In this document: positions 1-64,000 of the stretch, piece after piece
Numbering within the stretch: position 1 is the stretch's first letter
Layout of the letters: each line of letters starts with the position of its first letter
Assembly (NCBI RefSeq): GCF_002846555.1
Contig: NZ_PJMS01000001.1
Span: forward strand, 4,030,001 to 4,094,000
Source of the DNA: Aquimarina sp. MAR_2010_214
Lineage (GTDB): Bacteria; Bacteroidota; Bacteroidia; Flavobacteriales; Flavobacteriaceae
DNA: 64,000 nt
Reading direction: 5' to 3'
Made by a program: the position numbers and the translations under genes
The notes under the pieces: model-generated
What the model was told of the DNA's origin: nothing
The model's database searches: none
What the model saw: only the letters and a program-made list of their open reading frames with translations

Positions 1-52
1 TGGGGATTCTAATGATATTGATTACTTTCACTCCTTCAAGTATAGAAAATAG
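1..52 (+). CDS. 3' end of an unidentified upstream gene (partial)
   Basis: Reading frame 2 is open from the left edge and ends in the residues DSNDIDYFHSFKYRK followed by TAG at 50-52. The stop touches the ATG of the next gene with no gap, which suggests translational coupling in one operon. Too little is visible to name the protein. Confidence 0.45.
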   Translation, partial: GDSNDIDYFHSFKYRK

Positions 53-715
53 ATGATCAAAGCTAATAATATTCATAAAAACTATGGAGACCTTCATGTT
101 CTTAAAGGAGTCGATCTTCATATCAAAAAAGGAGAAATTGTTTCTATTGTTGGGGCTTCAGGTGCGGGAAAAACAACATTACTACAAATATTAGGAACAC
201 TAGATCGTGTTAGTGAAATTAAGGATTGTGAATTATCAATTAATGAATCTAATATCAATACACTATCTCAGAAGCAGCTTTCTAAATTTAGAAATGAGCA
301 ATTGGGTTTTATCTTTCAATTTCATCAACTATTACCAGAATTTACAGCATTAGAAAATGTATGCATACCTGCTTTTATAAAAAAAACTCCAAAAGCTGAA
401 GTAGAAAAAAGAGCAAAGGAACTTTTAGATTTTTTAGGACTTTCTCATCGATATGATCATAAACCCAGCGAGTTATCAGGAGGAGAACAACAACGTGTAG
501 CTGTTGCCAGAGCCTTGGTTAATAATCCGAAAGTAATTTTTGCTGATGAACCTTCTGGTAATTTGGATAGTGAAGCTGCAGAAAACTTGCACCAATTATT
601 TTTTAAACTTAGAGATGAATTTGGGCAAACCTTTGTGATTGTAACGCATAATCAGGAGTTGGCTGATATGGCTGATAGAAAATTGGTTATGGTAGATGGT
701 AAAATTGTAGCGTAA
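53..715 (+). CDS. lolD: LolD-type ABC transporter ATP-binding protein
   Basis: This 220-residue protein is the size of LolD, the ATPase of the LolCDE complex that releases lipoproteins from the inner membrane for transport to the outer membrane. Walker A is GASGAGKTT near residue 34, the signature is [10 protein letters not shown] near 140, and Walker B is [12 protein letters not shown] near 162. The H-loop is in VIVTHNQEL. The ATG follows the preceding stop directly. No LolC/E permease lies next to it, which is common in flavobacteria. A MacB-like ATPase is the main alternative; the [16 protein letters not shown] segment fits LolD well. Confidence 0.88.
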
Positions 716-931
716 ATTTTCTCTTATGAATAACAAACTATACTATCGTATATGTATAGTTCATAATTCGGATAATGAAACTGTTTAAATATATGACTAA
801 ACAGCAAAGCATAAACCGGATAGAGGTAAAAAAAACCTCATGATAATCAAAATCTTGAAAATTATTTTTGACTTTTCCTAAATAGGGATTTTTAAATCTC
901 AATTTCAGATATTCATAATACTCCCCTGAAT

Positions 932-1178
932 CCTAAAATCATATTTAAAAAATGCTCCGGCTTATAACTTTGTGGCAACCAAGAAACCTTACCAACAATT
1001 AACCTATAAGACTAAAGTAAAACAAGATTGCAATACTAGCTGAATAATATTTCATAAGTTGAGTTTATGTTAAATACTTAGCTACAAAACTCAACAAAAA
1101 AAGTATTCAAATCAATAATCAGATGTCTTCAATCATGATCTGGGACATCTAAAATCACGATTGAAGACATTTAAAAAG
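932..1178. repeat. Non-coding direct repeat, copy A
   Basis: Resembles 2438-2695 along its length in the same orientation. Shared landmarks in order are AAATCATATT, GCTTATAACTTT, CAACCA, AAGATTG, CATAAGTTGA, CAACAAAAAAA, CAAATCAATAA and a GTGTC/ATGTC-type palindrome. Inside this copy, GTTGAGTTT pairs with AAACTCAAC and ATGTCTTCAATC pairs with GATTGAAGACAT. No open frame is shared, so it is either a structured RNA or a relic of a tandem duplication. Confidence 0.6.
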
Positions 1179-1246
1179 CAATTAATTATAGTAAATATAG
1201 ATGTTTACGAGAATCACATTGATTATAAACACTTACAAAAAGAAAA

Positions 1247-1270
1247 GACTACCTTTTCAGGTAGTCCCTT
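1247..1270 (-). terminator. Rho-independent terminator of the M57 protease gene
   Basis: On the minus strand the stem GACTACCT/AGGTAGTC is followed by TTTTCTTTTT. It lies about 40 bp after the stop of the gene at 1307. Confidence 0.7.
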
Positions 1271-1306
1271 CTAAAGAAATCAAAGTTCTTAATAATTTTA
1301 TATTAA

Positions 1307-2149
1307 TTAATATAAGTACCGCAATGCAGTAACATCATTTCTATTTAGAGATCCATCTTGAGGATTTCCTTGTGCAGGACAAGAAATCATAATAGAGGTG
1401 ATATCGGTACCTGTTGGAGTTCCTGGAATATGAATAGCTCCTTCTTGCCCTTGACCTTCTGCACTACCATCACATGCTCTGCGCTGCCAATCTGTATGAC
1501 GTAACCCTATACAATGTCCCATTTCATGAGTAATAACATGTTGCGTATAAGCAACTCCATTGTTTCTTACTCTAGGCCCTATTCTTGCCCATTTGTATGG
1601 TCTTCCATTAGAAGGAAATCCTGCTAATCCTCCTGATCCTAAATCACTTCTTACATATACTACTAAATCAGCAGCTTGATAGTTAGTACCAAAAGTAAGT
1701 CTCATGTTAAGAGAGGTATTTAAGTTATTATATGTATTCACAGCTCTCTGTAAAGCCTGCCGTCCTGTGTTAGACAATCCATTACCACCGCCACCGGTAT
1801 AGCCCAGTACGTTAATCGTACGGTTGCTACTAGACACAATGTTTCTTGTTCGATATTGCTTCATTCCATTATCCAAAGATTCTAAGCTTGGCTGATCTAC
1901 AAGTCCAGCTACTGGAATACCAAGATCTGTACCATTAACAAAGTAGTCTGCACTACTTCCATCAAGATCAGTGATCATTTTTACAGATACATCTTCTGTA
2001 TTAACTCCCATGCTTTCTAACTTAAGAAGTTGCTCTTTTGTAGGAGTTTTACTCGTTTCATTTACTTCTGTAGTGATTTCTTCTTTTTGACACGAAGTAA
2101 TACACCCCGCTACAATAGCACTAAGTGCTAATAATTTGATAGTTTTCAT
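1307..2149 (-). CDS. Secreted M57-like zinc metalloprotease lipoprotein (HEIGH type)
   Basis: The 280-residue protein begins with a lipoprotein signal; the lipobox is ITSC near residue 17-20, so it should be anchored in an envelope membrane or exported. The zinc site is HEMGHCIGLRH near residue 210, matching the HExxHxxGxxH pattern of metzincin-like proteases and the dual-action HEIGH family. The following HTDW, the IHIPGTP segment and the C-terminal DVTALRYLY are family hallmarks as I know them. Residues 20-110 look like a propeptide. The gene is flanked on both sides by copies of a non-coding repeat and has its own terminator downstream. The substrate is unknown. Confidence 0.85.
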   Translation of the reverse strand: MKTIKLLALSAIVAGCITSCQKEEITTEVNETSKTPTKEQLLKLESMGVNTEDVSVKMITDLDGSSADYFVNGTDLGIPVAGLVDQPSLESLDNGMKQYRTRNIVSSSNRTINVLGYTGGGGNGLSNTGRQALQRAVNTYNNLNTSLNMRLTFGTNYQAADLVVYVRSDLGSGGLAGFPSNGRPYKWARIGPRVRNNGVAYTQHVITHEMGHCIGLRHTDWQRRACDGSAEGQGQEGAIHIPGTPTGTDITSIMISCPAQGNPQDGSLNRNDVTALRYLY

Positions 2150-2437
2150 AATTTGAGTTTGTTAATTTGTGTGAGTCAATAAAAACCAAAAAGTCTTCTA
2201 TTATCTCGATTAAAGAATTTAGATATTAAGAACTTTGAAACCTTAATACTTTATTGTTAGATTACATAGTTTTTCATCTTTTAAAAACAGTTTCATGTAT
2301 TGCTTCCAAACATCAAAGCAAACTGAATCTAGAATCATAAAAGATTCAATATTGTCTAAGCATGAAAGTTATTTTTTGATTCTTCTTGAATCAGAATTTT
2401 AAATTAAATTTTAAGCCTTCAGAGATGATATTTAGGA

Positions 2438-2695
2438 CTTTAAAATCATATTCAAAACATTCTGCTTATAACTTTTGACAACCAGGAATATATAATCTAT
2501 AGTCTATTCTATAGATTATTTGTTTATTAAAAATTAAGATTGGAATACTATTGAAGAGTGTTTTCATAAGTTGATCTTTTTGTGTAAAATTAGTTGATGC
2601 TAAATTCAACAAAAAAAAGGCTCAAATCAATAAACAGGTGTCCTCTAACATGATTTAGGATGTCTCAAATCACAATATAAAACATTATAAAAACA
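2438..2695. repeat. Non-coding direct repeat, copy B
   Basis: Diverged copy of 932-1178, lying upstream of the M57 protease start and downstream of the AraC gene. It keeps GCTTATAACTTTTGACAACC, CATAAGTTGA and CAACAAAAAAAAG. The rest of the 2150-2701 gap shows no gene. Confidence 0.6.
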
Positions 2696-2701
2696 AGAAA
2701 A

Positions 2702-3760
2702 TCAACTATCTACATTTTTAACATATGATGAAGGGGAGACACCAACTATGTCCTTGAAATTTTTATAAAAAGATGCTCTGGAGTTAAAACCAACTTCGTT
2801 AGCAATTGCAGAAATGCTAAATTTTTTATGTTTATCCATAGATAAAAGCTGTTTAAACTCTTCAATCCTATAATAATTGATATAATTATTGAAATTCTTA
2901 TGTTCGATTTTATTAATCGCTTTAGAAATTAGCCTTTCTGGTAATCTAACCTCTTTCGCAAATGTTCTTAGAGTAATCGAGGAGTTTAGATATGCTTTGG
3001 TTTCTAGCATGTATTCCTCAATAATCTTTATTGTATTTTCTAATTCTGCTTTGGTTTCTTTTTCTTCTGTTTTAGGAGAAATCATATTCATGATATTAAT
3101 CTGAACCAGACTTGCAATAGTAATATAATAAAGTCCCAATAAAAGAATCGTATTTAGAGTGAATCTATAATACTTTTCACTAATAAATAGATGTGCTACA
3201 TGCCCAACAAGATTAAATAAAATACAGACGATACAAAATATGGTTAACCAATGTAATGATTTGTTTTTGGTAATTTCATAAAAATGAGGTAACTGTTTCT
3301 TATGTTTATTATTAACTCTAATAATCATAATAGACATTGTTATAATATAAATTGAAGAAGCTGCAGTTATCATTCTTCCAAAATGTATTTCTCGTAAAGT
3401 GGCATGTATTTCTGGGTTTTGTAATACCAAAAGAAAAAACACCGACAAAAACAAGAACTCTATAATTGCAGGAAGATAGTAATAGAGTTTGCGTTTTATA
3501 TATATCCCTGCTGTTTCTATCGCATAGAAAAATAAAAAATTCATACTCAAAAAATCAAATCGGAATGGTTGATAATAAATAGCTGGGTGTTTAACATACT
3601 TAAAAACAAAATACATTGCCATCTCAACACATAAAGTCACAAAAAACAGTCCCAGATATCTATTGATATTTACTTTTTTAGATGGATAAAAAAGAAGGAT
3701 AATAGTGATAACTAACGTTTGTAAGCCACTTAATAAAAATAAATAATCTACAATTTTCAT
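2702..3760 (-). CDS. AraC-family regulator with N-terminal membrane domain
   Basis: About 352 residues from the internal ATG at 3760, preferred because the extra ten upstream residues would delay the first membrane helix. Seven or so hydrophobic segments fill residues 1-230. The C-terminal 100 residues form an AraC double helix-turn-helix (ISAIANEVGFNSRASFYKNF, then GVSPSSYV). This build is frequent in Bacteroidota and suggests a membrane-bound transcription factor sensing an envelope signal. The gene lies upstream of, and in the same direction as, the M57 protease, which makes the protease a plausible target; that is inference. Confidence 0.85.
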   Translation of the reverse strand: MKIVDYLFLLSGLQTLVITIILLFYPSKKVNINRYLGLFFVTLCVEMAMYFVFKYVKHPAIYYQPFRFDFLSMNFLFFYAIETAGIYIKRKLYYYLPAIIEFLFLSVFFLLVLQNPEIHATLREIHFGRMITAASSIYIITMSIMIIRVNNKHKKQLPHFYEITKNKSLHWLTIFCIVCILFNLVGHVAHLFISEKYYRFTLNTILLLGLYYITIASLVQINIMNMISPKTEEKETKAELENTIKIIEEYMLETKAYLNSSITLRTFAKEVRLPERLISKAINKIEHKNFNNYINYYRIEEFKQLLSMDKHKKFSISAIANEVGFNSRASFYKNFKDIVGVSPSSYVKNVDS

Positions 3761-4009
3761 TTCAAAAACCTTTAAATAACAAAATGCCACTGACTGTTAT
3801 TAATATAGATCTATAGAAATGCCTATATGATATCTAACGTAATAAAAACTATTTTTTTAATAGCACAAAAACCAATAAACTTCTTAACACATGAATTTAT
3901 TGTACATAAAACTTAAATCTGTATTTTATTTAACTTAAATACTAAAAGGTAATTGAAAAAATTACCATATTTGTTGATGATAAAATATTAAAAATCATAA
4001 TATCTTCTT

Positions 4010-4783
4010 GTGAAAAAATTTAATACTATCGAACTCAAAAATTTCTTGGATGAAAAGGCTTTTTACTATGAACAACCAAAATTCATAGAAACAGATCCTG
4101 TGCAAATCCCTCATTTATATACTCAGAAAGAAGATATTGAGATATCAGGATTTCTTACAGCTACCATTTCTTGGGGTAATCGAAAAAGCATCTTAACTAA
4201 TTCCCACAAATTAATGTCACTTTTGGGCAATAGTCCATATGATTTTATAATGAATCATACTGAGGAGAACCTTGAAGGTTTCGATAATTTTGTTCATAGA
4301 ACCTTTAATAGTACTGATCTATCCTATTTCATTACCGCATTACAGCATATGTATACCACATATAATGATATGGAAACTTTTTTTAAATTACATGAAGAAG
4401 GTGACAATTTTCAAACTGCGATCCATAATTTCAAAAAAGAATTCTTTTCTCTACCACATCTGCCAAGAACAGAAAAACATATTAGTGATCCTTATAAAAA
4501 TTCTGCTGCTAAACGAATCAATATGTTTCTCCGATGGATGGTAAGAGATACCTCTGCTGGTGTTGATTTAGGTATTTGGAGCAGCCTGTCCCCTGCTCAA
4601 TTATCTTGTCCATTAGATGTGCATTCTGGAAATGTTGCACGTAAACTAGGGTTACTTAGACGCAAACAAAACGATGGAAAAGCACTGTTAGAGCTTGATA
4701 CAAAATTAAGGAGTTTAGATCCCATAGACCCCGTTAAGTATGATTATGCATTATTCGGACTTGGAGTTTTTGAAAAGTTTTAA
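4010..4783 (+). CDS. TIGR02757 family (DUF2400) protein
   Basis: The 257-residue protein matches the widespread Bacteroidota family TIGR02757, judged from ISGFLTATISWGNRKSI near the N-terminus, NMFLRWMVRDTSAGVDLGIW in the middle and LDVHSGNVARKLGLL towards the end. The family looks related to helix-hairpin-helix DNA glycosylases, but no function is established that I know of. The start is GTG at 4010; no ATG lies nearby in frame. Confidence 0.85.
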   Translation: MKKFNTIELKNFLDEKAFYYEQPKFIETDPVQIPHLYTQKEDIEISGFLTATISWGNRKSILTNSHKLMSLLGNSPYDFIMNHTEENLEGFDNFVHRTFNSTDLSYFITALQHMYTTYNDMETFFKLHEEGDNFQTAIHNFKKEFFSLPHLPRTEKHISDPYKNSAAKRINMFLRWMVRDTSAGVDLGIWSSLSPAQLSCPLDVHSGNVARKLGLLRRKQNDGKALLELDTKLRSLDPIDPVKYDYALFGLGVFEKF

Positions 4784-4917
4784 ACTGATAAAAAGTGGTC
4801 TAAAAAGTTATGTATGGTTGATCATTTTAAATTATCTTCAGCAACACTAGTTTGATATGCTTTGGTTTTCTCAACTTTTCAGACCTCTTTTATTTAATTA
4901 CAATAGCTACAAGAAAC

Positions 4918-6738
4918 TTAATTATAATTGGTTGTTACATTTTCATCAGTTAAAGTTTTTACATATGCGATTATAGCTTTTAATTCTTTATCTGTTAAGT
5001 TTAATTCATCAAAAGGCAAGGTTTGATGTGGTAAATCAAATCCCATTCCACCACCGCCTCCTAAGTTATAAAACTCCATTACTTCTTCTAATGTATTATA
5101 TACCCCGTTATGCATATAAGGAGCTGTGAGATCAGCATTTCTTATTGTTGGTGTTTTAAACATTCCTCGATGTAGTTCTTCTTCAAATTTCCAATAAAAT
5201 CCTAAATCATTATCGATCATTTTGTTTTTTGCCGTTTCAGGAACTCCAATTACCTCTTTTTCTGTTTCGGTAAAAAAAGGAGGTACTGTACCATTAGTTA
5301 ATGGCACAAAATGGCAAGTAGCGCATAGTGCTTTACCCATAAATAAATTGAATCCTAGTTTTTCCTCATCGGTAAATGTACTTTCTTCTCCTCTAATATT
5401 TTTATCGAATTTAGAATCAAAACCATTTAAGGTTGAGATATAAGAAGATATAGCTTTAATAACTTCAATGTTTTTGGTTGAAATCCCTCCATATGCTTCT
5501 TTAAATAGCTTTATATATGTTGTGTCTTTAAGAATAGCATCAGAAAACTGATGAACTGTAGAATCAAATTCTTGATCATTAATAAACACAGATGATATTT
5601 GATCTAATAATGTTTCTGATCTTCCATCCCAAAAAAAACTTTGTTGGAATGCAGTGTTTATGAGTGTTGGTGTATTTCTTAAAAGTGGTTCACCTGTATT
5701 GCTAAAATTCGTAACCATACCATCTGCATATGCTTTTTCTGGTATATGGCAAGTAGCACAAGACATTTTCCCTTTTTTAGAAAGGTTTGGGTCAAAGAAA
5801 AGCTTTTGTCCTAGTAATATCTGTTTATCTGTAGGATTACGATTTACAGCTGGGGTAAAATACGTAAGGTTAAAACTATTTTTTTCAAAAAATGTTGGGG
5901 CATCAAAATTAAATGGATGTGTATCTACCCCATCCCATAATGCACTCTCTTGTCTAATTTTTACCCAGTTTCTAGTAATTGGGTTTATATAATCGCGTAT
6001 AAAAGTGTATCTGTCAAAAGTTTCAAAATCTGTGTTTTTATCAATAAACCGTATTGATTTGTCAATATTACTTATAAATTCTTTATCTAATTCTGGGTTC
6101 TTTTTTTGTATTAAAAATTGAATACTTTCCTGATATACAAATCTTAAACTCTCTAAAGAGATGGTAGTTTCTTCAATCCCCAAATGGCTTACAGGAGTAT
6201 CAAAACCAGAAATTGCAAGACTAATGATTCTAAATAATTGTTGATGAGTTGCGATAAAAAAACGTTGTGGATTTAATGCTCGTTTTTCTATGTTTTTCTT
6301 AAGATTTAATAATAAACCTTTTGTGATATCAACTTCTCTAATGAAATCTACATTGCTAACTTCTCCTTCATAAATACTTTCTTCAATTTTCTGAAATCCA
6401 ACAGGTTTTAAAATTTTACCGTTATCTTCTTTATAAACAGGAAGAGCTGGGCCATTAGCTCTATGCCCAACAGATGGATTTAAATAAGCTGCATATGGTT
6501 CTGCTTTTTTAAATGATGCCCGTGCATTTTTAAATATAGTTTTTGCCTTTTTACCTTTTACTCCTTCTTCTTTAAGTTCGTCCAAATCTGATATAGATTT
6601 TACAATATTCTCCAAATAAAAATCTTGTACCACTTTCCAATCAGGAGTAGTTTTCTCCACATATTTTTCTTGCTTTTTACAAGCAATACTCAATAGAAAT
6701 AAACATACAACACCTATTATTTTATTAGAAATACGCAT
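4918..6738 (-). CDS. Dihaem cytochrome c peroxidase (MauG/CcpA family) lipoprotein
   Basis: The ATG at 6738 gives 606 residues beginning with a lipoprotein signal (lipobox SIAC). The longer reading frame to 6780 would run into the terminator hairpin of the upstream gene, so the inner start is better. Two haem-binding CxxCH motifs are visible, CATCH near residues 327 and 472, as in dihaem peroxidases that reduce hydrogen peroxide or oxidise protein partners in the periplasm. The first 290 residues are an additional helical region. The context MHNGVYNTLEEVMEFYNLGG near the C-terminus is typical of the family. It follows a PhoX-like lipoprotein gene in the same direction. Confidence 0.9.
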   Translation of the reverse strand: MRISNKIIGVVCLFLLSIACKKQEKYVEKTTPDWKVVQDFYLENIVKSISDLDELKEEGVKGKKAKTIFKNARASFKKAEPYAAYLNPSVGHRANGPALPVYKEDNGKILKPVGFQKIEESIYEGEVSNVDFIREVDITKGLLLNLKKNIEKRALNPQRFFIATHQQLFRIISLAISGFDTPVSHLGIEETTISLESLRFVYQESIQFLIQKKNPELDKEFISNIDKSIRFIDKNTDFETFDRYTFIRDYINPITRNWVKIRQESALWDGVDTHPFNFDAPTFFEKNSFNLTYFTPAVNRNPTDKQILLGQKLFFDPNLSKKGKMSCATCHIPEKAYADGMVTNFSNTGEPLLRNTPTLINTAFQQSFFWDGRSETLLDQISSVFINDQEFDSTVHQFSDAILKDTTYIKLFKEAYGGISTKNIEVIKAISSYISTLNGFDSKFDKNIRGEESTFTDEEKLGFNLFMGKALCATCHFVPLTNGTVPPFFTETEKEVIGVPETAKNKMIDNDLGFYWKFEEELHRGMFKTPTIRNADLTAPYMHNGVYNTLEEVMEFYNLGGGGGMGFDLPHQTLPFDELNLTDKELKAIIAYVKTLTDENVTTNYN

Positions 6739-6767
6739 AATAACATATATTTTATATAAATGAAAAA

Positions 6768-6797
6768 AGGCCTCTATCAAAAATAGAGGTCCCTTTT
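6768..6797 (-). terminator. Terminator downstream of the PhoX-like gene
   Basis: Stem CCTCTAT/ATAGAGG separated by a short A-rich loop, with T runs on both sides, so it could work in either direction. It lies between the PhoX-like gene and the peroxidase gene. Confidence 0.65.
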
Positions 6798-6823
6798 TTC
6801 AAAATTTTATTACCTCACTAAGA

Positions 6824-8371
6824 TTATCTTGGAAGTCCTTGTAGAATAATTATTTGAGAAGCTTGATCATCCTCTCTAGATGCGTTAGTATGACCATCAA
6901 GATTCATAAAATCTGGACTTTCCCAGTAATGTGGTTGTACTGCCAAAAGAAATGTTCCTGGGATACCTACTTTATCCGAAACATCAATTAAAGAACCAAA
7001 TTCTCCACTAATTCTGGTACTATTTCTTGGATCTAAATCCTGACGTACTACTAATTCTAATACTTTACTTGGGTTATTACCATTAATATCTGTCTGATAA
7101 ATATATGCCGAATGTCCTCTACTGAATGAATTAGGGTCTTCTTGAATGTATACAAAGTTTTCTGTCACACAGATATTATCTGGACTTTGAAGCATTCCTA
7201 AGTTACCATCCATATTATTTGTGTCTGTATTACCACTTACGATCTGAGTCAATTTACCTGTAAGAGGAGAAGTTTCATCAAGTTCTAATTTATAAACAGT
7301 ACCCCAATCATTATAAGTTCCTTCTCCTGGTCCTTTACCTGTTACTGCAAAAAATACATTTCTTCCGTTTGCATCACTTCCTTTTTGGTAATCTACATCT
7401 TCGACTCTCATAAATTGAGAGGCAAAAACATTGGTACATGCAGTTTCCATCTCGCTTTTTGTTAGATCTTTACCGTTAACTATCTCTACAAATTCTACAT
7501 CATATGTAGCTTGAAAATCAAGTTGACTTTCGTTATAAGTAGTATTTGCAGCTACATTCTTAACACCACTAGCTCCATCAGAAACTTGTTTAAATCGTAA
7601 TACATAAATCTTACCATTAGTAAGGTCATCATCTCCATTTTCTGAATAATATAGAGAAACTTGCCCTTCAGAACCACTAGAATCATCATCTCCTCCTATT
7701 ATCACTGTTTTACCAACATAAGAATTTTTCGGTAATGGAACAGCATTTTCCCAAGAAAACTCTCCCAAAGCATCTAATCCAAAATCTGCATTAGGGGTTG
7801 GAGTTTCAACTCTAGGGTCAATTCCTTTAACATCATAATTAATACTTTCTGATGCAGATAAAAAGATATCTTTAGTTCCTCCATGTATTTCGGCTTCCCA
7901 CATAGTTCCAGAACATTGACGAGCAAAATCTGCTACCCCCGAGTTTAATAAATAATCTCCTGATGTAGGAATCAAGTTTTTATCAAGATTGATTCGTGCT
8001 ACAGCATAACTATCTTCGCAATTTACGATATACATATATCCTCCGTTTCCATCTTTTAAAAACCCTGCACCATCAGCAGATCCCGCTAATTGAAAACTAC
8101 CTCCAATAACATCTGGAGTTGTTATCAATGAGTAAGCCTGAACATAGTTAAATTGTGGAGCAATCGCGACTAATGGATCATAAGATGATTTATTTGCAAA
8201 AATTGTTGGGGAAGGAACAAAATCTTCGCCATCTGCACCATCAGCACCGTCTTGACCATCGACTCCATTTGTCCCATTAATACCATCTTCTCCATCTTCA
8301 CAACTCATAAAAGATATAAAGACAACAGAAACCATAAAAACTCTTGAAATAATTTTGCGTAAAGTATTCAT
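6824..8371 (-). CDS. PhoX-like (DUF839) lipoprotein with collagen-like segment
   Basis: The 515-residue protein has a lipoprotein signal (FMSC near residue 24) followed at once by a Gly-X-Y run (GINGTNGVDGQDGADGADGE), a short collagen-like spacer used in surface lipoproteins. The remainder resembles PhoX/DUF839 beta-propeller proteins, seen in GDDDSSGSEGQVSLYY, GPGEGTYNDWGTVYKLEL and the LQSPDNICVTENFVYIQED blade. PhoX enzymes are calcium/iron alkaline phosphatases, but the catalytic residues were not checked here, so phosphatase activity is only possible. It precedes the dihaem peroxidase gene. Confidence 0.72.
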   Translation of the reverse strand: MNTLRKIISRVFMVSVVFISFMSCEDGEDGINGTNGVDGQDGADGADGEDFVPSPTIFANKSSYDPLVAIAPQFNYVQAYSLITTPDVIGGSFQLAGSADGAGFLKDGNGGYMYIVNCEDSYAVARINLDKNLIPTSGDYLLNSGVADFARQCSGTMWEAEIHGGTKDIFLSASESINYDVKGIDPRVETPTPNADFGLDALGEFSWENAVPLPKNSYVGKTVIIGGDDDSSGSEGQVSLYYSENGDDDLTNGKIYVLRFKQVSDGASGVKNVAANTTYNESQLDFQATYDVEFVEIVNGKDLTKSEMETACTNVFASQFMRVEDVDYQKGSDANGRNVFFAVTGKGPGEGTYNDWGTVYKLELDETSPLTGKLTQIVSGNTDTNNMDGNLGMLQSPDNICVTENFVYIQEDPNSFSRGHSAYIYQTDINGNNPSKVLELVVRQDLDPRNSTRISGEFGSLIDVSDKVGIPGTFLLAVQPHYWESPDFMNLDGHTNASREDDQASQIIILQGLPR

Positions 8372-8711
8372 TTTTTTCTCTAAATTTAATTTGTTATTGT
8401 TTTCCCGTAAAAGTATTCTTGGTCGATAGAAGTGTCGTTAATTAATAGTAGTGATTAAGTAAATCCTATTTTAAGTTTAGGTTAAAATCATTACTTAAAC
8501 GTTATTATTTAGAATTAGTCCTATTAGTGAGGGAATTCATCGCTATAAAAACTTATAATATCCATCTAAAATGATCCAATAATTTATTTTAGACAAAGTA
8601 TGGTTATCGCGTAAAATCAGTACATAATGCTAATTAATTCGTGATATCTGAGTTATTTTTGTTAATTTTATTAGGAATTGATTCTTATACATATCAATTC
8701 TTTGTAAGAGG
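8372..8711. other. Divergent intergenic region
   Basis: About 340 bp between divergent genes. I see only AT-rich sequence and no clear gene or strong hairpin; promoters for both neighbours must lie here. Confidence 0.5.
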
Positions 8712-9920
8712 ATGATATCGAATACTATACCCATAAACGAAAACTTCAGGTTAGAAGCTTTAAAATCATTAAATATTCTGGATACCGAATCACAGAAGGA
8801 ATTTGATGAAATTACAGCTTTGGCTGCGTATATCTGCGAAACAGATATGGCACTAATATCTTTGGTAGACAATGATAGACAATGGTTTAAATCTAAACAC
8901 GGATTAAAAACTTGCGAGACTCCACGTAATAATTCTCTTTGTTCTCATGTTGTTTTAAAACCAAATGCTCCTTTATTAATCAAAGACACTCGAAAAGATG
9001 AGCGTTTTAATGAAGAGCCAATTATTCTTGAAGGAAAACCAATTATTTTCTATGTAGGAATTCCGTTAGTAGATAAAGATGGTTTTGCCTTGGGGTCATT
9101 ATGTGTAATGGATAGTGTTCCCAGAGAACTTTCTAATAAGCAATTGGATTCTCTTACTGCTTTGGCAAAGCAAGTGATTATTCTTTTTGAGCTTAATAAA
9201 AAGAATAATGATCTTCAAGTAATTCAAAATAAGTTAAAAAAACATAACGAATCCTTAAGGGAGTTTGCAAGAGTAATTTCTCATGATCTTAAGATGCCAT
9301 TAGCCAATGTTATTACATCGACAGATTTATTAAAGCTTAAACTAGGAGATAAACTCGATAATGAAAGTTTAGAATATTTTGATTATATCAAAGCTTCATC
9401 TTTCTCTATGAGTAATTATATTAGTGATGTACTTGATCATTATGAGAGTGAAAGCTTAATACATAATACACCCGAAGAATTTTATTTAAACCGTCTATTG
9501 AGTAAAATTGTTGATTTACTTAGTATGAAACCGGATTTTACTATTTATTTCCCCGAAGAAGATCCTATTATACAATGTAATAAACTTGCTTTAAAACAAA
9601 TTTTCTTTAACCTTATCGGAAATAGTATTAAATATAATGACAAAGAGCAGATCATTATATCGATAGAAACTAACGAAGATAAAAATTTCTATTATTTCAG
9701 AATAACAGATAATGGAATGGGAATTCCAAATGATAAATTAGATACCATTTTTGAACTTTTTACTACTGCCAATACTACAGATAGAAGTGGTAATAAAGGT
9801 AATGGTATTGGGCTTTCTACTGTAGAAAAGTTAGTCGAAAACCTAGGTGGTTACATTAAAGTATCTTCTAAGGAGAAGGTTCAAACTACTTTTGAGTTTT
9901 CTATAAAGAAATCTAATTAA
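8712..9920 (+). CDS. GAF-domain sensor histidine kinase (cytoplasmic)
   Basis: The 402-residue protein has a GAF domain in residues 10-165 (RNNSLCSHVV and FYVGIPLVDKDGFALGSLCVMD are typical), a short coiled region, a HisKA box RVISHDLKMPLANV with the phosphoacceptor His near residue 195, and a HATPase domain with NLIGNSIKYND, DNGMGIP and GNGIGLSTVEKLVENLGG. There is no membrane segment, so it is a soluble sensor. No response regulator is adjacent. The 3' end overlaps the convergent FAD oxidoreductase gene by four bases. Confidence 0.9.
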   Translation: MISNTIPINENFRLEALKSLNILDTESQKEFDEITALAAYICETDMALISLVDNDRQWFKSKHGLKTCETPRNNSLCSHVVLKPNAPLLIKDTRKDERFNEEPIILEGKPIIFYVGIPLVDKDGFALGSLCVMDSVPRELSNKQLDSLTALAKQVIILFELNKKNNDLQVIQNKLKKHNESLREFARVISHDLKMPLANVITSTDLLKLKLGDKLDNESLEYFDYIKASSFSMSNYISDVLDHYESESLIHNTPEEFYLNRLLSKIVDLLSMKPDFTIYFPEEDPIIQCNKLALKQIFFNLIGNSIKYNDKEQIIISIETNEDKNFYYFRITDNGMGIPNDKLDTIFELFTTANTTDRSGNKGNGIGLSTVEKLVENLGGYIKVSSKEKVQTTFEFSIKKSN

Positions 9921-11485
9921 ACTGCTTTAGATAGTATTGTTGCCACACAAGCCTGAGCACATTTTTCACCATCAATAGCTGCAGAAATTATACCTCCGGC
10001 ATATCCTGCACCTTCACCACAAGGATATAATCCTTTAATATGTGTATGTTCTAATGTTTTCCAATCTCTGGGAATACGAACAGGTGATGATGTTCTTGAC
10101 TCGGGAGCATGTACTACAGCATCATTAGTAAGATATCCTTTCATACTTTTACCAAATGCTCTAAAACCTTCTTGTAGTGTTTGATGAATAAATTCGGGGA
10201 ATACTACTCCCATATCAGCAGATGTTAAACCCGGTTTATAAGAGGTTTCTGGAAGGTTTGTTGACATTCTTCCTTCAACCATATCTACTAATCTTTGTGC
10301 AGGAACTCTCTGGGTTTCGCCACCTACCTGCCATGCATGTTGTTCTATACTTTTCTGAAAATACATTCCAGATAATGGACCGTACTTAGAAAATTCTTTA
10401 AAATCTTCTATCCGTAACTCTATAACAATACCACTATTGGCGGTAGGTTGATCTCTTTTAGAAGGAGACCAGCCATTTGTAACCACTTCTCCCGGACTGG
10501 TAGCACACGGAGCAATAACTCCTCCCGGACACATACAGAAAGAGTACATCCCTCTTCCTTTTACCTGTTTTACAATACTATATGGCGAAGGAGGTAGATA
10601 TGGCCCTCGAACCTCACATGAATACTGAATCTGATCTATAAGTTTTTGTGGGTGTTCTACTCGTACTCCCAAAGCAAAAGGTTTTGCTTCAATCTCTATT
10701 TTTTTATCATACAACAGTTCAAATATATCTCTTGCAGAATGCCCTGTGGCAAGGATAATCTTATTAGTTGCAATAGTACTCCCATCTAATAGAGTTACGC
10801 CATTAATTTCAGAGTTTTTAATTTTAAAATCAATTACACGGGTATCAAAAAGTACCTCTCCTCCTCTTTCTACAATTTTCTCTCGTATTGCAGTTATGAT
10901 ACCTGGTAATTTGTTTGTCCCGATATGTGGATGTGCCTCGACCAAAATCTGATCAGTAGCTCCAAATCCAACCAAAAGCTCCAAAATACGGTTTACATCT
11001 CCTCTTTTCTTAGATCGCGTATATAATTTACCATCGCTATATGTGCCTGCTCCTCCTTCTCCAAAACAATAATTAGAATCCTGATTAACAATATGATCTC
11101 TAGTAATAGCTTTAAGATCTCTACGACGTTCTTGTACATCTTTTCCTCGTTCTAGAACAATAGGCTTACAACCCAATTCAATACAACGTAGTGCTGCAAA
11201 CAGACCAGCTGGCCCAGCTCCAATAATAATAACCTCTGATGCATTAGAAACATCAGGATATTCGGGTAATGTAATTGGTTGATCTATAAAATCTTCCTGT
11301 ACATATACTTTTATCTTCAAATTAACCTTAATTGCGCGTTGTCGTGCATCTATAGAACGTTTTAAGACTTGAACATGTCTGATTTCATCCAAAGGAATAC
11401 CATTTTTATCTGCTACCTTACTTTTTAATCGATCGGGATGTGCCGCAATTTCTGGAGAAACTTGTATCGTGAATTCGTATTGCAA
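9917..11485 (-). CDS. NAD(P)/FAD-dependent oxidoreductase (COG2509-like)
   Basis: The 522-residue protein has a small N-terminal domain (residues 1-80), then the FAD-binding dinucleotide motif IIGAGPAGLFAALRCIELG near 87 and a second glycine-rich segment near the C-terminus (GLYPCGEGAGYAGGIISAA), as in the COG2509 uncharacterised dehydrogenases. The motif YCFGEGGAGTYSDGKLYTR is characteristic of this group. The substrate is unknown. The gene has a free upstream region and ends convergently with the histidine kinase gene. Confidence 0.88.
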   Translation of the reverse strand: MQYEFTIQVSPEIAAHPDRLKSKVADKNGIPLDEIRHVQVLKRSIDARQRAIKVNLKIKVYVQEDFIDQPITLPEYPDVSNASEVIIIGAGPAGLFAALRCIELGCKPIVLERGKDVQERRRDLKAITRDHIVNQDSNYCFGEGGAGTYSDGKLYTRSKKRGDVNRILELLVGFGATDQILVEAHPHIGTNKLPGIITAIREKIVERGGEVLFDTRVIDFKIKNSEINGVTLLDGSTIATNKIILATGHSARDIFELLYDKKIEIEAKPFALGVRVEHPQKLIDQIQYSCEVRGPYLPPSPYSIVKQVKGRGMYSFCMCPGGVIAPCATSPGEVVTNGWSPSKRDQPTANSGIVIELRIEDFKEFSKYGPLSGMYFQKSIEQHAWQVGGETQRVPAQRLVDMVEGRMSTNLPETSYKPGLTSADMGVVFPEFIHQTLQEGFRAFGKSMKGYLTNDAVVHAPESRTSSPVRIPRDWKTLEHTHIKGLYPCGEGAGYAGGIISAAIDGEKCAQACVATILSKAV

Positions 11486-11597
11486 TCTTAGCTTAAGTTT
11501 TGAATTTAGGGCGAAGATACAACATTCTTTGCTTCAAAATAATACATGAAAAAAGTCAAAATAATACTTGTCAATAAATTGAGTCCCTCTATATTTA

Positions 11598-11629
11598 ACC
11601 TTTTCTTAAGATATTAGTTCCTATCTTTG
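11598..11629 (+). promoter_or_regulatory. Bacteroidota-type promoter of the barrel gene
   Basis: TATCTTTG at 11622-11629 is a perfect match to the TAnnTTTG -7 box of Bacteroidota. A T-rich segment CCTTTTC about 20 bases upstream is a weak match to the -33 TTTG box. It lies about 30 bases before the start codon at 11658. Confidence 0.55.
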
Positions 11630-11657
11630 GCCTCAAATAAACCTTAAATTTACAATT

Positions 11658-12200
11658 ATGAAAAAGCTTTTTTTATTAGCAATTGCGGTAATCGGTTTTT
11701 CAATTTCTTCAAATGCACAAGACATTAGACTTGGTTTTAAAGGTGGGGTAAACTTCGCTACATTAAGTGGAAATGATTATAACAGTTTAAAAGGACGAAC
11801 AGGGTATCATATTGGTGCTGTAGTTCAAATAGGCTTATCAGATATGTTTGCGGTTCAGCCAGAACTTATATATTCTGCACAAGGAGCAAAATTTAGAGGC
11901 TTTGGTTCAGAGCAAAAAATTGATGTTGATTATTTAAATCTTCCTGTTTTAGTAAAATTTAAATTTGCTAAATTTTTTAGTGCAGAAGCGGGACCTCAAT
12001 TTGGTTTTGTAGTTAATGATAATTATCCTGCTGGTAGTGAGCCAGAAAGTTTTGACTTAAGTGCGGCTGTAGGTGCTGGAGTAGAATTTGGTTCTTTCTT
12101 CGGTCAATTACGATATAATATTGGTTTTACTGATATAGTTGATAATGTAGAAGCTAAAAATTCTGTATTTCAAGTTTCTGTTGGATACTATATCTTTTAA
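11658..12200 (+). CDS. Outer-membrane beta-barrel protein (PorT-like family)
   Basis: The 180-residue protein has a signal peptide cleaved after SSNAQ, then alternating short beta strands: LGFKGGVNFATLSG at the start, PELIYSAQG in the middle, FSAEAGPQFGFVV, and a terminal strand FQVSVGYYIF ending in an aromatic residue. This is the pattern of eight-stranded barrels of the outer membrane beta-barrel family common in Bacteroidota. Such proteins are structural or unknown in role. A good promoter lies before it and a strong terminator after it, so it is probably monocistronic. Confidence 0.88.
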   Translation: MKKLFLLAIAVIGFSISSNAQDIRLGFKGGVNFATLSGNDYNSLKGRTGYHIGAVVQIGLSDMFAVQPELIYSAQGAKFRGFGSEQKIDVDYLNLPVLVKFKFAKFFSAEAGPQFGFVVNDNYPAGSEPESFDLSAAVGAGVEFGSFFGQLRYNIGFTDIVDNVEAKNSVFQVSVGYYIF

Positions 12201-12225
12201 TACAAAAAAAGATTTATATATAAAA

Positions 12226-12252
12226 AGCGGAAGTAAAACTTCCGCTTTTTTG
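12226..12252 (+). terminator. Rho-independent terminator of the barrel gene
   Basis: Stem AGCGGAAG/CTTCCGCT with a five-base loop followed by TTTTT, 25 bp after the stop codon. A-rich sequence on the left side may let it serve the opposite strand too. Confidence 0.85.
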
Positions 12253-12282
12253 TTATCTTTTATTTTATGAAAAGCCAAATTT

Positions 12283-13512
12283 TCACCTTCTAGATCTCCT
12301 GTTATAGTTTCTATTATTTTTTGACTTACTTTTTTTACGAGATTTATTTCTTGGTGTCGATGCTGATTTTTCAAAACTTACTGTTGGCTCAAAACCTGCT
12401 ACAGTTTCACTTTGTAACTTTTCTCCTAATAATTTTTCTATTCCTTTTACATAGCTTATTTCTTCCTGACTAACCAAAGAAATTGCTTCTCCACTAGCTC
12501 CTGCTCTACCTGTACGGCCTATACGATGTACATAATCTTCAGAAATATTGGGTAATTCAAAATTTACTACATGTGGTAATAATGGAATATCTAGCCCACG
12601 AGCTGCTATATCTGTTGCTACCAATACCCGAATCGTTCCTTTTTTAAAACCTCCAAGGGCTTTTGTTCTAGCTCCCTGGCTTTTATTTCCATGAATTGCT
12701 GCGGCAGTAATACCTTGCTCTACCATTTTTTTTGTTAGTCGATTGGCTCCATGCTTTGTTCTGGTAAAAACTAATACTTGTTTCCATCCTCCTTCTGATA
12801 TAAATTTAATAATTAGTTCAGATTTTCTTTTTTGATCAACTCTATATAACTTTTGTTCAATCTTCTCTGCGGTAGTATTCTCTGGTTCAGCTTCAACCCA
12901 GACTGGATGATGTAAAATCCCATTAGCCAATTGTTTAATTTCCTTAGAAAATGTAGCAGAAAACAATAAGTTTTGCTTCTTTGCTGGTAGTAAGTTTAGA
13001 ATTTTATTGATATCTCTTTGAAACCCCATATCAAGCATACGATCTGCTTCATCTAAGACCAAAATTTCAACATTGGCCAAAGAGAGTGCTTTTTGATGAT
13101 GTAAATCCAATAATCGTCCGGGAGTAGCAACCAATACATCAACACCATTTCTTAGCGCTCGTATTTGTGGATTTGCATTCACTCCTCCAAATATTACCAT
13201 TGATCGCAAATCTAGGAATTCACTATACACCCTAACACTATCCAATACCTGAGCTGCTAATTCCCTTGTAGGAGTTAGTACCAAAGCACGTACAGGTCTT
13301 TTTCTTAATTTCTGTCCTTGAGATAGAATCTGTAATAACGGCAATGTAAACCCAGCTGTTTTCCCCGTACCCGTTTGCGCAGATGCTAAAACATCTTTTC
13401 TTTCTAAAATCGGTGGAATAGCTTTTTCTTGAATTGGTGAAGGAACTGTATATCCCTTTTTGTCGATGGCTCGCAAAAGTTCATCGGATAATCCTAATGT
13501 GTTAAATGACAT
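12283..13512 (-). CDS. rhlE: DEAD-box RNA helicase, RhlE type
   Basis: The 409-residue protein carries all DEAD-box motifs in order: Q motif ([13 protein letters not shown]), motif I AQTGTGKT near 45, PTRELA, GG, TPGR, DEAD in [13 protein letters not shown] near 155, SAT near 186, ARGLD and [10 protein letters not shown] near 330. The short basic C-terminal tail ([20 protein letters not shown]) is typical of RhlE-group helicases, which remodel RNA in ribosome assembly or decay. The start at 13512 gives the usual MSFNTLGLS opening. Cold-adapted bacteria often carry several paralogues. Confidence 0.9.
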
Positions 13513-13766
13513 ATAAATCGTTTAAGAAATAACAATTTATGGGAAATGCCATTTCTGAATATTCTTGCAAAGATAGGCCTATTTTATGTGATTTTCTTTA
13601 GTATAACAATCTAGAATGATCTTTTTGTTTAATCGACTACCCTATCCTACTGCTTTAAAATAATCTATTGAGCCTAATGCATCATAGCATATAAAAAATA
13701 CGCTTTCAAAATCCTTATTCTCAAATCTTATAGTATATTTACACAATCCAAGAATTAATAAGAGGA

Positions 13767-15695
13767 ATGCAGTTTAAACACCCAGAATTTCTTTACGCTC
13801 TTTTTGCACTTATAATTCCTATTCTAGTTCATTTATTTCAGTTACGACGTTTTCAAAAGGTTAATTTCACAAATGTTCAGTTTCTAAAGGCTGTTATCAT
13901 ACAGACTCGTAAGAGTTCTCAGATAAAAAAATGGTTAACACTACTTGCTCGTTTATTAGCTATGGCAGCTATAATTTTTGCTTTCGCACAACCATTTCTG
14001 GCATTAGAAGAAATCGTTGGTAAAAAAAGTAAAACAGCACTATACCTTGATAATTCCTTTAGTATGCAGGCTAAAGGTTCTAAAGGCCCTCTCCTAAAAC
14101 GTGCAGTACAAGAAATCCTTAGCGACCTCCCAGAAGAAGAAACAATATCTCTTTTTACCAATACAGAGACATTTATTGATGTTTCTAAACAAGATATTCA
14201 AAACGATTTATTACAAATCGAGTACTCATCAAATCAACTTTCTTACCCTGCTGCCTATCTTAAAGCTAAACAATTATTAGGGACTTCTCCCGAAACTATT
14301 AAACGTATCATAATGGTTTCCGATTTTCAACAAAAAAAAGAAACCTTTGCTTTACAAAAAGATATTACCACAAAAACACATCTTGTTCAATTGCAACCTG
14401 TTACCCGGCAAAATATTGCTATCGATAGTTTATATGTAGAGCACAATACAAATAACGATCTCACACTTAATGTAGTGCTAAGTAATACCGATGCTAATGC
14501 AGAAAACACATCTATTGCACTATATAATGATGATAAATTAATTGCTAAAACAGCAGTTTCAATTCCTAAAAATGGTACAACCGAAACTGAATTTCGTTTA
14601 GACGAAAACATAAAAATCAATGGTCGGGTTACTATAGAAGACCCTGCAATAACTTTTGATAACTCGAGGTTTTTCACCATAAATACCCCAGAAAAGATAA
14701 AGGTTGTCGCTATTAATGAAGCTAATGATAGCTTTATTAAAAATATTTTTACCTCTGATGAATTTACGGTACTAAACAGCTCTGTCGAAAGACTTAATTA
14801 TAATGATATTAGTAATGCAAATCTGGTTATAATTAATGAGGTTACACAAATTCCAGTATCACTTATAAATGCATTAAAGCCCTTTGTTGATCAAGGAGGT
14901 ACTATTTGTCTTATTCCTGCCGTACATGGAGATTTGGTTTCCTATCAACAGTTTATAAGTGGATATTCGACACAAGGATTATTGGCAGAAAAAACACAAG
15001 AAAAGAAAATTACTTCTATTAACTTCTCACATCCATTATATCGAGGGGTATTTGATAAAAAGATTACTAATTTTCAATATCCAAAGGTAAACAGCTATTA
15101 TCAAGCAAATGCATCTAATATTATATTGTCTTTTGAAGATAATAGTCCTTTCTTATATAAAACAAATAATATATACGTATTTACATCGGCAATAAATCAG
15201 GAAAACTCTAATTTTAAGAATTCCCCGCTAATTGTTCCTACATTGTATAACATTGGTAAACGAAGCTTGCAGCTTACCGATATATCATATACTATTGGTC
15301 AGATCAATTCTTATGATGTTCCTATATCTCTAGGACAAGATGGAATATTGTCTTTGGTTTCTGACCAGGAAAGTATTATACCATTGCAGCAAAGTTTTTC
15401 TACAAAAGTAAATATCACTACAGATGAGGTCCCTACGCGAGCAGGAATTTATAGGATACAGGATAAAAATAACAGTGTTAAACAACATGTAAGTTATAAT
15501 TACAATAGTGCAGAGAGTGATTTACAATATTATAACTTAAATACCACAGGAGAATATCAAGTAAGCCAATCAATAACAGAGCTTTTTGAGCAAATAAAAG
15601 AAGAGACTAGTATTAATGAACTTTGGAAATGGTTTATTATTTTTGCGTTGCTATTCTTGCTAATTGAAATACTATTATTAAAATATCTAAAATGA
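13767..15695 (+). CDS. BatA-like membrane protein (double-TM N-terminal domain)
   Basis: The 642-residue protein opens with the BatA N-terminal domain seen in Bacteroidota: HPEFLYALFALIIPILVHLFQLRR with one membrane helix, then a second helix near residues 60-80 (ARLLAMAAIIFAFAQPFL). A VWA-like segment follows (TALYLDNSFSMQAKG near 95), then a long beta-rich periplasmic region, and a final membrane helix at 615-637. The role is unknown; related proteins accompany MoxR/aerotolerance clusters, but no MoxR gene is near. It overlaps the next gene by four bases (ATGA), so the two are translationally coupled. Confidence 0.82.
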   Translation: MQFKHPEFLYALFALIIPILVHLFQLRRFQKVNFTNVQFLKAVIIQTRKSSQIKKWLTLLARLLAMAAIIFAFAQPFLALEEIVGKKSKTALYLDNSFSMQAKGSKGPLLKRAVQEILSDLPEEETISLFTNTETFIDVSKQDIQNDLLQIEYSSNQLSYPAAYLKAKQLLGTSPETIKRIIMVSDFQQKKETFALQKDITTKTHLVQLQPVTRQNIAIDSLYVEHNTNNDLTLNVVLSNTDANAENTSIALYNDDKLIAKTAVSIPKNGTTETEFRLDENIKINGRVTIEDPAITFDNSRFFTINTPEKIKVVAINEANDSFIKNIFTSDEFTVLNSSVERLNYNDISNANLVIINEVTQIPVSLINALKPFVDQGGTICLIPAVHGDLVSYQQFISGYSTQGLLAEKTQEKKITSINFSHPLYRGVFDKKITNFQYPKVNSYYQANASNIILSFEDNSPFLYKTNNIYVFTSAINQENSNFKNSPLIVPTLYNIGKRSLQLTDISYTIGQINSYDVPISLGQDGILSLVSDQESIIPLQQSFSTKVNITTDEVPTRAGIYRIQDKNNSVKQHVSYNYNSAESDLQYYNLNTTGEYQVSQSITELFEQIKEETSINELWKWFIIFALLFLLIEILLLKYLK

Positions 15696-16945
15696 ACTTC
15701 TTATTAAAGGCTGCTACTGTAATTGACCCAAAGTCTACCTTTCATCGTCAAACAGTTGATATCTTGATCGAAAACGGGATAATTACAGATATTAACGCTA
15801 CAATCAAAGCCTCTGATCATGTTGAAGAAGTTACATTAGATAACTTACATGTCTCACAGGGATGGTTTGATAGTAGTGTAAGTTTTGGTGAACCAGGATA
15901 CGAAGAACGTGAGACTATAGATCACGGCTTGCAAGTAGCTGCAAAAAGCGGTTTCACTGCTATAGCATTACATCCAAATACATTTCCGGTAACCGATAAT
16001 AGCACTTCTATAGGTTTTCTTAAAGGAAAATCTCAAAATAGTGCAGTATCCCTATATCCTATTGGAGCTTTAACAATGCAATCTAAGGGAATAGATATGG
16101 CAGAGTTATATGATATGCAACAGGCAGGCGCTATTGCCTTTGGTGATTATAAAAAAGCCATTCAAAACCCTAATTTATTAAAGATTGCACTTCTTTATGC
16201 GCAAAATTTTGATGGATTGGTTCTATCTTTTCCTCAAGAAAATAATATTGCCGGAAAAGGAATGGTTAATGAAGAAGAACAAAGTACTTTACTGGGACTA
16301 AAAGGAATTCCGGCTTTAGCAGAAGAGTTACAGATTGCACGGGATTTATTTCTATTAGAATATACCGAAGGGACCTTACATATCCCTACAATTTCGACAG
16401 CAAAATCAGTAGCACTAATTCGAGACGCTAAGGCAAAAGGATTACAAGTAAGCTGTAGTACAACCGCCCATCATTTAGCATTAACCGATGAAGAACTGGT
16501 TACATTTGACACTAATTATAAGGTGCTCCCTCCATTAAGAACGCAAAAAGATGTGAATACCTTAATAGAAGGCATGAAAGATGGTACAATTGATATGGTT
16601 ACCAGTGACCATCAACCTATAGATGTAGAACATAAAAAGGTAGAATTTGATCATGCAAAATATGGTACAACGGGATTAGAAAGTGCTTTTGGCACTCTTA
16701 ATACTATATTAGATATCGAAGAAACAGTAACAATGCTTACCAGAGGGAAATCTATTTTCAAAATAAGAAGTGAGAGTATTGAAAAAGGAAACACAGCAGA
16801 TTTATCTCTATTTAATCCTATAGGTGATGCTACTTTTACAGAAGAACATGTTATATCTTCATCAAAGAATAGTGCTTTTATCGGAAAATCAATAAAGGGG
16901 ACATCTTATGGTATTATAGCTAACGGAAAAATAGTATTAAAATAA
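15692..16945 (+). CDS. Dihydroorotase-like protein lacking the HxH metal motif
   Basis: The 417-residue protein has the amidohydrolase layout of PyrC-type dihydroorotase, including GEPGYEERETIDHGLQVAAKSGFTAI and the late TSDHQPID and GTTGLESAFGTL segments. The catalytic DxHxHxR element is replaced by DSSVSFGEPG, so both early zinc-binding histidines are absent. That points to an inactive PyrC-like subunit or a repurposed protein, as in the non-catalytic PyrC-like partners known for aspartate transcarbamoylase. It is coupled to the BatA-like gene by a four-base overlap, a pairing I have no explanation for. Confidence 0.8.
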   Translation: MNFLLKAATVIDPKSTFHRQTVDILIENGIITDINATIKASDHVEEVTLDNLHVSQGWFDSSVSFGEPGYEERETIDHGLQVAAKSGFTAIALHPNTFPVTDNSTSIGFLKGKSQNSAVSLYPIGALTMQSKGIDMAELYDMQQAGAIAFGDYKKAIQNPNLLKIALLYAQNFDGLVLSFPQENNIAGKGMVNEEEQSTLLGLKGIPALAEELQIARDLFLLEYTEGTLHIPTISTAKSVALIRDAKAKGLQVSCSTTAHHLALTDEELVTFDTNYKVLPPLRTQKDVNTLIEGMKDGTIDMVTSDHQPIDVEHKKVEFDHAKYGTTGLESAFGTLNTILDIEETVTMLTRGKSIFKIRSESIEKGNTADLSLFNPIGDATFTEEHVISSSKNSAFIGKSIKGTSYGIIANGKIVLK

Positions 16946-17004
16946 ATTTATTACAAAACTAATTTCTTCACTAAAACCCAGTGTAGTAATAAAAAACATC
17001 AATC

Positions 17005-17334
17005 ATGGAGTCTGACTACGCAAAACAAGGAAAAACTGCAGCTATAGTTGCTTATCTAACTATTATTGGAACTATTATAGCTTTTTTTATGAATCAGGAA
17101 AGTAAAAACCAGTTTGCCAGTTTTCATATCAGGCAGGCATTGGGAATTAATATTTGTTTTTACCTTTTGGGAGCTCTAGCAAGTATTTTTGACTCCTGGG
17201 CAATCTCTTCTGCCTTTTACATATTTATTTTTGTTCTCTGGATATTTGGTTTAATAACTGCAATACGAGAAGAGCAAAAAACGGTTCCGATTCTAGGGCC
17301 TCAATTTCAGGTATGGTTTAGTTTTATTAAGTAA
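17005..17334 (+). CDS. Small DUF4870-like membrane protein
   Basis: The 109-residue protein has about four hydrophobic segments. Its AAIVAYLTIIGTIIAF opening, FASFHIRQALGI and the helix pair that follows resemble DUF4870/YtcA-type membrane proteins of unknown function. The gene sits 59 bases after the PyrC-like gene and 9 bases before the next one, so it probably belongs to a plus-strand operon. Confidence 0.7.
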   Translation: MESDYAKQGKTAAIVAYLTIIGTIIAFFMNQESKNQFASFHIRQALGINICFYLLGALASIFDSWAISSAFYIFIFVLWIFGLITAIREEQKTVPILGPQFQVWFSFIK

Positions 17335-17343
17335 AAAGCTATA

Positions 17344-18165
17344 ATGAACTTTTGTATATTCAAAAAAATAGCAAAACTAGTTCTCAAGTCCTTACTATTC
17401 CTCTTTTTAACTGCTCTAACTCAAATTGGTGGGCTTATATATATTCTTACAGAATTATTTGTTAAAAGAAATATCCGAAAGTATAGATTCAAAAAAATAG
17501 GTGTATTTCTTATTACTTATGTGTTTATAACATTTTTAATTGTTCCATATATCGCTCCATTATTTGGCAGAGAAAAAATAAAAGATACTACACAGATAAA
17601 AGCACATAGTTTTGTTACAAAGCTTTTAAACAGAAATTATGTACGTCCAGAACTTTATATTGCTTTAGAAAAAATCGGAAGTTCGTTTCAACAGTCTAAT
17701 CCTGAGATTGCATTGGTATATCTTGATGCTAATTTTCCATTTATAAATGGGTTTCCATTACTTCCACATTTAAGTCATAATGATGGTAAAAAAATTGATA
17801 TTTCATTTATCTATCAGAATCAAAATAACAAGATTACAAATAAGAAACCTTCAATTAGTGGGTATGGAGTATTTGAACCTTCTATCCAAAAAGAATACGA
17901 TCAACCGCTAGTTTGCAAACAAAAGGGATATTGGCAATATGATTTTACAAAATATATAACTTTTGGAACTATAAACAAAGGGTTAAAAATTTCTAAAAAA
18001 GCTACAAAAGATTTACTTTTGGCAATTGTAAAACAAAAAAAGATAAAGAAAATCTTTATAGAACCGCATCTTAAGAATAGATTAGAAGTACAAAGTGCCA
18101 AAATACGATTTCATGGATGCCAAGCTGTACGACATGATGATCACATACACATACAATTAAAATAA
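17344..18165 (+). CDS. Membrane-anchored LAS-type murein peptidase-like protein
   Basis: The 273-residue protein has two N-terminal hydrophobic segments (residues 10-35 and 50-72) and a soluble domain outside the membrane. Two motifs match LAS metallopeptidases (M15/M74): LSHNDGKKIDISF near residue 143, giving the H-x(6)-D pair, and RHDDHIHIQLK at the very end, giving HxH. In this fold the three residues bind zinc and cleave peptidoglycan cross-links. The overall sequence is otherwise unfamiliar, so peptidoglycan hydrolysis is inference from motifs. The gene lies four bases before the esterase gene. Confidence 0.6.
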   Translation: MNFCIFKKIAKLVLKSLLFLFLTALTQIGGLIYILTELFVKRNIRKYRFKKIGVFLITYVFITFLIVPYIAPLFGREKIKDTTQIKAHSFVTKLLNRNYVRPELYIALEKIGSSFQQSNPEIALVYLDANFPFINGFPLLPHLSHNDGKKIDISFIYQNQNNKITNKKPSISGYGVFEPSIQKEYDQPLVCKQKGYWQYDFTKYITFGTINKGLKISKKATKDLLLAIVKQKKIKKIFIEPHLKNRLEVQSAKIRFHGCQAVRHDDHIHIQLK

Positions 18166-18169
18166 AACT

Positions 18170-18829
18170 ATGCAAACCAAAACATTGTCATTATATCATA
18201 TTATTAAAGAACCAACCATAAAAAAAGAAAAGACTCCTGTTCTTTTTATGTTTCATGGATATGGTAGTGATGAAAATGATCTTTTTTCTTTTGCTTCAGA
18301 ATTACAAGAAGAATTATTTATTATCTCTGTACGCGCACCATATCCTATGCAACCCCATGGTAATGCATGGTATGCTATTTACTTTGATGCTGCTCAGGGG
18401 AAATTTAGCGATGATAAACAAGCCATAGAATCCAGAGATAAAATTGCTAATTTTATTGATGAAGCTGTAAATGCCTATGATTTGGATGCAGATAATGTTA
18501 CACTTCTCGGATTTAGCCAAGGTACCATACTTAGTTATGCTGTTGCACTCTCCTACCCTCAAAAAGTTAAAAATGTAATTGCACTTAGTGGTTATATAAA
18601 TGAAGATATCTTAACTGATAAATATGATACTAATGACTTTTCTAAACTGAATCTATATTGTTCTCATGGTAGTGTAGATCAAGTAATTCCTGTAGACTGG
18701 GCACGTAAAGCTCCTGTTTTACTATCAAAACTTGGTATCGAGAGTCCGTTAAATGAATTTGCTGTAGGACATGGTGTAGCACCACAAAATTTTTATCAGT
18801 TTAAAGAGTGGTTAAGCACTCATATTTAA
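18170..18829 (+). CDS. Alpha/beta hydrolase, phospholipase/carboxylesterase family
   Basis: The 219-residue protein matches the PF02230 esterases in length and motifs: oxyanion region FMFHGYGSDENDL near residue 30, nucleophile GFSQG near 116, acid in HGSVDQVIPVD near 170 and the histidine in VGHGVAPQNF near 204. All catalytic residues are present. These enzymes hydrolyse short acyl esters or lysophospholipids in the cytoplasm. It is the last gene of the plus-strand run and converges on the histidine kinase gene with a two-base gap. Confidence 0.85.
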   Translation: MQTKTLSLYHIIKEPTIKKEKTPVLFMFHGYGSDENDLFSFASELQEELFIISVRAPYPMQPHGNAWYAIYFDAAQGKFSDDKQAIESRDKIANFIDEAVNAYDLDADNVTLLGFSQGTILSYAVALSYPQKVKNVIALSGYINEDILTDKYDTNDFSKLNLYCSHGSVDQVIPVDWARKAPVLLSKLGIESPLNEFAVGHGVAPQNFYQFKEWLSTHI

Positions 18830-18831
18830 TA

Positions 18832-20094
18832 TCAGAATTCAACTTTAATTTTGTGCCATTTGTCTATATTTTTATAGGTCATTGAGAAATTATAATAATC
18901 TACAATTCGATATACTAATGATAAACCAAGACCACTAGAATCGGGCTTATTTCCCGATTTCTTAAACCTTCCGAACAACTCTTCTTCTGGTATTTCTAAG
19001 GGTTCTCCGGTATTTTTAATTTCAAAATATTCATTGGTAAGAGTCATCACAATCTTACCTGATTCTATATTATGCTTTATGGCATTACCAATCAAATTAT
19101 TAAATAAAACATAAGCCATTGTTTCGTTAATTTCTATTGTTGGATTTCCACTAAAATCAAAGGTTATCGTTATATTTTTAATATCAAGCAGTTCTTTTAC
19201 TTCTTCAATTTTCTTTTTAAGATACTCTGCAACTACCAGTTTTGATGTATCTATAAATTGATTATTATCAATTTTTGATAATAATGAAAGATTATCCTTA
19301 AGTTTTGATAGCCTTCTTGTAGATTCATACACTTGCCCTAAAATGGATATTTGCTGCTCAGAAAGATTTTTATCTTGCATCAAAAGTTCCATTTTGTTTT
19401 TAATAATCGCTAATGGTGTTTGTATTTCGTGAGAAGTGTTTTCGGTATATTCTTTTAAATTCTTATAATCTTTTGCTACTTGATTTGTCATGAGTTCTAA
19501 CGTAGAATTTAACTCCCGAAATTCCAATATTTTGGTTTCACTAAAAGATAATGGTTTTGGTTTTTTAACATTAAAATCTTTTATCTGGCTCAGTGTATTA
19601 TAAAAAGGTATCCAAATTCGTTGTGAAATGATATTACTCAATATAAGCATTGTAAAAAAAAACAAAGCAGTAATCAAAGTAATAACCTGCGTAACACCTC
19701 GTATTAGATCTTCTGAAGAAAGTAATGATTTGGTTATCGAAAAGATATAAAAATCATCTCTCACTTTATCAGAAAAGGTGATCTGCCTATAGTTCATCTC
19801 CTCATTTTGGTATTCATTAAACAATACCGTGTCTTTTATAAATGTTTGTATTTCTGGATCCCTATTTACTTTTTGAATAACAACATTATCTCCTATATTT
19901 AAACTATAGCTACTTAACAACTCATCATGTCTATACAATTCATCTATTAATTCTTCTTTTTCGGCAAACAGTTTATCATTAAACTCACTATTTACTGTAT
20001 GTCTAATCACAAAGTAAGAAGATAAACCTCCTATTAGAGATACAATAAATAATCCAATAAAATAATAACGATTAGATAAACTTAGTAATTTCAT
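18832..20094 (-). CDS. Sensor histidine kinase of an OmpR-type two-component system
   Basis: The 420-residue protein has a membrane helix at residues 10-28, an extracytoplasmic region of about 110 residues, a second helix near 140-160, and a cytoplasmic kinase core. The H-box is TSHEIQTPLAII near 225, the N-box NNLIGNAIKHN near 333 and the G-box SSGLGLSLVYRIVDYY near 390. It overlaps the response regulator gene by four bases, so the pair is co-translated. The signal is unknown; the likely target is discussed under the 11-bp repeats at 20953. Confidence 0.92.
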   Translation of the reverse strand: MKLLSLSNRYYFIGLFIVSLIGGLSSYFVIRHTVNSEFNDKLFAEKEELIDELYRHDELLSSYSLNIGDNVVIQKVNRDPEIQTFIKDTVLFNEYQNEEMNYRQITFSDKVRDDFYIFSITKSLLSSEDLIRGVTQVITLITALFFFTMLILSNIISQRIWIPFYNTLSQIKDFNVKKPKPLSFSETKILEFRELNSTLELMTNQVAKDYKNLKEYTENTSHEIQTPLAIIKNKMELLMQDKNLSEQQISILGQVYESTRRLSKLKDNLSLLSKIDNNQFIDTSKLVVAEYLKKKIEEVKELLDIKNITITFDFSGNPTIEINETMAYVLFNNLIGNAIKHNIESGKIVMTLTNEYFEIKNTGEPLEIPEEELFGRFKKSGNKPDSSGLGLSLVYRIVDYYNFSMTYKNIDKWHKIKVEF

Positions 20095-20768
20095 TGATCA
20101 GAAAATTTATACCCTACACTGTATACTGTCTGGATGTAATCCTTTCCTCCTTGTTCTAGAATTTTTTTCCGAAGGTTTTTTAAATGCGAATAGACAAAAT
20201 CGTAAGAATCTGCCATTCCCATTTCATCCCCCCATAGATGTTCTGCAATAGCTCCTTTAGGGATCACACGATTTGGATTAGAAATAAAATATAATATTAA
20301 GTCATATTCTTTTTTAGTAAGTCTGAGCGTTTTGTTATTCACTTTAACACTCATTTCATAGGGATATACTTCAATTTCGTTAAAAGTGATTGTATTTTGA
20401 GCATCAAAATTTCTTCTACGGATAATCGCCTTTATACGTGCATTTAACTCTGCCAAATCAAATGGTTTAGTAAGGTAATCATCTGCTCCAATATCTAATC
20501 CATAAATTCTGTCATCGATAGCATTACGAGCAGACACAATAATAATTCCTGATTTTGATCTCATTTCCTTAACTTGTTTGATAACATCAAGACCACTACC
20601 GTCAGGAAGGTTAATATCAACAACCAAACAATCGTATTCATAATCCCAGCTTTTTTCTTTTGCCTTAGCTAAATTATCTACCCATTCACATTGGTACCCC
20701 TCTCTTTCAAGGTATTGTACCATTGATTCGGCAAGCATATGTTCATCTTCTATAATTAGAACTTTCAC
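20091..20768 (-). CDS. OmpR-family response regulator
   Basis: The 225-residue protein has a receiver domain with the acidic pocket (IIEDE), the phosphoacceptor in CLVVDINLPDGSG near residue 50, and YLTKPFDLAEL with the conserved Lys near 101. A winged-helix DNA-binding domain follows (LTKKEYDLILYFISNP to TVYSVGYKF). It is the first gene of the leftward pair with the kinase and is divergent from the gene at 21094. Confidence 0.93.
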   Translation of the reverse strand: MKVLIIEDEHMLAESMVQYLEREGYQCEWVDNLAKAKEKSWDYEYDCLVVDINLPDGSGLDVIKQVKEMRSKSGIIIVSARNAIDDRIYGLDIGADDYLTKPFDLAELNARIKAIIRRRNFDAQNTITFNEIEVYPYEMSVKVNNKTLRLTKKEYDLILYFISNPNRVIPKGAIAEHLWGDEMGMADSYDFVYSHLKNLRKKILEQGGKDYIQTVYSVGYKFSDQ

Positions 20769-20952
20769 TTCTTTCAGATTAAATTTAATACTCCAATTAC
20801 CTTTAATTAAAGAAACAAATAATTATCAGAAAGCAAAAGTTTTTACAAACAATATTCGTATTCAAAAATGAGTTGATTTAAAACTTTAAAAAGATTACTT
20901 CCTATCTGTCTTTTCAGATCATAATTTCAAAAAAAAACAATCTAAATAATGT

Positions 20953-20996
20953 CTACAGATTTGCTACAGATTCTCAACAAATTCTCTACAGATTCT
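20953..20996. promoter_or_regulatory. Four tandem 11-bp repeats, probable response-regulator binding site
   Basis: Units are CTACAGATTTG, CTACAGATTCT, CAACAAATTCT and CTACAGATTCT, end to end with an exact 11-bp period. OmpR-type regulators bind direct repeats with a 10-11 bp period on one face of the helix. The block lies between the divergent response regulator gene (start 20768) and the gene at 21094. The rest of the 325-bp gap is AT-rich with no other clear structure. Confidence 0.6.
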
Positions 20997-21093
20997 AATG
21001 CTACTTTCGCACCCGATAAAATAAATTAGTAACAAAACAACCGCTTAACCATATTAAAAAAATGGTTAAACCATAATCTAAATTTAAAATCCT

Positions 21094-21450
21094 ATGAAAA
21101 AAATACTTAGCATAATTCTATTTCTTTTTTTACAAATAAGTTTTTCACAAACTCAGGAAGATTATCAAGAAGTGATTTCAGAAATAACAAATGCATACAA
21201 TACAAAAGATGCTGATAAGGTTTTTAATGCCTTTTCTGTAGAATTACAATCAACATTTACTTTGGAAAAAGTAAAGCAATTTGTTTCTGAAAACCAAACA
21301 AAAAAAGGCCCCATGGGAGCCTCGGCCTTTTTGTTGGACGAAGAAAAAGCAAAAAGATACTTAACAGAATTCGAAAATACTTCTATGATTCTAATTCTAG
21401 GCATTTCTCCTGATAAGAAAATAACAAAACTAACTCTTGAAGAATATTAA
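21094..21450 (+). CDS. Small secreted protein, DUF3887-like
   Basis: The 118-residue protein has a signal peptide ending near FSQTQ. The rest resembles the short DUF3887/NTF2-like periplasmic fold (YNTKDADKVFNAFSVELQSTF), a weak assignment. It is the first gene after the 11-bp repeats and lies 32 bases before the PilJ-domain gene, so the two probably share a transcript controlled by the neighbouring two-component system. Confidence 0.6.
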   Translation: MKKILSIILFLFLQISFSQTQEDYQEVISEITNAYNTKDADKVFNAFSVELQSTFTLEKVKQFVSENQTKKGPMGASAFLLDEEKAKRYLTEFENTSMILILGISPDKKITKLTLEEY

Positions 21451-21482
21451 GATTAAAAAATTAACACTTTAAAATAACGAAA

Positions 21483-22349
21483 ATGAAAAATTATTATTCA
21501 ATTACCAAATCAGCACATATACTACTGATACTTGGGATAATGACATTAGGTTTTACTACCATTAATGCCCAACCAAAGCCAAAATATGGTGTAATGACCT
21601 ATAACAAAGCAATTAACATATCAGAGAAACAAGGCATGTTAATTCAGAAAATAGCCAAAGATTACCTATACATGGTAGAAAATTCTGATGATGAAAAAGC
21701 TTCTAGAAATCTGAGAACTAGTAAGATCATCTTTGAAAAACAAAATGAAATTTTGTTCAAAAATTCTAGTAATAAGATAACAAAAAGTAAAATTAAAAAA
21801 GTTAGTAATCTATGGTCGACATTTAAAAAACTAGTAGAAAGCACTCCTAATTTTGATAGCGCAAAAAAAATCTTAAACTTAAATACTGACTTACTTAAAG
21901 AAACAGAAAATGTAGTACGTTCAATCGCCATAGAATCTAAAAATGCTAATAAAATGATAAAAGGCTTAGCCAACGATAAGTCTTATAATGAAAAGGATAT
22001 AGAACTTAAAAAGATTATAACAGTATCTGGGAGACAACGTATGCTTGCACAAAGATTAGCACTATACTATTTGGCAAATCACCCAACACTTAAAGACAAA
22101 AATTCTGATCAAATGTTGAAAAACATATACAATGAAATAGACGGCATGAATACACCATTACTTCTTTCTGACTTTGATAATGCAGAAATAGATGAGAAGA
22201 TTGCGAATGCCTTGACTATATGGGAACTCATAAAACAAGATAAACTTAGAAAACAAGGCTATAAGCATAAAGAAATCTATGATGTTTCTAATAAGCTCAC
22301 CAGGGCATATAATGAAATAACGACCTTATACGAGCATACAAAATTATAA
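21483..22349 (+). CDS. Exported protein with PilJ-type sensory domains
   Basis: The 288-residue protein has a signal peptide (to about residue 30, INAQP) and two copies of the type IV pili chemotaxis transducer N-terminal motif: NISEKQGMLIQKIAKDYLYM near 45 and SGRQRMLAQRLALYYLA near 180. In PilJ and NarX-like receptors this module binds small ligands. Here no membrane helix or signalling domain follows, so the protein appears to be a free periplasmic ligand-binding protein. Its place next to a histidine kinase suggests it may feed that sensor. Confidence 0.72.
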   Translation: MKNYYSITKSAHILLILGIMTLGFTTINAQPKPKYGVMTYNKAINISEKQGMLIQKIAKDYLYMVENSDDEKASRNLRTSKIIFEKQNEILFKNSSNKITKSKIKKVSNLWSTFKKLVESTPNFDSAKKILNLNTDLLKETENVVRSIAIESKNANKMIKGLANDKSYNEKDIELKKIITVSGRQRMLAQRLALYYLANHPTLKDKNSDQMLKNIYNEIDGMNTPLLLSDFDNAEIDEKIANALTIWELIKQDKLRKQGYKHKEIYDVSNKLTRAYNEITTLYEHTKL

Positions 22350-22594
22350 TTGTATCCTTCCTTTGCGTAAACAACATGTCAACACCTCAATTAATCTTGT
22401 AAAACACCAATAATATCAAGCAATCTAACGTGCCTTATCCCCAGGGCACTGCTTTGAAAAATTCTAAAGATTAACACCCCACTACTAAACCAAACAAAAA
22501 TAAAATGATACAAGTTTTCTGTTATGAAATATCATTTCAGATCCTGGTAACATAATAGAAAATAACAAATTAACTATTTTAAGAATACTGATTC

Positions 22595-23236
22595 ATGAAA
22601 AAAATACTATTACTAATAATCACAATAGCATCTTTCTCTTTTGCTAATGCTCAAGAACATCATAATAACACTACAAAAGAGCATCATTTTGATAAAGATT
22701 ACGATAAAAAAGGAGAGTTTGAGCAAGGGGATGTATTTGTTTCTGCTTTGTTTGGATTTGATTCCAAAACAATTAAAAACGAAGGAGAAGAGCATAAAGA
22801 TATTATGTTAGATGTATTCACCAGAGTCGGTTATCTTATTTCTGAAACTGTAACCGGAGGTGTAAAACTTGGGTATGAAAGTGAAAAAGAAGAAGAAGGA
22901 GAAGAAGAAATTAGATCTCATCATGGACTTATCGGAGTATTTGGACGATATGATTTTACTCCAGGTCATAAATTCTCTCTTTTTGGTGAACTTGGGGTAG
23001 ATTACCTTACAGCAGATATAGAAAGAAATGGTATTAAAAATAGAGAAAAAGGATATAAAATTGGACTTATCCCTGGATTAACCTACTTCTTGAATGATCA
23101 TTTTGCTATTGAAGCTTTATGGGGAGCTATATCTTATGAATCCATGAAAGCTGATGAAGGAGAAAAATCTACCGACGAAATTATTGTAGGATTTGATTTT
23201 GAGCATATCAATTTTGGATTAGCATATAAATTCTAA
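22595..23236 (+). CDS. Outer-membrane beta-barrel protein with His/Glu-rich N-terminus
   Basis: The 213-residue protein has a signal peptide cut near FANAQ. The mature N-terminus is rich in His, Asp and Glu (EHHNNTTKEHHFDKDYDK) and could bind metal. The remainder shows barrel strands (GDVFVSALFGFDSKT, GVKLGYESE, GVFGRYDF, FGLAYKF at the end), matching PF13505-type barrels. It lies 245 bases after the PilJ-domain gene and likely has its own promoter. Confidence 0.8.
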   Translation: MKKILLLIITIASFSFANAQEHHNNTTKEHHFDKDYDKKGEFEQGDVFVSALFGFDSKTIKNEGEEHKDIMLDVFTRVGYLISETVTGGVKLGYESEKEEEGEEEIRSHHGLIGVFGRYDFTPGHKFSLFGELGVDYLTADIERNGIKNREKGYKIGLIPGLTYFLNDHFAIEALWGAISYESMKADEGEKSTDEIIVGFDFEHINFGLAYKF

Positions 23237-23344
23237 AGACAATATCCGTTATAGCTTATTATAGTAATTACCCTAAAATCACCTATACATTACGATTGTA
23301 TGGTTACATAACTAAAAATAGTACAAATAAAATAATAACATACA

Positions 23345-23833
23345 ATGAAACTGGTTTTAAAAAAATACGTCTACGTGATCGTTGGATTTTTACTATCTAC
23401 AATCGGGTATTTATATTGTGCCATAGCAAATATAGACTTGGCAAAACAAATGGATATATATTTTAACTTTATAAAATCATCAAAAATCGATGAATTGATC
23501 TTTCTATGGTTTAAGTTCTTTTCTCTATTTATTATGCTGAATATTATCGTTATTCTAGAAAAGAAGCGAAACGTTGAAAAGAGAAAAATATATCACTCAA
23601 TGTTATATGCAAGTAATCATATTATAAGAAACTTCTTATATCAATCTCACATCCTAAAAATGGAGGCTGAAGAAAACATTACATTTAATAAGAATACTAT
23701 AAACATGTTTGAGGAAGGCAAAGATGAAGCAATGCTGTTACTCAAAAAGTTGTCTTCGATAACCAAGATTGATGATGAGAGTATATACAATTCTATTAAA
23801 GAAGAGATTGAAAACAAAAACTGTACAGTATAA
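23345..23833 (+). CDS. Hypothetical membrane protein with two helices
   Basis: Not recognised. The 162-residue protein has two hydrophobic segments, at about residues 8-28 and 50-70, and a charged cytoplasmic C-terminal half that is probably helical (KRNVEKRKIYHSMLYAS). It follows the barrel gene by 108 bases and ends before a long hairpin. Confidence 0.6.
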   Translation: MKLVLKKYVYVIVGFLLSTIGYLYCAIANIDLAKQMDIYFNFIKSSKIDELIFLWFKFFSLFIMLNIIVILEKKRNVEKRKIYHSMLYASNHIIRNFLYQSHILKMEAEENITFNKNTINMFEEGKDEAMLLLKKLSSITKIDDESIYNSIKEEIENKNCTV

Positions 23834-23850
23834 TCCTAAGTATAAAAAAA

Positions 23851-23911
23851 CTATCACAAAACAAACCAACCGTTATTCTTGGGTAGGCTAAGAATAACGG
23901 TTTTGTGATAG
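23851..23911. terminator. Long hairpin, probable terminator
   Basis: CCGTTATTCTT pairs with AAGAATAACGG, and an outer arm CTATCACAAAAC pairs with GTTTTGTGATAG. It follows the stop of the gene at 23833 by 17 bases. No long T run follows, so a structural palindrome is the alternative. Confidence 0.55.
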
Positions 23912-23963
23912 TATAACGAAGTTTTATATTGTCTGGTTGACTAATAAATTTTCATTAAAATAT

Positions 23964-24555
23964 TTAAAAATTATCTGCTGCTAAAGCAGCAATCTCAATG
24001 TCGTTTAGTGCTTTATTAAAAAACAATATGTCATCCATAGCACCAAAAAACCTCTCCCCGTTTCCTTTATCCATCGAACCTATAGCTATGATTTCATAAT
24101 TTGGTGTATTAGGAGTGATTGATCCATTACTTGATGATCCTTCTACATGCTGTCAATTAATATATATTTTAATTACCGATCCATTTTCTATAGTTAATGC
24201 CACATGAGTCCATATATCTTTATTAATAACACCTCCATTTGTATTGGTGTTTGTCCTCACGCCAAGTGTACTTCCAGGAGATGAAGGTAGAGATTCTTAA
24301 TAACTTGCATTTAAAATATTTTGCCCAAATGCTCCCCCTGTAATAGATAAATTATACAAAGGAGTAACGGTACTATTGTTTTTACCCAAGAGCGTACCAT
24401 AACTAGTGCCACTTCCCTTCACCCACATCGAAACTGTAAATGATAAATTTGTACCTGGAAGTATATTAGGGATTGTAAAATAACCTTGTAAAAAATTATT
24501 TCCCCTAAATTGATATCCTCCATTAGTTATTCCGTGTCTATCTAGCGATACGTTT
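23964..24555 (-). pseudogene. LamG-domain protein remnant
   Basis: Translating the minus strand gives a LamG (concanavalin-like) fold of about 197 residues, starting at DRHGITNGGYQFRGN, with IWTHVALTIENGSVIKIYIN and MDDILFFNKALNDIEIAAL near the end. Two in-frame stops interrupt it (a TAA after NASY and a TGA after IYIN). The N-terminal part is missing: similarity ends where the first cassette-array spacer begins. This is the C-terminal relic of a secreted LamG protein that was cut by the array boundary and then decayed. Confidence 0.75.
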
Positions 24556-24594
24556 CAGATTGATAATAAGCCCTATATTTTCTTATACCTTGTT
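24544..24594. repeat. Array spacer, type E, left-truncated (array boundary)
   Basis: AGCGATACGTTTCAGATTG and TTTTCTTATACCTTGTT match the inner left and right parts of the spacer at 49599. The GTT is at 24592-24594. The left AACG end is lost; the LamG relic abuts it. Confidence 0.65.
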
Positions 24595-25422
24595 GTAAAA
24601 CGTTTTTTTTCTCCACAAATACCCAAAAACTAATATGATTATTACATAAAAAGCATTGAAAATCATGGCGTGCGTAAATTCATCTTTAGTTTCTGTAATA
24701 GTTAGTAATGTACCTCCAAAATGGTTATTACTAGCATGCAATAATGCTCCTATAAAAATTGAATATCGATTAAAACCAATATAAGAGATAATAAATGAAA
24801 GAGCCATGCCTACTAGTGGATAAGTAATAAAAGCTTCTATATATGGATGATTAGGAAAATTATAACCTTGTAGCGCAATAGGCATATGCCAAATACCCCA
24901 AACCAGCCCTAGAAGGAGTATTCCCTTAAATGATCCAAAGCCATCTATCAATTTTTCTTGTAAGTAGCCTCTCCAGCCTATTTCCTCTCCCAAAATAAGA
25001 ATTACGGTGATAGGATATCCAATTATTAATAGAAGTATTGTCATTAAGGGAGAGCCTATTTTGGATAAATCTGGTACTGTTCTAATATTTAAGAATATTT
25101 GTGTACAAATAATGACTCCAAAATAGAGAATGGGAATGAGAAAAGCCAAAAAAGCACCTTTGAAAGGTGGTTTAAAAAACTTCAAGTCTTTCCAGCCACC
25201 TCCTTCTTTTTTGTTCAAGATCAAAGCTAAGATTGCTGGAATAAAAGCATAGACTAACATTATAACTGTATTAGCAATAGGTTTTGAGAAGTCAAAAATT
25301 ATTGTAGTTGTGAATCCAAAAACCCAAGAAATACCCAGAACTAATAGGATATACTTTTTTGCCTTTTTAATAGGATGAATTGAGTTCGTTGAATTAGTCT
25401 GTTCGTTATTGATTGTATTCAT
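24583..25422 (-). CDS. CPBP-family intramembrane protease
   Basis: The 279-residue protein has about eight membrane segments and the CPBP (Rce1/PF02517) motifs LGEEIGWRGYLQEKL near residue 150, GIWHMPIAL near 180 and HASNNHFGG near 235. The family comprises membrane proteases or chaperone-like proteins, some giving bacteriocin self-immunity. The stop codon lies inside the spacer end: the last codons read through the arm TTTTACAAC. It forms one unit with the AraC gene upstream (63-base gap), enclosed by the arms GTTGTAAAACG and TGTTTTACAACG. Confidence 0.82.
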   Translation of the reverse strand: MNTINNEQTNSTNSIHPIKKAKKYILLVLGISWVFGFTTTIIFDFSKPIANTVIMLVYAFIPAILALILNKKEGGGWKDLKFFKPPFKGAFLAFLIPILYFGVIICTQIFLNIRTVPDLSKIGSPLMTILLLIIGYPITVILILGEEIGWRGYLQEKLIDGFGSFKGILLLGLVWGIWHMPIALQGYNFPNHPYIEAFITYPLVGMALSFIISYIGFNRYSIFIGALLHASNNHFGGTLLTITETKDEFTHAMIFNAFYVIIILVFGYLWRKKTFYNKV

Positions 25423-25485
25423 AAGATTTTGTTTATCACAATTAAATGCTAGGCAAATGAACGGATAAACTATACCTCAATCGAC

Positions 25486-26634
25486 TCATTGGAAGCTTTG
25501 AGACCTTTTATTAAGTTGTTTTTTGAATTCTACAGGTGTTATTCCAATTTGTTGTTTGAAAATGCGATTAAAAGTGGCTTTTGAATTAAACCCTGAATCA
25601 TAAGCAATGGCAAGTAATGTTAACTTCTCAGCAGCACCTTCTTCTAATTTTTTTCTAAAATAGTTTATACGATGGGTATTGACATATTCATAAAAATTTG
25701 AGGCCAAACAAATGTTGAGAAAGTAAGATAATTTCTTATCTGATATATCTAGAATATCTGCCGTTTCTTTTAAAGAAAGGTGCTGTTTTTTGAAAATTTC
25801 TTGTTCTTTGAATACAGTTTCTAATTGAGTTTTAAGTTTTACAAACTCTTTTGATTCACAATTAAAAAAAGATGTGGTTTTGATTGTTTTTTGTTGAGAA
25901 TTTGTCTTTTTAATAAACTCTTGCTGGACTCCAGAGATTAAAAATACTTGTACTTGATTTACTCCATAATAACCGATATACCAAATGAGCAGTGCTAAAT
26001 AGAAGAGATTTGTATATACTAGCAAAGAAATAGGATAAGCAAACAGCAAAAGTCCACTAACCATGTCTATGATCAAGAATAGAACAAAGCCTCGAATCCA
26101 AATAGAAAGCCATTTTAAGTCTAATGTATTTATATTAGCATAATTGTTTTTAACCAGTCTTCTATAACGTTTCAATAGTTTATGGCTTAGAAAAAGGTAG
26201 TATCCCAAGTGTAATATACTTAGAAAAGGAATCAAGAACGAAATGATTTGAAAAAGACTTGTTTTGTTATCTAAAGACAATCCAAATACATATTGAGGTA
26301 TGCTATAGACCAAAAAAGCGGTTCCAAAAGGTAATAGACTTTGCATAAATCTTTTAAAATCAACCTCAGAAGTATAAATAGTTTTGATATATTGGAAAAT
26401 GCAAGATCCTAATGCAAAGGGAATAATAACTCCCAAAGGTGATATTACAGTAGTCAAAAAATCCCATTTTAAATATAAAGATGCATAGGTGAGAAATAAT
26501 AGTAAAAAGGCTACAAGAATACTAGCTAGAATTTTATTAGCCTTTCTTTTTTCCCAGGTCCTACTTAGTAGTAGAATTAGAAAAAGAATAGTACTAATTC
26601 CGGAGTAAGTCAAAAATATAGTGAAGTCCTTCAT
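25486..26634 (-). CDS. AraC-family regulator with N-terminal membrane domain
   Basis: The 382-residue protein has seven or eight hydrophobic segments up to residue 250 and a C-terminal AraC double helix-turn-helix (LLAIAYDSGFNSKATFNRIF, then GITPVEFKKQL). It has the same build as the gene at 2702 but is clearly not a recent copy. It is the first gene of a two-gene unit with a CPBP protease and may control it. The core arm TGTTTTACAACG begins about 40 bases upstream of its start. Confidence 0.85.
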   Translation of the reverse strand: MKDFTIFLTYSGISTILFLILLLSRTWEKRKANKILASILVAFLLLFLTYASLYLKWDFLTTVISPLGVIIPFALGSCIFQYIKTIYTSEVDFKRFMQSLLPFGTAFLVYSIPQYVFGLSLDNKTSLFQIISFLIPFLSILHLGYYLFLSHKLLKRYRRLVKNNYANINTLDLKWLSIWIRGFVLFLIIDMVSGLLLFAYPISLLVYTNLFYLALLIWYIGYYGVNQVQVFLISGVQQEFIKKTNSQQKTIKTTSFFNCESKEFVKLKTQLETVFKEQEIFKKQHLSLKETADILDISDKKLSYFLNICLASNFYEYVNTHRINYFRKKLEEGAAEKLTLLAIAYDSGFNSKATFNRIFKQQIGITPVEFKKQLNKRSQSFQ

Positions 26635-26676
26635 TTTTTATTGCTTCATAGTGCTATTTTAGTATTTCCTTATTCA

Positions 26677-26700
26677 TGTTTTACAACGTCTCGTCTATAT
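26677..26700. repeat. Array core site, left half only
   Basis: Arm TGTTTTACAACG (AACG at 26685-26688) followed by TCTCGTCTATAT. The right half is missing, so the GNAT gene abuts the half-site. The arm mirrors GTTGTAAAACG at 24592. Confidence 0.6.
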
Positions 26701-27156
26701 TTAATTATTTATTCTACGTTCAAATTTTATTTTTCTAATTCCGTGGTCAGTATTCCATTGTTTAACTTCTTTGAAATCAAATTTTTTATACAATTCAGTA
26801 GCAGGCCTATTTTCCAGTCCAGTTTCGACAACAAAAAGATTAGAATCAAAAGTATTAAAAACGAATTCTATTAACTTTCTTGCAATTCCTTGTCTAAAAA
26901 AACAAGGATTAACAACCAAGCTATGAATATCTGTAAGCTTATTGTTATGTTCGATTTCAATTACTCCAGCAAGTTCTCCATCTTTTAAGTAACCGAAAAA
27001 CTCTGTATTACAATTTACATAATTTTCAAGAGGTCTTTTCAAAGGTGGAAAATTAGTAGTGTTTAATAATTCTGCTTCTATTTTATATGATAATTGAAAA
27101 ACTGAACGTATTCTTTTAGATACTTCTATGTCTTTATTTTGAAGTCTTTTGATCAT
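26701..27156 (-). CDS. GNAT-family N-acetyltransferase
   Basis: The 151-residue protein has the GNAT acetyl-CoA site: IHSLVVNPCFFRQGIARKLI near residue 75 (the Q-x-x-G-x-G/A loop is RQGIAR) and a C-terminal ENRPATELYKKFDFKEV segment. The substrate is unknown. It is a single-gene unit; the upstream core CAACAACG lies about 30 bases before the start, and the downstream spacer is truncated. Confidence 0.85.
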   Translation of the reverse strand: MIKRLQNKDIEVSKRIRSVFQLSYKIEAELLNTTNFPPLKRPLENYVNCNTEFFGYLKDGELAGVIEIEHNNKLTDIHSLVVNPCFFRQGIARKLIEFVFNTFDSNLFVVETGLENRPATELYKKFDFKEVKQWNTDHGIRKIKFERRINN

Positions 27157-27189
27157 TTTTTGTAATAGTTTATTTTAATTAAGCACAAC

Positions 27190-27260
27190 AACGTCTCTTG
27201 CATATTGCGTTTGTTTCATGAAGGGGGCATATATAATATATAAATTCCTGTAATGTGTTT
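27190..27260. repeat. Array spacer, compact type
   Basis: AACG at 27190-27193, then TCTCTTGCATATTGCGTTTG and CATGAAGGGGGCATAT, similar to the compact spacer at 36884. The right end is degenerate. Confidence 0.55.
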
Positions 27261-28156
27261 TATCTTTTTTGACTTTTGAAAAGATAGGTAAATTCAATTC
27301 CAATTCCCACACTCAATTCATTAAAGTCGTTCACTTTGTAATATTTAAGAAATCCATAAACTTTTTTGTATTGTTTTTTAATTTCTGTGTGATATTCAGT
27401 CAAGTTTCTGTAAATAGTTGTTTTTGTGAACACTGACATTAAAAAAGGCCGTCCAATCCAAGTTCTAATTCCAAGTGTTGTACCAATAGAATTTATATTT
27501 TTGTTTTCTATTGTATTTACAAAGTCAATTTTACTGGCACCTATAATTGCACTTATTTTATTAAAATTAAGATTTGTTTCGATGGAGTAAGCAGATAGAT
27601 CAATCTTATCATCAAAGTCTAAATTTCGATAGGAGGAATTAATATCGACATTAAAATCACAACTCACAAAAAGGTGTTCTAAATTTAAATAAGCATTTAC
27701 AAACCTGTTTTCCTCTAGATTAGTTTGATAACCAATTCCGCTTTTGAGAGTTGGTTGTCCGAAAATTGCTGGAAAGGTTAAGTGAAATTGTCCGCCGATA
27801 GGGTTATTTACTACTCCGCTGTTCAAATAAAACCCAATGTGTTGCGCATCAAACCAGTCTATGTTACAGTCTTCTTTTAATGCTATTTCTATATTTCGTT
27901 CATTCTTTAATTTGAATTCTAAAGCTTGAAACCCTAGATATGAAAAGGATAGAACTCTTAGTGAATCAGGAACAGTAATTTTAAAATTTCCATCAAAGTC
28001 AGTTTGAGTTCCGATTTTTGTTCCTTTTATAATTATATTTACTCCAGGAAGAGGAAGATTGTCCCCCTTAGCTTTTACAACTCCACTATACTCTTTTGAT
28101 TGGCTAAATGTAATTCCGCTTATAAATATTAATAGAAGTAATAACGTTTTTTTCAA
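27260..28156 (-). CDS. Exported protein with carboxypeptidase-D-like regulatory domain
   Basis: The 298-residue protein has a signal peptide ending near TFSQS and a CarboxypepD_reg-like beta-sandwich (residues 20-95: GVVKAKGDNLPLPGVNIIIK, TDFDGNFKITVPDS, FSYLGFQ), the domain found at the N-terminus of SusC/TonB receptors. No plug or large barrel follows; residues 105-298 may be a small barrel ending in FTYLFKSQKR. The region upstream (28157-28262) lacks a clean core site, so this gene may have its own promoter. Confidence 0.7.
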   Translation of the reverse strand: MKKTLLLLLIFISGITFSQSKEYSGVVKAKGDNLPLPGVNIIIKGTKIGTQTDFDGNFKITVPDSLRVLSFSYLGFQALEFKLKNERNIEIALKEDCNIDWFDAQHIGFYLNSGVVNNPIGGQFHLTFPAIFGQPTLKSGIGYQTNLEENRFVNAYLNLEHLFVSCDFNVDINSSYRNLDFDDKIDLSAYSIETNLNFNKISAIIGASKIDFVNTIENKNINSIGTTLGIRTWIGRPFLMSVFTKTTIYRNLTEYHTEIKKQYKKVYGFLKYYKVNDFNELSVGIGIEFTYLFKSQKR

Positions 28157-28262
28157 AATCGATTGATTTAATTTGAATACTAAATTACTTTAAGCTTTGA
28201 TTTTGAAAAAGTAATATTGAGTGAAACTACACTTTTAATTAGGGAAATTATTTTAATGCATT

Positions 28263-29048
28263 TCACATAGTGTTATGTGATGTTTTTCTTTCTAATAGTA
28301 TGGTCAAACATTGCGCATTATTTTCTAATTGATGACATTCCTCAACTTGATTTGCCAAATAAGTATTAAACATCTGTTTTTTATCTGGATTAGATTTAAT
28401 TAGTCTTGCTATTTGTTCACGGATTATAGCGGTATTTGATTGGTTTATATCTCTCAACTTTTTCTTGTCCCAAATTATTTGGTCAACAATCTTAAACTCA
28501 CTCTCCTTGATTTGCCGATTGAACTCAGTTTCGGTTGGTAAATCATCAGGATTGTTTTCTGAGTTGGTATTATAGATAGTTTCAATAATAATCCAACTCT
28601 GATTAGACATATACTTCTCTAATTCAAATAATGATTGTGTTATATTTCCAAATATATCAGAATCATGTCCATAAATAACAAGATCAAAGTTGTTATGTTT
28701 TTCTATTGATTTTTTTATGTCGGCGGTCTCAAATTTTAGGTTTTTAGAATAAGCTCTTTGAGAGGCATATGTTTTTGCTTCATCAGTAAATTCAGGCATT
28801 AAATCAATTCCGACTCCTTGAAATTTAATCTTTTCACTTAATTGTATGAGTACTGCCCCTTTTCCACACCCTAAGTCAACCACTCTTTTTAGCTTATTAT
28901 TAGGAATATTTCTTTCAACTAATTCTATTATGTAATCGGCCATACTGCCAAGTTCCCATAGTTTTTCTAAAACTTTTGGAATAAATGGAATCATTGCTGA
29001 ATCATCTAAATCAAGTGAGTCAAGAAAATCGTTGGTCATCTCATTCAT
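28263..29048 (-). CDS. Class I SAM-dependent methyltransferase
   Basis: The ATG at 29048 is preferred over the GTG at 29057, which lies close to the core site. The 261-residue protein has the SAM-binding motif VVDLGCGKGAVLIQLSEK near residue 55 and motif II in GVGIDLMPEF. The acceptor is unknown. It is a single-gene unit upstream of the carboxypeptidase-like gene; GTTATGTGATG at 28272 marks its 3' core. Confidence 0.8.
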   Translation of the reverse strand: MNEMTNDFLDSLDLDDSAMIPFIPKVLEKLWELGSMADYIIELVERNIPNNKLKRVVDLGCGKGAVLIQLSEKIKFQGVGIDLMPEFTDEAKTYASQRAYSKNLKFETADIKKSIEKHNNFDLVIYGHDSDIFGNITQSLFELEKYMSNQSWIIIETIYNTNSENNPDDLPTETEFNRQIKESEFKIVDQIIWDKKKLRDINQSNTAIIREQIARLIKSNPDKKQMFNTYLANQVEECHQLENNAQCLTILLERKTSHNTM

Positions 29049-29065
29049 TTTTTGCACGTTGGTTT

Positions 29066-29297
29066 AACGCTAAATATATGGCAAGTAGAGCTGAAAACAA
29101 GCGATTACTTTTGGTTTAGCCACAAGCCATTTTTTTACATTTTATTTTAATTTTTCTCTTTAATACTCACCGAAGGACTACGAATACCAAAATATAAAAC
29201 AAAAACAAAGTCGTAAATCAAAAGATTTGGTGGCTTTTCAAATAGACAATGACCTTTCGTTTAAACACTAATTGCCCTATTTGTTGTATATAGTGTT
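29066..29297. repeat. Array spacer (long, type unassigned)
   Basis: AACG at 29066-29069 and GTT at 29295-29297. Inverted ends: AACGCTAAATATATG at left and GTATATAGTGTTAGC at right. The interior is AT-rich. Confidence 0.65.
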
Positions 29298-29571
29298 AGC
29301 GGTTCGTTGTTTTTTCATTCAGTTTATCCGCTGTAATTATTCTATTCGTGTAGGAATTAATTGTTAGCCTAATACTTCTTTCGTGATTTTTGATATAAAT
29401 ATTTTTACCTTTTTTCTGAAATTCAGATTCGTCAGTCTCTGAGAGAATTATATCAATTAGCTTTTCAATTTCGTCTTTTGAAAGTTCTAAATTCAATTTC
29501 TTATTTATTCTACCATAAACAAGTTCGGTGTAACAAATTTTGTTTAAAATCTCTTTTTTATAACTGTTCAT
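29296..29571 (-). CDS. Hypothetical protein, 91 residues
   Basis: Not recognised. A small, probably helical protein (ELVYGRINKKLNLELSKDEI) that overlaps the next gene upstream by four bases (ATGA). It is the last gene of a three-gene unit. Confidence 0.5.
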   Translation of the reverse strand: MNSYKKEILNKICYTELVYGRINKKLNLELSKDEIEKLIDIILSETDESEFQKKGKNIYIKNHERSIRLTINSYTNRIITADKLNEKTTNR

Positions 29572-29807
29572 TTGTTCGTTTTTATAGGTAAATAAATATC
29601 AATTATAGAATTCGGTTTATTCCATTTAAACCGATAATCATATTTTTCCTTTGTGAGAAAATATTTCGTATTCTTCTTTTTTGGAATTTCTAAATGTGTA
29701 AAATTATCTGGAATTATAAAATTGGTTACTGGAAGCTTTCTTTTATAATTTAAATTCGGTAATATTTTCTTTAGTATCAAATATATGTGGATAATGTTCT
29801 TTTGCAT
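29568..29807 (-). CDS. Hypothetical small basic protein
   Basis: Not recognised. The 79-residue frame is rich in Lys, Asn and Tyr. Its first 65 bases overlap the end of the transglutaminase-like gene, so it may instead start at a later codon. It is coupled to the gene at 29571 by ATGA, which supports it being real. Confidence 0.4.
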   Translation of the reverse strand: MQKNIIHIYLILKKILPNLNYKRKLPVTNFIIPDNFTHLEIPKKKNTKYFLTKEKYDYRFKWNKPNSIIDIYLPIKTNK

Positions 29808-30378
29808 TATTTATCATAAACTCTAATGGTACATCTTCGAAATGTCCATAGTCATCAAGATATTCCATAAAAAGATTCCCTTCTTCATTAAATTGTTGTA
29901 AAAAAGAATTGTTCTCTCCATCAAACTCTAAAGGAGCGACATTACACATCCTGCACATTGATTTATTAAAAGCTGGAGATAATTTAAGCCATTTATCATT
30001 TAAATAGACGTTTACCATTCCGTGTGGTGTTAATTCATTTGTTCCAAATTTTTCTGTTAATCTTTCTACTCCAATATGGTTTTTTACTTTTCCTAAATGA
30101 AGTCTTGAAGGTATATTTAAAGCACGAAGACAAGTAATCAATAATATCGATTTCTCTACGCAATGTCCTTTTGATTTTTTAGCAATATTACTAGCTTTAA
30201 AATTATCTTTAGAAAAGCTTAAATTATAAGGATCATATCTCCAAGAATCACGAACTTTTAAATACAAACGTATAGTCTTTTCTTTTTCAGAGAGTGAGCT
30301 CGTTTTAAATTCAGCGATAAGTTGTTGAATTTCATCACTTTTATAGTCAAAATAATATGTCGATGCTAAATAATCCAT
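29743..30378 (-). CDS. Transglutaminase-like domain protein
   Basis: The 211-residue protein has the transglutaminase/protease-like core: Cys in KSKGHCVEKSILLITCLRAL near residue 75, His in TPHGMVNVYLNDKWLKL near 120 and an Asp-containing segment after it. Such domains act as cysteine proteases or amidases. There is no signal peptide. It heads a three-gene unit bounded by cores GTTAGCGG and GGCTAACGG. Confidence 0.75.
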   Translation of the reverse strand: MDYLASTYYFDYKSDEIQQLIAEFKTSSLSEKEKTIRLYLKVRDSWRYDPYNLSFSKDNFKASNIAKKSKGHCVEKSILLITCLRALNIPSRLHLGKVKNHIGVERLTEKFGTNELTPHGMVNVYLNDKWLKLSPAFNKSMCRMCNVAPLEFDGENNSFLQQFNEEGNLFMEYLDDYGHFEDVPLEFMINNAKEHYPHIFDTKENITEFKL

Positions 30379-30415
30379 TTTCGGTTTTTTGCGTTCAATA
30401 TTTCTGCTTGTGGCT

Positions 30416-30543
30416 AACGGTTTGTGTCTGATTAGTTGCCTGTTTTTGGCTGTAAAGTTAATTATATTACTCTAATTGTATGCTTGCGAGAGATTTGTCC
30501 GAAGGAACAAATCCACCAGCAATTAACTATACACGTCTTTGTT
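30416..30543. repeat. Array spacer, type F
   Basis: AACG at 30416-30419, GTT at 30541-30543. Left arm GTGTCTGATTAGTTGCCTG and right arm AGCAATTAACTATACACG are inverted. The core facing the decarboxylase gene is GTTACCTGC. Confidence 0.7.
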
Positions 30544-30577
30544 ACCTGCTGGTTTTTTTTCTTTACTTCTTTATACT

Positions 30578-31993
30578 TTATATTTCCATGGCTTTCGAAA
30601 TTATAAGCTGCCATGACTTTTCAATATGATGCTTTTTTATATTCGTTTGTCCAACAGACATTCTCAAAGTGTATATTCCATTGACCTTCGTATGGGTGAG
30701 ATATATTAATCCTGTAGCATTCAACTTATGTAAAAGCTCTTCATTTATATTATTAAGATCTTTATTACTGTATGGTTTTTGAGGTTTAAAACGAAAGCAT
30801 ACTAAGTTCATGCTACGTGGTACGATCAATTCAAATTCAGAGGATTTCACTATTTCATTCTCTAACCACTTCGCTAATTCGATATGAAACCTAAGCTTAT
30901 TTTGTAGTCCTTCTAATCCGTAATATCTCATTACAAACCAAAGTTTTAATGAACGAAAGCGTCTACCTAGAGGGACACCCCAATCAGAATGATTACTTAC
31001 GACTCCATCTGTTTTTGATTTGAGATATTCAGGTAAGATTTCAAAAGTATTTACCAATGCATTTTTATCCTTTACAAAGTAAATTGAACAGTCAAAATTC
31101 GTGAAGAGCCATTTATGTGCGTTGAATACAAAACTATCTGCTTTTTCTATGCCCGCTATTAATTCCTGATATTCAGGAAGTAATAGAGCGGATCCAGCAT
31201 AAGCCGCGTCTACATGCAACCAAATGTTTAGTTTTTCAGATATATTAGCTATTTTATTCAATGGGTCAATTGCCATTGTACCAGTAGTTCCGATAGCAAC
31301 AACAATGCATAATGGTTGATAACCGTTAGCTATGTCTTCATTTATCGAATCAAGTAGTAGCTCTGGATTCATGGCTAATTTGTCATCAGTTGGAATTTTA
31401 ATAACATTACTCTTTCCTACCCCTGCTATCTTAGCTCCTTTTTCAATAGAAGAGTGTGTTTCTTCAGAACAATATATTCGGTAATTAGCCAACCCTTCGT
31501 AGCCAGCATTATTTATTTGATAATTTGATTTTTGTTCTCTTGCAGTGAGAATTGAGGCTAATGTTGCAATTGAAGCAGAGTCTTGAATTACACCTGCCCA
31601 TTTTTTAGGAATTCCAAGTGCATCTCTCAACCATTCTATCATTCTTTCTTCAAGCTCAGTTGAAGCTGGGGAGGTGTCCCATTTCATTCCTTGTATGCCT
31701 AATGTTGCGGTCAACATTTCTGCTAATATAGATGGAGGGCTATTATTGGCTTGGAAATAAGCGAAAAAATTTGGATTCTGCCAATGTGTAATACCTGGAA
31801 TAATCACATTTTTAAAGTCATCAAATATAGAATCAATATCTTCACCTTTAGTTGGAATATCACCATCTATCAGATTATAAATTTCTTTTGGTTGTACTTG
31901 AGATTTTACAGGATAATCTTCAATGTTATCCATATAATCGGCCATCCAATCAACAAATTGATGGGCATGTTTTCGAAATTCTTTTGTTTCCAT
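30578..31993 (-). CDS. PLP-dependent group II amino-acid decarboxylase
   Basis: From the ATG at 31993 the protein has about 471 residues and the layout of aromatic-L-amino-acid decarboxylases. HVDAAYAGSALLLPEY carries the PLP-contacting Asp near residue 260, and FNAHKWLFTNFDCS carries the Schiff-base Lys near 294. GIQGMKWDTSPASTELE and RRFRSLKLWFVMRYYG are family landmarks. Substrate among Trp, Tyr, DOPA or Phe cannot be read. A single-gene unit; an in-frame TTG at 32020 lies inside the core site. Core arms GTTACCTGC and GCAAGTAACG match. Confidence 0.92.
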   Translation of the reverse strand: METKEFRKHAHQFVDWMADYMDNIEDYPVKSQVQPKEIYNLIDGDIPTKGEDIDSIFDDFKNVIIPGITHWQNPNFFAYFQANNSPPSILAEMLTATLGIQGMKWDTSPASTELEERMIEWLRDALGIPKKWAGVIQDSASIATLASILTAREQKSNYQINNAGYEGLANYRIYCSEETHSSIEKGAKIAGVGKSNVIKIPTDDKLAMNPELLLDSINEDIANGYQPLCIVVAIGTTGTMAIDPLNKIANISEKLNIWLHVDAAYAGSALLLPEYQELIAGIEKADSFVFNAHKWLFTNFDCSIYFVKDKNALVNTFEILPEYLKSKTDGVVSNHSDWGVPLGRRFRSLKLWFVMRYYGLEGLQNKLRFHIELAKWLENEIVKSSEFELIVPRSMNLVCFRFKPQKPYSNKDLNNINEELLHKLNATGLIYLTHTKVNGIYTLRMSVGQTNIKKHHIEKSWQLIISKAMEI

Positions 31994-32022
31994 ATTTGGA
32001 TGTGTTCTTTTGAGCTGCAAGT

Positions 32023-32109
32023 AACGCCTCGGTTATGGTTAGTACGGGATTAAAATACAGTTAATTTCCGATTAAGCACTTATTAGCTATGTTTTATAGG
32101 GCACGTGTT
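32023..32109. repeat. Array spacer, type B (short form)
   Basis: AACG at 32023-32026, GTT at 32107-32109. Contains GGTTATGGTTAGTACGGG and TTAGCTATGTTTTATAGGG. Confidence 0.75.
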
Positions 32110-32120
32110 ACCAGCAGTTT

Positions 32121-32996
32121 TTATTCTTCAAGCCCTAATACTTTCCATTCATTCCCAATCTTGAAGATATTCAGTTTTTGTTCTGATTTCCCTCCGTCAG
32201 GATAATAACAAATCTCGGTAACAATACAATGTTCATCAGATATGTTTTGTCTCTTAAAAGCTCTTTTAATATTCTCAAATTTAGGCATACCATTTTCATT
32301 TATATTTTTAATAAATGAAAGTTTTAGTACTTCGGCAGTATTATTTATAAGTTCATCATTAAGTTCAATTTGAACAGTTTTCTTTAACATAAACTCTGCC
32401 TCCTTATAAAAGTCTTTACAGTTTATTGATTCTTCTAAATTATCATTATCATATGCGTGTTCAAGCGATAAAATTGCTCCTTCAGGGGTTTCAAAATTTT
32501 CTATAAAATAATCCTCTCCATCATCAATTATCATTCCTCCAAGGCTCTTGTCAAAGTTTTGTAAATCATTTCCAGTTAATCCCTCCCTAATAGCTCTAAT
32601 TGTATAACCACCTATAAGTCTTCCGTTTTCAATAATCATCCAATCCGAAACATAATCAAAAGTAATTCCTATCTTTTCATTAATAGACACATTTTTGACA
32701 TCTATAGGTTCATTTCCTACTATTCCATAAATATTCCCTTGATTGTCAAAATCAGGTTCCATAAGCCATATATGCTCAGTTTTTTCATTATCCTCTATTC
32801 TTGCTTTAATGGAGAAATACTGTTGTCCATCTTTTGGATTTTCAACACATTTTTTAAAGTAATGTAATGTTAATCTAGCTTTTTCCATTCCCCAATTCAT
32901 CCTTTCATTTTCACTTGGCATATTATAAACATCAGGATTTCCTTCACGTTTTCTTACATTTTTTTTGCTTCCAAATAGTTTATTAAGTAGTCCCAT
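32121..32996 (-). CDS. DUF2314-domain protein
   Basis: The 291-residue cytoplasmic protein has a DUF2314-like domain at about residues 38-135 (HIWLMEPDFDNQGNIYGIVG, then DWMIIENGRLIGGYTIR) and a second alpha/beta region to the end. Proteins of this family occur among orphan immunity-type genes, but no role is proven here. The core facing its 3' end is GTTACCAGCAG and the upstream mirror is CTTGTAATG. Confidence 0.65.
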   Translation of the reverse strand: MGLLNKLFGSKKNVRKREGNPDVYNMPSENERMNWGMEKARLTLHYFKKCVENPKDGQQYFSIKARIEDNEKTEHIWLMEPDFDNQGNIYGIVGNEPIDVKNVSINEKIGITFDYVSDWMIIENGRLIGGYTIRAIREGLTGNDLQNFDKSLGGMIIDDGEDYFIENFETPEGAILSLEHAYDNDNLEESINCKDFYKEAEFMLKKTVQIELNDELINNTAEVLKLSFIKNINENGMPKFENIKRAFKRQNISDEHCIVTEICYYPDGGKSEQKLNIFKIGNEWKVLGLEE

Positions 32997-33020
32997 ATTT
33001 TATTTTTTGTAATTGCTTGT

Positions 33021-33042
33021 AATGTTTTATAAATACATTGTT
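33021..33042. repeat. Array spacer, minimal remnant
   Basis: Only 22 bp separate AATG (33021) from GTT (33040-33042), but the flanking arms GCTTGTAATG and GTTGTAGAACG each mirror the far end of their own gene. Confidence 0.5.
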
Positions 33043-33075
33043 GTAGAACGTTTTTATGTTCTTCTTTTTAATTGA

Positions 33076-34203
33076 TCAATCTTTCTTGTTCTTTGCATCC
33101 ATAAGCCCTTGTTTCATTTCTTGTTCCAAATTTGAATTTGGATATTTTGTAAGCCCTGCATTAAAGTATTTAATGGCATTTTGAAAGTCTTTATGTTTTA
33201 AATAAAACTGTCCAAAACGATTTTGCCAATAGGCTGAAGCATATCTTTTTGTAGTTAAAACATCTTTGAATTCAGTCATGAAAATATTAAAATATTCAAA
33301 ATTATTTCTGTTCCATGCCAACCAAATCAACCCATTTTTTGTACCATTATCTATATGATCATCACCACCAAATCGTTTTGCTCGTTCCTTAAAATAGTTG
33401 GTCAGGTAGTCAATCCCACCTGAATCAATATATTGTTGTATGCTTTCAAAAACTGGTGAATCATAATTATGATAATAGTATTTCAATCCTTTATAAAGTG
33501 CCAAATGTCCTAAGGTTTCATGCACTTCATCATTAAACAAATCATATTTCCAAATAAGATTTTTTGGATTGTTCTTTTTCAATATTTCATGGAACGCTTC
33601 AGTTGAACTTATATAATAAATGTCTTTTCTAGAGTTAGCCATAAACAGATATACATCTTCCTTTGAAGTAAACTTATTGACTAAGTCTTCAGAAGCATAT
33701 CCACCGTCAGTAATAATTGCTCCATTAAAGACTTCACTTTCTTTTAAAATTAATTCACTTATGTAATAAGCAGCTGCCTCCCAGCCAAAAATAACACGTT
33801 CTTTATTTGTCCTGTAATTTGAATCTATATACTTTACGACTTCATGGATTAAAAAATTAGTGAATTTTTCATTTTCATCTCCAAATAATGTTCTTCTTAG
33901 TGAATTACTATTATTGATCCCTACAATAATCATTTCAGGAATAGCACCAGGAGTGCGCAAGGCTTTTTGAATTGACACACCACTTAAAAAATACCATTGT
34001 CCATCTAAAATATAAAGTACTGGATATTCTTGTTCTGAATCCGAATAACCATCTGGTGTATAAATTTGAATTGTTCTGTCTTGATTTAATATGGAAGACT
34101 TAATGGTATGGTTAATACCTGCAATAATTTGAGAATTATCTTCTTGTGCAATACAAATTATATTAATAAAACAGCACATGACAATGAGTAATAATGGCTT
34201 CAT
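33076..34203 (-). CDS. Esterase-like alpha/beta protein lacking the nucleophile, with TPR tail
   Basis: The 375-residue protein has a signal peptide (to about residue 19, CIAQ) and resembles esterase D-type hydrolases (TIQIYTPDGYSDSEQEYPVLYILDG, PEMIIVGINN). At the nucleophile elbow, where the family has GxSxG, it reads FGWEAAAYY, so the catalytic Ser is replaced by Glu. It is therefore probably a non-enzymatic paralogue. The last 60 residues look like a TPR pair (NRFGQFYLKHKDFQNAIKYF). A single-gene unit; arms GTTGTAGAACG and GTTCTAAAACG. Confidence 0.75.
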   Translation of the reverse strand: MKPLLLIVMCCFINIICIAQEDNSQIIAGINHTIKSSILNQDRTIQIYTPDGYSDSEQEYPVLYILDGQWYFLSGVSIQKALRTPGAIPEMIIVGINNSNSLRRTLFGDENEKFTNFLIHEVVKYIDSNYRTNKERVIFGWEAAAYYISELILKESEVFNGAIITDGGYASEDLVNKFTSKEDVYLFMANSRKDIYYISSTEAFHEILKKNNPKNLIWKYDLFNDEVHETLGHLALYKGLKYYYHNYDSPVFESIQQYIDSGGIDYLTNYFKERAKRFGGDDHIDNGTKNGLIWLAWNRNNFEYFNIFMTEFKDVLTTKRYASAYWQNRFGQFYLKHKDFQNAIKYFNAGLTKYPNSNLEQEMKQGLMDAKNKKD

Positions 34204-34238
34204 GAAATTGAATTTATAGTGATTTCTAAATGTTCTAA

Positions 34239-34361
34239 AACGTTTTGTGTATGATTAGTTATGTTGTTTTTGCCAAATGTAACTAAAAAAACTTGGTGTT
34301 CATTTTCAACAAATACTTTCCAAAATAGCCTAAACTAAGTTATTAATTATAAATGGTGTTA
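34239..34361. repeat. Array spacer, type F
   Basis: AACG at 34239-34242, GTT at 34359-34361. TTGTGTATGATTAGTTATG at left faces TTATTAATTATAAATGG at right. Confidence 0.65.
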
Positions 34362-34369
34362 GCTGACGT

Positions 34370-34825
34370 TTACTTTCTTAAAGACCTTATTACATCATTG
34401 AATTCTCCATCTGCAACATGGTCAAGCATTAATATTTTTCTTAGCTTCTTTTTAATTGATTTTTTATAAAGTTTTTTTTTCGCTATTGATTTTGGAAAAA
34501 TAAATTCTTCTCTGTCATAAAAGTCCTTACACCACTCTGTAAGTCCGATTTGAAATCTCTTCTCAAACAATTCATGAAGCTTGTTAATTCCAAGAATTTC
34601 CCAAGTTACATTTAAGAAATATTTTTTGAGGTTCGAATCTATAAAAACAATAAAATAACTGTCGTCATCACCATCCATACAATTGATTCCACCAATTGCC
34701 AAAACTTTATCTAAATCAAGAATCCATGATTGGTCTTTATTCATAGTCCAATAACTTTTACTATGCATTCCATCATACTTGCTGTCGTATTTTATTAAAT
34801 TATTTTCAATGTAAATTTTGTTCAT
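34370..34825 (-). CDS. Hypothetical protein, 151 residues
   Basis: Not recognised. Soluble, with an acidic N-terminal half and a very basic segment near residues 110-130 (KSIAKKKLYKKSIKKKLRK). A single-gene unit; cores GTTAGCTGACG and GGAAGCTAATG roughly mirror each other. Confidence 0.55.
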   Translation of the reverse strand: MNKIYIENNLIKYDSKYDGMHSKSYWTMNKDQSWILDLDKVLAIGGINCMDGDDDSYFIVFIDSNLKKYFLNVTWEILGINKLHELFEKRFQIGLTEWCKDFYDREEFIFPKSIAKKKLYKKSIKKKLRKILMLDHVADGEFNDVIRSLRK

Positions 34826-34838
34826 AGCAATGGAAGCT

Positions 34839-34895
34839 AATGTTTAGTAGATGAAGCGAAGCCTGTCATAGGCGGTTATGATTTGATACAATGTT
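34839..34895. repeat. Array spacer, compact and degenerate
   Basis: AATG at 34839-34842, GTT at 34893-34895; the interior GCCTGTCATAGGC is a small palindrome. Confidence 0.45.
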
Positions 34896-34907
34896 GTACT
34901 TTCGTTT

Positions 34908-35600
34908 TTATATTAATAAACTCCTTTCAATTGAATTCAATTTCGGCTTTAAGTTTTCTATTGATTCTTTCCCCAAATCTAGAATTTCCAGCCATTTTTC
35001 ATCATTTAAAACAGCTTGATTATCATAATCTTCATTTTGAGGGGAGTTATATCCTGCGAGCAACTTATGCCATTTTTCAATTGATTCATATTCTTGTGTT
35101 GAAACAAAATTAGATTCAATCAATCTTTTATATCCATCAGTTAAATTTAAATCATCAAAATAGGAGCACATAAACTCGACAAATGAATAGTATGGATTTG
35201 TATTTTTAGGATTAAGCCAAGTTTGTTTTTGATATTCCAAGTTTGTTAAATCCTTAAGCATAAATAGCCAATTTCTTCTCCATGTTTCTTTATCCATCTT
35301 TTGCTCAATAATTTCTATTCTTTGTGGTACTCTTTTTCTTTCAATATATCCTCCAATTTTACCATCCGGTGTCTTACTGTTATATCTTGATTTAATATAA
35401 GGTCGGGCGCCATCAGTAGGATGAAATTTCTCCTTTAGATAACCTTGTTCTTCTCTTGACAATTCCCTTACTATTCCATCATCTTCAACACTTACGTATT
35501 CAAATCCATCTTCATTTTTTCTTAGTGGCAGAAAATACCTTAGGTAAATCAATAGAGTTACAATAGCTATAAAACCTAAAATCCAAAATAATATAATCAT
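34908..35600 (-). CDS. Hypothetical single-pass membrane protein
   Basis: Not recognised. The 230-residue protein has one N-terminal membrane helix (residues 2-22) and a cytoplasmic or periplasmic domain rich in Trp, Glu and Lys; GGYIERKRVPQRIEI near residue 83 looks like a conserved patch. It overlaps the Crp-type regulator gene by four bases (ATGA), so the two are coupled and probably functionally linked. Confidence 0.6.
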   Translation of the reverse strand: MIILFWILGFIAIVTLLIYLRYFLPLRKNEDGFEYVSVEDDGIVRELSREEQGYLKEKFHPTDGARPYIKSRYNSKTPDGKIGGYIERKRVPQRIEIIEQKMDKETWRRNWLFMLKDLTNLEYQKQTWLNPKNTNPYYSFVEFMCSYFDDLNLTDGYKRLIESNFVSTQEYESIEKWHKLLAGYNSPQNEDYDNQAVLNDEKWLEILDLGKESIENLKPKLNSIERSLLI

Positions 35601-36172
35601 CTATTTAGTTTCTTTCTTAAAACACTTAAAAATTCAGGTGTAATTCCAAGGTAGAAAGCAATGTTTTTTTGAGAAATCCGTTGTTCAAATTTTGGATATT
35701 TTTTAATAAAAGTGAGATACCTTTCTTCAGCTGTAAAAGAAATATTCTGATTGTTTCTTTCTATATATGTTGTTAAAGAGCGTTGGTATAAGATTCTAAA
35801 AAATTTCTCAAATTTGGGGATTTTGTCAAATAATAATTCCAAATCGGGTTTTAAAATTTGCGACACTTCGGTATCTTCTAACGCCTCTATATTAAAGATA
35901 GTAGGTGTTCCTGTAGTAAAACTCGCCATATCGCCAGTCCACCAATCTTCTATGGCAAACATTGAGATATGTTCAAATCCATTATTGTCGATGGTGTAAT
36001 TTTTTACGCACCCATTTACGATGAACAGTTCGTGCTTTGCAACCTCTCCATTTCTTAAAAGCATTTCCTTTCTTTTATATTTTTTGGTACTTAAAAGCGA
36101 AGTGAACAATTTTTGTTCTTCATCATCAAGGTCAATAAACCGTTTTACATTATTTATTATTCGGTCATACAT
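35597..36172 (-). CDS. Crp/Fnr-family regulator
   Basis: The 191-residue protein has a cyclic-nucleotide-binding-like beta-roll (residues 20-115, KRKEMLLRNGEVAKHELFIV) and a short C-terminal helix-turn-helix (RISQKNIAFYLGITPEFLSVLRKKL). This shortened Crp type is frequent in Bacteroidota and often lacks cAMP-binding residues. It is coupled to the membrane protein gene downstream. Confidence 0.85.
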   Translation of the reverse strand: MYDRIINNVKRFIDLDDEEQKLFTSLLSTKKYKRKEMLLRNGEVAKHELFIVNGCVKNYTIDNNGFEHISMFAIEDWWTGDMASFTTGTPTIFNIEALEDTEVSQILKPDLELLFDKIPKFEKFFRILYQRSLTTYIERNNQNISFTAEERYLTFIKKYPKFEQRISQKNIAFYLGITPEFLSVLRKKLNR

Positions 36173-36270
36173 ATTTTGAGGATGATTTTTTGATAGTTTG
36201 AAATTGCACCTATTTTTTCGATAATTGATTGATGTTTGTTGAAATGCTGGATTTTTTCACCATTACTGGC

Positions 36271-36295
36271 AACGTTATAAGTATGTGTCGGTGTT
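36271..36295. repeat. Array spacer, type A left arm only
   Basis: AACGTTATAAGTATGTGTCG as at 39565, joined directly to GTGTT. GTT is at 36293-36295. Confidence 0.6.
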
Positions 36296-36303
36296 AACAA
36301 ATA

Positions 36304-36873
36304 TTAATTTTCCTCCAAGAGTAGTCTTACTCGATTAAACTCTTCTGCGTTCAACCTATCGGCATTATATTCCTTTTCAATTAAGAGAAGTATTTCTTTC
36401 TTTTTGTTATTAGGAATGTACAAAAACAGTTCTTCAACATTAGTAGTTAACTCATCAGATATTTTAAGTTTTTCTAATCTTGATTTTGAGATATAGCCAA
36501 ATTTTTTAAATATTTCACCTAATTTCTCAAATTGCATTTCCAATATCGATTCTTGCATTCTACCTACCATTGAAAGCATTAGATACTTAGACTTATCCTT
36601 TTTAGCATTTTCAACAATTTTATCAATATATTTTATTTTTTCAGATCTACTGATATCACTTTCAAGTATGGATAATTCTTTCTTAGATAAGATATTTTTA
36701 TATAAGGTTTTACTTGTTTTTTTATCAAAAGAAGCATCTATAGATTCTCTTATTTTCACAATATCTTCGCTAACACTTTCAATTTTTTTTGTTAGGTTCT
36801 TGTCTTTTTTATTTTGGGAATATAAAAGAGAACTGGTAAACAGAATTAGTGATATTAAAACTATTTTTTTCAT
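36304..36873 (-). CDS. Hypothetical exported protein
   Basis: The start at 36873 places a signal peptide (ending near LLYSQ) at the N-terminus; the longer frame would read through the core site. The 189-residue mature protein is charged and helical. Not recognised. This unit shows the cleanest arms: GTTAACAAATATTAAT before the stop and ATAATATTTGTTAACG after the start. Confidence 0.6.
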   Translation of the reverse strand: MKKIVLISLILFTSSLLYSQNKKDKNLTKKIESVSEDIVKIRESIDASFDKKTSKTLYKNILSKKELSILESDISRSEKIKYIDKIVENAKKDKSKYLMLSMVGRMQESILEMQFEKLGEIFKKFGYISKSRLEKLKISDELTTNVEELFLYIPNNKKKEILLLIEKEYNADRLNAEEFNRVRLLLEEN

Positions 36874-36883
36874 AATATTTGTT

Positions 36884-36943
36884 AACGTTTCTTGTATGAT
36901 GTGTTTGCATCCTGAAGGGTACATATGCATTACACAAATTGTT
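36884..36943. repeat. Array spacer, compact type (60 bp)
   Basis: AACG at 36884-36887, GTT at 36941-36943. CTTGTATGATGTGTTTGCAT is opposed by ATGCATTACACAAATTG. Size is in the range of short canonical attC sites. Confidence 0.65.
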
Positions 36944-36952
36944 AGCGTAAGT

Positions 36953-37843
36953 TTATTTTTTTAATTCAGTTATTTGCTGTTTTGCATATTTTTTAGCTCT
37001 TTCATCACCATACTCTAAGGTCTTTTCGTAATATTTAATTGCATTTTGTTTTTCTCCTTTTAAATTATAAGCTTGAGCAATATTTGATAATACAATATAA
37101 TCTTTCGGATCTAGTTTTTCTGCCTTTAATAATGGTTCAAGAGCTTTATCATATTTTTTAGCCAGTAAATATGTTATTGAAAGGTTAGATAAACTCTCAA
37201 TATGATTTGGATAATATTTTAAAACCTCATTTGCAATTTCTCGCATATTTTTAAGTAATTCATCATTTCCAGTATTGTATAATTGCATTTGGTATGTTTG
37301 AATGTCTAATAGAAAATCTTTTTCTGTGCTATTTCTTGTTTCATTATTAGTCCAAGTCCAATTATTTTTATTGGTAGCTGAATATTTAATTGTTTTGATG
37401 ATTTCCAATGTAAAATTATTCCAATCTAGTATTTGTCCCAATGCATATATTTTCCCAAATCTCATATCAAGGCGGTTTGGATAAAGTTTAATTCCTTCAT
37501 CAATTTTAACCAGTCCTTTTTTTACTTCCTTTTGATCATAATGAATTTTACTTCCTAAAAAGCCAGCTGTTTTATTTAGACTATCTTTCAGCACCAAACT
37601 TTGCCCATTAGGTTGATTTGTAGTCAACTCAATAACTTCTTTTCTTGACTTTGAAAAATGATAGTTAAAATAGCTTGTGAAAAGCTCAGAATCATTTGGA
37701 TTTGATTTCTTCCATTCTTCCAAAACTTTTAATTGATTCAGAGTATCCTTAGATTGGCAATATTTTAAAAACTCTGATTGGAAATTCTGACAGAACCCTA
37801 CTTGGGTTAATAGAATTGCTATAAGAAATAATATTTTTTTCAT
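36953..37843 (-). CDS. Exported TPR protein
   Basis: The ATG at 37843 starts a signal peptide (ending near GFCQN); the longer frame would begin inside an IS481 end. The 296-residue protein has TPR-like helices, clearest in the last 100 residues (PNHIESLSNLSITYLLAKKY, DYIVLSNIAQAYNLKGEKQN). It probably scaffolds protein contacts in the periplasm. An IS481-type end lies 24 bases upstream, replacing the normal core site. Confidence 0.75.
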   Translation of the reverse strand: MKKILFLIAILLTQVGFCQNFQSEFLKYCQSKDTLNQLKVLEEWKKSNPNDSELFTSYFNYHFSKSRKEVIELTTNQPNGQSLVLKDSLNKTAGFLGSKIHYDQKEVKKGLVKIDEGIKLYPNRLDMRFGKIYALGQILDWNNFTLEIIKTIKYSATNKNNWTWTNNETRNSTEKDFLLDIQTYQMQLYNTGNDELLKNMREIANEVLKYYPNHIESLSNLSITYLLAKKYDKALEPLLKAEKLDPKDYIVLSNIAQAYNLKGEKQNAIKYYEKTLEYGDERAKKYAKQQITELKK

Positions 37844-37866
37844 TTGGTAATCTTTATTCGCAGAAT

Positions 37867-37953
37867 GTTCGTTAAGATACATAGTTTACACAAGTTAAAG
37901 ATTAGGTGTTTACACTAAATTAGTTTCTATTCTTGTTGCTTGTTGTTTCTTTT
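37867..37953. mobile_element. Solo end of IS481-type element
   Basis: GTTCGTTAAGATACATAG and the following 70 bases equal the left end of the element at 55797. The remainder of the element is missing and a type E spacer follows at once. Confidence 0.8.
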
Positions 37954-38042
37954 AAATGCCAAATTTTATATTTAGTGAGCTTTATTAATATTCACAGACC
38001 TTTTGAGTTAATACAAACGTCCTATGTTTTTTTTACATTGTT
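37954..38042. repeat. Array spacer, type E, right part
   Basis: AAATGCCAAATTTTATA and CCTATG...ACATTGTTG correspond to 49599-49788. GTT at 38040-38042. The left part was lost with the IS end. Confidence 0.65.
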
Positions 38043-38055
38043 GTAGCCAGTTTTT

Positions 38056-39480
38056 CTATGTTTTTTCAATTGTCTCAATCCATTTTTTTGCATTTGAATT
38101 TTTTGGATTAAGTTCTAATGATTTTTTATAGTTTTTAAGTGCCAAATCATAATTTTTATCGGTAAAATAGGCTTCTCCCAAGCTATCATATGCATTTGCA
38201 GAATTCGGAAACTCAGAGACTAATAATTCAAAGATTGCGATAGCATCATCTATTTTTTCCTTTTGTAAAAAGTCATATCCCAAATTATTTAATTCTCTTT
38301 GGTCATCAAAATTATAGGCTTCAATATTTTCTTTTTTCAATTGATAATAATATGAAACCCCAACTTTAATGTTTCTTTTGCATTTTTCTTGAATAGCTTC
38401 TTTAATTGAATGATTTGGAATTAAGTAAGGGTTATTATGTACCACAGAATTTATTGTGTGGTCTATTTTCCAAAGTTTATGATTTGCAGTATTAGTAAAT
38501 AAAATTACCGTAAGCCCATTATCCAAATTATGGTCAATTAATGCCTCGTAATTAACGTGAGAACCTGAATGCTGATGTCTTGTCATCTCTCCATTTTTAA
38601 TATTTGATGCACCAAGTGAAGTTTCGGTATAATAATCTGTTGTAAACGGTGTGTTTAAAATATTTTTTGATTTAGAGTTTATAATTTTTTCAGTGTGTAA
38701 ACCAGAAATCCATTTATACATATCATTTGTCGTTATGTAAGTACCACCAGACATTTTATCGTATGTAGTTTGTTCTTCATTATTAGGTTGGTCACTAAAT
38801 CCTTTTGCTAATTCAGATACTTGTGTTAATGGAGAAAGAAATGTACTCTCCATTCCTAAAGGGCTTAGTAGATTTTCTTTCACATAATCATTATATGAAT
38901 TTCCTGATATTTTTTCAATAATCATTTTACGAAGAAGAATATTATTATTGCTATACATAAAATTAGTACCAGGTTCAGTCTCTAACTTTTTAATATTAAT
39001 CAGGTCATTATAAACATCTTCATCAGTTCTTACTTTATCCCAATTATATCTTGGAAGTCCGCTTGTATAATTTAATAAATGATGAATTTCAATTTTATTA
39101 GACCAATTTGGAAGATTTGGAAGATGTTTAGAAATCTCATCATCTAAATTGATTTTGTTTTCCTCAACAAGTTTCATAATACTAACTGCACTAAACTCTT
39201 TAGAGATAGAGCCAATATTAAAAAGCATATTTTGATTTAAACTTTTAGTTTTTGAACCATCTGCAAAACCAATACTATTTTTATAAATGATACTATCGTT
39301 TTTTAATACAAGAATGTTACCATTAAATATCCCTCGCTTAAAGCACGTTTGCATTAAAGAGTCTAATTCAGTATTGTTGTTTATGTAGTCAGTTGTAATT
39401 TTTTTGGCAGCCTCTTTTGGACTGTTTTTACAGTTTATAATAAGAATTGAGCAGACAATGATTAAAAAAAGATTTTTCAT
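38056..39480 (-). CDS. Serine hydrolase (beta-lactamase class C-like) with TPR tail
   Basis: The 474-residue lipoprotein (lipobox IINC) has a PF00144-type domain: the SxxK motif is SISKEFSA near residue 92, the YxN motif is MYSNNNI near 172, and a late HxG-like segment HQHSGSHVNYEAL is near 295. The C-terminal 130 residues carry TPR repeats (ANAYDSLGEAYFTDKNYDLA). Such proteins are esterases or D-Ala peptidases rather than resistance enzymes. A paralogue with the same domain order is at 45539, and both units carry the arm GTTGTAGCC/GGCTACAAC. Confidence 0.88.
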   Translation of the reverse strand: MKNLFLIIVCSILIINCKNSPKEAAKKITTDYINNNTELDSLMQTCFKRGIFNGNILVLKNDSIIYKNSIGFADGSKTKSLNQNMLFNIGSISKEFSAVSIMKLVEENKINLDDEISKHLPNLPNWSNKIEIHHLLNYTSGLPRYNWDKVRTDEDVYNDLINIKKLETEPGTNFMYSNNNILLRKMIIEKISGNSYNDYVKENLLSPLGMESTFLSPLTQVSELAKGFSDQPNNEEQTTYDKMSGGTYITTNDMYKWISGLHTEKIINSKSKNILNTPFTTDYYTETSLGASNIKNGEMTRHQHSGSHVNYEALIDHNLDNGLTVILFTNTANHKLWKIDHTINSVVHNNPYLIPNHSIKEAIQEKCKRNIKVGVSYYYQLKKENIEAYNFDDQRELNNLGYDFLQKEKIDDAIAIFELLVSEFPNSANAYDSLGEAYFTDKNYDLALKNYKKSLELNPKNSNAKKWIETIEKT

Positions 39481-39564
39481 TAAATATTTACTATTTGATT
39501 GATTTTTGTCCTAAAACGATAATAAGATTAAATAATTGCTGTCTGTTGATTTGAAAATGGCTAC

Positions 39565-39727
39565 AACGTTATAAGTATGTGTCGTGGCAAAGCAAAATGT
39601 TACCGAGCTTTCCGACATTTCTGCGCATTGATTGCTATTTTTACTATTTAGCAAGCATTGCGCTTTACCAAAAATACAACAACCATTCGATTCATCACTT
39701 AACTGCTATGAACACATATATCATGTT
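39565..39727. repeat. Array spacer, type A
   Basis: AACG at 39565-39568, GTT at 39725-39727. Markers: GTATGTGTCGTGGC, CTGCGCATTGATTGC, GCTATGAACACATATAT. Confidence 0.8.
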
Positions 39728-39736
39728 TTAGCACGT

Positions 39737-40219
39737 TTATTTTTTTCCAATTACAGTCATAGTCCAGTTGTTATGTTCCTCATCAGGATTTTCATCAGGA
39801 TGGTCAAATGAAAAATAGATTCCATTTGATAATTTAAGCTCAATATAACCTACATTGAAAGTTGTTTTGGTATAGTCCAAATTCAAATAATTCAATTCTT
39901 TTATTGTACTTAATAAGTCAGGACTTGCTTTTCCGTTTGGCAAAATCCACCAATTAGATATTGATATACTTTCTCCACAATCAATATCCGAAACATAATC
40001 AGTAAATATTCCACTTAAGTGATTTCCATTGTCAAAGTGTAATTCAATATTTCCATACCTCCAAATCCTCGAAGATTCTTTCGTTTCTCCATTTAACCAA
40101 TCTTCAGGTGGAAATCCTTGACTTATTATTTCTTCTTTAGATTCACCGAGTTTAAGAAACCCAAATTCCCCTGTCTTTACAAAATCTAAAATATCTATAT
40201 CAACTTTAATTTGGCTCAT
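39737..40219 (-). CDS. Hypothetical protein, 160 residues
   Basis: Not recognised by name. An acidic soluble protein with TGEFGFLKLGESKEEIISQG at the start and a beta-rich middle (FDNGNHLSGIFTDY), a style common among small immunity-like cassette proteins. Arms GTTTTAGCACG and GTGCTACAACG enclose it. Confidence 0.6.
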   Translation of the reverse strand: MSQIKVDIDILDFVKTGEFGFLKLGESKEEIISQGFPPEDWLNGETKESSRIWRYGNIELHFDNGNHLSGIFTDYVSDIDCGESISISNWWILPNGKASPDLLSTIKELNYLNLDYTKTTFNVGYIELKLSNGIYFSFDHPDENPDEEHNNWTMTVIGKK

Positions 40220-40235
40220 TTCTCTAATGTGCTAC

Positions 40236-40320
40236 AACGACTTAGGCTATAATTAGTACGGAAATTAAAAGTAATAAACTTTCAATTAAGCACTTAGCCA
40301 AAACTTTTTATTTTGTTTTA
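40236..40320. repeat. Array spacer, type B, right end lost
   Basis: AACG at 40236-40239, then GGCTATAATTAGTACGG and TTAAGCACTTAGCCAAAAC. No GTT core before the next stop codon. Confidence 0.65.
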
Positions 40321-40326
40321 TCTTTT

Positions 40327-40608
40327 TTATTTCATTCTCATTAGGCATTCTTTCAGCCTGTTTGTTGTTTTTTCTGTTTTTAAACACTCTAAAGGAGTAA
40401 GATTATCTAATGCTGGGATTTTTTTGTTTATCCATTCCAAACTATTTTCTCCAATATGGAAATAAATTACTTTAGCTATATCTATTTGATTATTTAGTTT
40501 ATTCAAGAGAGATTTTTGGAATTCAGACGATTTCCATTCTTCATTAAAATTTGATAAAAAGTCCAACCAACTTTTTTGTCCGTCAAAATATTTTTCAAGT
40601 TCAGCCAT
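40327..40608 (-). CDS. MbcA/ParS/Xre-type antitoxin-domain-like protein
   Basis: The 93-residue protein ends in a segment resembling the MbcA/ParS toxin-binding domain (SLEWINKKIPALDNLTPLEC, then KTTNRLKECLMRM), the part of Xre-type antitoxins that contacts RES toxins. There is no helix-turn-helix and no RES toxin next to it. Its ATG follows the stop of the upstream gene with no gap, so the two proteins are made together and may bind each other. Confidence 0.5.
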   Translation of the reverse strand: MAELEKYFDGQKSWLDFLSNFNEEWKSSEFQKSLLNKLNNQIDIAKVIYFHIGENSLEWINKKIPALDNLTPLECLKTEKTTNRLKECLMRMK

Positions 40609-40998
40609 TTATTCTATATAATCATTAACATCATCTTCTGAAATCCATTCTTTCATTTCAGGTAGTACTCTTTTTTGCATAAAGTCAAAAAAATCCGAAT
40701 GTTCAGATTCTATTATATCCCAACCTTTTACGTTTGTTCCGAATGAAGGATGGAAAACAATAACATTTTCCGTTACTTTTCCATTCACAATTTCAAATCC
40801 TACATAAGTGTCCATATCTTGTCTGCGTCCAAAAGTCAGAACTTCTCGATTTTGTTCACATTCAATTTTAAATCGTTCATTGATTGATGAATTCGGATTA
40901 ATTTCCGATTCAAAATTCCAAGGAATGAATTTCGTCAAATTCGGTTTCGCAAACCAATTATAAGTATTTGGTATTTCGTATTTCATCTGTTTCTTCAA
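40609..40998 (-). CDS. Hypothetical protein, 129 residues
   Basis: Not recognised. A soluble acidic protein with FGRRQDMDTYVGFEIVNGKV in the middle, a beta-hairpin style seen in SUKH-like immunity proteins, though the match is not firm. It is tightly coupled to the MbcA-like gene downstream. The core GGCTAACG lies 10 bases upstream of its start. Confidence 0.5.
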   Translation of the reverse strand: MKKQMKYEIPNTYNWFAKPNLTKFIPWNFESEINPNSSINERFKIECEQNREVLTFGRRQDMDTYVGFEIVNGKVTENVIVFHPSFGTNVKGWDIIESEHSDFFDFMQKRVLPEMKEWISEDDVNDYIE

Positions 40999-41007
40999 CT
41001 TGTGGCT

Positions 41008-41062
41008 AACGTCTCGTTAAGAAACGTTGTAGCTTTTGCTACTATGAATTATAAACCTTGTT
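41008..41062. repeat. Array spacer, compact type (55 bp)
   Basis: AACG at 41008-41011, GTT at 41060-41062. GTTGTAGCTTTTGCTAC forms the tip of a hairpin. Confidence 0.65.
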
Positions 41063-41076
41063 AGCAACAGGTTTTT

Positions 41077-41556
41077 TTATATTGCGGCATATTTATTTCC
41101 AACAAACTTTAATTTCTTAATACAACCATTCAAACAGTCAGCAAATCGTGTCCTCCAAATTATTAATTCGGTGAAAGAGCCATTTCGTTGAACAATTCTA
41201 TAATTTCCTATTCGAAAATTCATTTTAAATCGAAGTAACATTATTTTAATTTTAGATTCTCCTTCAATGATTTTTTCTCCATTAATGAACTCCATATAAT
41301 CAAATCTATCAATGTCTTGTGCCAAAATTTTAGTGGTTAAGTTTTTGTCAATGGAATAGATATGTTTTGTTGTCACAATAATTTTTCTTGACCTTTTAAG
41401 TTTGATTAAAAGGACTTCTAATTCGTTATTATCTAAGACTATATTTTCTTTAAATTGATTATTTGGATTGTCAAAAAATATTATTCCTCTACTATTTCGA
41501 TAATACTTTACTTTTTTTAGAATTTGATTCCTTATGTCTTCTTTTTTCTTTTTCAA
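41077..41556 (-). CDS. Hypothetical protein, 159 residues
   Basis: Not recognised. A basic protein with alternating beta segments (LEVLLIKLKRSRKIIVTTKH, RIGNYRIVQRNGSF), possibly a PH-like fold. It lies 30 bases after the SUFU-domain gene without a spacer, so the two form one unit. Confidence 0.55.
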   Translation of the reverse strand: MKKKKEDIRNQILKKVKYYRNSRGIIFFDNPNNQFKENIVLDNNELEVLLIKLKRSRKIIVTTKHIYSIDKNLTTKILAQDIDRFDYMEFINGEKIIEGESKIKIMLLRFKMNFRIGNYRIVQRNGSFTELIIWRTRFADCLNGCIKKLKFVGNKYAAI

Positions 41557-41586
41557 TGACTAGTTTTCTAAAAATCGTCCAACTTC

Positions 41587-42294
41587 CTATTTTAAAAATT
41601 TACTGATAAAAGATTCTTTTTTTATTAAGTTTTTTCTTTTAGGGTTTAATATCTCTTTCGAATCAGCTTCTATTATTCTGTCTAATAAAGCATTGTAACC
41701 ATTATTAATTTTATACTCAACTTCATTTTTATAAAGAGGAAAAAAACTGTAAATATTTATAATCCTTCCGTCCTTTTTAATTTTTGTAAAATTTTCGTCA
41801 AAAGTTACTGAAGGTAAAATTACTCCACCCACAAATTCCGTATCATTTCCATAGGGTTCAAAGTCAGCGTCGGAAACTATGGAATGTCCAATTCCTATCC
41901 AGCTGTCTTCTTGATGAGGGAATTTAGCAGTTCGCTTTAACATTGAAATTATGTAATCATTTTTTTTGTCACCGGTATAAACATTTTCAAATTCAATTCC
42001 TTTTGGAATTAACATCATCATTTCAGCAAATCTTAGATCTTTGGGGTTTTCGGCTTCTTGAGGAATTTTCATTTCTAAAGAACTCATTCCTGATGTAATC
42101 AAAATATCGAACTTAGAAGACTTTGCTTTTATTAAATGTATGTGTACTTTAAAGTCAAAAGTCATTATTTCGTGAAAGACTTTTACTTCGGTATCAGGAA
42201 AGTGTTTTTCAATGTGCTCATTCACCCATTCATAATGTTCGTCAAAATAATCTCTATTTTGGAAATGATCAATTATGCTTTTTATTCCCTCCAT
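41587..42294 (-). CDS. Suppressor-of-fused (SUFU) domain protein
   Basis: The 235-residue protein matches the bacterial SUFU family (PF05076): FDILITSGMSSLEMKIPQEA near residue 72, RFAEMMMLIPKGI near 100, and FVGGVILPSVTFDENF near 165. Bacterial SUFU proteins are proposed immunity proteins of polymorphic toxin systems. No toxin gene is adjacent, so here it would be an orphan. Arms of the two-gene unit are GTTAGCAACAGG and CTTGTTGCTAATG. Confidence 0.85.
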   Translation of the reverse strand: MEGIKSIIDHFQNRDYFDEHYEWVNEHIEKHFPDTEVKVFHEIMTFDFKVHIHLIKAKSSKFDILITSGMSSLEMKIPQEAENPKDLRFAEMMMLIPKGIEFENVYTGDKKNDYIISMLKRTAKFPHQEDSWIGIGHSIVSDADFEPYGNDTEFVGGVILPSVTFDENFTKIKKDGRIINIYSFFPLYKNEVEYKINNGYNALLDRIIEADSKEILNPKRKNLIKKESFISKFLK

Positions 42295-42314
42295 TTTATT
42301 TTCGGCTTGTTGCT

Positions 42315-42529
42315 AATGTATCGGCTATGATTAGTACGGGACTTAAAAGTAGTGAACTTTCGATTAAGCACTTAGTCAAAACTTTTTCTTTTGTTTTATT
42401 TTTTTCTTTTTTAAAGCCAAATTTATTTCATATTTCCCTAACGGGTAATCAAAAAGATTTGGCGGACTCTATAAAAATACAATAAACTTTGGGTTAAGCA
42501 GGAAAACTGTATTAACTATAGTCATTGTT
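42315..42529. repeat. Array spacer, type B (long form)
   Basis: AATG at 42315-42318, GTT at 42527-42529. GGCTATGATTAGTACGGG at left is opposed by GTATTAACTATAGTC at right. Confidence 0.8.
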
Positions 42530-42541
42530 AGGCATAATTTT

Positions 42542-43249
42542 TTATTTAAACACTGTCCTTTTTAAAATTTGCCAAATAATTAAAATAAGAACTATTAATC
42601 CGTATTTAGTCCATTTCGCTTTTTTATTAGTATTTATATATTTTTTGAATTGAACACTTTCCATTAATTCTTCTCCATCTGAATGATCAAGTAATACTCC
42701 TAAACGTCTTTTCGCAATTCCGAATGTAAAGTCCTCCATTAATTGGTCCTCGGTAAAATCTTCACCATCATCTTCATCTTTCCAATAACTTTGTCCGTCT
42801 TTTTGATAAGAGTTTGAGTAAATTTTATCTTCTTCTTCAATTCTCTCTCCTAATTCAATCTTTGGTGTATCGGAAGATATTACTTTCAATCTTTCTTTAA
42901 TCCCATTTTTTATTATGGAATATCCGTGATAATTTACTGTACTATGACAAGCAACATTAATAATTTCAGAATCCGGAAATAATTCAACGAGTTTTTTTTC
43001 CTCTTTTGTTAAATCTAATTTGTCTGCTCTTTCTAAACTGTTTGTTGTAATTTGATAATCATCGCTTATAATAATATTACCATTATAATGTCCAATATTT
43101 ATTGACTTATCGTTTGGGTAAATGCATTCATCTAATGTTGTTTCTTTCTCGAATTTATAATCAGATTTTCCAATTGCTTTTAGGATTGCATTTTCATCCG
43201 TAAAACCTTCTTTGTTTTCAATTATTATTAATGATGATTTCCATCCCAT
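42542..43249 (-). CDS. Hypothetical protein with C-terminal membrane anchor
   Basis: The 235-residue protein opens with MGWKSSLIII, reminiscent of DUF6928-type proteins, but the match is uncertain. The middle is acidic (YWKDEDDGEDFTEDQLMEDF) and the end has one membrane helix (YGLIVLILIIWQIL) with a short basic tail. An IS481-type end lies 18 bases upstream. Confidence 0.55.
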   Translation of the reverse strand: MGWKSSLIIIENKEGFTDENAILKAIGKSDYKFEKETTLDECIYPNDKSINIGHYNGNIIISDDYQITTNSLERADKLDLTKEEKKLVELFPDSEIINVACHSTVNYHGYSIIKNGIKERLKVISSDTPKIELGERIEEEDKIYSNSYQKDGQSYWKDEDDGEDFTEDQLMEDFTFGIAKRRLGVLLDHSDGEELMESVQFKKYINTNKKAKWTKYGLIVLILIIWQILKRTVFK

Positions 43250-43266
43250 ATTTTATTTTTTTCAAT

Positions 43267-43297
43267 GTTCGTTAAGATACATAGTTTACACAAGTTA
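43267..43297. mobile_element. Solo end of IS481-type element (about 31 bp)
   Basis: GTTCGTTAAGATACATAG through ACAAGTTAA equals the left end at 55797, then switches directly to type A spacer sequence. Confidence 0.75.
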
Positions 43298-43454
43298 AAT
43301 ATATGTGTCGTAGCTGTGCAAAATGTTACCTAACTATCAACATTTTCTGCGCAGATTTTATACCTTTTTTAGCTTTAAAATCATTGTGCATTCATAAATA
43401 TACAAGAACCATTCGATTAATCACTAATCAGCTATGATCACATCATATAGTGTC
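43298..43454. repeat. Array spacer, type A, left core replaced
   Basis: ATATATGTGTCGTAGC, TTCTGCGCAG and GCTATGATCACATCATAT match type A. The right core is the degenerate GTCAGG at 43452. Confidence 0.7.
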
Positions 43455-43470
43455 AGGCTCTTTTTTTATT

Positions 43471-43950
43471 TTATTCATTTTCATTAAGTAAGTCATCAAA
43501 ACTTCCTTCCATTCTGGCATCACAAGTTTCAAACCCCAGTATATTATTCCGTTCAAGTTCATCAAGTTTGTCAAATATGGTTTGATAGTTTCCTTCAGGC
43601 TGCATGTCTAATGAAAAATAAATTTCATTAGCTCGTTCATAAGAGATTGTCAGATCCTTCATTGAGTTAAGGATACCCTCTTGTTTTTTCCGGTTAATAG
43701 TTTTTTCAAAAAATACTCGAAACGTTCTGTGACCACTAGTTTCGATTACCTCACGAATTTCAGATTTGTTTTCATTAGAATCAGGAGTAGCTCATACAAT
43801 ATCGTGAAAATTAAAACCATAAGAATAAAATGGAACATTCTCAAGTCTAAATAAATCGTTCCCTAATAGAATTGCCCAAAAAGATTCTCCACCAATAGTC
43901 CAATGATTTGGTAAATCAATATGTATTTTTTCTAATTCTTCTTCTTTCAT
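43471..43950 (-). pseudogene. DUF4265 protein interrupted by an in-frame TGA
   Basis: Reading from the ATG at 43950 gives MKEEELEKIHIDLPNHWTIG, then LGNDLFRLENVPFYSYGFNF and DIV, a TGA at 43792-43794, then ATPDSNENKSEIREVIETSG and HRTFRVFFEK in the same frame to the stop at 43471. The whole matches DUF4265 proteins, in which this position normally encodes Arg or Trp (one base from TGA). The downstream ATG at 43662 could give only a 63-residue fragment. The most likely reading is a recent nonsense mutation. Confidence 0.75.
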
Positions 43951-43964
43951 ACTTAATTGATCCT

Positions 43965-44079
43965 AAAGTTTTTGCATATGATTTCGTTGCGTGTTTCAGC
44001 AACTAAATTAGCAAATACAAACCAAATAGAAAATCCGTGAGGGTTTTCGTAAGTAGGCTATAACTAGCAATGAATTATA
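43965..44079. repeat. Array spacer, type C, left part (split by IS)
   Basis: GTTGCGTGTTTCAGCAACTA, AATAGAAAATCCGTGAGG and TTCGTAAGTAGGC are type C markers; the sequence stops at GAATTATA where the IS begins. The right part is 45522-45530. Confidence 0.8.
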
Positions 44080-44137
44080 GCAACCATGTAAAAGCAGTAT
44101 CCTAAGTTTATATAATGAATCAAACTACTAATTTATT

Positions 44138-45193
44138 ATGAAAACAAAGGATACTACAGACTCAAAGTTATTTATTGGTATTGACGTACACAAGAGAAGT
44201 TGGAAAATTCATACAGCTACCGACCTTTTTGATGGCTCAGATTTGACGATTCCTCCCAATGCTTATGCATTACAGAAATATGTAGACAAACATTTTACAG
44301 GATATCAGGTATATTGTTGTTATGAATCTGGTTGTTGTGGTTTTAGTCATCATCGCTTATTTGAATCTTTTGGTTGGTGTTCTATGGTGGTTAACCCGGC
44401 TGATGTTCACCGGCCAGCCAAGGCACAATTTCAGAAGAGCGATAAGATCGATGCTCGATTATTATGTAGGGAGTTAAAAGATGGTCGTTTACGAGGGATT
44501 CATGTTCCAGATATTGAGCGGGAGTACTTACGATGTCTATTTCGTAGGCGTAATGATCTAGTTAAAGAACTGCGTAAGATCAAAACCCAAATCAAGATGC
44601 AACTATTGTATTTAGGAGTTGAGATTCCCAAAGAGTTAGATCAACCCCATTGGTCTCATAAATTTAGAAATTGGCTAAAGAATTTATCCTTTGATTATAC
44701 CACGATGGATTATTGTTTGCAGACCCGATTAGCATCTTTTGATTTTGTAGACAAGCAACAACGAGACGTGAGTGTTAAACTACGCGCTTATTGTCGTAAA
44801 CATTACAAGAAGGATTATTATTTACTAAGGAGTGTTCCAGGAGTAGGTCCTATTGTAGCATGTGGGATCATTTGTGAGTTAGGCGATTTACGAAGGTTTA
44901 AGAATTTTAAGCAGTTGGCTAGTTATGTTGGTTTGATTCCATCTGTTCACCAGAGTGGTGATAGTTTGACTACTTCTGGCCTTACTCCCAGAGCAAACAG
45001 AATTATGAGAAGTTACCTGGTAGAGGCTACTTGGGTTGCTTTACGGTTTGATCCTGTGATGCAAGCATATTACCGATCTCATAAGGGAAAAGATGTGAAA
45101 AGGATTTTAGTAAAGGTGGCCAGAAAATTACTGAGCCGTATTCATGCTATTATCAGAACAGAAACCCCCTATCAGATAGGAGTGGTAAGTTGA
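44138..45193 (+). CDS. IS110-family transposase (DEDD)
   Basis: The 351-residue protein has the RuvC-like DEDD domain (FIGIDVHKRSWKIHT, KSDKIDARLLCRELKDG) and the C-terminal transposase-20 domain (LRSVPGVGPIVACGIICELG, YVGLIPSVHQSGDS) with a Ser-containing LTTSGLTPRANRIMRSYL region. Such recombinases use a structured guide RNA from the element's non-coding end. The long non-coding stretch here is downstream of the gene, as in the IS1111 subgroup. Confidence 0.95.
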   Translation: MKTKDTTDSKLFIGIDVHKRSWKIHTATDLFDGSDLTIPPNAYALQKYVDKHFTGYQVYCCYESGCCGFSHHRLFESFGWCSMVVNPADVHRPAKAQFQKSDKIDARLLCRELKDGRLRGIHVPDIEREYLRCLFRRRNDLVKELRKIKTQIKMQLLYLGVEIPKELDQPHWSHKFRNWLKNLSFDYTTMDYCLQTRLASFDFVDKQQRDVSVKLRAYCRKHYKKDYYLLRSVPGVGPIVACGIICELGDLRRFKNFKQLASYVGLIPSVHQSGDSLTTSGLTPRANRIMRSYLVEATWVALRFDPVMQAYYRSHKGKDVKRILVKVARKLLSRIHAIIRTETPYQIGVVS

Positions 45194-45521
45194 AAAAAAT
45201 AAAAAATATAAGCCTAAAAACTCGACAATACTTTTGGCACAAAAAAGGACAACTAAACAACGTGGGTGAAGCTTTAAACCGTTATCACATTTTATAGCAA
45301 GTTGCCTTGTTTGCCAATCATAATCATAGTGATGCTGGTGGATGATTTTGTATCATACCACATATAGGATGCGGAGTTATAATGGGCTATTGTTGAAGTA
45401 TTGACAACGCTTTAATGGCGTTGCCAACAATCCAACAATCTAAAATCATTAGAATGAGATAATTAAAATAATAAAATATTGTATTTTTAACCTAAGACTT
45501 GGGAAAGGGCTTTACATAGGA
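45194..45521 (+). ncRNA. Non-coding end of IS1111-like element, candidate bridge/seek RNA
   Basis: About 328 bases without a frame lie after the transposase gene, conserved exactly in the second copy. ACAACGCTTTAATGGCGTTG forms a hairpin near 45400-45425. In IS1111-type elements this position encodes the guide RNA; the exact ends cannot be read. Confidence 0.45.
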
Positions 45522-45530
45522 CACGGTGTT
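45522..45530. repeat. Array spacer, type C, right end (split by IS)
   Basis: CACGGTGTT completes the spacer begun at 43965; GTT at 45528-45530 is followed by the arm GTAGCCAG of the next unit. Confidence 0.7.
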
Positions 45531-45538
45531 GTAGCCAG

Positions 45539-46936
45539 TTATTTTTTTGGTATATTGTTAATCTTCTCAATCATTTTTTTAGCATTTTCATTAGTGTTAT
45601 CAAGTTCAAAGGACTTTTTATAATTAACTAAAGCTAAATCATATTGTTTATTTGCATAGTAAGCTTCTCCTAAACTATTATATAAGCTTGCATTATCAGG
45701 AAATTCAGAAACAGCTAATTTGAATATTTCAATACTTTGATTATTTTTTTTTGAAGTTAATAAATCATAACCAAGTTCTTTTAATTCGTTAGAGTTTTCA
45801 AAGTCGTAGATCTCTAAACTACTTTCTTTTAAGTCATAATAAGATTTAATGCCCAAATCAATATTTTCATGGCATTTACTACGAATTTGTCTATAGATAG
45901 ATCTTTTAGGCAAACTAAAAGGCTTTCCTTTCATTATTTTATGCATAGATTGAATTATTTCAAAGCCTTTACTTTTATTGTTTGACATTAAAATAATATT
46001 AAGGTCATCCTTGAATTCACTCATAAAAGCTGCTTCAAATTGCCAAGATTGACCACCATGGAGATGTAATGCAAATGAATCATGAGATGAACCTAGACTA
46101 GATTCTTTATTTTTAAAATACTGATTCTGTAGGAGTAGTTCTAGTGACGATCTAGAAATTAATTTGTTGTTGTGTAGAGCAGTAATCCATTTATTCAGAT
46201 CATCGATTGATACCCATAACCAATCTTTACTAGTAGAAACTTCTTCGCAATTTATTTTATGTACGTCAAAGCACCTAACACTATTTAGATAATCAAAATC
46301 AGGGTCAAATACGACATTTTCCATTTTTAAAGGGAAAATAATATTTTCCATCACAAATTCTTGATATGTTTTTTTCGTAACACTTTCAATAATCCTTTTC
46401 TGAAGAAAAATACTATTGTTATTGTAGTTATAATTTGTGCCTGGTTCAAATAGTAAATTGGGTAGAAGTTGTAAGTCTTCCAAAATGTCTTTCTCATCTT
46501 CCACATTGTCATAATCAATTTGTGGAATCCCACTAACGTAGTTTAAAAGGTGCTTGATGGTGACTTTTTCAGACCAAGCAGGCAAACCTAAACCAAATTG
46601 AGAGAGTTTATCGTCAAATTGTAATTTCCCTATTTCTATCAACATGACAATAGAAACGGCATTAAATTCTTTTGCAATTGAACCTATATTGAAAATAGAT
46701 TTTTTTGTCAGCTTGGTTTGTTCTGAACCATCTGTGTATCCAAATGATTTTTGATACACAAGGGAATTATTTCTTGTAACTAATACATTACCATTAAAAA
46801 TTCCTCTTTCATGGCTAATCTTCATAAGAGAATCAATGGTTTTATAGTATTTCAAAAAAGGTTGCGTTTCTTGTTTTTGTGCGTTGCTATATCCAAAAAT
46901 AGATAAAGAAAGGATAACAATAATAAATTTGTTCAT
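45539..46936 (-). CDS. Serine hydrolase (beta-lactamase class C-like) with TPR tail, second copy
   Basis: The start at 46936 gives a signal peptide ending near SNAQK. The 465-residue protein has the PF00144 domain with SIAKEFNA (SxxK) near residue 93 and YNYNNNS (YxN-like) near 175, followed by C-terminal TPR repeats (NASLYNSLGEAYYANKQYDL). It is a diverged paralogue of 38056. Arms GTTGTAGCCAG and TTGGCTACAACG enclose it and have the same core as the paralogue's arms. Confidence 0.87.
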   Translation of the reverse strand: MNKFIIVILSLSIFGYSNAQKQETQPFLKYYKTIDSLMKISHERGIFNGNVLVTRNNSLVYQKSFGYTDGSEQTKLTKKSIFNIGSIAKEFNAVSIVMLIEIGKLQFDDKLSQFGLGLPAWSEKVTIKHLLNYVSGIPQIDYDNVEDEKDILEDLQLLPNLLFEPGTNYNYNNNSIFLQKRIIESVTKKTYQEFVMENIIFPLKMENVVFDPDFDYLNSVRCFDVHKINCEEVSTSKDWLWVSIDDLNKWITALHNNKLISRSSLELLLQNQYFKNKESSLGSSHDSFALHLHGGQSWQFEAAFMSEFKDDLNIILMSNNKSKGFEIIQSMHKIMKGKPFSLPKRSIYRQIRSKCHENIDLGIKSYYDLKESSLEIYDFENSNELKELGYDLLTSKKNNQSIEIFKLAVSEFPDNASLYNSLGEAYYANKQYDLALVNYKKSFELDNTNENAKKMIEKINNIPKK

Positions 46937-47007
46937 GTTTGTATATAGTTTTATATACAAAAGACAAGATGGTTTTAAAATTGTTACAGTTTTGTTTAAT
47001 TGGCTAC

Positions 47008-47172
47008 AACGGTAAATATATGAATTGGTGCAAGTGAAAATATGCTTGAACCAATCAATCTATCTACGCATTTTTATTTCTTAGTTAATTTATAAAAATC
47101 TAGCGCCACCACAAAAAGGAAATGAACTTTCGATTAAGCGCTAAACTTTGCTCTGATTTCATATATCTTGTT
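47008..47172. repeat. Array spacer, type D
   Basis: AACG at 47008-47011, GTT at 47170-47172. Markers: AAATATATGAATTGG, CTACGCATTTTTATTTC, TAGCGCCACCAC, CTTTGCTCTGATTTC. Confidence 0.8.
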
Positions 47173-47737
47173 GTAGCTCGTTACTCTTTACATTTTGTAT
47201 TTCATTTCTGTATAGAAGTCCCCCTAATCCAGATGCAAAAGCAATACAGCTGATTAACATTAAAATTCCATTATTCCAAATAAAATACGAGAGCCCAACA
47301 AATGGTCCGCCAATTATTACCATAAGAGAACCAATCGGATTCGTTTTGATAAAATTCAAAGCGTGTGCTGCTAGTCCAACAAAAAGGAAAGATGGTCCGA
47401 CAATCACAAATGGATATAGAATTAATGGTGTATTACTAATTTGTTCACGTAATTCATTCCTTCCTACATTATCATTTCCGAAGCTCCACATAATAAAATC
47501 AATAGTACAAAGTCCAATGTGGGCAATAACTCCTATTGCTGTCAAAACTGATGCAATGGAATTTAGTCTATTCTTTGGAAATACGTTATTAAAATTGATA
47601 AGCAGTACAGCTCCTATCAAATTAAACCAATGAGCTAAATCAATATGTTTTTGTTCTCCCAACGAACCTTGAGAAAAAAAAACATAACTGGTAACGAAAA
47701 GAAATAATCCAACTAGACATAGAGTTTTTGGTTTCAT
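47159..47737 (-). CDS. Hypothetical integral membrane protein
   Basis: The 192-residue protein has about five or six membrane segments (for example IASVLTAIGVIAHIGLCTI and NNGILMLISCIAFASGLGG). Not recognised. The reading frame runs into the spacer core (its last codons are read from CTACAACAAGATAT), a feature also seen in integron cassettes. The upstream core is replaced by a truncated IS481-type copy. Confidence 0.65.
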   Translation of the reverse strand: MKPKTLCLVGLFLFVTSYVFFSQGSLGEQKHIDLAHWFNLIGAVLLINFNNVFPKNRLNSIASVLTAIGVIAHIGLCTIDFIMWSFGNDNVGRNELREQISNTPLILYPFVIVGPSFLFVGLAAHALNFIKTNPIGSLMVIIGGPFVGLSYFIWNNGILMLISCIAFASGLGGLLYRNEIQNVKSNELQQDI

Positions 47738-47843
47738 AATTTGTTTTTTTATAATTTGACGGTTGCAAATTCCAATAACCTATTGAGTCTAATTATATTT
47801 TTCTTCTGAATCGTCGTATATTAATATTGGATTGTTATTTAAT

Positions 47844-48241
47844 GTTCGTTAAGATGCATAGTTTACACAAGTTAAAGATTAGGTGTTTACACTAAATTAG
47901 TTTCTATTCTTGTTGCTTATTGTTTCTTTCTTAGATTCTTTTCATCAAAGAAACCTAAAAATACTTTCCAAATGCCATTTCCAATATCTTCAATAGCGAT
48001 AAATTTTCCTTTTAAAGCAGCCGATATATATACCCAATAATATGATTTCCGTCTCACCGCTCCACTCTTGGTTACTTTAAGGACTTTATGATTAGTATCG
48101 TAATCAAAATTAGAGATTTTTTCGAGGAATGGTCTACAGGAAAAGTCGTGTACATCAGCAGGTGTTTTCATTTCTAAAGCTTCATGTGGTCTGATAGTAT
48201 TATACTCTTTTACGAAGTGATTTAAGCGCCGGTATTGTGCT
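47844..48241 (-). mobile_element. Truncated IS481-type element
   Basis: Starts with the same GTTCGTTAAGATGCATAG end as the copy at 55797 and continues through the transposase C-terminus to AAGCGCCGG, where it stops. About 900 bp of the element are missing, and the rsgA-like gene follows immediately. Confidence 0.8.
47917..48171 (-). pseudogene. IS481 transposase C-terminal fragment
   Basis: The frame reads DVHDFSCRPFLEKISNFDYD and on to VTKSGAVRRKSYYWVYISAA, preserving the C-terminal segment that is frameshifted away in the copy at 56040. It lacks the helix-turn-helix and the DDE core, so it is inactive. Confidence 0.8.
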
Positions 48242-48247
48242 TAGTGT

Positions 48248-49309
48248 CTATTTGATTTTTTTTATATTTTTAAATTGCTTGACCATTTTTCCAAAATTTT
48301 TGTCCTTTTTACGTTTTTCAGCAACAGTTGATTCAAAATGTTCTTTTTCTCGTTTCATTTTCAGATAATTTTCATAGAATAATTTATCGATTTCTTCACT
48401 TTCAACGGCTGCCATAACAGCACAATCAATTTCTATTGTATGGGTACAATCATTGAATTTACAATTTTTAGATAGTTCAACTATTTTTTCAAATGTCTTT
48501 TCCAACCCTCCAACTGAATCTGCAATACCCACTTCTCTTATTCCAGGATTGTCAATTATAATTCCACCATCTTCAAGAACTATTAATTCTCGATGGCTAG
48601 TAACGTGCCGTCCTTTATTCGTACTTGTGCTAATCGTATTTGTTTTCATCAGTTGTTTACCCGAAAGATTGTTTAGAAGGCTTGATTTCCCTACTCCTGA
48701 CGAACCCAATAAACAGTAGGTTTTACCCTTTACAATATACCCTTTCACTCTCTCAATCCCTTTATGGGACTCATTGCTCATAGCAATTACTGGTACTTGT
48801 TTTACTCTTTCTTGAACTTTAGATATCAAATTCGTCAATTCGATATCGTTTATCAAATCAATTTTATTGAGAATGATAATCGGTTTTACATTGGATGTAT
48901 TGCAAATTGTCAGATACCTTTCTATTCGATTGATATTAAAATCCCTGTCGACTGCTTGCACTATAAAAGCAAAGTCAATATTTGTTGCTATGATTTGTTT
49001 TTCTCCTTGTTTGCCAACTGCTTGTCTTTCAATGATGGTTTTTCTGGGAAAAATAGAGTGTATGAGAACTTTATTATCATCATATTCAGAAATTGCAACC
49101 CAATCTCCTACAATAGGAAAATCTTCACGAGTATTTGCGGTATATCTTAAGTTTCCTGTAATTTCAGCATCAAATTCCCCTTTTTCAGTTTTAACAATGT
49201 ATCTTTCCTTATGCTCTGAAATAATTCTTCCGATTTCAAAGTCTACTAGATTATGTTGAATTCTTAGTTTTTCTATTTTGTCGTTATATCCGAAATGTTC
49301 TAATTTCAT
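48248..49309 (-). CDS. rsgA: Ribosome small-subunit-dependent GTPase RsgA
   Basis: The 353-residue protein is a complete RsgA: N-terminal OB domain (residues 20-100), circularly permuted GTPase with G4 NKID (148), G1 GSSGVGKSS (202) and G3 DNPGIRE (253), and the zinc finger CKFNDCTHTIEIDC (283-296). RsgA checks late 30S maturation. Housekeeping rsgA is a single chromosomal gene in most bacteria, so a copy inside an accessory array is likely a paralogue. It has an unusually long private upstream region (49310-49598) with two hairpins, and its 3' side abuts an IS fragment. Confidence 0.88.
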   Translation of the reverse strand: MKLEHFGYNDKIEKLRIQHNLVDFEIGRIISEHKERYIVKTEKGEFDAEITGNLRYTANTREDFPIVGDWVAISEYDDNKVLIHSIFPRKTIIERQAVGKQGEKQIIATNIDFAFIVQAVDRDFNINRIERYLTICNTSNVKPIIILNKIDLINDIELTNLISKVQERVKQVPVIAMSNESHKGIERVKGYIVKGKTYCLLGSSGVGKSSLLNNLSGKQLMKTNTISTSTNKGRHVTSHRELIVLEDGGIIIDNPGIREVGIADSVGGLEKTFEKIVELSKNCKFNDCTHTIEIDCAVMAAVESEEIDKLFYENYLKMKREKEHFESTVAEKRKKDKNFGKMVKQFKNIKKIK

Positions 49310-49598
49310 ATTCTGTGTATTTTAAAGTATTGTATACACTTACGGTATTCATAAATTAATTTAAATACAAAAGCGTTCACAATTGATGTGTTTATTTATA
49401 AAATGTAAATAAGTAGAAATGCTTCAGGTTGTTACCTGAAGTAAAGAATGGTGATAGTCAAAGAAAATTGACTATCTATTTTACAATATCCGAATATGAT
49501 ATTACAGATGTAATAGACATAAAATTTAATTAGAGTACAAAGTTAAAAAAATTCTCTTATAAAGTTCAAATAAAAAAAGTGTTTTTGTAATTATTGCC
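49310..49598 (-). promoter_or_regulatory. Long leader of the array rsgA gene with two hairpins
   Basis: About 290 bases between the rsgA start and the core site, far longer than other units. Hairpins CTTCAGGT/ACCTGAAG (49422-49441) and GATAGTCA/TGACTATC (49453-49476) are adjacent. Neither has a T run, so a folded 5' leader is more likely than a terminator. Confidence 0.4.
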
Positions 49599-49788
49599 AA
49601 CGTCTCGTATAAGAAATGTAGGGCAGGTAATAAGCGATACGTTTCGGATTGGTACTAAGCCAAACCTAAATATTTTGCTTTTATCTTTTTTCTTATAAAC
49701 GCCAAATTTTATAGTTGGCGACTTGGCAAGTAAACACAGATCTTGCGATTAAGCACAAAAGCCTTATGTTTTCTTATACATTGGTGTT
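49599..49788. repeat. Array spacer, type E (full length)
   Basis: AACG at 49599-49602, GTT at 49786-49788. TCGTATAAGAAATGTAGGGC is opposed by CTTATGTTTTCTTATAC. The 86 bases that follow, up to the GNAT stop, hold no gene. Confidence 0.8.
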
Positions 49789-49874
49789 ACCATATTTAGC
49801 GACACATAATGTTTGGACGTATTACTTTTCTGTAATATTTTTCACCCATTTAATTTTTATAATGTCGGCTAAAA

Positions 49875-50345
49875 TCAATTCAGGTTATTTAAATTTTGTT
49901 CAAAAAACACTTTGTCCAATGGGTTATTTAGAAAATTACTAGGTAATTCATTTTCTGAAATTCTGTTGAATCCATTTTTCTTGTAAAACACCTGAGCTGC
50001 TTTAAACTGATTCATAGTTCCTAGGTAAATCTTTGGAATGTCATTTTGTTCACACCAATTGATAACAGTTTCTAGTAATAATTTTGATATTCCCAATCCT
50101 TTTCCGCGAAATGTTTTTTTTAGCATCATTTTTTTTAAAACACCAAATTCTTTTTTAATAACAATTACTCCAACAGTTCCAATAACTTTTTTATTATTCA
50201 GCGCAACCCAATACCTATCAGGTGTAATTGGTGTTTCATTTGTCGGTTTAGGAAATATTTGTTCATCAAATTCCGATGCAATTTCGTTCATCATTTCATC
50301 AATATCACTTTGATGAAGTTTGTTATAAGGTACAATTTTTATCAT
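49875..50345 (-). CDS. GNAT-family N-acetyltransferase
   Basis: The 156-residue protein has the GNAT core: VIVIKKEFGVLKKMMLKKTF, the acetyl-CoA loop RGKGLGISKLLLE near residue 85 and QFKAAQVFYKKNGFNRI near the end. The substrate is unknown. Arms GTTACCATATTTAGC and GCTATTTATGGTAACG are almost fully complementary over 14 bases, although about 80 untranslated bases separate the stop from its arm. Confidence 0.87.
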   Translation of the reverse strand: MIKIVPYNKLHQSDIDEMMNEIASEFDEQIFPKPTNETPITPDRYWVALNNKKVIGTVGVIVIKKEFGVLKKMMLKKTFRGKGLGISKLLLETVINWCEQNDIPKIYLGTMNQFKAAQVFYKKNGFNRISENELPSNFLNNPLDKVFFEQNLNNLN

Positions 50346-50372
50346 TTAAATTTTTTCGGAGCTATTTATGGT

Positions 50373-50536
50373 AACGTTAAATATATGAATTGGAGCAAGG
50401 CAAGTATACCTGAACCAATTGACTTATCTGTGCATTTTTATTTCTTGTTTAATTTATAAAAATTTAGCGCCTTTGCAAAAAGGAAATGACCTTTTGATCT
50501 AACACTAAACCTTGCTCTGATTTCATATATGATGTT
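50373..50536. repeat. Array spacer, type D
   Basis: AACG at 50373-50376, GTT at 50534-50536. Same markers as at 47008 (ATATATGAATTGGAGCAAGG, TTAGCGCC, TTGCTCTGATTTC). Confidence 0.85.
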
Positions 50537-50545
50537 ATACACATT

Positions 50546-51094
50546 TTATATTCCTTGCCAAGCTATTCTATCGTCCGATCCTACAGCAATCTTTTCTAGA
50601 ATGAGCTCCAGCTTCATTGAAACGTCCCAGAAATCGGTTTTAGTTAATTCCGAAATATTAGTAGTTATCCGTTCCTCTAATTTATTTATTCGTTTTCCTT
50701 TCCAAATTTTATCAGATAAACATACAATAAGATCTTCTATGAAAAGATTAGAATTTTCCCAATTTCCGTGAGTTATTGTAAACCTTGATTCCTTATCATT
50801 ATAACCAAGCTCTTTTAATATTTTGAAACCCTCGGATTCGTGTTTTTTACCTTTTCTATATAATTCATCAGTAATTACAGCTTTTCCGATATCATGAGTA
50901 GATGCACCAAATAGTATTTCCTTTTCATTTAATGGCAAGTTTGGCCATTCACTTTTTAATTGTTCAACTATATAAACAGCTGTTGAATTAACTATTGTTA
51001 GATGCTTGACAAGTCTTTGAGGAGCATCAAACTGTTCAAGTAAACTCTTTACTTCTTTGTGTAGTTCTACTATTTTCAAATAATCGATTTTCAT
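50546..51094 (-). CDS. HD-domain phosphohydrolase-like protein
   Basis: The 182-residue protein has an HD-type metal site: His in VKHLTIVNSTAVYI near 45, HDIGKAV near 88, and ITHGNWE near 120. HD proteins hydrolyse nucleotides or related phosphates. The short all-helical form fits COG1418-like hydrolases; the substrate is unknown. Arms GTTATACACAT and ATATGTCTAACG are only approximately complementary. Confidence 0.8.
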   Translation of the reverse strand: MKIDYLKIVELHKEVKSLLEQFDAPQRLVKHLTIVNSTAVYIVEQLKSEWPNLPLNEKEILFGASTHDIGKAVITDELYRKGKKHESEGFKILKELGYNDKESRFTITHGNWENSNLFIEDLIVCLSDKIWKGKRINKLEERITTNISELTKTDFWDVSMKLELILEKIAVGSDDRIAWQGI

Positions 51095-51100
51095 ATGTCT

Positions 51101-51287
51101 AACGGTCTTGTATAAGATTAGTTGCGTGTTTTACGTACTAACTTTTCGGATTGACACAGAGCTAAATTTTTATTTGGTTTTAATTTTTCTTGTTTTAAAA
51201 GTCGAATTTAAAAATTTGGCGGTCTTTGTAAATTGGCACAAATCTTTTTTTTTTAGCACTAATTAGCTATGTTTTATACACCGTGTT
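51101..51287. repeat. Array spacer, type F
   Basis: AACG at 51101-51104, GTT at 51285-51287. CTTGTATAAGATTAGTTGCG at left faces CTAATTAGCTATGTTTTATA at right. Confidence 0.75.
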
Positions 51288-52142
51288 GTGCAACGTTTTT
51301 TTCTGTTTTATTTTCAAATAAGCATAAGAAAGTAATAGCATAGTAATAAATCCAATAAGACCTAAAAAACCTGCCTCTGGGCCATATTCACCACCTGAAA
51401 GCAAATGCGATTTTTGATTCTCGATTTGATATAATGAATTTACAGCTTTGTTGCCACTCATTGTAAACCCTAACACTGTTTGAGTAAAATTCCAAGCAAA
51501 GTGTAATCCGATTGATAATCCTAAATTTTTTGTAATTGCAAATGGAATACACCAAACCATTCCATTTATTGTAAGTAATACAATTGACTGAATCGATGCA
51601 TGGTTATTGCTGAAATGCGCTAGTCCAAATATTACAGATGATATTAATAGTGAAATCAAAAATATCTTTTTTTGAGATATTTTTTTTGATTTAAACCCAT
51701 CATAAAGATTGGTATATAGATATCCCCTAAAAAAAGTTTCCTCTAATATACTTACAAGGAACATTTTAAAAGCGAAAAGTGATATTAATGATAATTGTAG
51801 GGTAGATACTGGGTTAGAGACTATTAAAATTCCAGTTATCTTACCAATAAGTAACATCAGAATGACTGAAAAAAATCCGATTAGAATTCCAATTGATAAA
51901 TTTGAAAAAGTTTCTATTTTGAACACAAGACCGTATTCTAAGAAATCTCTTTTGTCAAGGTATTTAGAGTTAATATATAGACCAAATATTAATATAAATA
52001 CGGCTCCAACAAATTGCAAATATGAGTTGTTAATTAAAACAAGAGGTGAAATCACAAGGGATAGAAGAATTATGAAAATCAGTATTCTCCATAAAGTCTT
52101 CATTTGGTTGTTATCATTGAAAAATAACTCTCTAATATTCAT
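51267..52142 (-). CDS. CPBP-family intramembrane protease
   Basis: The 291-residue protein has about eight membrane helices and the CPBP motifs EETFFRGYLYTNLY near residue 137, FGLAHFSNNH near 172 and LHFAWNFTQT near 217. It is distinct from the CPBP protein at 24583. The reading frame ends inside the core region (its last residues come from the GTTGTGCAACG arm and beyond). Arms GTTGTGCAACGTT and AATGTTACACAACG. Confidence 0.85.
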   Translation of the reverse strand: MNIRELFFNDNNQMKTLWRILIFIILLSLVISPLVLINNSYLQFVGAVFILIFGLYINSKYLDKRDFLEYGLVFKIETFSNLSIGILIGFFSVILMLLIGKITGILIVSNPVSTLQLSLISLFAFKMFLVSILEETFFRGYLYTNLYDGFKSKKISQKKIFLISLLISSVIFGLAHFSNNHASIQSIVLLTINGMVWCIPFAITKNLGLSIGLHFAWNFTQTVLGFTMSGNKAVNSLYQIENQKSHLLSGGEYGPEAGFLGLIGFITMLLLSYAYLKIKQKKTLHNTVYKT

Positions 52143-52172
52143 TTAATTTTCAGCTGTTCTTTAATGTTACAC

Positions 52173-52336
52173 AACGCTTAATATTTGTGTCGTAACAGGG
52201 AAAAATGTTACGGTATCTTTCGACTTTTCTGCGCATTGATTGCTGTTTTTCACTTTTAGCAAGCATTGCGCCATCCAAAAATACAACAACCATTTGATCT
52301 ATCACAAAAACCTGTTATGATCACATATATGTTGTT
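52173..52336. repeat. Array spacer, type A
   Basis: AACG at 52173-52176, GTT at 52334-52336. Markers TTGTGTCGTAACAGGG, TCTGCGCATTGATTGC and GTTATGATCACATATAT. Confidence 0.8.
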
Positions 52337-52353
52337 GTAACACGTTTTCTTCT

Positions 52354-52935
52354 TCACATCCCATCTTCTCTTTCAGAAATCCACTCACTATATTTAGCTT
52401 TTAATCGGTCTCTTTTTTCTTGAGAATCAATTATTATATCCATCCCTCCATCATAAGACGCAACAATACAGTTTTCTTTAGGACAGATAAACATCGCTCG
52501 TAATTCATCATCCGCGATATTTTTCAACAGTTTATTTTGAGAATTCATCGTCCATATATCTGGCTTGAAATAAACATCATAGAAAAAACCCTCTTTATAT
52601 TCCTCAGGATAAATTTTATGAAGTTCAATTGTTCTACATTTTTCAAATTCTCCGTAATCAGATAATTCGGTTGAGATTTCGTTAGTCAACTCTATTTCGT
52701 ATTGTCCTGACGTGATTATTATTTCTGTATTTTCTCCAACTAACTCCGTAATCAGTTTATTTTGTCGATCCAGAATTATTTGGTATTCATCTTCAGATTC
52801 CGCATATCGTTTCGATTCGGGTAAACTATGAATCCGTAACCATCTATTTGGATAAACGCTTTTTAATTCGTGTCCGATTGGATTGGATTCAGGATAATTT
52901 GAGTCCCAATATTTATTAAATTGTTCGCGATTCAT
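52354..52935 (-). CDS. DUF3885-domain protein
   Basis: The 193-residue protein has the DUF3885 C-terminal signature IVASYDGGMDIIIDSQEKRD followed by KAKYSEWISEREDGM, and an N-terminal FNKYWDSNYPESNPIGHELK segment. The function is unknown; such proteins are frequent in immunity-like gene sets. Arms GTTGTAACACG and TGTGTTACAACG are perfectly complementary. Confidence 0.8.
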   Translation of the reverse strand: MNREQFNKYWDSNYPESNPIGHELKSVYPNRWLRIHSLPESKRYAESEDEYQIILDRQNKLITELVGENTEIIITSGQYEIELTNEISTELSDYGEFEKCRTIELHKIYPEEYKEGFFYDVYFKPDIWTMNSQNKLLKNIADDELRAMFICPKENCIVASYDGGMDIIIDSQEKRDRLKAKYSEWISEREDGM

Positions 52936-52948
52936 CAGAATGTGTTAC

Positions 52949-53012
52949 AACGGGAGTCTGTGTATTAACTTAAATCTGATCCCTGAGAATCACATATTTA
53001 TAATTTTTCATA
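52949..53012. repeat. Array core site with unassigned spacer
   Basis: AACG at 52949-52952; GGGAGTCTGTG at left weakly pairs with CATAGACACCTACCC. The sequence from 53013 to 53118 shows no known spacer family. Confidence 0.4.
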
Positions 53013-53118
53013 GACACCTACCCGAATACTCTAGTAATCAAAACAGGTTAATTTTGGTTTTTTAGGGTTGATTAGTGTGGTGGCAAAAATCAAGTGTGTT
53101 TATTATGCGGTTGGTTTT

Positions 53119-53832
53119 TCAGTATTCAGCTTGGATATTTCCATTTATCATCCAATGCTCGTAAACTTCTTTAGTTCTGTCTTTTAGTAATTCTCTACTT
53201 AAATCATTACATTTTTTACTCCAATAAAGACCTTCGTAAATTCCAACAACTAATAAATTATCTATTTCTTTATCGTTTTTATCTCCTAAATAATTGAAGA
53301 AAGTGAATGAGTCCGTAATTAACTTATTAGGTTTTTCTAATTCAGTTATTTGTTCAGAAAGCCTTAAACTCAAATCTCCATAAACGACATAAAGCAAGTC
53401 ATCAGAATGATGGTCGCTTATTTTGTCAAATTCAGGTACTCTTTCATATAATTCCGTTACTAATGAATGTGCAAAAGCTTCTATTTCGTTAGAGTCAGTA
53501 TTAATTTTCACTTCATTTCCATAACTCGTATTATTATCGAAAAGTAAGTCAGAGGTATCTGAGTTACCAAAATTTATTGATTCAACTAAGCAATTGATGA
53601 TTTCAGTTTTTGTTAAGTCACAATTTTGAAAATCAGTTGATTTGAGATTACATTCCGAAAATCTTGCGTTTCTAAAATTAGAATTCGAGAAATCGACACC
53701 AAAATAACAGTTCTCAAACATCGCATCTTGGAAATTAGAATCCGCATAAGATTCTCCGCTATCGAAATCCACATTCCGATAGAATCTTTGTCCGTTTTGA
53801 TAATACTCTAATATTTCTTTTTTTGTTTTCAA
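53119..53832 (-). CDS. Pentapeptide-repeat protein
   Basis: The 237-residue protein carries about 14 pentapeptide repeats between residues 20 and 105 (for example SNFRNARFSECNLKSTDFQN), which form a right-handed beta-helix. The rest is a helical domain (EIEAFAHSLVTELYERVPEF). Some pentapeptide proteins (Qnr type) protect DNA gyrase, but the helix here is short, so that role is not supported. A single-gene unit. Confidence 0.85.
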   Translation of the reverse strand: MKTKKEILEYYQNGQRFYRNVDFDSGESYADSNFQDAMFENCYFGVDFSNSNFRNARFSECNLKSTDFQNCDLTKTEIINCLVESINFGNSDTSDLLFDNNTSYGNEVKINTDSNEIEAFAHSLVTELYERVPEFDKISDHHSDDLLYVVYGDLSLRLSEQITELEKPNKLITDSFTFFNYLGDKNDKEIDNLLVVGIYEGLYWSKKCNDLSRELLKDRTKEVYEHWMINGNIQAEY

Positions 53833-53854
53833 TCTTGGTTTTTCGCTTGCAGGT

Positions 53855-53977
53855 AACGTTGTTGTATATGATACGTTGCATGGTTTAGAACGTAATTTAG
53901 TAAATAAAAACCGAATAGAAAATCCTCACGGATTTTCGTAAGTAGGCAAGTTATAGCAATGGATTATATATAGTGTT
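53855..53977. repeat. Array spacer, type C (intact)
   Basis: AACG at 53855-53858, GTT at 53975-53977. ACCGAATAGAAAATCC, GATTTTCGTAAGTAGGC and GGATTATATATAGTG; this is the uninterrupted form of the IS1111-like target. Confidence 0.8.
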
Positions 53978-53988
53978 GTAACCAGTTT

Positions 53989-54507
53989 TTATATTTTAAT
54001 TTTATAAACTAACCATTCTTTAAAATCATTTGGAAGTTTAGTTGTTCCTTCTTTTTTCATTCCTAACTTTTCTAATAATTTTTGAGAAGACATATTCTCT
54101 TTTCTAGTAATGGCATTTACACAAGTGAGTTCAAATTCACTAAATGCAATGTTTTTTAACTTATTAGCAGATTCGTACGCATAACCTTTTTTTTCATACT
54201 CAGGCAAGAAAGCGAAACCAATATCAATTCCTTCTAATCCATCTCTATCATACAATCCACAAGTTCCTATCTTACAATTGTCTTCTTTTCGGATTAATGT
54301 ATAATTTGAATATCCAAGTTTTTTAAGTTGAGTTATCATTTTGGTTTCAATATATTCTTTTGCATCTTCTATTGTTTTTATATTTCTATCACCGATATAT
54401 TCAATCCATTTTGGGCTATTGAACAATTTAAAAATAAATTCAGCATCTTCTAGTGAAGTTGGTTTAAGTATTAATCTTTCAGTTTGAAATGTTTTATATT
54501 GATTCAT
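53989..54507 (-). CDS. GNAT-family N-acetyltransferase (RimJ/RimL type)
   Basis: The 172-residue protein opens with FQTERLILKPTSLEDAEFIF, typical of RimL-like enzymes, and has IDIGFAFLPEYEKKGYAYES with the acetyl-CoA loop near residue 98, then NAITRKENMSSQKLLEKLGM. The substrate could be a protein N-terminus or a small amine. A single-gene unit with a very short spacer upstream. Confidence 0.87.
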   Translation of the reverse strand: MNQYKTFQTERLILKPTSLEDAEFIFKLFNSPKWIEYIGDRNIKTIEDAKEYIETKMITQLKKLGYSNYTLIRKEDNCKIGTCGLYDRDGLEGIDIGFAFLPEYEKKGYAYESANKLKNIAFSEFELTCVNAITRKENMSSQKLLEKLGMKKEGTTKLPNDFKEWLVYKIKI

Positions 54508-54550
54508 TTATTAGATTTTAAATAAGGGATTTGTTTTTTTAATGGCACAC

Positions 54551-54595
54551 AACGGTTTGAATAAACAGTCGTTTTAATGCTGTTTATTTTTTGTT
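54551..54595. repeat. Array spacer, shortest complete hairpin (45 bp)
   Basis: AACG at 54551-54554, GTT at 54593-54595. GAATAAACAG pairs with CTGTTTATTT around an 11-base loop, extended outward by CACACAACG and GTTGTGCG. Confidence 0.65.
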
Positions 54596-54606
54596 GTGCG
54601 TAGTTC

Positions 54607-55785
54607 TCATTTGAACTTATATATTTTGATAGCTCCATTTTGGTTATTTGAACGATAATTCCCAATAGCCAAAATATTCCCAGCACCATTTAAGATAGTA
54701 TTTAACCCTTTCAATGTACTTCCTACCTGTTCCCATTTATTGTTTTCGAGTTTATATGTTTTAACATAGCCATTTTTGTGGATTGAACTTGTAGATGTCG
54801 TAACTGAAATAATATTTCCATTATGGTTTATACTTATTCTATGACCAAAATAATCGTATTTATTCTCACCTGTGATTTGACCACCTATTTGTTCAAATTC
54901 GGCATCCTTAATTTTGTAAATCACAACTTTTCCCAATGCTACTTTTTCTTCAGTTCTATAGTCAGGAAAGCCTAATAATAAGTATTGTCCATTCCCACTT
55001 AAAGAAAGATTAACAACATCAAAGTAATTTTGTTTCTCTATTTTCAAAGTATGTGTTTTTTCAAATGATCTGTTTGAGATTTTGTGAATTTCAAATATTG
55101 CGTAATGCTTGTCGTTAATGGATGTTGAATAGTTAATTACTATTGTTTTACCGTCATTACTAAGGTTTAAGTTTTTGCTAATTGAATTAGGAGTATTAAT
55201 AGTAATTGTTTTAGCTAACCTTTCTATGGTGCCTCCATTTTTATGAAAAACTAATACTTCTTCATAATTGTATTGGCCTTCCATTTGTTCATTGCTTTTT
55301 TGTGCTGTGGCGACTACACTTCCTGACGAATTAGTTTTGAGGGATAATCCTAAATGGTTATTGTTTTTTTTACCAATTAGACTATCTCGATTTATCCAGT
55401 TATTATTTTGCTTTTCTAAAAAATGTATTATCCCATTTTGGATGGAATTTCCATTCTTTTGACTCTCTGAAATTAAAATGAGATTACCAGTTTCATTTAT
55501 GCTTAAATGATCCCCAAAAGAGCTGTTTTTTGATTTGCTGACTATAGTGTTTGCAACTTGAACCCATTGACTGTTTTGGAGTTCAAATACTTTTACAAAA
55601 TTTGGGCGGTCAGAATAAGTTACAGCAATAGTATTTCCTTGTGAGCTTAAATCATAAGTTAGTCCAATTCGGTTTAAGCGTTCGTCACCAACTATTTCTT
55701 CTCCAATCTGAACCCAATCCTGGCTCAAACAACTATTGAGCGAGAGTGAGATTATGAATAATAAACTCAATTTAAATTTTTTCAT
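54607..55785 (-). CDS. Lipoprotein with beta-propeller-like repeats
   Basis: The ATG at 55785 is used because the longer frame would start in the IS481 end. The 392-residue protein has a lipobox (LNSC) and six or seven repeats of the type KVFELQNSQWVQVANTI and TYKLENNKWEQVGSTL joined by GDHLSINETGN or GHRISINHNGN turns, a propeller typical of flavobacterial surface proteins. The IS481 element sits 12 bases upstream and separates the gene from its core site. Confidence 0.75.
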   Translation of the reverse strand: MKKFKLSLLFIISLSLNSCLSQDWVQIGEEIVGDERLNRIGLTYDLSSQGNTIAVTYSDRPNFVKVFELQNSQWVQVANTIVSKSKNSSFGDHLSINETGNLILISESQKNGNSIQNGIIHFLEKQNNNWINRDSLIGKKNNNHLGLSLKTNSSGSVVATAQKSNEQMEGQYNYEEVLVFHKNGGTIERLAKTITINTPNSISKNLNLSNDGKTIVINYSTSINDKHYAIFEIHKISNRSFEKTHTLKIEKQNYFDVVNLSLSGNGQYLLLGFPDYRTEEKVALGKVVIYKIKDAEFEQIGGQITGENKYDYFGHRISINHNGNIISVTTSTSSIHKNGYVKTYKLENNKWEQVGSTLKGLNTILNGAGNILAIGNYRSNNQNGAIKIYKFK

Positions 55786-55796
55786 CTCTATGTGAT

Positions 55797-57108
55797 GTTC
55801 GTTAAGATACATAGTTTACACAAGTTAAAGATTAGGTGTTTACACTAAGTTAGTTTCTAATCTTGTTGCTTGTTGTTTCTTTCTTAGGTTTCTTTGATCA
55901 AAGAAACCTAAAAATACATTTCTATAATAAACTTTCCAAATACCATTGCCTAACTCTTGTATACCTACATATTTCCCTTTTAATGCGGCAGTTAAATATA
56001 CCCAATAATAAGACTTCCATCTAATAGCTCCACTCTTGGTTACTTTAAGTACTTTAGGTTGGTGTCGTAATCAAAATTAGATATTTTTTCGGGGAATGGT
56101 CTACAGGAAAAGTCGTGTATATCAGCAGGTGTTTTCATTTCTAAAGCTTCATGTGGTCTGATAGTATTATACTCTTTTACGAAGTGATTTAAGCGCCGTT
56201 GTTGTGCTTTTAAATCGTAAGCTGAAGGTTTAGCACAAGCTGCTTTTAAATCACGATGCATTCGTTCATGTCTTCCATTTTGTTCTGGATGAGCAGGATC
56301 AGAAAATACAGGTGTGATTCCTAGTTCAATAAACCAATAAGATAATTGTGTATAGCGTTGAATAGCTCTTACAGATCCAAAAGGACTTCCATTGTCTGTG
56401 TGTATTTGTTTAGGGATTCCATATGTTCTAAAAACCTTTGTAAACTCAGCTTTGGCTGCTTTTAGCGTTTCTTTATAATGACCTTTAGCAGTGAATAGAA
56501 ATCGACTTTTAGAGTCCGCAATGGTTAGTGGATGACAATAGATTTTATTACCCATTAAAAACTTTCCTTTATAATCAGCACTCCATACTTCATTACAGGA
56601 TTTTGGATCAAAAATGGGGAATACAGGTTTTACTCTTCGCATTCGTTTTTGAGGAGATACCAAACCATTTTTTCGAAGAATATTATGCACAGTAACCACA
56701 GAAGGGATTTGTTGTTCAGTAAACTCTTTAAACAATAATATTCTGATTTTTTTAGCTCCCCAAAGCTTGTGCTTTTCTTTTAATTTGATAATACTTTTAA
56801 CGATATTTTCAGAGGTTGCATTAGGATGTTTACCTGGTACTCTGGATTGTTCTTTTAAGCCTTCATAGCCTTGATTTTCGAATCGCTGAATCAATTTGTA
56901 GGCCGTTGGTCTGGAGATTCCAAAGCTTTTAGATAATTCTGTGATGGTATATTTTCCTGTTCGCCATTCACAGATAAATTCAATTTTCTGTTCCATAGTT
57001 GTTGTGGTTTTCCAAGGCATGATAATTTGATTTTCCTCTCAAATTATGCCTTAAAAAGTGTAAACTATGTCCCTTTAACTTTGTAAACGATGTGCCTTTA
57101 ACGTACCC
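55797..57108 (-). mobile_element. IS481-type insertion sequence
   Basis: About 1.31 kb with imperfect inverted ends: GTTCGTTAAGATACATAG at left and, reversed, GGTACGTTAAAGGCACAT at right, with a second CATAGTTTACAC element inside each end. No clear target duplication is visible. It is inserted between a cassette gene and its upstream core site. Confidence 0.8.
56040..57020 (-). pseudogene. IS481-family transposase, C-terminus frameshifted
   Basis: The 326 residues contain a helix-turn-helix (YTITELSKSFGISRPTAYKL) and a DDE integrase core: SADYKGKFLMGN, HTDNGSPFGS and HPEQNGRHERMHRDLK. After NFDYDTN the frame shifts by one base relative to the fragment at 47917; the lost tail (VTKSGAIRWKSYYWVY onward) is still readable downstream in another frame to about 55890. 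All catalytic residues are kept, so activity may be reduced rather than lost. Confidence 0.8.
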
Positions 57109-57118
57109 AATTAATGAC

Positions 57119-57282
57119 AACGCCAAATATATGAATCGGAGCAAGGCAAGTAAGCCAGAACCAATCGATTTATCTGCGCATTTTTATTTCTTATTCAATT
57201 TATAAAAATTTAGCGCCACTGCAAAAAGGAAATGACCTTTCGATTTAGCACTAAACTTTGCTCTGATTTCATATATGATGTT
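57119..57282. repeat. Array spacer, type D
   Basis: AACG at 57119-57122, GTT at 57280-57282. AAATATATGAATCGGAGC, CTGCGCATTTTTATTTC and TTGCTCTGATTTCATATATG. Confidence 0.85.
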
Positions 57283-57296
57283 AGCAACTGGCTTTA

Positions 57297-57986
57297 TTAA
57301 TCAAGTTGATCCTCATCAAAATGTCTTAAATTCCATTTAGGGGCTATTTCTGTTCCTTCTGCAAAATTATCCAACCATATTTGCTTTGGTTTTAAAGTCG
57401 ATTCGTCACCTATAAAAGTGAGAATATCACGTGCAGTAATATAAAAATCGATAAAGTCACCATTTCTTTTTAGATAGTCTATTCTATAAACTTTAAGTTC
57501 ATCTTTAAGTTTACTGAGTGAATCTATTTTACGAAAAAGGTCTTCGGTTTTGAAAACATCTTCAACTTTTAAATTTTGAAATAACAAAGTGTCTCTCCCT
57601 TTATTATTCAGAGTAGCCTTTACAGTAATTGTTCCGTTATTTAACTTGTTAAATGTGTAGGCTCCAAACAATGAAGTGTCAACTTCGATTGAGCAAGGAA
57701 ACTCTTTTGAAATTAAGTAGCGATTCGATACAACTAATGATGTTGTATCATTTTCTTTTCGATAATAGCAGTTAAAAATAATAGAATCGTCTACTTTTTT
57801 CGTCCAGATTTCTCCACCACGATAACGAAAATTCCATTTACGAAAAGTATTTATATTGTCCGCGTTTAGCTTCTCCGTTATGATTAAAGCATTTTTTTTA
57901 GCTTCTTCTTTAGAAATTAACCTTCCGCCACAGGCTAATGTAAAAATGGTTAATAGAATTAAAAGAAAACGTGATAATAATTTCAT
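57297..57986 (-). CDS. Hypothetical lipoprotein
   Basis: The 229-residue protein has a lipobox (TLAC followed by GGR). It is beta-rich with no recognised domain. Arms GTTAGCAACTGG and CTTGTTGCTAACG are perfectly complementary over nine bases and close to those of the SUFU unit. Confidence 0.65.
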   Translation of the reverse strand: MKLLSRFLLILLTIFTLACGGRLISKEEAKKNALIITEKLNADNINTFRKWNFRYRGGEIWTKKVDDSIIFNCYYRKENDTTSLVVSNRYLISKEFPCSIEVDTSLFGAYTFNKLNNGTITVKATLNNKGRDTLLFQNLKVEDVFKTEDLFRKIDSLSKLKDELKVYRIDYLKRNGDFIDFYITARDILTFIGDESTLKPKQIWLDNFAEGTEIAPKWNLRHFDEDQLD

Positions 57987-58003
57987 TCTTTTCGCTTGTT
58001 GCT

Positions 58004-58165
58004 AACGCTTGGTTTATGAATCGGAGCAAGGCAAGTATACTTGAACCAATTGATCTATCTGCGCATTTTTATTTCTTATTCAATTTATAAAAATTTAGCG
58101 CTATTGCAAAAATGAAATTACCTTTCGATTTAGCCTTAAACAGCTATGATCACATATATAGTGTT
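58004..58165. repeat. Array spacer, chimera of types D and A
   Basis: AACG at 58004-58007, GTT at 58163-58165. The left and middle parts are type D (TTATGAATCGGAGCAAGG, TTTAGCGC), but the right end is type A (ACAGCTATGATCACATATAT). Confidence 0.8.
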
Positions 58166-58175
58166 ATCTACTTTT

Positions 58176-58661
58176 TTATGTTGATGAGTCCGTCCAAGTA
58201 ATCATTTTCCACTTTCCGTCAATTTTTTCGAATTCAAAATCATTATGAATTCCATTATCTATTCCACGGAGTTCGATTCTCGCCTTAGAATCGTCTAACA
58301 CGACTTTTTGAGTATATTTATCATATTGTCTAGTTTCAAAAGATTTGTCGTAAGTCAGATCCATTTTTTCATAATCCTTAAGCTCTATTATTCTGGGCTC
58401 AACATCTGACATCTCTCCATTCATTTCCATTATTTTTAAAGGAAAATCTATTCGACTTATTTGAAAAGTAGAATCTTTATTGAAAAATTTAAAGAAGGTT
58501 TTAAATTCAGAGTCTACATTACTAGGGATTTCTATTTTTTCCTCAATTTTTTCAACAACTTCAGGTTTCAGTTCCGATTCAGGTTCAGATTTTACATCTT
58601 GTTTGCAGCTAACTATAGTTAAAACTATTAATAAGTATGTTGTAAATGATAATATTTTCAT
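58176..58661 (-). CDS. Hypothetical lipoprotein
   Basis: The 161-residue protein has a lipobox (IVSC) followed by a Glu/Lys/Pro-rich linker (KSEPESELKPEVVEKIEE) and a small C-terminal domain ending FEFEKIDGKWKMITWTDS, an NTF2/DUF4348-like style. Not recognised further. Its upstream core GAGTAACG lies 15 bases before the start. Confidence 0.65.
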   Translation of the reverse strand: MKILSFTTYLLIVLTIVSCKQDVKSEPESELKPEVVEKIEEKIEIPSNVDSEFKTFFKFFNKDSTFQISRIDFPLKIMEMNGEMSDVEPRIIELKDYEKMDLTYDKSFETRQYDKYTQKVVLDDSKARIELRGIDNGIHNDFEFEKIDGKWKMITWTDSST

Positions 58662-58678
58662 TTGATCTAATTCTGAGT

Positions 58679-58695
58679 AACGTTTTCTACATCCA
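58679..58695. repeat. Array core site, left end only (split by IS)
   Basis: AACG at 58679-58682 followed by TTTTCTACATCC; the rest of the spacer was lost or displaced by the IS110-type element. Confidence 0.5.
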
Positions 58696-58711
58696 TTGAT
58701 TTCACTAGCTT

Positions 58712-60058
58712 TTAAACGGGTTGTATTTTACTCATTCTAGCGTCTAAATTAGCTATTTGCTTTTGAAGTTCCAGAACTTTTCTCTTTCTTTTTTGGTCAA
58801 GATACTCATAAATTGTTGGAGGAGTATATTGTATATTCTTGTATAGCATATTCCAAAGTATTGTAGCTATTTTTCTTGCGGTAGCAGAAACAGCAACGAC
58901 TCTACCTTTTCTGTATGCTATTCTATTGAAGAAGTTTGAAAGATGAGTGTCTTTTAAATTTCCAATTGCATTTCCAGCTTGTCTTAGTGCTATTTTAAGT
59001 CTATTACTGCCTTTGGGAGTTCTACTGCTAAGAATACGTCCGCCAGAGATTTTATTGTTGGGAGCTAGTCTTAACCAAGATGTAAAATGTTGTGCATTTT
59101 GGAATTTTAGTATTCCTTTTTCACCAAGTTCGCTCATTAATGTAAGTACAGTCCCATGACTAAATCCTTCTATGGCATATAAATCTACACCATCAAAATA
59201 TTGATATGAAATAAGGTTTAAATCTATGTTTTTAGGCGTGTTTTTATTTATTCTTTTATGTACTTTCTTATCAATATAAAGTGATTTTTTTATTTCATTT
59301 TGATTCACAAATTGCTCTAAAATATTTTTTATTTCAATATCACATTCTATTATTAATTTTTGAGTGTCTTGGTATTTTTGTAACTCTTGTTTTAAAACAA
59401 ATAAGTAATCTTGACGATTATTACTTTGTAAAGCTTTAGCAATTTCTTCTTCTGATTTTTTACAATTCCCATGTCTTAATTTAGCAAGTTCTTTTCCACT
59501 TGTTTCTCCATTACAAATTTTATTAATAATTCGTAAACCTGTTAAACCAACAATGTCCTTTACCACAATGTCTAATCTTAAATTCATTAGTCTCATGTTT
59601 TGAGCCATTCTTTTGGATGCTTTTGAAGTAGTCTGAATTAAATTACCGCGGTGTCTAACCAAAGTTCTTAGGTGTTCTGTTTCTAAATCAGGTAAAAAAC
59701 TGCCACTTAAAAGCCCTAAAGTATGTAGTCTTTGAATCCACATACAATCCAAAACATCTGTTTTTTTTCCTTTGATATTTTTGGTGAATTTTCCATTTGT
59801 TAGAATCACCTCAATAGATGAATTCTGTAATTCTGTATATAAATTTTGCCAATACGAACCTGTAGATTCCATAGCTACAGTTTTTACATCATTTTCAAGT
59901 AACCACTTGAGTAATTCTTTGATGTCCTGAGCATAAACTCCAAACTCTTTTACATCAGAGTGTTCTTGATTAATTGCTACAAAATGTGAGCGACTTCCAA
60001 TATCAATTCCAGCTGCATTAGGATTAATGATATCCATTTTTAAATTTCTTTTTGCCAT
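58712..60058 (-). CDS. IS110-family transposase (DEDD), IS110 subgroup
   Basis: From the ATG at 60058 the protein has 448 residues. The DEDD domain shows AAGIDIGSRSHFVAI, VAMESTGSYWQNLY and GKKTDVLDCMWIQRL; the C-terminal transposase-20 part shows IEGFSHGTVLTLMSELGEKG and SWLRLAPNNKISGGRILSSR. It is unrelated in detail to the transposases at 44138 and 61236. Confidence 0.92.
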   Translation of the reverse strand: MAKRNLKMDIINPNAAGIDIGSRSHFVAINQEHSDVKEFGVYAQDIKELLKWLLENDVKTVAMESTGSYWQNLYTELQNSSIEVILTNGKFTKNIKGKKTDVLDCMWIQRLHTLGLLSGSFLPDLETEHLRTLVRHRGNLIQTTSKASKRMAQNMRLMNLRLDIVVKDIVGLTGLRIINKICNGETSGKELAKLRHGNCKKSEEEIAKALQSNNRQDYLFVLKQELQKYQDTQKLIIECDIEIKNILEQFVNQNEIKKSLYIDKKVHKRINKNTPKNIDLNLISYQYFDGVDLYAIEGFSHGTVLTLMSELGEKGILKFQNAQHFTSWLRLAPNNKISGGRILSSRTPKGSNRLKIALRQAGNAIGNLKDTHLSNFFNRIAYRKGRVVAVSATARKIATILWNMLYKNIQYTPPTIYEYLDQKRKRKVLELQKQIANLDARMSKIQPV

Positions 60059-60300
60059 TCTTTTTGATTTAAATGAATAAAAATGCCCAAAGAGAATGTA
60101 TATTGTAATCAAGAAAATATTCTGAACGAGATATCCATAAAGGATTCATCAATGAGATTATCACAAGCCTTTGATACTGGTATATCAAAGGCTTTTTACA
60201 TTCCAACCAGAATTGCGCTCGAGCTTTGAAGGCATCAATTAAAAATCGGTCTAACAATGAACCCTAATAAGATACAAAACGTTACCTTAAAGAGATTATT
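60059..60300 (-). ncRNA. Non-coding end of the IS110 element, candidate bridge RNA
   Basis: About 240 bases upstream of the transposase gene, where IS110-subgroup elements encode their guide RNA. It contains the hairpin AAGCCTTTGATA/TATCAAAGGCTT followed by TTT on the plus strand (60165-60197). Confidence 0.4.
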
Positions 60301-60328
60301 TTTTTTGGAGAAGAGAGGAATTACGCCC

Positions 60329-60514
60329 AACGTTTCAGCTATGGTTAGTACGGGAAAAAATACAACTGAATTTCCGATTAAGCACTTAGCCAAAACTTTT
60401 TATTTTGTTTTATCTTTTTCGTTTAAAGCCAAATCAAAAGATTTGGCGGACTTCATAAAAATACACTAAACTTTAGGTTAAGCACCTAAACCCGTATTAA
60501 TTATAGCTATTGTT
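60329..60514. repeat. Array spacer, type B (long form)
   Basis: AACG at 60329-60332, GTT at 60512-60514. CAGCTATGGTTAGTACGGG is opposed by CCGTATTAATTATAGC. Confidence 0.85.
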
Positions 60515-61046
60515 GTAAAACGTTTGCTATTTCTTTTTGTATTTCTATCGATTCCTCTAATGAATAGATTTTATGTAAATCACAATACGGGTTAATTACG
60601 ATTCCGAATTTATTTCCTTTTAATGTATTAAGAAAATCCGCCACATTTATTTTAGCGACTTCCTCAAAGTTAGGAAACTGTTTAAAAGTTTTTTCAGCAT
60701 TACTCTCGCTTGTGTAAAAGCATATTGAAACATATTCTGGATAGGTCAGCGTAAATAATGTCGGGTTTTCTTGAATCATTCCGGTTGCCTTATTTACTTG
60801 TCCTTTTGGTAAACAAACAAAAGCCTCAGATTTTAAAAATTCAGTTACGAAATCTTTATTTGATATTTTCTTGGAGATTAATTCTGATAATTTTTGCTCA
60901 ATTCCTAAAGTTTCCATTTTGTTTTTTTTAGTCTCAGTCTTTTCAACTTGCAAAGGTTTATCTTTAACTTCATTCTGTTTGTTTTCTTTACAACTAAATA
61001 AAACTAGTCCAATTGAGATAATTGTTATTAATGTTCTTTTGTTCAT
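60507..61046 (-). CDS. SseB-like domain lipoprotein
   Basis: The start at 61046 gives a lipoprotein signal (LFSC); the longer frame would cross the core site. The 179-residue protein contains an SseB N-terminal-type domain (FVTEFLKSEAFVCLPKGQ, FNT-type strand FGIVINPYCDLHKIY). The function is unknown. Arms GTTGTAAAACG and TGTTTTACAACG are perfectly complementary; the stop lies within the spacer end. Confidence 0.72.
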   Translation of the reverse strand: MNKRTLITIISIGLVLFSCKENKQNEVKDKPLQVEKTETKKNKMETLGIEQKLSELISKKISNKDFVTEFLKSEAFVCLPKGQVNKATGMIQENPTLFTLTYPEYVSICFYTSESNAEKTFKQFPNFEEVAKINVADFLNTLKGNKFGIVINPYCDLHKIYSLEESIEIQKEIANVLQQ

Positions 61047-61063
61047 TTTTTGTAATGTTTTAC

Positions 61064-61177
61064 AACGGTCTTGTGTATGATTAGTGGCGTGTTTAAGCAC
61101 CTAATTTAGCAAATAAAAACTGAATAGAAAATCCGTGAGGATTTTCGTAAGTAGGCTAGAACTAGCCATTAATTATA
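61064..61177. repeat. Array spacer, type C, left part (split by IS)
   Basis: AACG at 61064-61067; AATAGAAAATCCGTGAGG and TTCGTAAGTAGGC follow, stopping at TAATTATA exactly as at 44079. Confidence 0.8.
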
Positions 61178-61235
61178 GCAACCATGTAAAAGCAGTATCC
61201 TAAGTTTATATAATGAATCAAACTACTAATTTATT

Positions 61236-62291
61236 ATGAAAACAAAGGATACTACAGACTCAAAGTTATTTATTGGTATTGACGTACACAAGAGAAGTTG
61301 GAAAATTCATACAGCTACCGACCTTTTTGATGGCTCAGATTTGACGATTCCTCCCAATGCTTATGCATTACAGAAATATGTAGACAAACATTTTACAGGA
61401 TATCAGGTATATTGTTGTTATGAATCTGGTTGTTGTGGTTTTAGTCATCATCGCTTATTTGAATCTTTTGGTTGGTGTTCTATGGTGGTTAACCCGGCTG
61501 ATGTTCACCGGCCAGCCAAGGCACAATTTCAGAAGAGCGATAAGATCGATGCTCGATTATTATGTAGGGAGTTAAAAGATGGTCGTTTACGAGGGATTCA
61601 TGTTCCAGATATTGAGCGGGAGTACTTACGATGTCTATTTCGTAGGCGTAATGATCTAGTTAAAGAACTGCGTAAGATCAAAACCCAAATCAAGATGCAA
61701 CTATTGTATTTAGGAGTTGAGATTCCCAAAGAGTTAGATCAACCCCATTGGTCTCATAAATTTAGAAATTGGCTAAAGAATTTATCCTTTGATTATACCA
61801 CGATGGATTATTGTTTGCAGACCCGATTAGCATCTTTTGATTTTGTAGACAAGCAACAACGAGACGTGAGTGTTAAACTACGCGCTTATTGTCGTAAACA
61901 TTACAAGAAGGATTATTATTTACTAAGGAGTGTTCCAGGAGTAGGTCCTATTGTAGCATGTGGGATCATTTGTGAGTTAGGCGATTTACGAAGGTTTAAG
62001 AATTTTAAGCAGTTGGCTAGTTATGTTGGTTTGATTCCATCTGTTCACCAGAGTGGTGATAGTTTGACTACTTCTGGCCTTACTCCCAGAGCAAACAGAA
62101 TTATGAGAAGTTACCTGGTAGAGGCTACTTGGGTTGCTTTACGGTTTGATCCTGTGATGCAAGCATATTACCGATCTCATAAGGGAAAAGATGTGAAAAG
62201 GATTTTAGTAAAGGTGGCCAGAAAATTACTGAGCCGTATTCATGCTATTATCAGAACAGAAACCCCCTATCAGATAGGAGTGGTAAGTTGA
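61236..62291 (+). CDS. IS110-family transposase (DEDD), identical copy
   Basis: The 351-residue protein is identical to the one at 44138, with the same FIGIDVHKRSWKIHT and SVPGVGPIVACGIICELG motifs. Identity at the DNA level over the whole element implies recent transposition. Confidence 0.95.
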   Translation: MKTKDTTDSKLFIGIDVHKRSWKIHTATDLFDGSDLTIPPNAYALQKYVDKHFTGYQVYCCYESGCCGFSHHRLFESFGWCSMVVNPADVHRPAKAQFQKSDKIDARLLCRELKDGRLRGIHVPDIEREYLRCLFRRRNDLVKELRKIKTQIKMQLLYLGVEIPKELDQPHWSHKFRNWLKNLSFDYTTMDYCLQTRLASFDFVDKQQRDVSVKLRAYCRKHYKKDYYLLRSVPGVGPIVACGIICELGDLRRFKNFKQLASYVGLIPSVHQSGDSLTTSGLTPRANRIMRSYLVEATWVALRFDPVMQAYYRSHKGKDVKRILVKVARKLLSRIHAIIRTETPYQIGVVS

Positions 62292-62619
62292 AAAAAATAA
62301 AAAATATAAGCCTAAAAACTCGACAATACTTTTGGCACAAAAAAGGACAACTAAACAACGTGGGTGAAGCTTTAAACCGTTATCACATTTTATAGCAAGT
62401 TGCCTTGTTTGCCAATCATAATCATAGTGATGCTGGTGGATGATTTTGTATCATACCACATATAGGATGCGGAGTTATAATGGGCTATTGTTGAAGTATT
62501 GACAACGCTTTAATGGCGTTGCCAACAATCCAACAATCTAAAATCATTAGAATGAGATAATTAAAATAATAAAATATTGTATTTTTAACCTAAGACTTGG
62601 GAAAGGGCTTTACATAGGA
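62292..62619 (+). ncRNA. Non-coding end of IS1111-like copy 2, candidate bridge/seek RNA
   Basis: Same sequence and position as 45194-45521, downstream of the transposase gene. Confidence 0.45.
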
Positions 62620-62628
62620 CACGTTGTT
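62620..62628. repeat. Array spacer, type C, right end (split by IS)
   Basis: CACGTTGTT, with GTT at 62626-62628, completes the spacer begun at 61064 and is followed by the arm CTACGCAG. Confidence 0.7.
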
Positions 62629-63285
62629 CTACGCAGTTTTTATTCTTTTCAAATTGTTCATCTGTTGTTCAAATCCTTGAAATTTATTATTTATGTCTTG
62701 TGTATGATTACCAGAAGTCCATTCTTTATACAATCCTAAATAATTATTCATTTCGTTCGTTCCGTTTATTTGGTCAGTCCATTTTAGAGCCAACATTGCT
62801 CCACTTTGGTCATAATGCAAGTCTTTTCTTGTCAAATAGTATTCAAGATATTTTTTCAGATATTCAATTCCGTTTTGAGTATTAAATTTCGCTAATGCTA
62901 AACAGTACCCATTTCCTGCGTAACAAACTTGACTTTTTAAAAGGTGAATTCCAATAATATCCTCAACAGTTTTATATTCCATTATTGAAGCAAAATACGC
63001 TCCAACAATTCTAGTTCTCCAATTAAAATCTCCAAGTAGATTTTTAACAACTTCTATATTCAGTTCCGCTCTTATTGGTTCAAAGTTCCGAATGAATTCA
63101 TCTGCATTATTTATTCCGAACATATAAAATGGAACACACCACTTTTTTATAAATTCAGGTTCAATTTTATTTTCGTTCGTATAATGTTCCAACTCTGCAA
63201 ATGGACTTGCGTGTCGGATTGTTGCACCAGCAGAATGTAATTCAATTTGTTTCTTTGTTTTTTCGTCCATTGTTGGTTTGTTCAA
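62629..63285 (-). CDS. DUF6000-like hypothetical protein
   Basis: The 218-residue helical protein has LLGDFNWRTRIVGAYFASIM near residue 84 and LEYYLTRKDLHYDQSGAMLA near 150, which I associate with DUF6000 proteins of unknown function. Arms GTTCTACGCAGTTT and AAATTGCGTAGAACG are perfectly complementary over nine bases. Confidence 0.65.
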   Translation of the reverse strand: MNKPTMDEKTKKQIELHSAGATIRHASPFAELEHYTNENKIEPEFIKKWCVPFYMFGINNADEFIRNFEPIRAELNIEVVKNLLGDFNWRTRIVGAYFASIMEYKTVEDIIGIHLLKSQVCYAGNGYCLALAKFNTQNGIEYLKKYLEYYLTRKDLHYDQSGAMLALKWTDQINGTNEMNNYLGLYKEWTSGNHTQDINNKFQGFEQQMNNLKRIKTA

Positions 63286-63294
63286 ATTGCGTAG

Positions 63295-63420
63295 AACGTT
63301 TGTGTATATGGTTTGTTGCGTGTTTCAAGCAACTAATTTAGTAAATAATTACCGACCAAGAAAGTCCGCGAGGACTTTCGCAAGTAGGCGAGAAGCCAGC
63401 AATAAATTATATACGGTGTT
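63295..63420. repeat. Array spacer, type C (intact)
   Basis: AACG at 63295-63298, GTT at 63418-63420. GTTGCGTGTTTCAAGCAACT, AAAGTCCGCGAGGACTTTCG and AATTATATACGG; the central hairpin has compensatory changes relative to the other type C copies. Confidence 0.85.
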
Positions 63421-63439
63421 GCCAACAGTGCTTTTGTTT

Positions 63440-64000
63440 TCAGGCAATTCCTCCAGAAAAGTATTCCGTTATTTTCCACTTTCCATTTACTTTTTTGATT
63501 TCAATATTATTGTCCCAAGCACAACCATCTCCACAAATAAAGTCAAAATGTAAATAACCTTTCGTGAAATTTCTATTAAAAACTATTCTTGAAATGAATA
63601 AATAACCAAATTCATTTTTTTTAGTATCAAAGTTTTCTAATGCTTCAATCTTTTCTTTTTTTATTAATTCAATATTTAAATTTTCATTCTTAAAGGAATA
63701 ATTCAAATTCCGAGTTTTAATTTTTCCATTTTTTAAGTCGATGAAAATTTTTTTCTCAAATTCATATTGTTTTAAATCTTCCTCAAATTTATTTTTGTTT
63801 CTTTCAATTCTTTCTTTTGAATAATCAATTCCATTCGCACCAATGTCATATCCAGTTGGTTTTATTGTCCAAGCTGTTGTTGTGTCTAATTTTGATAAGA
63901 TATAAAGTTTAAGTTTTTTATTTCCATATTCATTCAGTTCTTTCATTTCCTCAAATTGTGTCATTTCAAGAATTATATCATTAATGGCTTCGTTTTCCAT
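63440..64000 (-). CDS. Hypothetical protein (possibly partial at the window edge)
   Basis: At least 186 residues; an ATG coincides with the last three bases of the window, so the true start may lie beyond. Charged and helical at first, ending in a beta-rich KKVNGKWKITEYFSGGIA segment as in NTF2-like or immunity-type proteins. Not recognised. Its 3' core is GTTGCCAACAG. Confidence 0.5.
   Translation of the reverse strand: MENEAINDIILEMTQFEEMKELNEYGNKKLKLYILSKLDTTTAWTIKPTGYDIGANGIDYSKERIERNKNKFEEDLKQYEFEKKIFIDLKNGKIKTRNLNYSFKNENLNIELIKKEKIEALENFDTKKNEFGYLFISRIVFNRNFTKGYLHFDFICGDGCAWDNNIEIKKVNGKWKITEYFSGGIA

Follow-up and report, generated by a model that had tools for sequence, protein, structure and literature searches.

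The 64,000-nucleotide stretch of the Aquimarina sp. MAR_2010_214 genome analysed here (the window) very probably carries part of a platform for capturing gene cassettes, integron-like in operation but served by a different recombinase. An integron-like array of leftward genes, parted by recurring palindromic spacers, extends from approximately 24.59 kb to the right edge of the window and beyond it (24544..64000, minus strand), as far as a recombinase gene at window-equivalent positions 66547-67674 and an attI-like palindrome. The sequence evidence covers the recombinase, the attI junction, the complementarity of each cassette's own ends, an asymmetric hairpin, strand consistency, and turnover at GTT. 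The first-pass annotation had described about 33 leftward units with recurring palindromic spacers, and we confirm these from about 24.59 kb rightward past the window edge. Its integron-like reading of the array, with non-canonical sites, is upheld by hand-read cassettes, by cassettes with model-set boundaries, and by the recombinase found upstream. The spacers are less regular than it described: several have degenerated or disappeared, and an IS110 interrupts two more.

Hand reading gave 30 starts and 29 ends of cassettes, with both ends readable in 27 cassettes. One readable end is missing in C9, C17, C19, C22, and C32, and both are missing in C31; CTT or ATT replaces GTT at 4 of the 30 starts. 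All sites and cassettes lie on the minus strand. Site S2 (63295..63420; AAC...GTT, ~118-nt class) adjoins cassette C3, which carries a DUF6000 gene (62626..63297; start GTTCTACGC, end GCGTAGAAC), and site S3 (61064..62628) is split by an IS110-family element whose transposase is on the plus strand (61236-62291). Site S4 (60329..60514) belongs to the ~182-nt class and S5 (58004..58165) to the ~157-nt class. Cassette C6 (57280..58006; start GTTAGCAAC, end GTTGCTAAC) adjoins S6 (57119..57282), the top match in the genome to our site model and itself one training sequence of that model. Further along are the short hairpin S7 (54551..54595), S8 (53855..53977), cassette C10 with DUF3885 (52334..52951; start GTTGTAACAC, end GTGTTACAAC), and sites S10 (52173..52336), S11 (51101..51287), S12 (50373..50536), S13 (49599..49788), and S14 (47008..47172). 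Cassette C15 encodes a beta-lactamase-fold/TPR protein (45528..47010; start GTTGTAGCCA, end TGGCTACAAC); the adjoining S15 (43966..45530), whose right end is CTT, is again split by an IS110-family element (transposase 44138-45193, plus strand). The right end of S17 (42315..42529) is ATT rather than GTT. S18 (41008..41062) and S22 (36884..36943) are of the ~55-nt class, and the remaining mapped sites are S20 (39565..39727), S25 (34239..34360), S27 (32023..32109), S28 (30416..30543), and S29 (29066..29297). The last cassette, C33 (24592..26687; start GTTGTAAAAC, end GTTTTACAAC), holds two genes, for an AraC-type regulator and a CAAX-protease-like protein, and is counted as a single cassette because its two ends match.

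The cargo of the window is mixed: SUFU, DUF3885, DUF2314, and DUF6000, which we take to be immunity-like domains, occur beside GNAT, methyltransferase, decarboxylase, AraC, TPR, and others. Mixed gene orientation would have spoken against cassettes; the cassette genes are co-oriented, and the genes that clearly run the other way within the array encode the two IS110 transposases. An Rfam search of the window and a PADLOC search with 8 proteins each returned no match.

Across 92 sites from the Aquimarina array and related arrays, lengths cluster at ~55, ~118, ~157, and ~182 nt. Each hairpin site has outer R boxes, N7'-AAC and GTT-N7, followed by inner arms. In the commonest set the unpaired spacer is asymmetric, with 3 nt on the left and 5 nt on the right, and the left arm has one unpaired extra base; the pairing matrix of the 92 sites runs at an offset of +2 and then +1. 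The predicted structure thus has the unpaired central spacer and extrahelical bases of an attC-like fold, and the class consensus agrees. An automatic search for arm pairing was dropped, as it chose chance stems.

A cassette starts with GTT-N7 and ends with N7'-AAC, the reverse complement of its own start and not of its neighbor's. In the 27 hand-read cassettes, 121 of 162 end positions match (permutation, 0 of 200,000), and in 29 cassettes with covariance-model boundaries the mean match is 5.66/7 to the cassette's own end versus 2.10/7 to that of the downstream neighbor (permutation, 0 of 100,000). This own-end match is what circular cassettes cut at GTT predict. The rule has exceptions: among hand-read cassettes, C5 matches at 0/6 positions, C16 at 1/6, and C14, C24, and C30 at 2/6, and the neighbor's end matches better in 3 of 24. 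Nine of the 29 model-set cassettes score 5/7 or less, and some of these low scores may come from pairs with an undetected site of a different family between them. The ends are not the fixed CTACAAC/GTTGTAG of the first-pass annotation but a cassette-specific 7-mer, with 91 distinct versions among 116 perfect-match cassettes. AAC and GTT are kept, whereas GTTRRRY occurs at 4 of 30 hand-read starts and 9 of 116 perfect-match starts, so that the sites depart from the RYYYAAC/GTTRRRY form.

The same signature extends well beyond the window. An initial chain search for such paired ends behaved alike on either strand and gave too much noise; adding context bases made the search directional. In 45 regions (772 kb), which lie downstream of related recombinases or contain related sites, the directional signature occurs 178 times forward (116 perfect) versus 20 times on the opposite strand (4 perfect), with a forward excess in 34 regions. 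Control DNA of 185 kb gave 10 versus 5 by strand, and 0 versus 1 for perfect matches. Forward exceeds reverse in 14 of 18 regions behind recombinase relatives. Of 33 regions, those of G365, G243, G254, G163, and G188 yielded no forward cassette, and in G365 the reverse strand yielded 4.

No integrase had been seen in the window, and one was expected upstream, past 64 kb. An intact tyrosine recombinase is indeed encoded there, 2.5 kb beyond the window and in the same direction as the cassettes (G000:C1 4,096,547-4,097,674; window-equivalent 66,547-67,674). It is of the Xer/XerA type, and among solved structures, archaeal Xer proteins are closest to it in sequence. The five catalytic residues counted (R, H, R, H, Y) are present in 57 of 57 alignment rows, 12 IntI included. 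The IntI-specific insert is found in 0 of 45 recombinase rows versus 12 of 12 IntI; measured from the alignment, 59 to 66 residues lie between two catalytic landmarks in the 45 rows versus 101 in all 12 IntI. The family bears the NCBIfam name "site-specific tyrosine recombinase/integron integrase," and the match to TIGR02249 is partial, at 187 bits under a cut-off of 265. Phylogenetic analysis places IntI in a separate clade with support of 100 and a long branch, and leaves its relation to these recombinases open. The predicted structure is modest (pTM 0.51); among the best 50 folds listed in a search with this model, all are tyrosine recombinases, and IntI4 (2a3v) is among the best. We do not claim a HARP-like N-terminal domain, for which there was a single weak Pfam match among 12 members (E 0.002). 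In close relatives, a divergently encoded 122-aa zinc-finger-like protein sits beside the recombinase at 48 of 53 loci; its structure model is poor (pTM 0.44). Of 295 genomes from the class Bacteroidia, 143 encode recombinase relatives, a count of relatives and not of proven arrays since some lack an array, and 1 encodes a true IntI.

The attI-like palindrome (minus strand) lies on the 3' side of the co-oriented recombinase gene and ends at GTT 66506-66504 (window-equivalent). In the Aquimarina sp. MAR_2010_214 genome, the two recombinase/attI copies align at 94% identity over 1,625 bp and diverge right after GTT, with one more shared base; the two copies in Aquimarina longa likewise diverge right after GTT. 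As in integrons, attI thus adjoins the recombinase gene, and its GTT junction is seen in two copy pairs and one related-species pair. From these junctions we infer that cassettes are inserted at attI.

The related-species pair, G006 and G025, also speaks to cassette turnover. These closely related species share flanks at 88% over 3.8 kb and 80% over 5.0 kb, and their recombinase and attI are 89.5% identical as far as GTT. Beyond GTT there are 103 matches in ~57 kb, of which 102 are 215 bp or shorter (the size of a site) and one is 553 bp at 72%. Turnover between the two is therefore essentially complete and begins at GTT; its absence had been named as evidence against a cassette array. The stretch that separates the recombinase from the shared flank is longer by 4.9 kb in G006 than in G025. 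Among all 43 recombinase rows outside the window's own genome, a contig end falls within 10 kb downstream of the recombinase in 21 of 26 minus-strand rows and within 10 kb upstream in 1 of 17 plus-strand rows; such a bias of contig breaks toward the downstream side of the recombinase is what repeats predict.

Spacers scattered at random through the genome had also been held to speak against the reading. Sites do occur elsewhere, with 31 of 42 genome matches of the one-family site model outside the two recombinase arrays, but not randomly: they form same-strand clusters (26 of 27 neighbors within 15 kb), and eight stretches give the cassette signature 16 times against a single opposite-strand instance. 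One IS110-family element has 4 full copies in the genome, each of them within a site.

We propose that the Xer/XerA-type recombinase acts at attI, the short palindrome immediately 3' of the recombinase gene, where mobile circular cassettes, usually of one or two genes and one hairpin site, would enter. Cassettes would be excised by recombination at the GTT boundary, with the cut falling within GTT, so that the GTT-N7 start would travel with its cassette. Since the N7 ends that complement each other belong to one cassette, the closed R box would form best in the free circle. The attC-like hairpin between two cassettes may serve as the recombination substrate in its single-stranded, folded form, and cassettes may be expressed by read-through from the recombinase side. 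On balance, we favor the broader view that a second integron system, distinct in its recombinase family, attI position, and site code, pervades the class Bacteroidia, recombines folded single strands without the IntI insert, and includes rAID arrays as a specialized branch.

The most serious alternative, though we consider it unlikely, is that the same cassettes move as double-stranded DNA via a Xer-type synapse and that the hairpin has another purpose, as a terminator or strand marker. Archaeal Xer proteins, the nearest solved structures by sequence, act on double strands, and the attI palindrome resembles a double-strand core site. R boxes that are complementary within a cassette, a 3/5 unpaired spacer, and a single bulged base on one arm, however, are requirements of a folded-strand substrate that a double-strand site does not have. 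A classical integron with a divergent IntI is improbable. It would share the logic of cassettes, attI, and attC-like hairpins, and the family name, the 187-bit partial TIGR02249 match, and the IntI4 fold point that way; yet that score is below the 265 cut-off, the recombinase lacks the IntI insert (59-66 residues between the two landmarks in 45 rows, against 101 in 12 IntI), the IntI clade stands apart on a long branch (support 100), attI is 3' of the gene, and GTTRRRY is found at only 4 of 30 starts.

Two further explanations deny the array a dedicated cassette machinery. Were the spacers a dispersed MITE or REP-like repeat inserting between genes, with the array a hot spot lacking cassette mobility, the 31 of 42 model matches outside the two recombinase arrays would be readily explained; but the left end of each site matches the start of the preceding gene unit and not its own right neighbor, clusters are same-stranded (26 of 27) and tied to a recombinase and attI, and cassettes are replaced from GTT on, which makes this very improbable. 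Still less credible is an array grown from Xer-dif modules (pdif) served by housekeeping XerC/XerD. The recombinase is Xer-type, pdif modules are known in Acinetobacter, and that genus accounts for 50 of 248 records among distant plasmid matches. The arrays, however, are headed by a dedicated recombinase, and their junctions lack a fixed dif-like sequence (91 distinct 7-mers beside the core in 116 cassettes).

If the preferred reading of a cassette-capture platform holds, a large bacterial class with environmental and gut members would have its own gene-capture platform, the route by which rAID arrays gain immunity genes would become testable, and the need for the IntI insert in integron-type recombination would be open to test. 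The IntI and attC searches of IntegronFinder 2.0 may miss the system described here, and the own-end rule offers a simple, strand-specific means of finding such cassettes. The part of the IntegronFinder 2.0 account drawn on here lists one complete integron for Bacteroidetes proper, that of Salinibacter.

The first-pass annotation had offered two options, a relative of Bacteroidales defense arrays or a separate system, and these merge. Recombinases of gut Bacteroidales arrays are 36-49% identical to the related Aquimarina recombinase, and arrays L173, L174, and L177 show the own-end complementarity of the window with starts of CATT, a pattern chosen after the gut-array gaps had been read. A scan for CGTT starts found none in L173 or L177 and one 6/7 match in L174; other plasmid relatives gave 4 forward and 0 reverse (L175) and 3 forward and 0 reverse (L178), and L176 (Persicobacter) had no CGTT signature. 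We treat L173 and L174 as rAID-like by organism, architecture, and annotation. The part of the rAID description drawn on here defines these arrays by a predicted tyrosine recombinase upstream of co-oriented genes (PMC12247911), an arrangement that the window array shares. Both have related upstream recombinases, co-oriented short genes, own-end complementarity, and conserved intergenic motifs, the last through the end rule common to the window, L173, L174, and L177. They differ in that rAID arrays start with CATT rather than CGTT, have shorter sites, and carry mostly immunity genes where annotated, whereas the window is not an array of short orphan immunity genes, its cargo being mixed. We regard the rAID-type arrays of gut Bacteroidales as one branch of this system.

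With integrons, the array shares a tyrosine recombinase, attI, one-site cassettes inserted at GTT, and an IS seated in sites, and the genome has satellite clusters without a recombinase, which resemble CALINs. Classical integron cassettes likewise have R boxes complementary within a cassette, and the attC hairpin has an asymmetric spacer and a bulged base. The IS1111-attC group comprises IS110/IS1111 family elements that target attC, and the IS110-family element here is similarly inserted in sites (4 of 4 full copies). Unlike integrons, the system has a recombinase without the additional domain (IntI patch) of an IntI-type integrase, an attI 3' of the co-oriented recombinase gene, a core of GTT-R-N6 rather than GTTRRRY, and, in close relatives, the divergent 122-aa partner; its recombinase relatives are common in the class Bacteroidia, in contrast to true IntI (1 of 295 genomes). 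Taken together, the array functions like an integron, yet it lies outside the classical integron definition.

The genome (G000) is a single contig (C1) of 5.98 Mb, and the window covers its positions 4,030,001-4,094,000. As the first-pass annotation had described, leftward genes separated by palindromic spacers run from ~24.59 kb to the right edge of the window, and an integrase had been predicted upstream, past 64 kb. The array continues past the window's edge: the cassette that it cuts is followed by one further cassette (758 amino acids [aa], MORN repeats) and then by a 375-aa tyrosine recombinase on the cassettes' strand (window-equivalent 66,547-67,674), in the predicted place. A second recombinase copy, 98% identical, lies at 4,913,394-4,914,521 of C1, and sites follow there too. 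A divergent 122-aa gene with CxxC-type motifs (CxxC...CxxxC) adjoins the recombinase, the pair spanning window-equivalent 66547-68135 (6548-8136 of locus record L009). At ≥54% identity, 48 of 53 recombinases have this neighbor, compared to 3 of 29 below 54%, three loci with too little upstream DNA having been dropped; its product may act in regulation or as a directionality factor. The stretch to the left of the array, 23833-24583, has no listed open reading frame of 60 aa and resembles decayed coding DNA. Downstream of the second recombinase copy (L010, 14745-19018), reading by eye points to a gene that resembles C5 DNA methyltransferases, with an N terminus like an integrase arm, and to another gene that could encode its restriction partner.

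Site sizes cluster near 55, 118, 157, and 182 nt. The two arms pair more often than column frequencies predict, at offset +2 for positions 3-12 (at position 11, for example, 64% observed versus 30% predicted) and at offset +1 thereafter, which implies unpaired spacers of 3 nt against 5 nt and a left arm longer by one base; the arms of a second set of sites pair at offset +4. In the 157-nt class, the left side is AACAatATATATGTG-A-TCATAGCAG and the right side, reverse complemented, is AACGTTTAATATATGTG-TCGTAGCAG. Folding of 92 sites with DNA parameters gave a median z-score of -2.16 (74 below -1, 4 above 0). The attC sites of integrons have an unpaired spacer and a bulge on the R'' side, and the predicted fold of the window-type sites parallels both. 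A covariance model (R1), which covers one site family and has six window sites among its sequences, found 42 sites in the genome: 9 belong to the window array, 2 lie beside the second recombinase, and 31 are elsewhere. The first-pass annotation had held that spacers scattered at random between operons genome-wide, with no cassette turnover between close strains, would refute its reading; most R1 sites do lie outside the two recombinase arrays, but in same-strand clusters, 26 of 27 neighbors within 15 kb sharing a strand. The sites elsewhere may be read as recombinase-less satellite clusters comparable to CALINs, which the relevant section of PMC9024848 describes as clusters of attC without an integrase.

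In gene orientation, a cassette starts with GTT-N7-A and ends with N7'-AAC, where N7' is the reverse complement of N7. Ends were read by eye for 27 cassettes with both ends and compared over positions 4-9; C33, a two-gene cassette, was taken as one because its ends match. Of 162 cells, 121 agreed between own start and own end, a mean of 4.48 of 6; the mean was 2.31 of 6 when an end was set against the start of the following cassette (n = 26) and 1.95 of 6 across all other pairs (n = 843), and none of 200,000 permutations scored as high as the own ends. Position 11 is a conserved mismatch, with an own match in only 3 of the 27. Because these ends were read by eye, we repeated the test with boundaries set by R1, using 67 of 186 hits (weaker hits and hits in unfetched DNA were left out); 56 sites were placed and 11 lacking AAC or GTT near the expected place were dropped. 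With these boundaries the own-end match was reproduced: over 29 adjacent pairs, 5.66 of 7 for own ends versus 2.10 of 7 for neighbors (0 of 100,000 permutations as high).

We searched both strands for the pattern CGTT-N7-A ... [AC]-N7'-AACA, with at least 6 of 7 positions matching. Across 45 regions (772 kb), there were 178 forward cassettes (116 perfect) versus 20 on the opposite strand (4 perfect), and forward exceeded reverse in 34 regions; 185 kb of control DNA gave 10 versus 5 (perfect, 0 versus 1). Eight recombinase-less stretches around sites in the genome itself gave 16 versus 1, two of them having none. Behind one set of relatives, forward cassettes outnumbered reverse ones in 14 of 18 regions; 3 regions contained no cassette and 1 only a reverse one; among the other 15 regions, one genome (G365) had 0 forward and 4 reverse. 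Every one of the 14 loci with site hits (L010 and 13 of 21 relatives' loci, the other 8 having no hit) has them downstream of its recombinase, on the recombinase strand. Counting the genome itself, recombinase relatives occur in 143 of 295 genomes of the class (E ≤ 1e-50), taken to be Bacteroidia from named relatives (Aquimarina, Dokdonia, Lacinutrix, and others); among relatives at genus and order level, 40 of 91 genomes carry one (E ≤ 1e-80).

Directly after the recombinase stop codon, close relatives carry a short attI-like palindrome, AATAGCAATTGCTATT in this genome and ATATGTGTACCAGTACACATAT-like in others, followed in many by ...ATT/GTT and the first cassette. The genome's two copies share 94% identity across 1,625 bp and diverge right after GTT, as do the two copies of Aquimarina longa. 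Two closely related species of the genus (G006 and G025) are syntenic upstream, with 88% identity across 3.8 kb and 80% across 5.0 kb, and G006 has 4.9 kb extra between the shared DNA and the recombinase. Their recombinase and attI are 89.5% identical up to GTT, and the following 57 kb yield 103 BLAST matches, 102 of them no longer than a site (≤215 bp) and the other 553 bp long at 72% identity. Essentially no cassettes are common to the two in this stretch: between these species, turnover starts at GTT. Similar cassettes do occur in different arrays (the second copy here, G031, and L031; also G016, twice, and G025).

The cargo, from a Pfam scan of part of the genes (48248-49309 and 54607-55812, for example, were left out), comprises two CAAX-protease-like proteins, AraC, three GNAT proteins, a methyltransferase, a transglutaminase, a PLP decarboxylase, an esterase, cNMP-binding and TPR proteins, two beta-lactamase-fold hydrolases, HD, pentapeptide, SUFU, DUF3781, DUF2314, DUF3885, DUF6000, and others; an Xre/MbcA-type antitoxin domain scored just under the cutoff, and several proteins have no family. 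One IS110-family element has four full copies in the genome, and each lies inside a site, at an apparently identical place beside the left AAC: two in the window (43966-45530 and 61064-62628), one in the second array (C1 4922042-4923507), and one in the site at the end of a satellite cassette (C1 2012712-2014176). This element seems to target the sites, paralleling the IS1111-attC elements that occur in integrons. A second IS110-type transposase (466 aa; 58712-60112) and an IS481-like element (56040-57020) interrupt the array, with an IS481-like remnant at ~47840-48242 and solo ends near 37858, 43258, 47835, and 55788; these insertions seem to have removed several site halves.

The recombinase has Pfam Phage_integrase and SAM-like core-binding domains and scores 220.1 against NF040815 (cutoff, 220) and 187 against TIGR02249, below the cutoff of 265. 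Residues 193-247 of the IntI4 chain (2a3v) have no counterpart in it. Two catalytic landmarks are 59 to 66 residues apart in 39 relatives (a few with no detected array) and 59 to 60 in six plasmid sequences, compared to 101 in 12 of 12 IntI; all 57 rows, IntI included, have the catalytic R, H, R, H, and Y. In a quick tree, whose base is not resolved and whose two outgroup rows are long branches, the 12 IntI form one clade (100) on a long branch. Of the 295 genomes from the class, 1 carries a true IntI scoring above the cutoff, but of 296 sampled from the phylum, 84 do. Separate from the cassette arrays, tandem tyrosine recombinase pairs (~310 + 310 aa) lie near 1.87, 3.13, 5.14-5.17, and 5.77 Mb of C1, several recurring every ~6-8 kb. 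A Flagellimonas plasmid (NZ_CP092416.1; L179, 7017-8792) carries a shorter relative of the array recombinase (272 aa), annotated beside erm(F), with a Tn3 transposase nearby.

A literature search covering few subscription papers found no published description of this system and no integron reading of rAID (recombinase-associated acquired interbacterial defense); comparison was with portions of IntegronFinder 2.0 (PMC9024848), The Natural History of Integrons (PMC8618304), PMC2426708, PMC8138268, PMC12247911, and PMC8102008. Within its relevant portion, the tyrosine recombinase survey PMC8138268 has an integron-like subgroup with a CAT insertion "not fully conserved." By the tested definition, the window array is not an integron, as it lacks the IntI domain and its starts do not follow the GTTRRRY core. 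What stands of the integron-like reading is the way of working: the cassettes are very probably mobile with this recombinase, and recombination through a folded single strand is a reasonably likely route. The own-end rule would be expected if circular cassettes were cut at GTT with the start traveling along, as it does in integrons.

The first-pass annotation had also offered two possibilities, a flavobacterial relative of gut interbacterial-defense arrays or a separate system; rAID was reportedly defined by Ross et al. in 2019. A plasmid search led to Bacteroides ovatus (L173), Parabacteroides distasonis (L174), and Phocaeicola massiliensis (L177, a record with no annotation). In L173 and L174, a recombinase precedes co-oriented short genes annotated SMI1/KNR4, Imm26, PoNi-like, Tdi1-type, and others, which fits the rAID description in the relevant part of PMC12247911; all three were likened to rAID by that description rather than by a reference recombinase. 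Their units start with CATT-N7 and end with N7'-AAC. In 17 hand-read cassettes (2 of 19 were dropped, an end being too short or missing), own ends match at 101 of 102 positions versus 2.67 of 6 for neighbors (0 of 100,000 permutations as high). An automatic CATT scan, its pattern picked after inspection of these gene gaps, gave forward/reverse counts of 11/4, 9/1, and 7/1 for L173, L174, and L177, at least three forward hits (two in L173, one in L174) lying off gene gaps; the upstream 9-kb stretches gave 2/2, 3/2, and 0/0. Three relatives of the gut recombinase (P0155, P0164, and P0219; 546 aa) additionally contain a PF15571 domain, which may derive from a cassette gene that became joined to the recombinase gene at attI. 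We conclude that this system and the rAID-type arrays form one system, of which the window holds a mixed-cargo branch. The gut arrays share the own-end rule, with CATT as their start core instead of CGTT.
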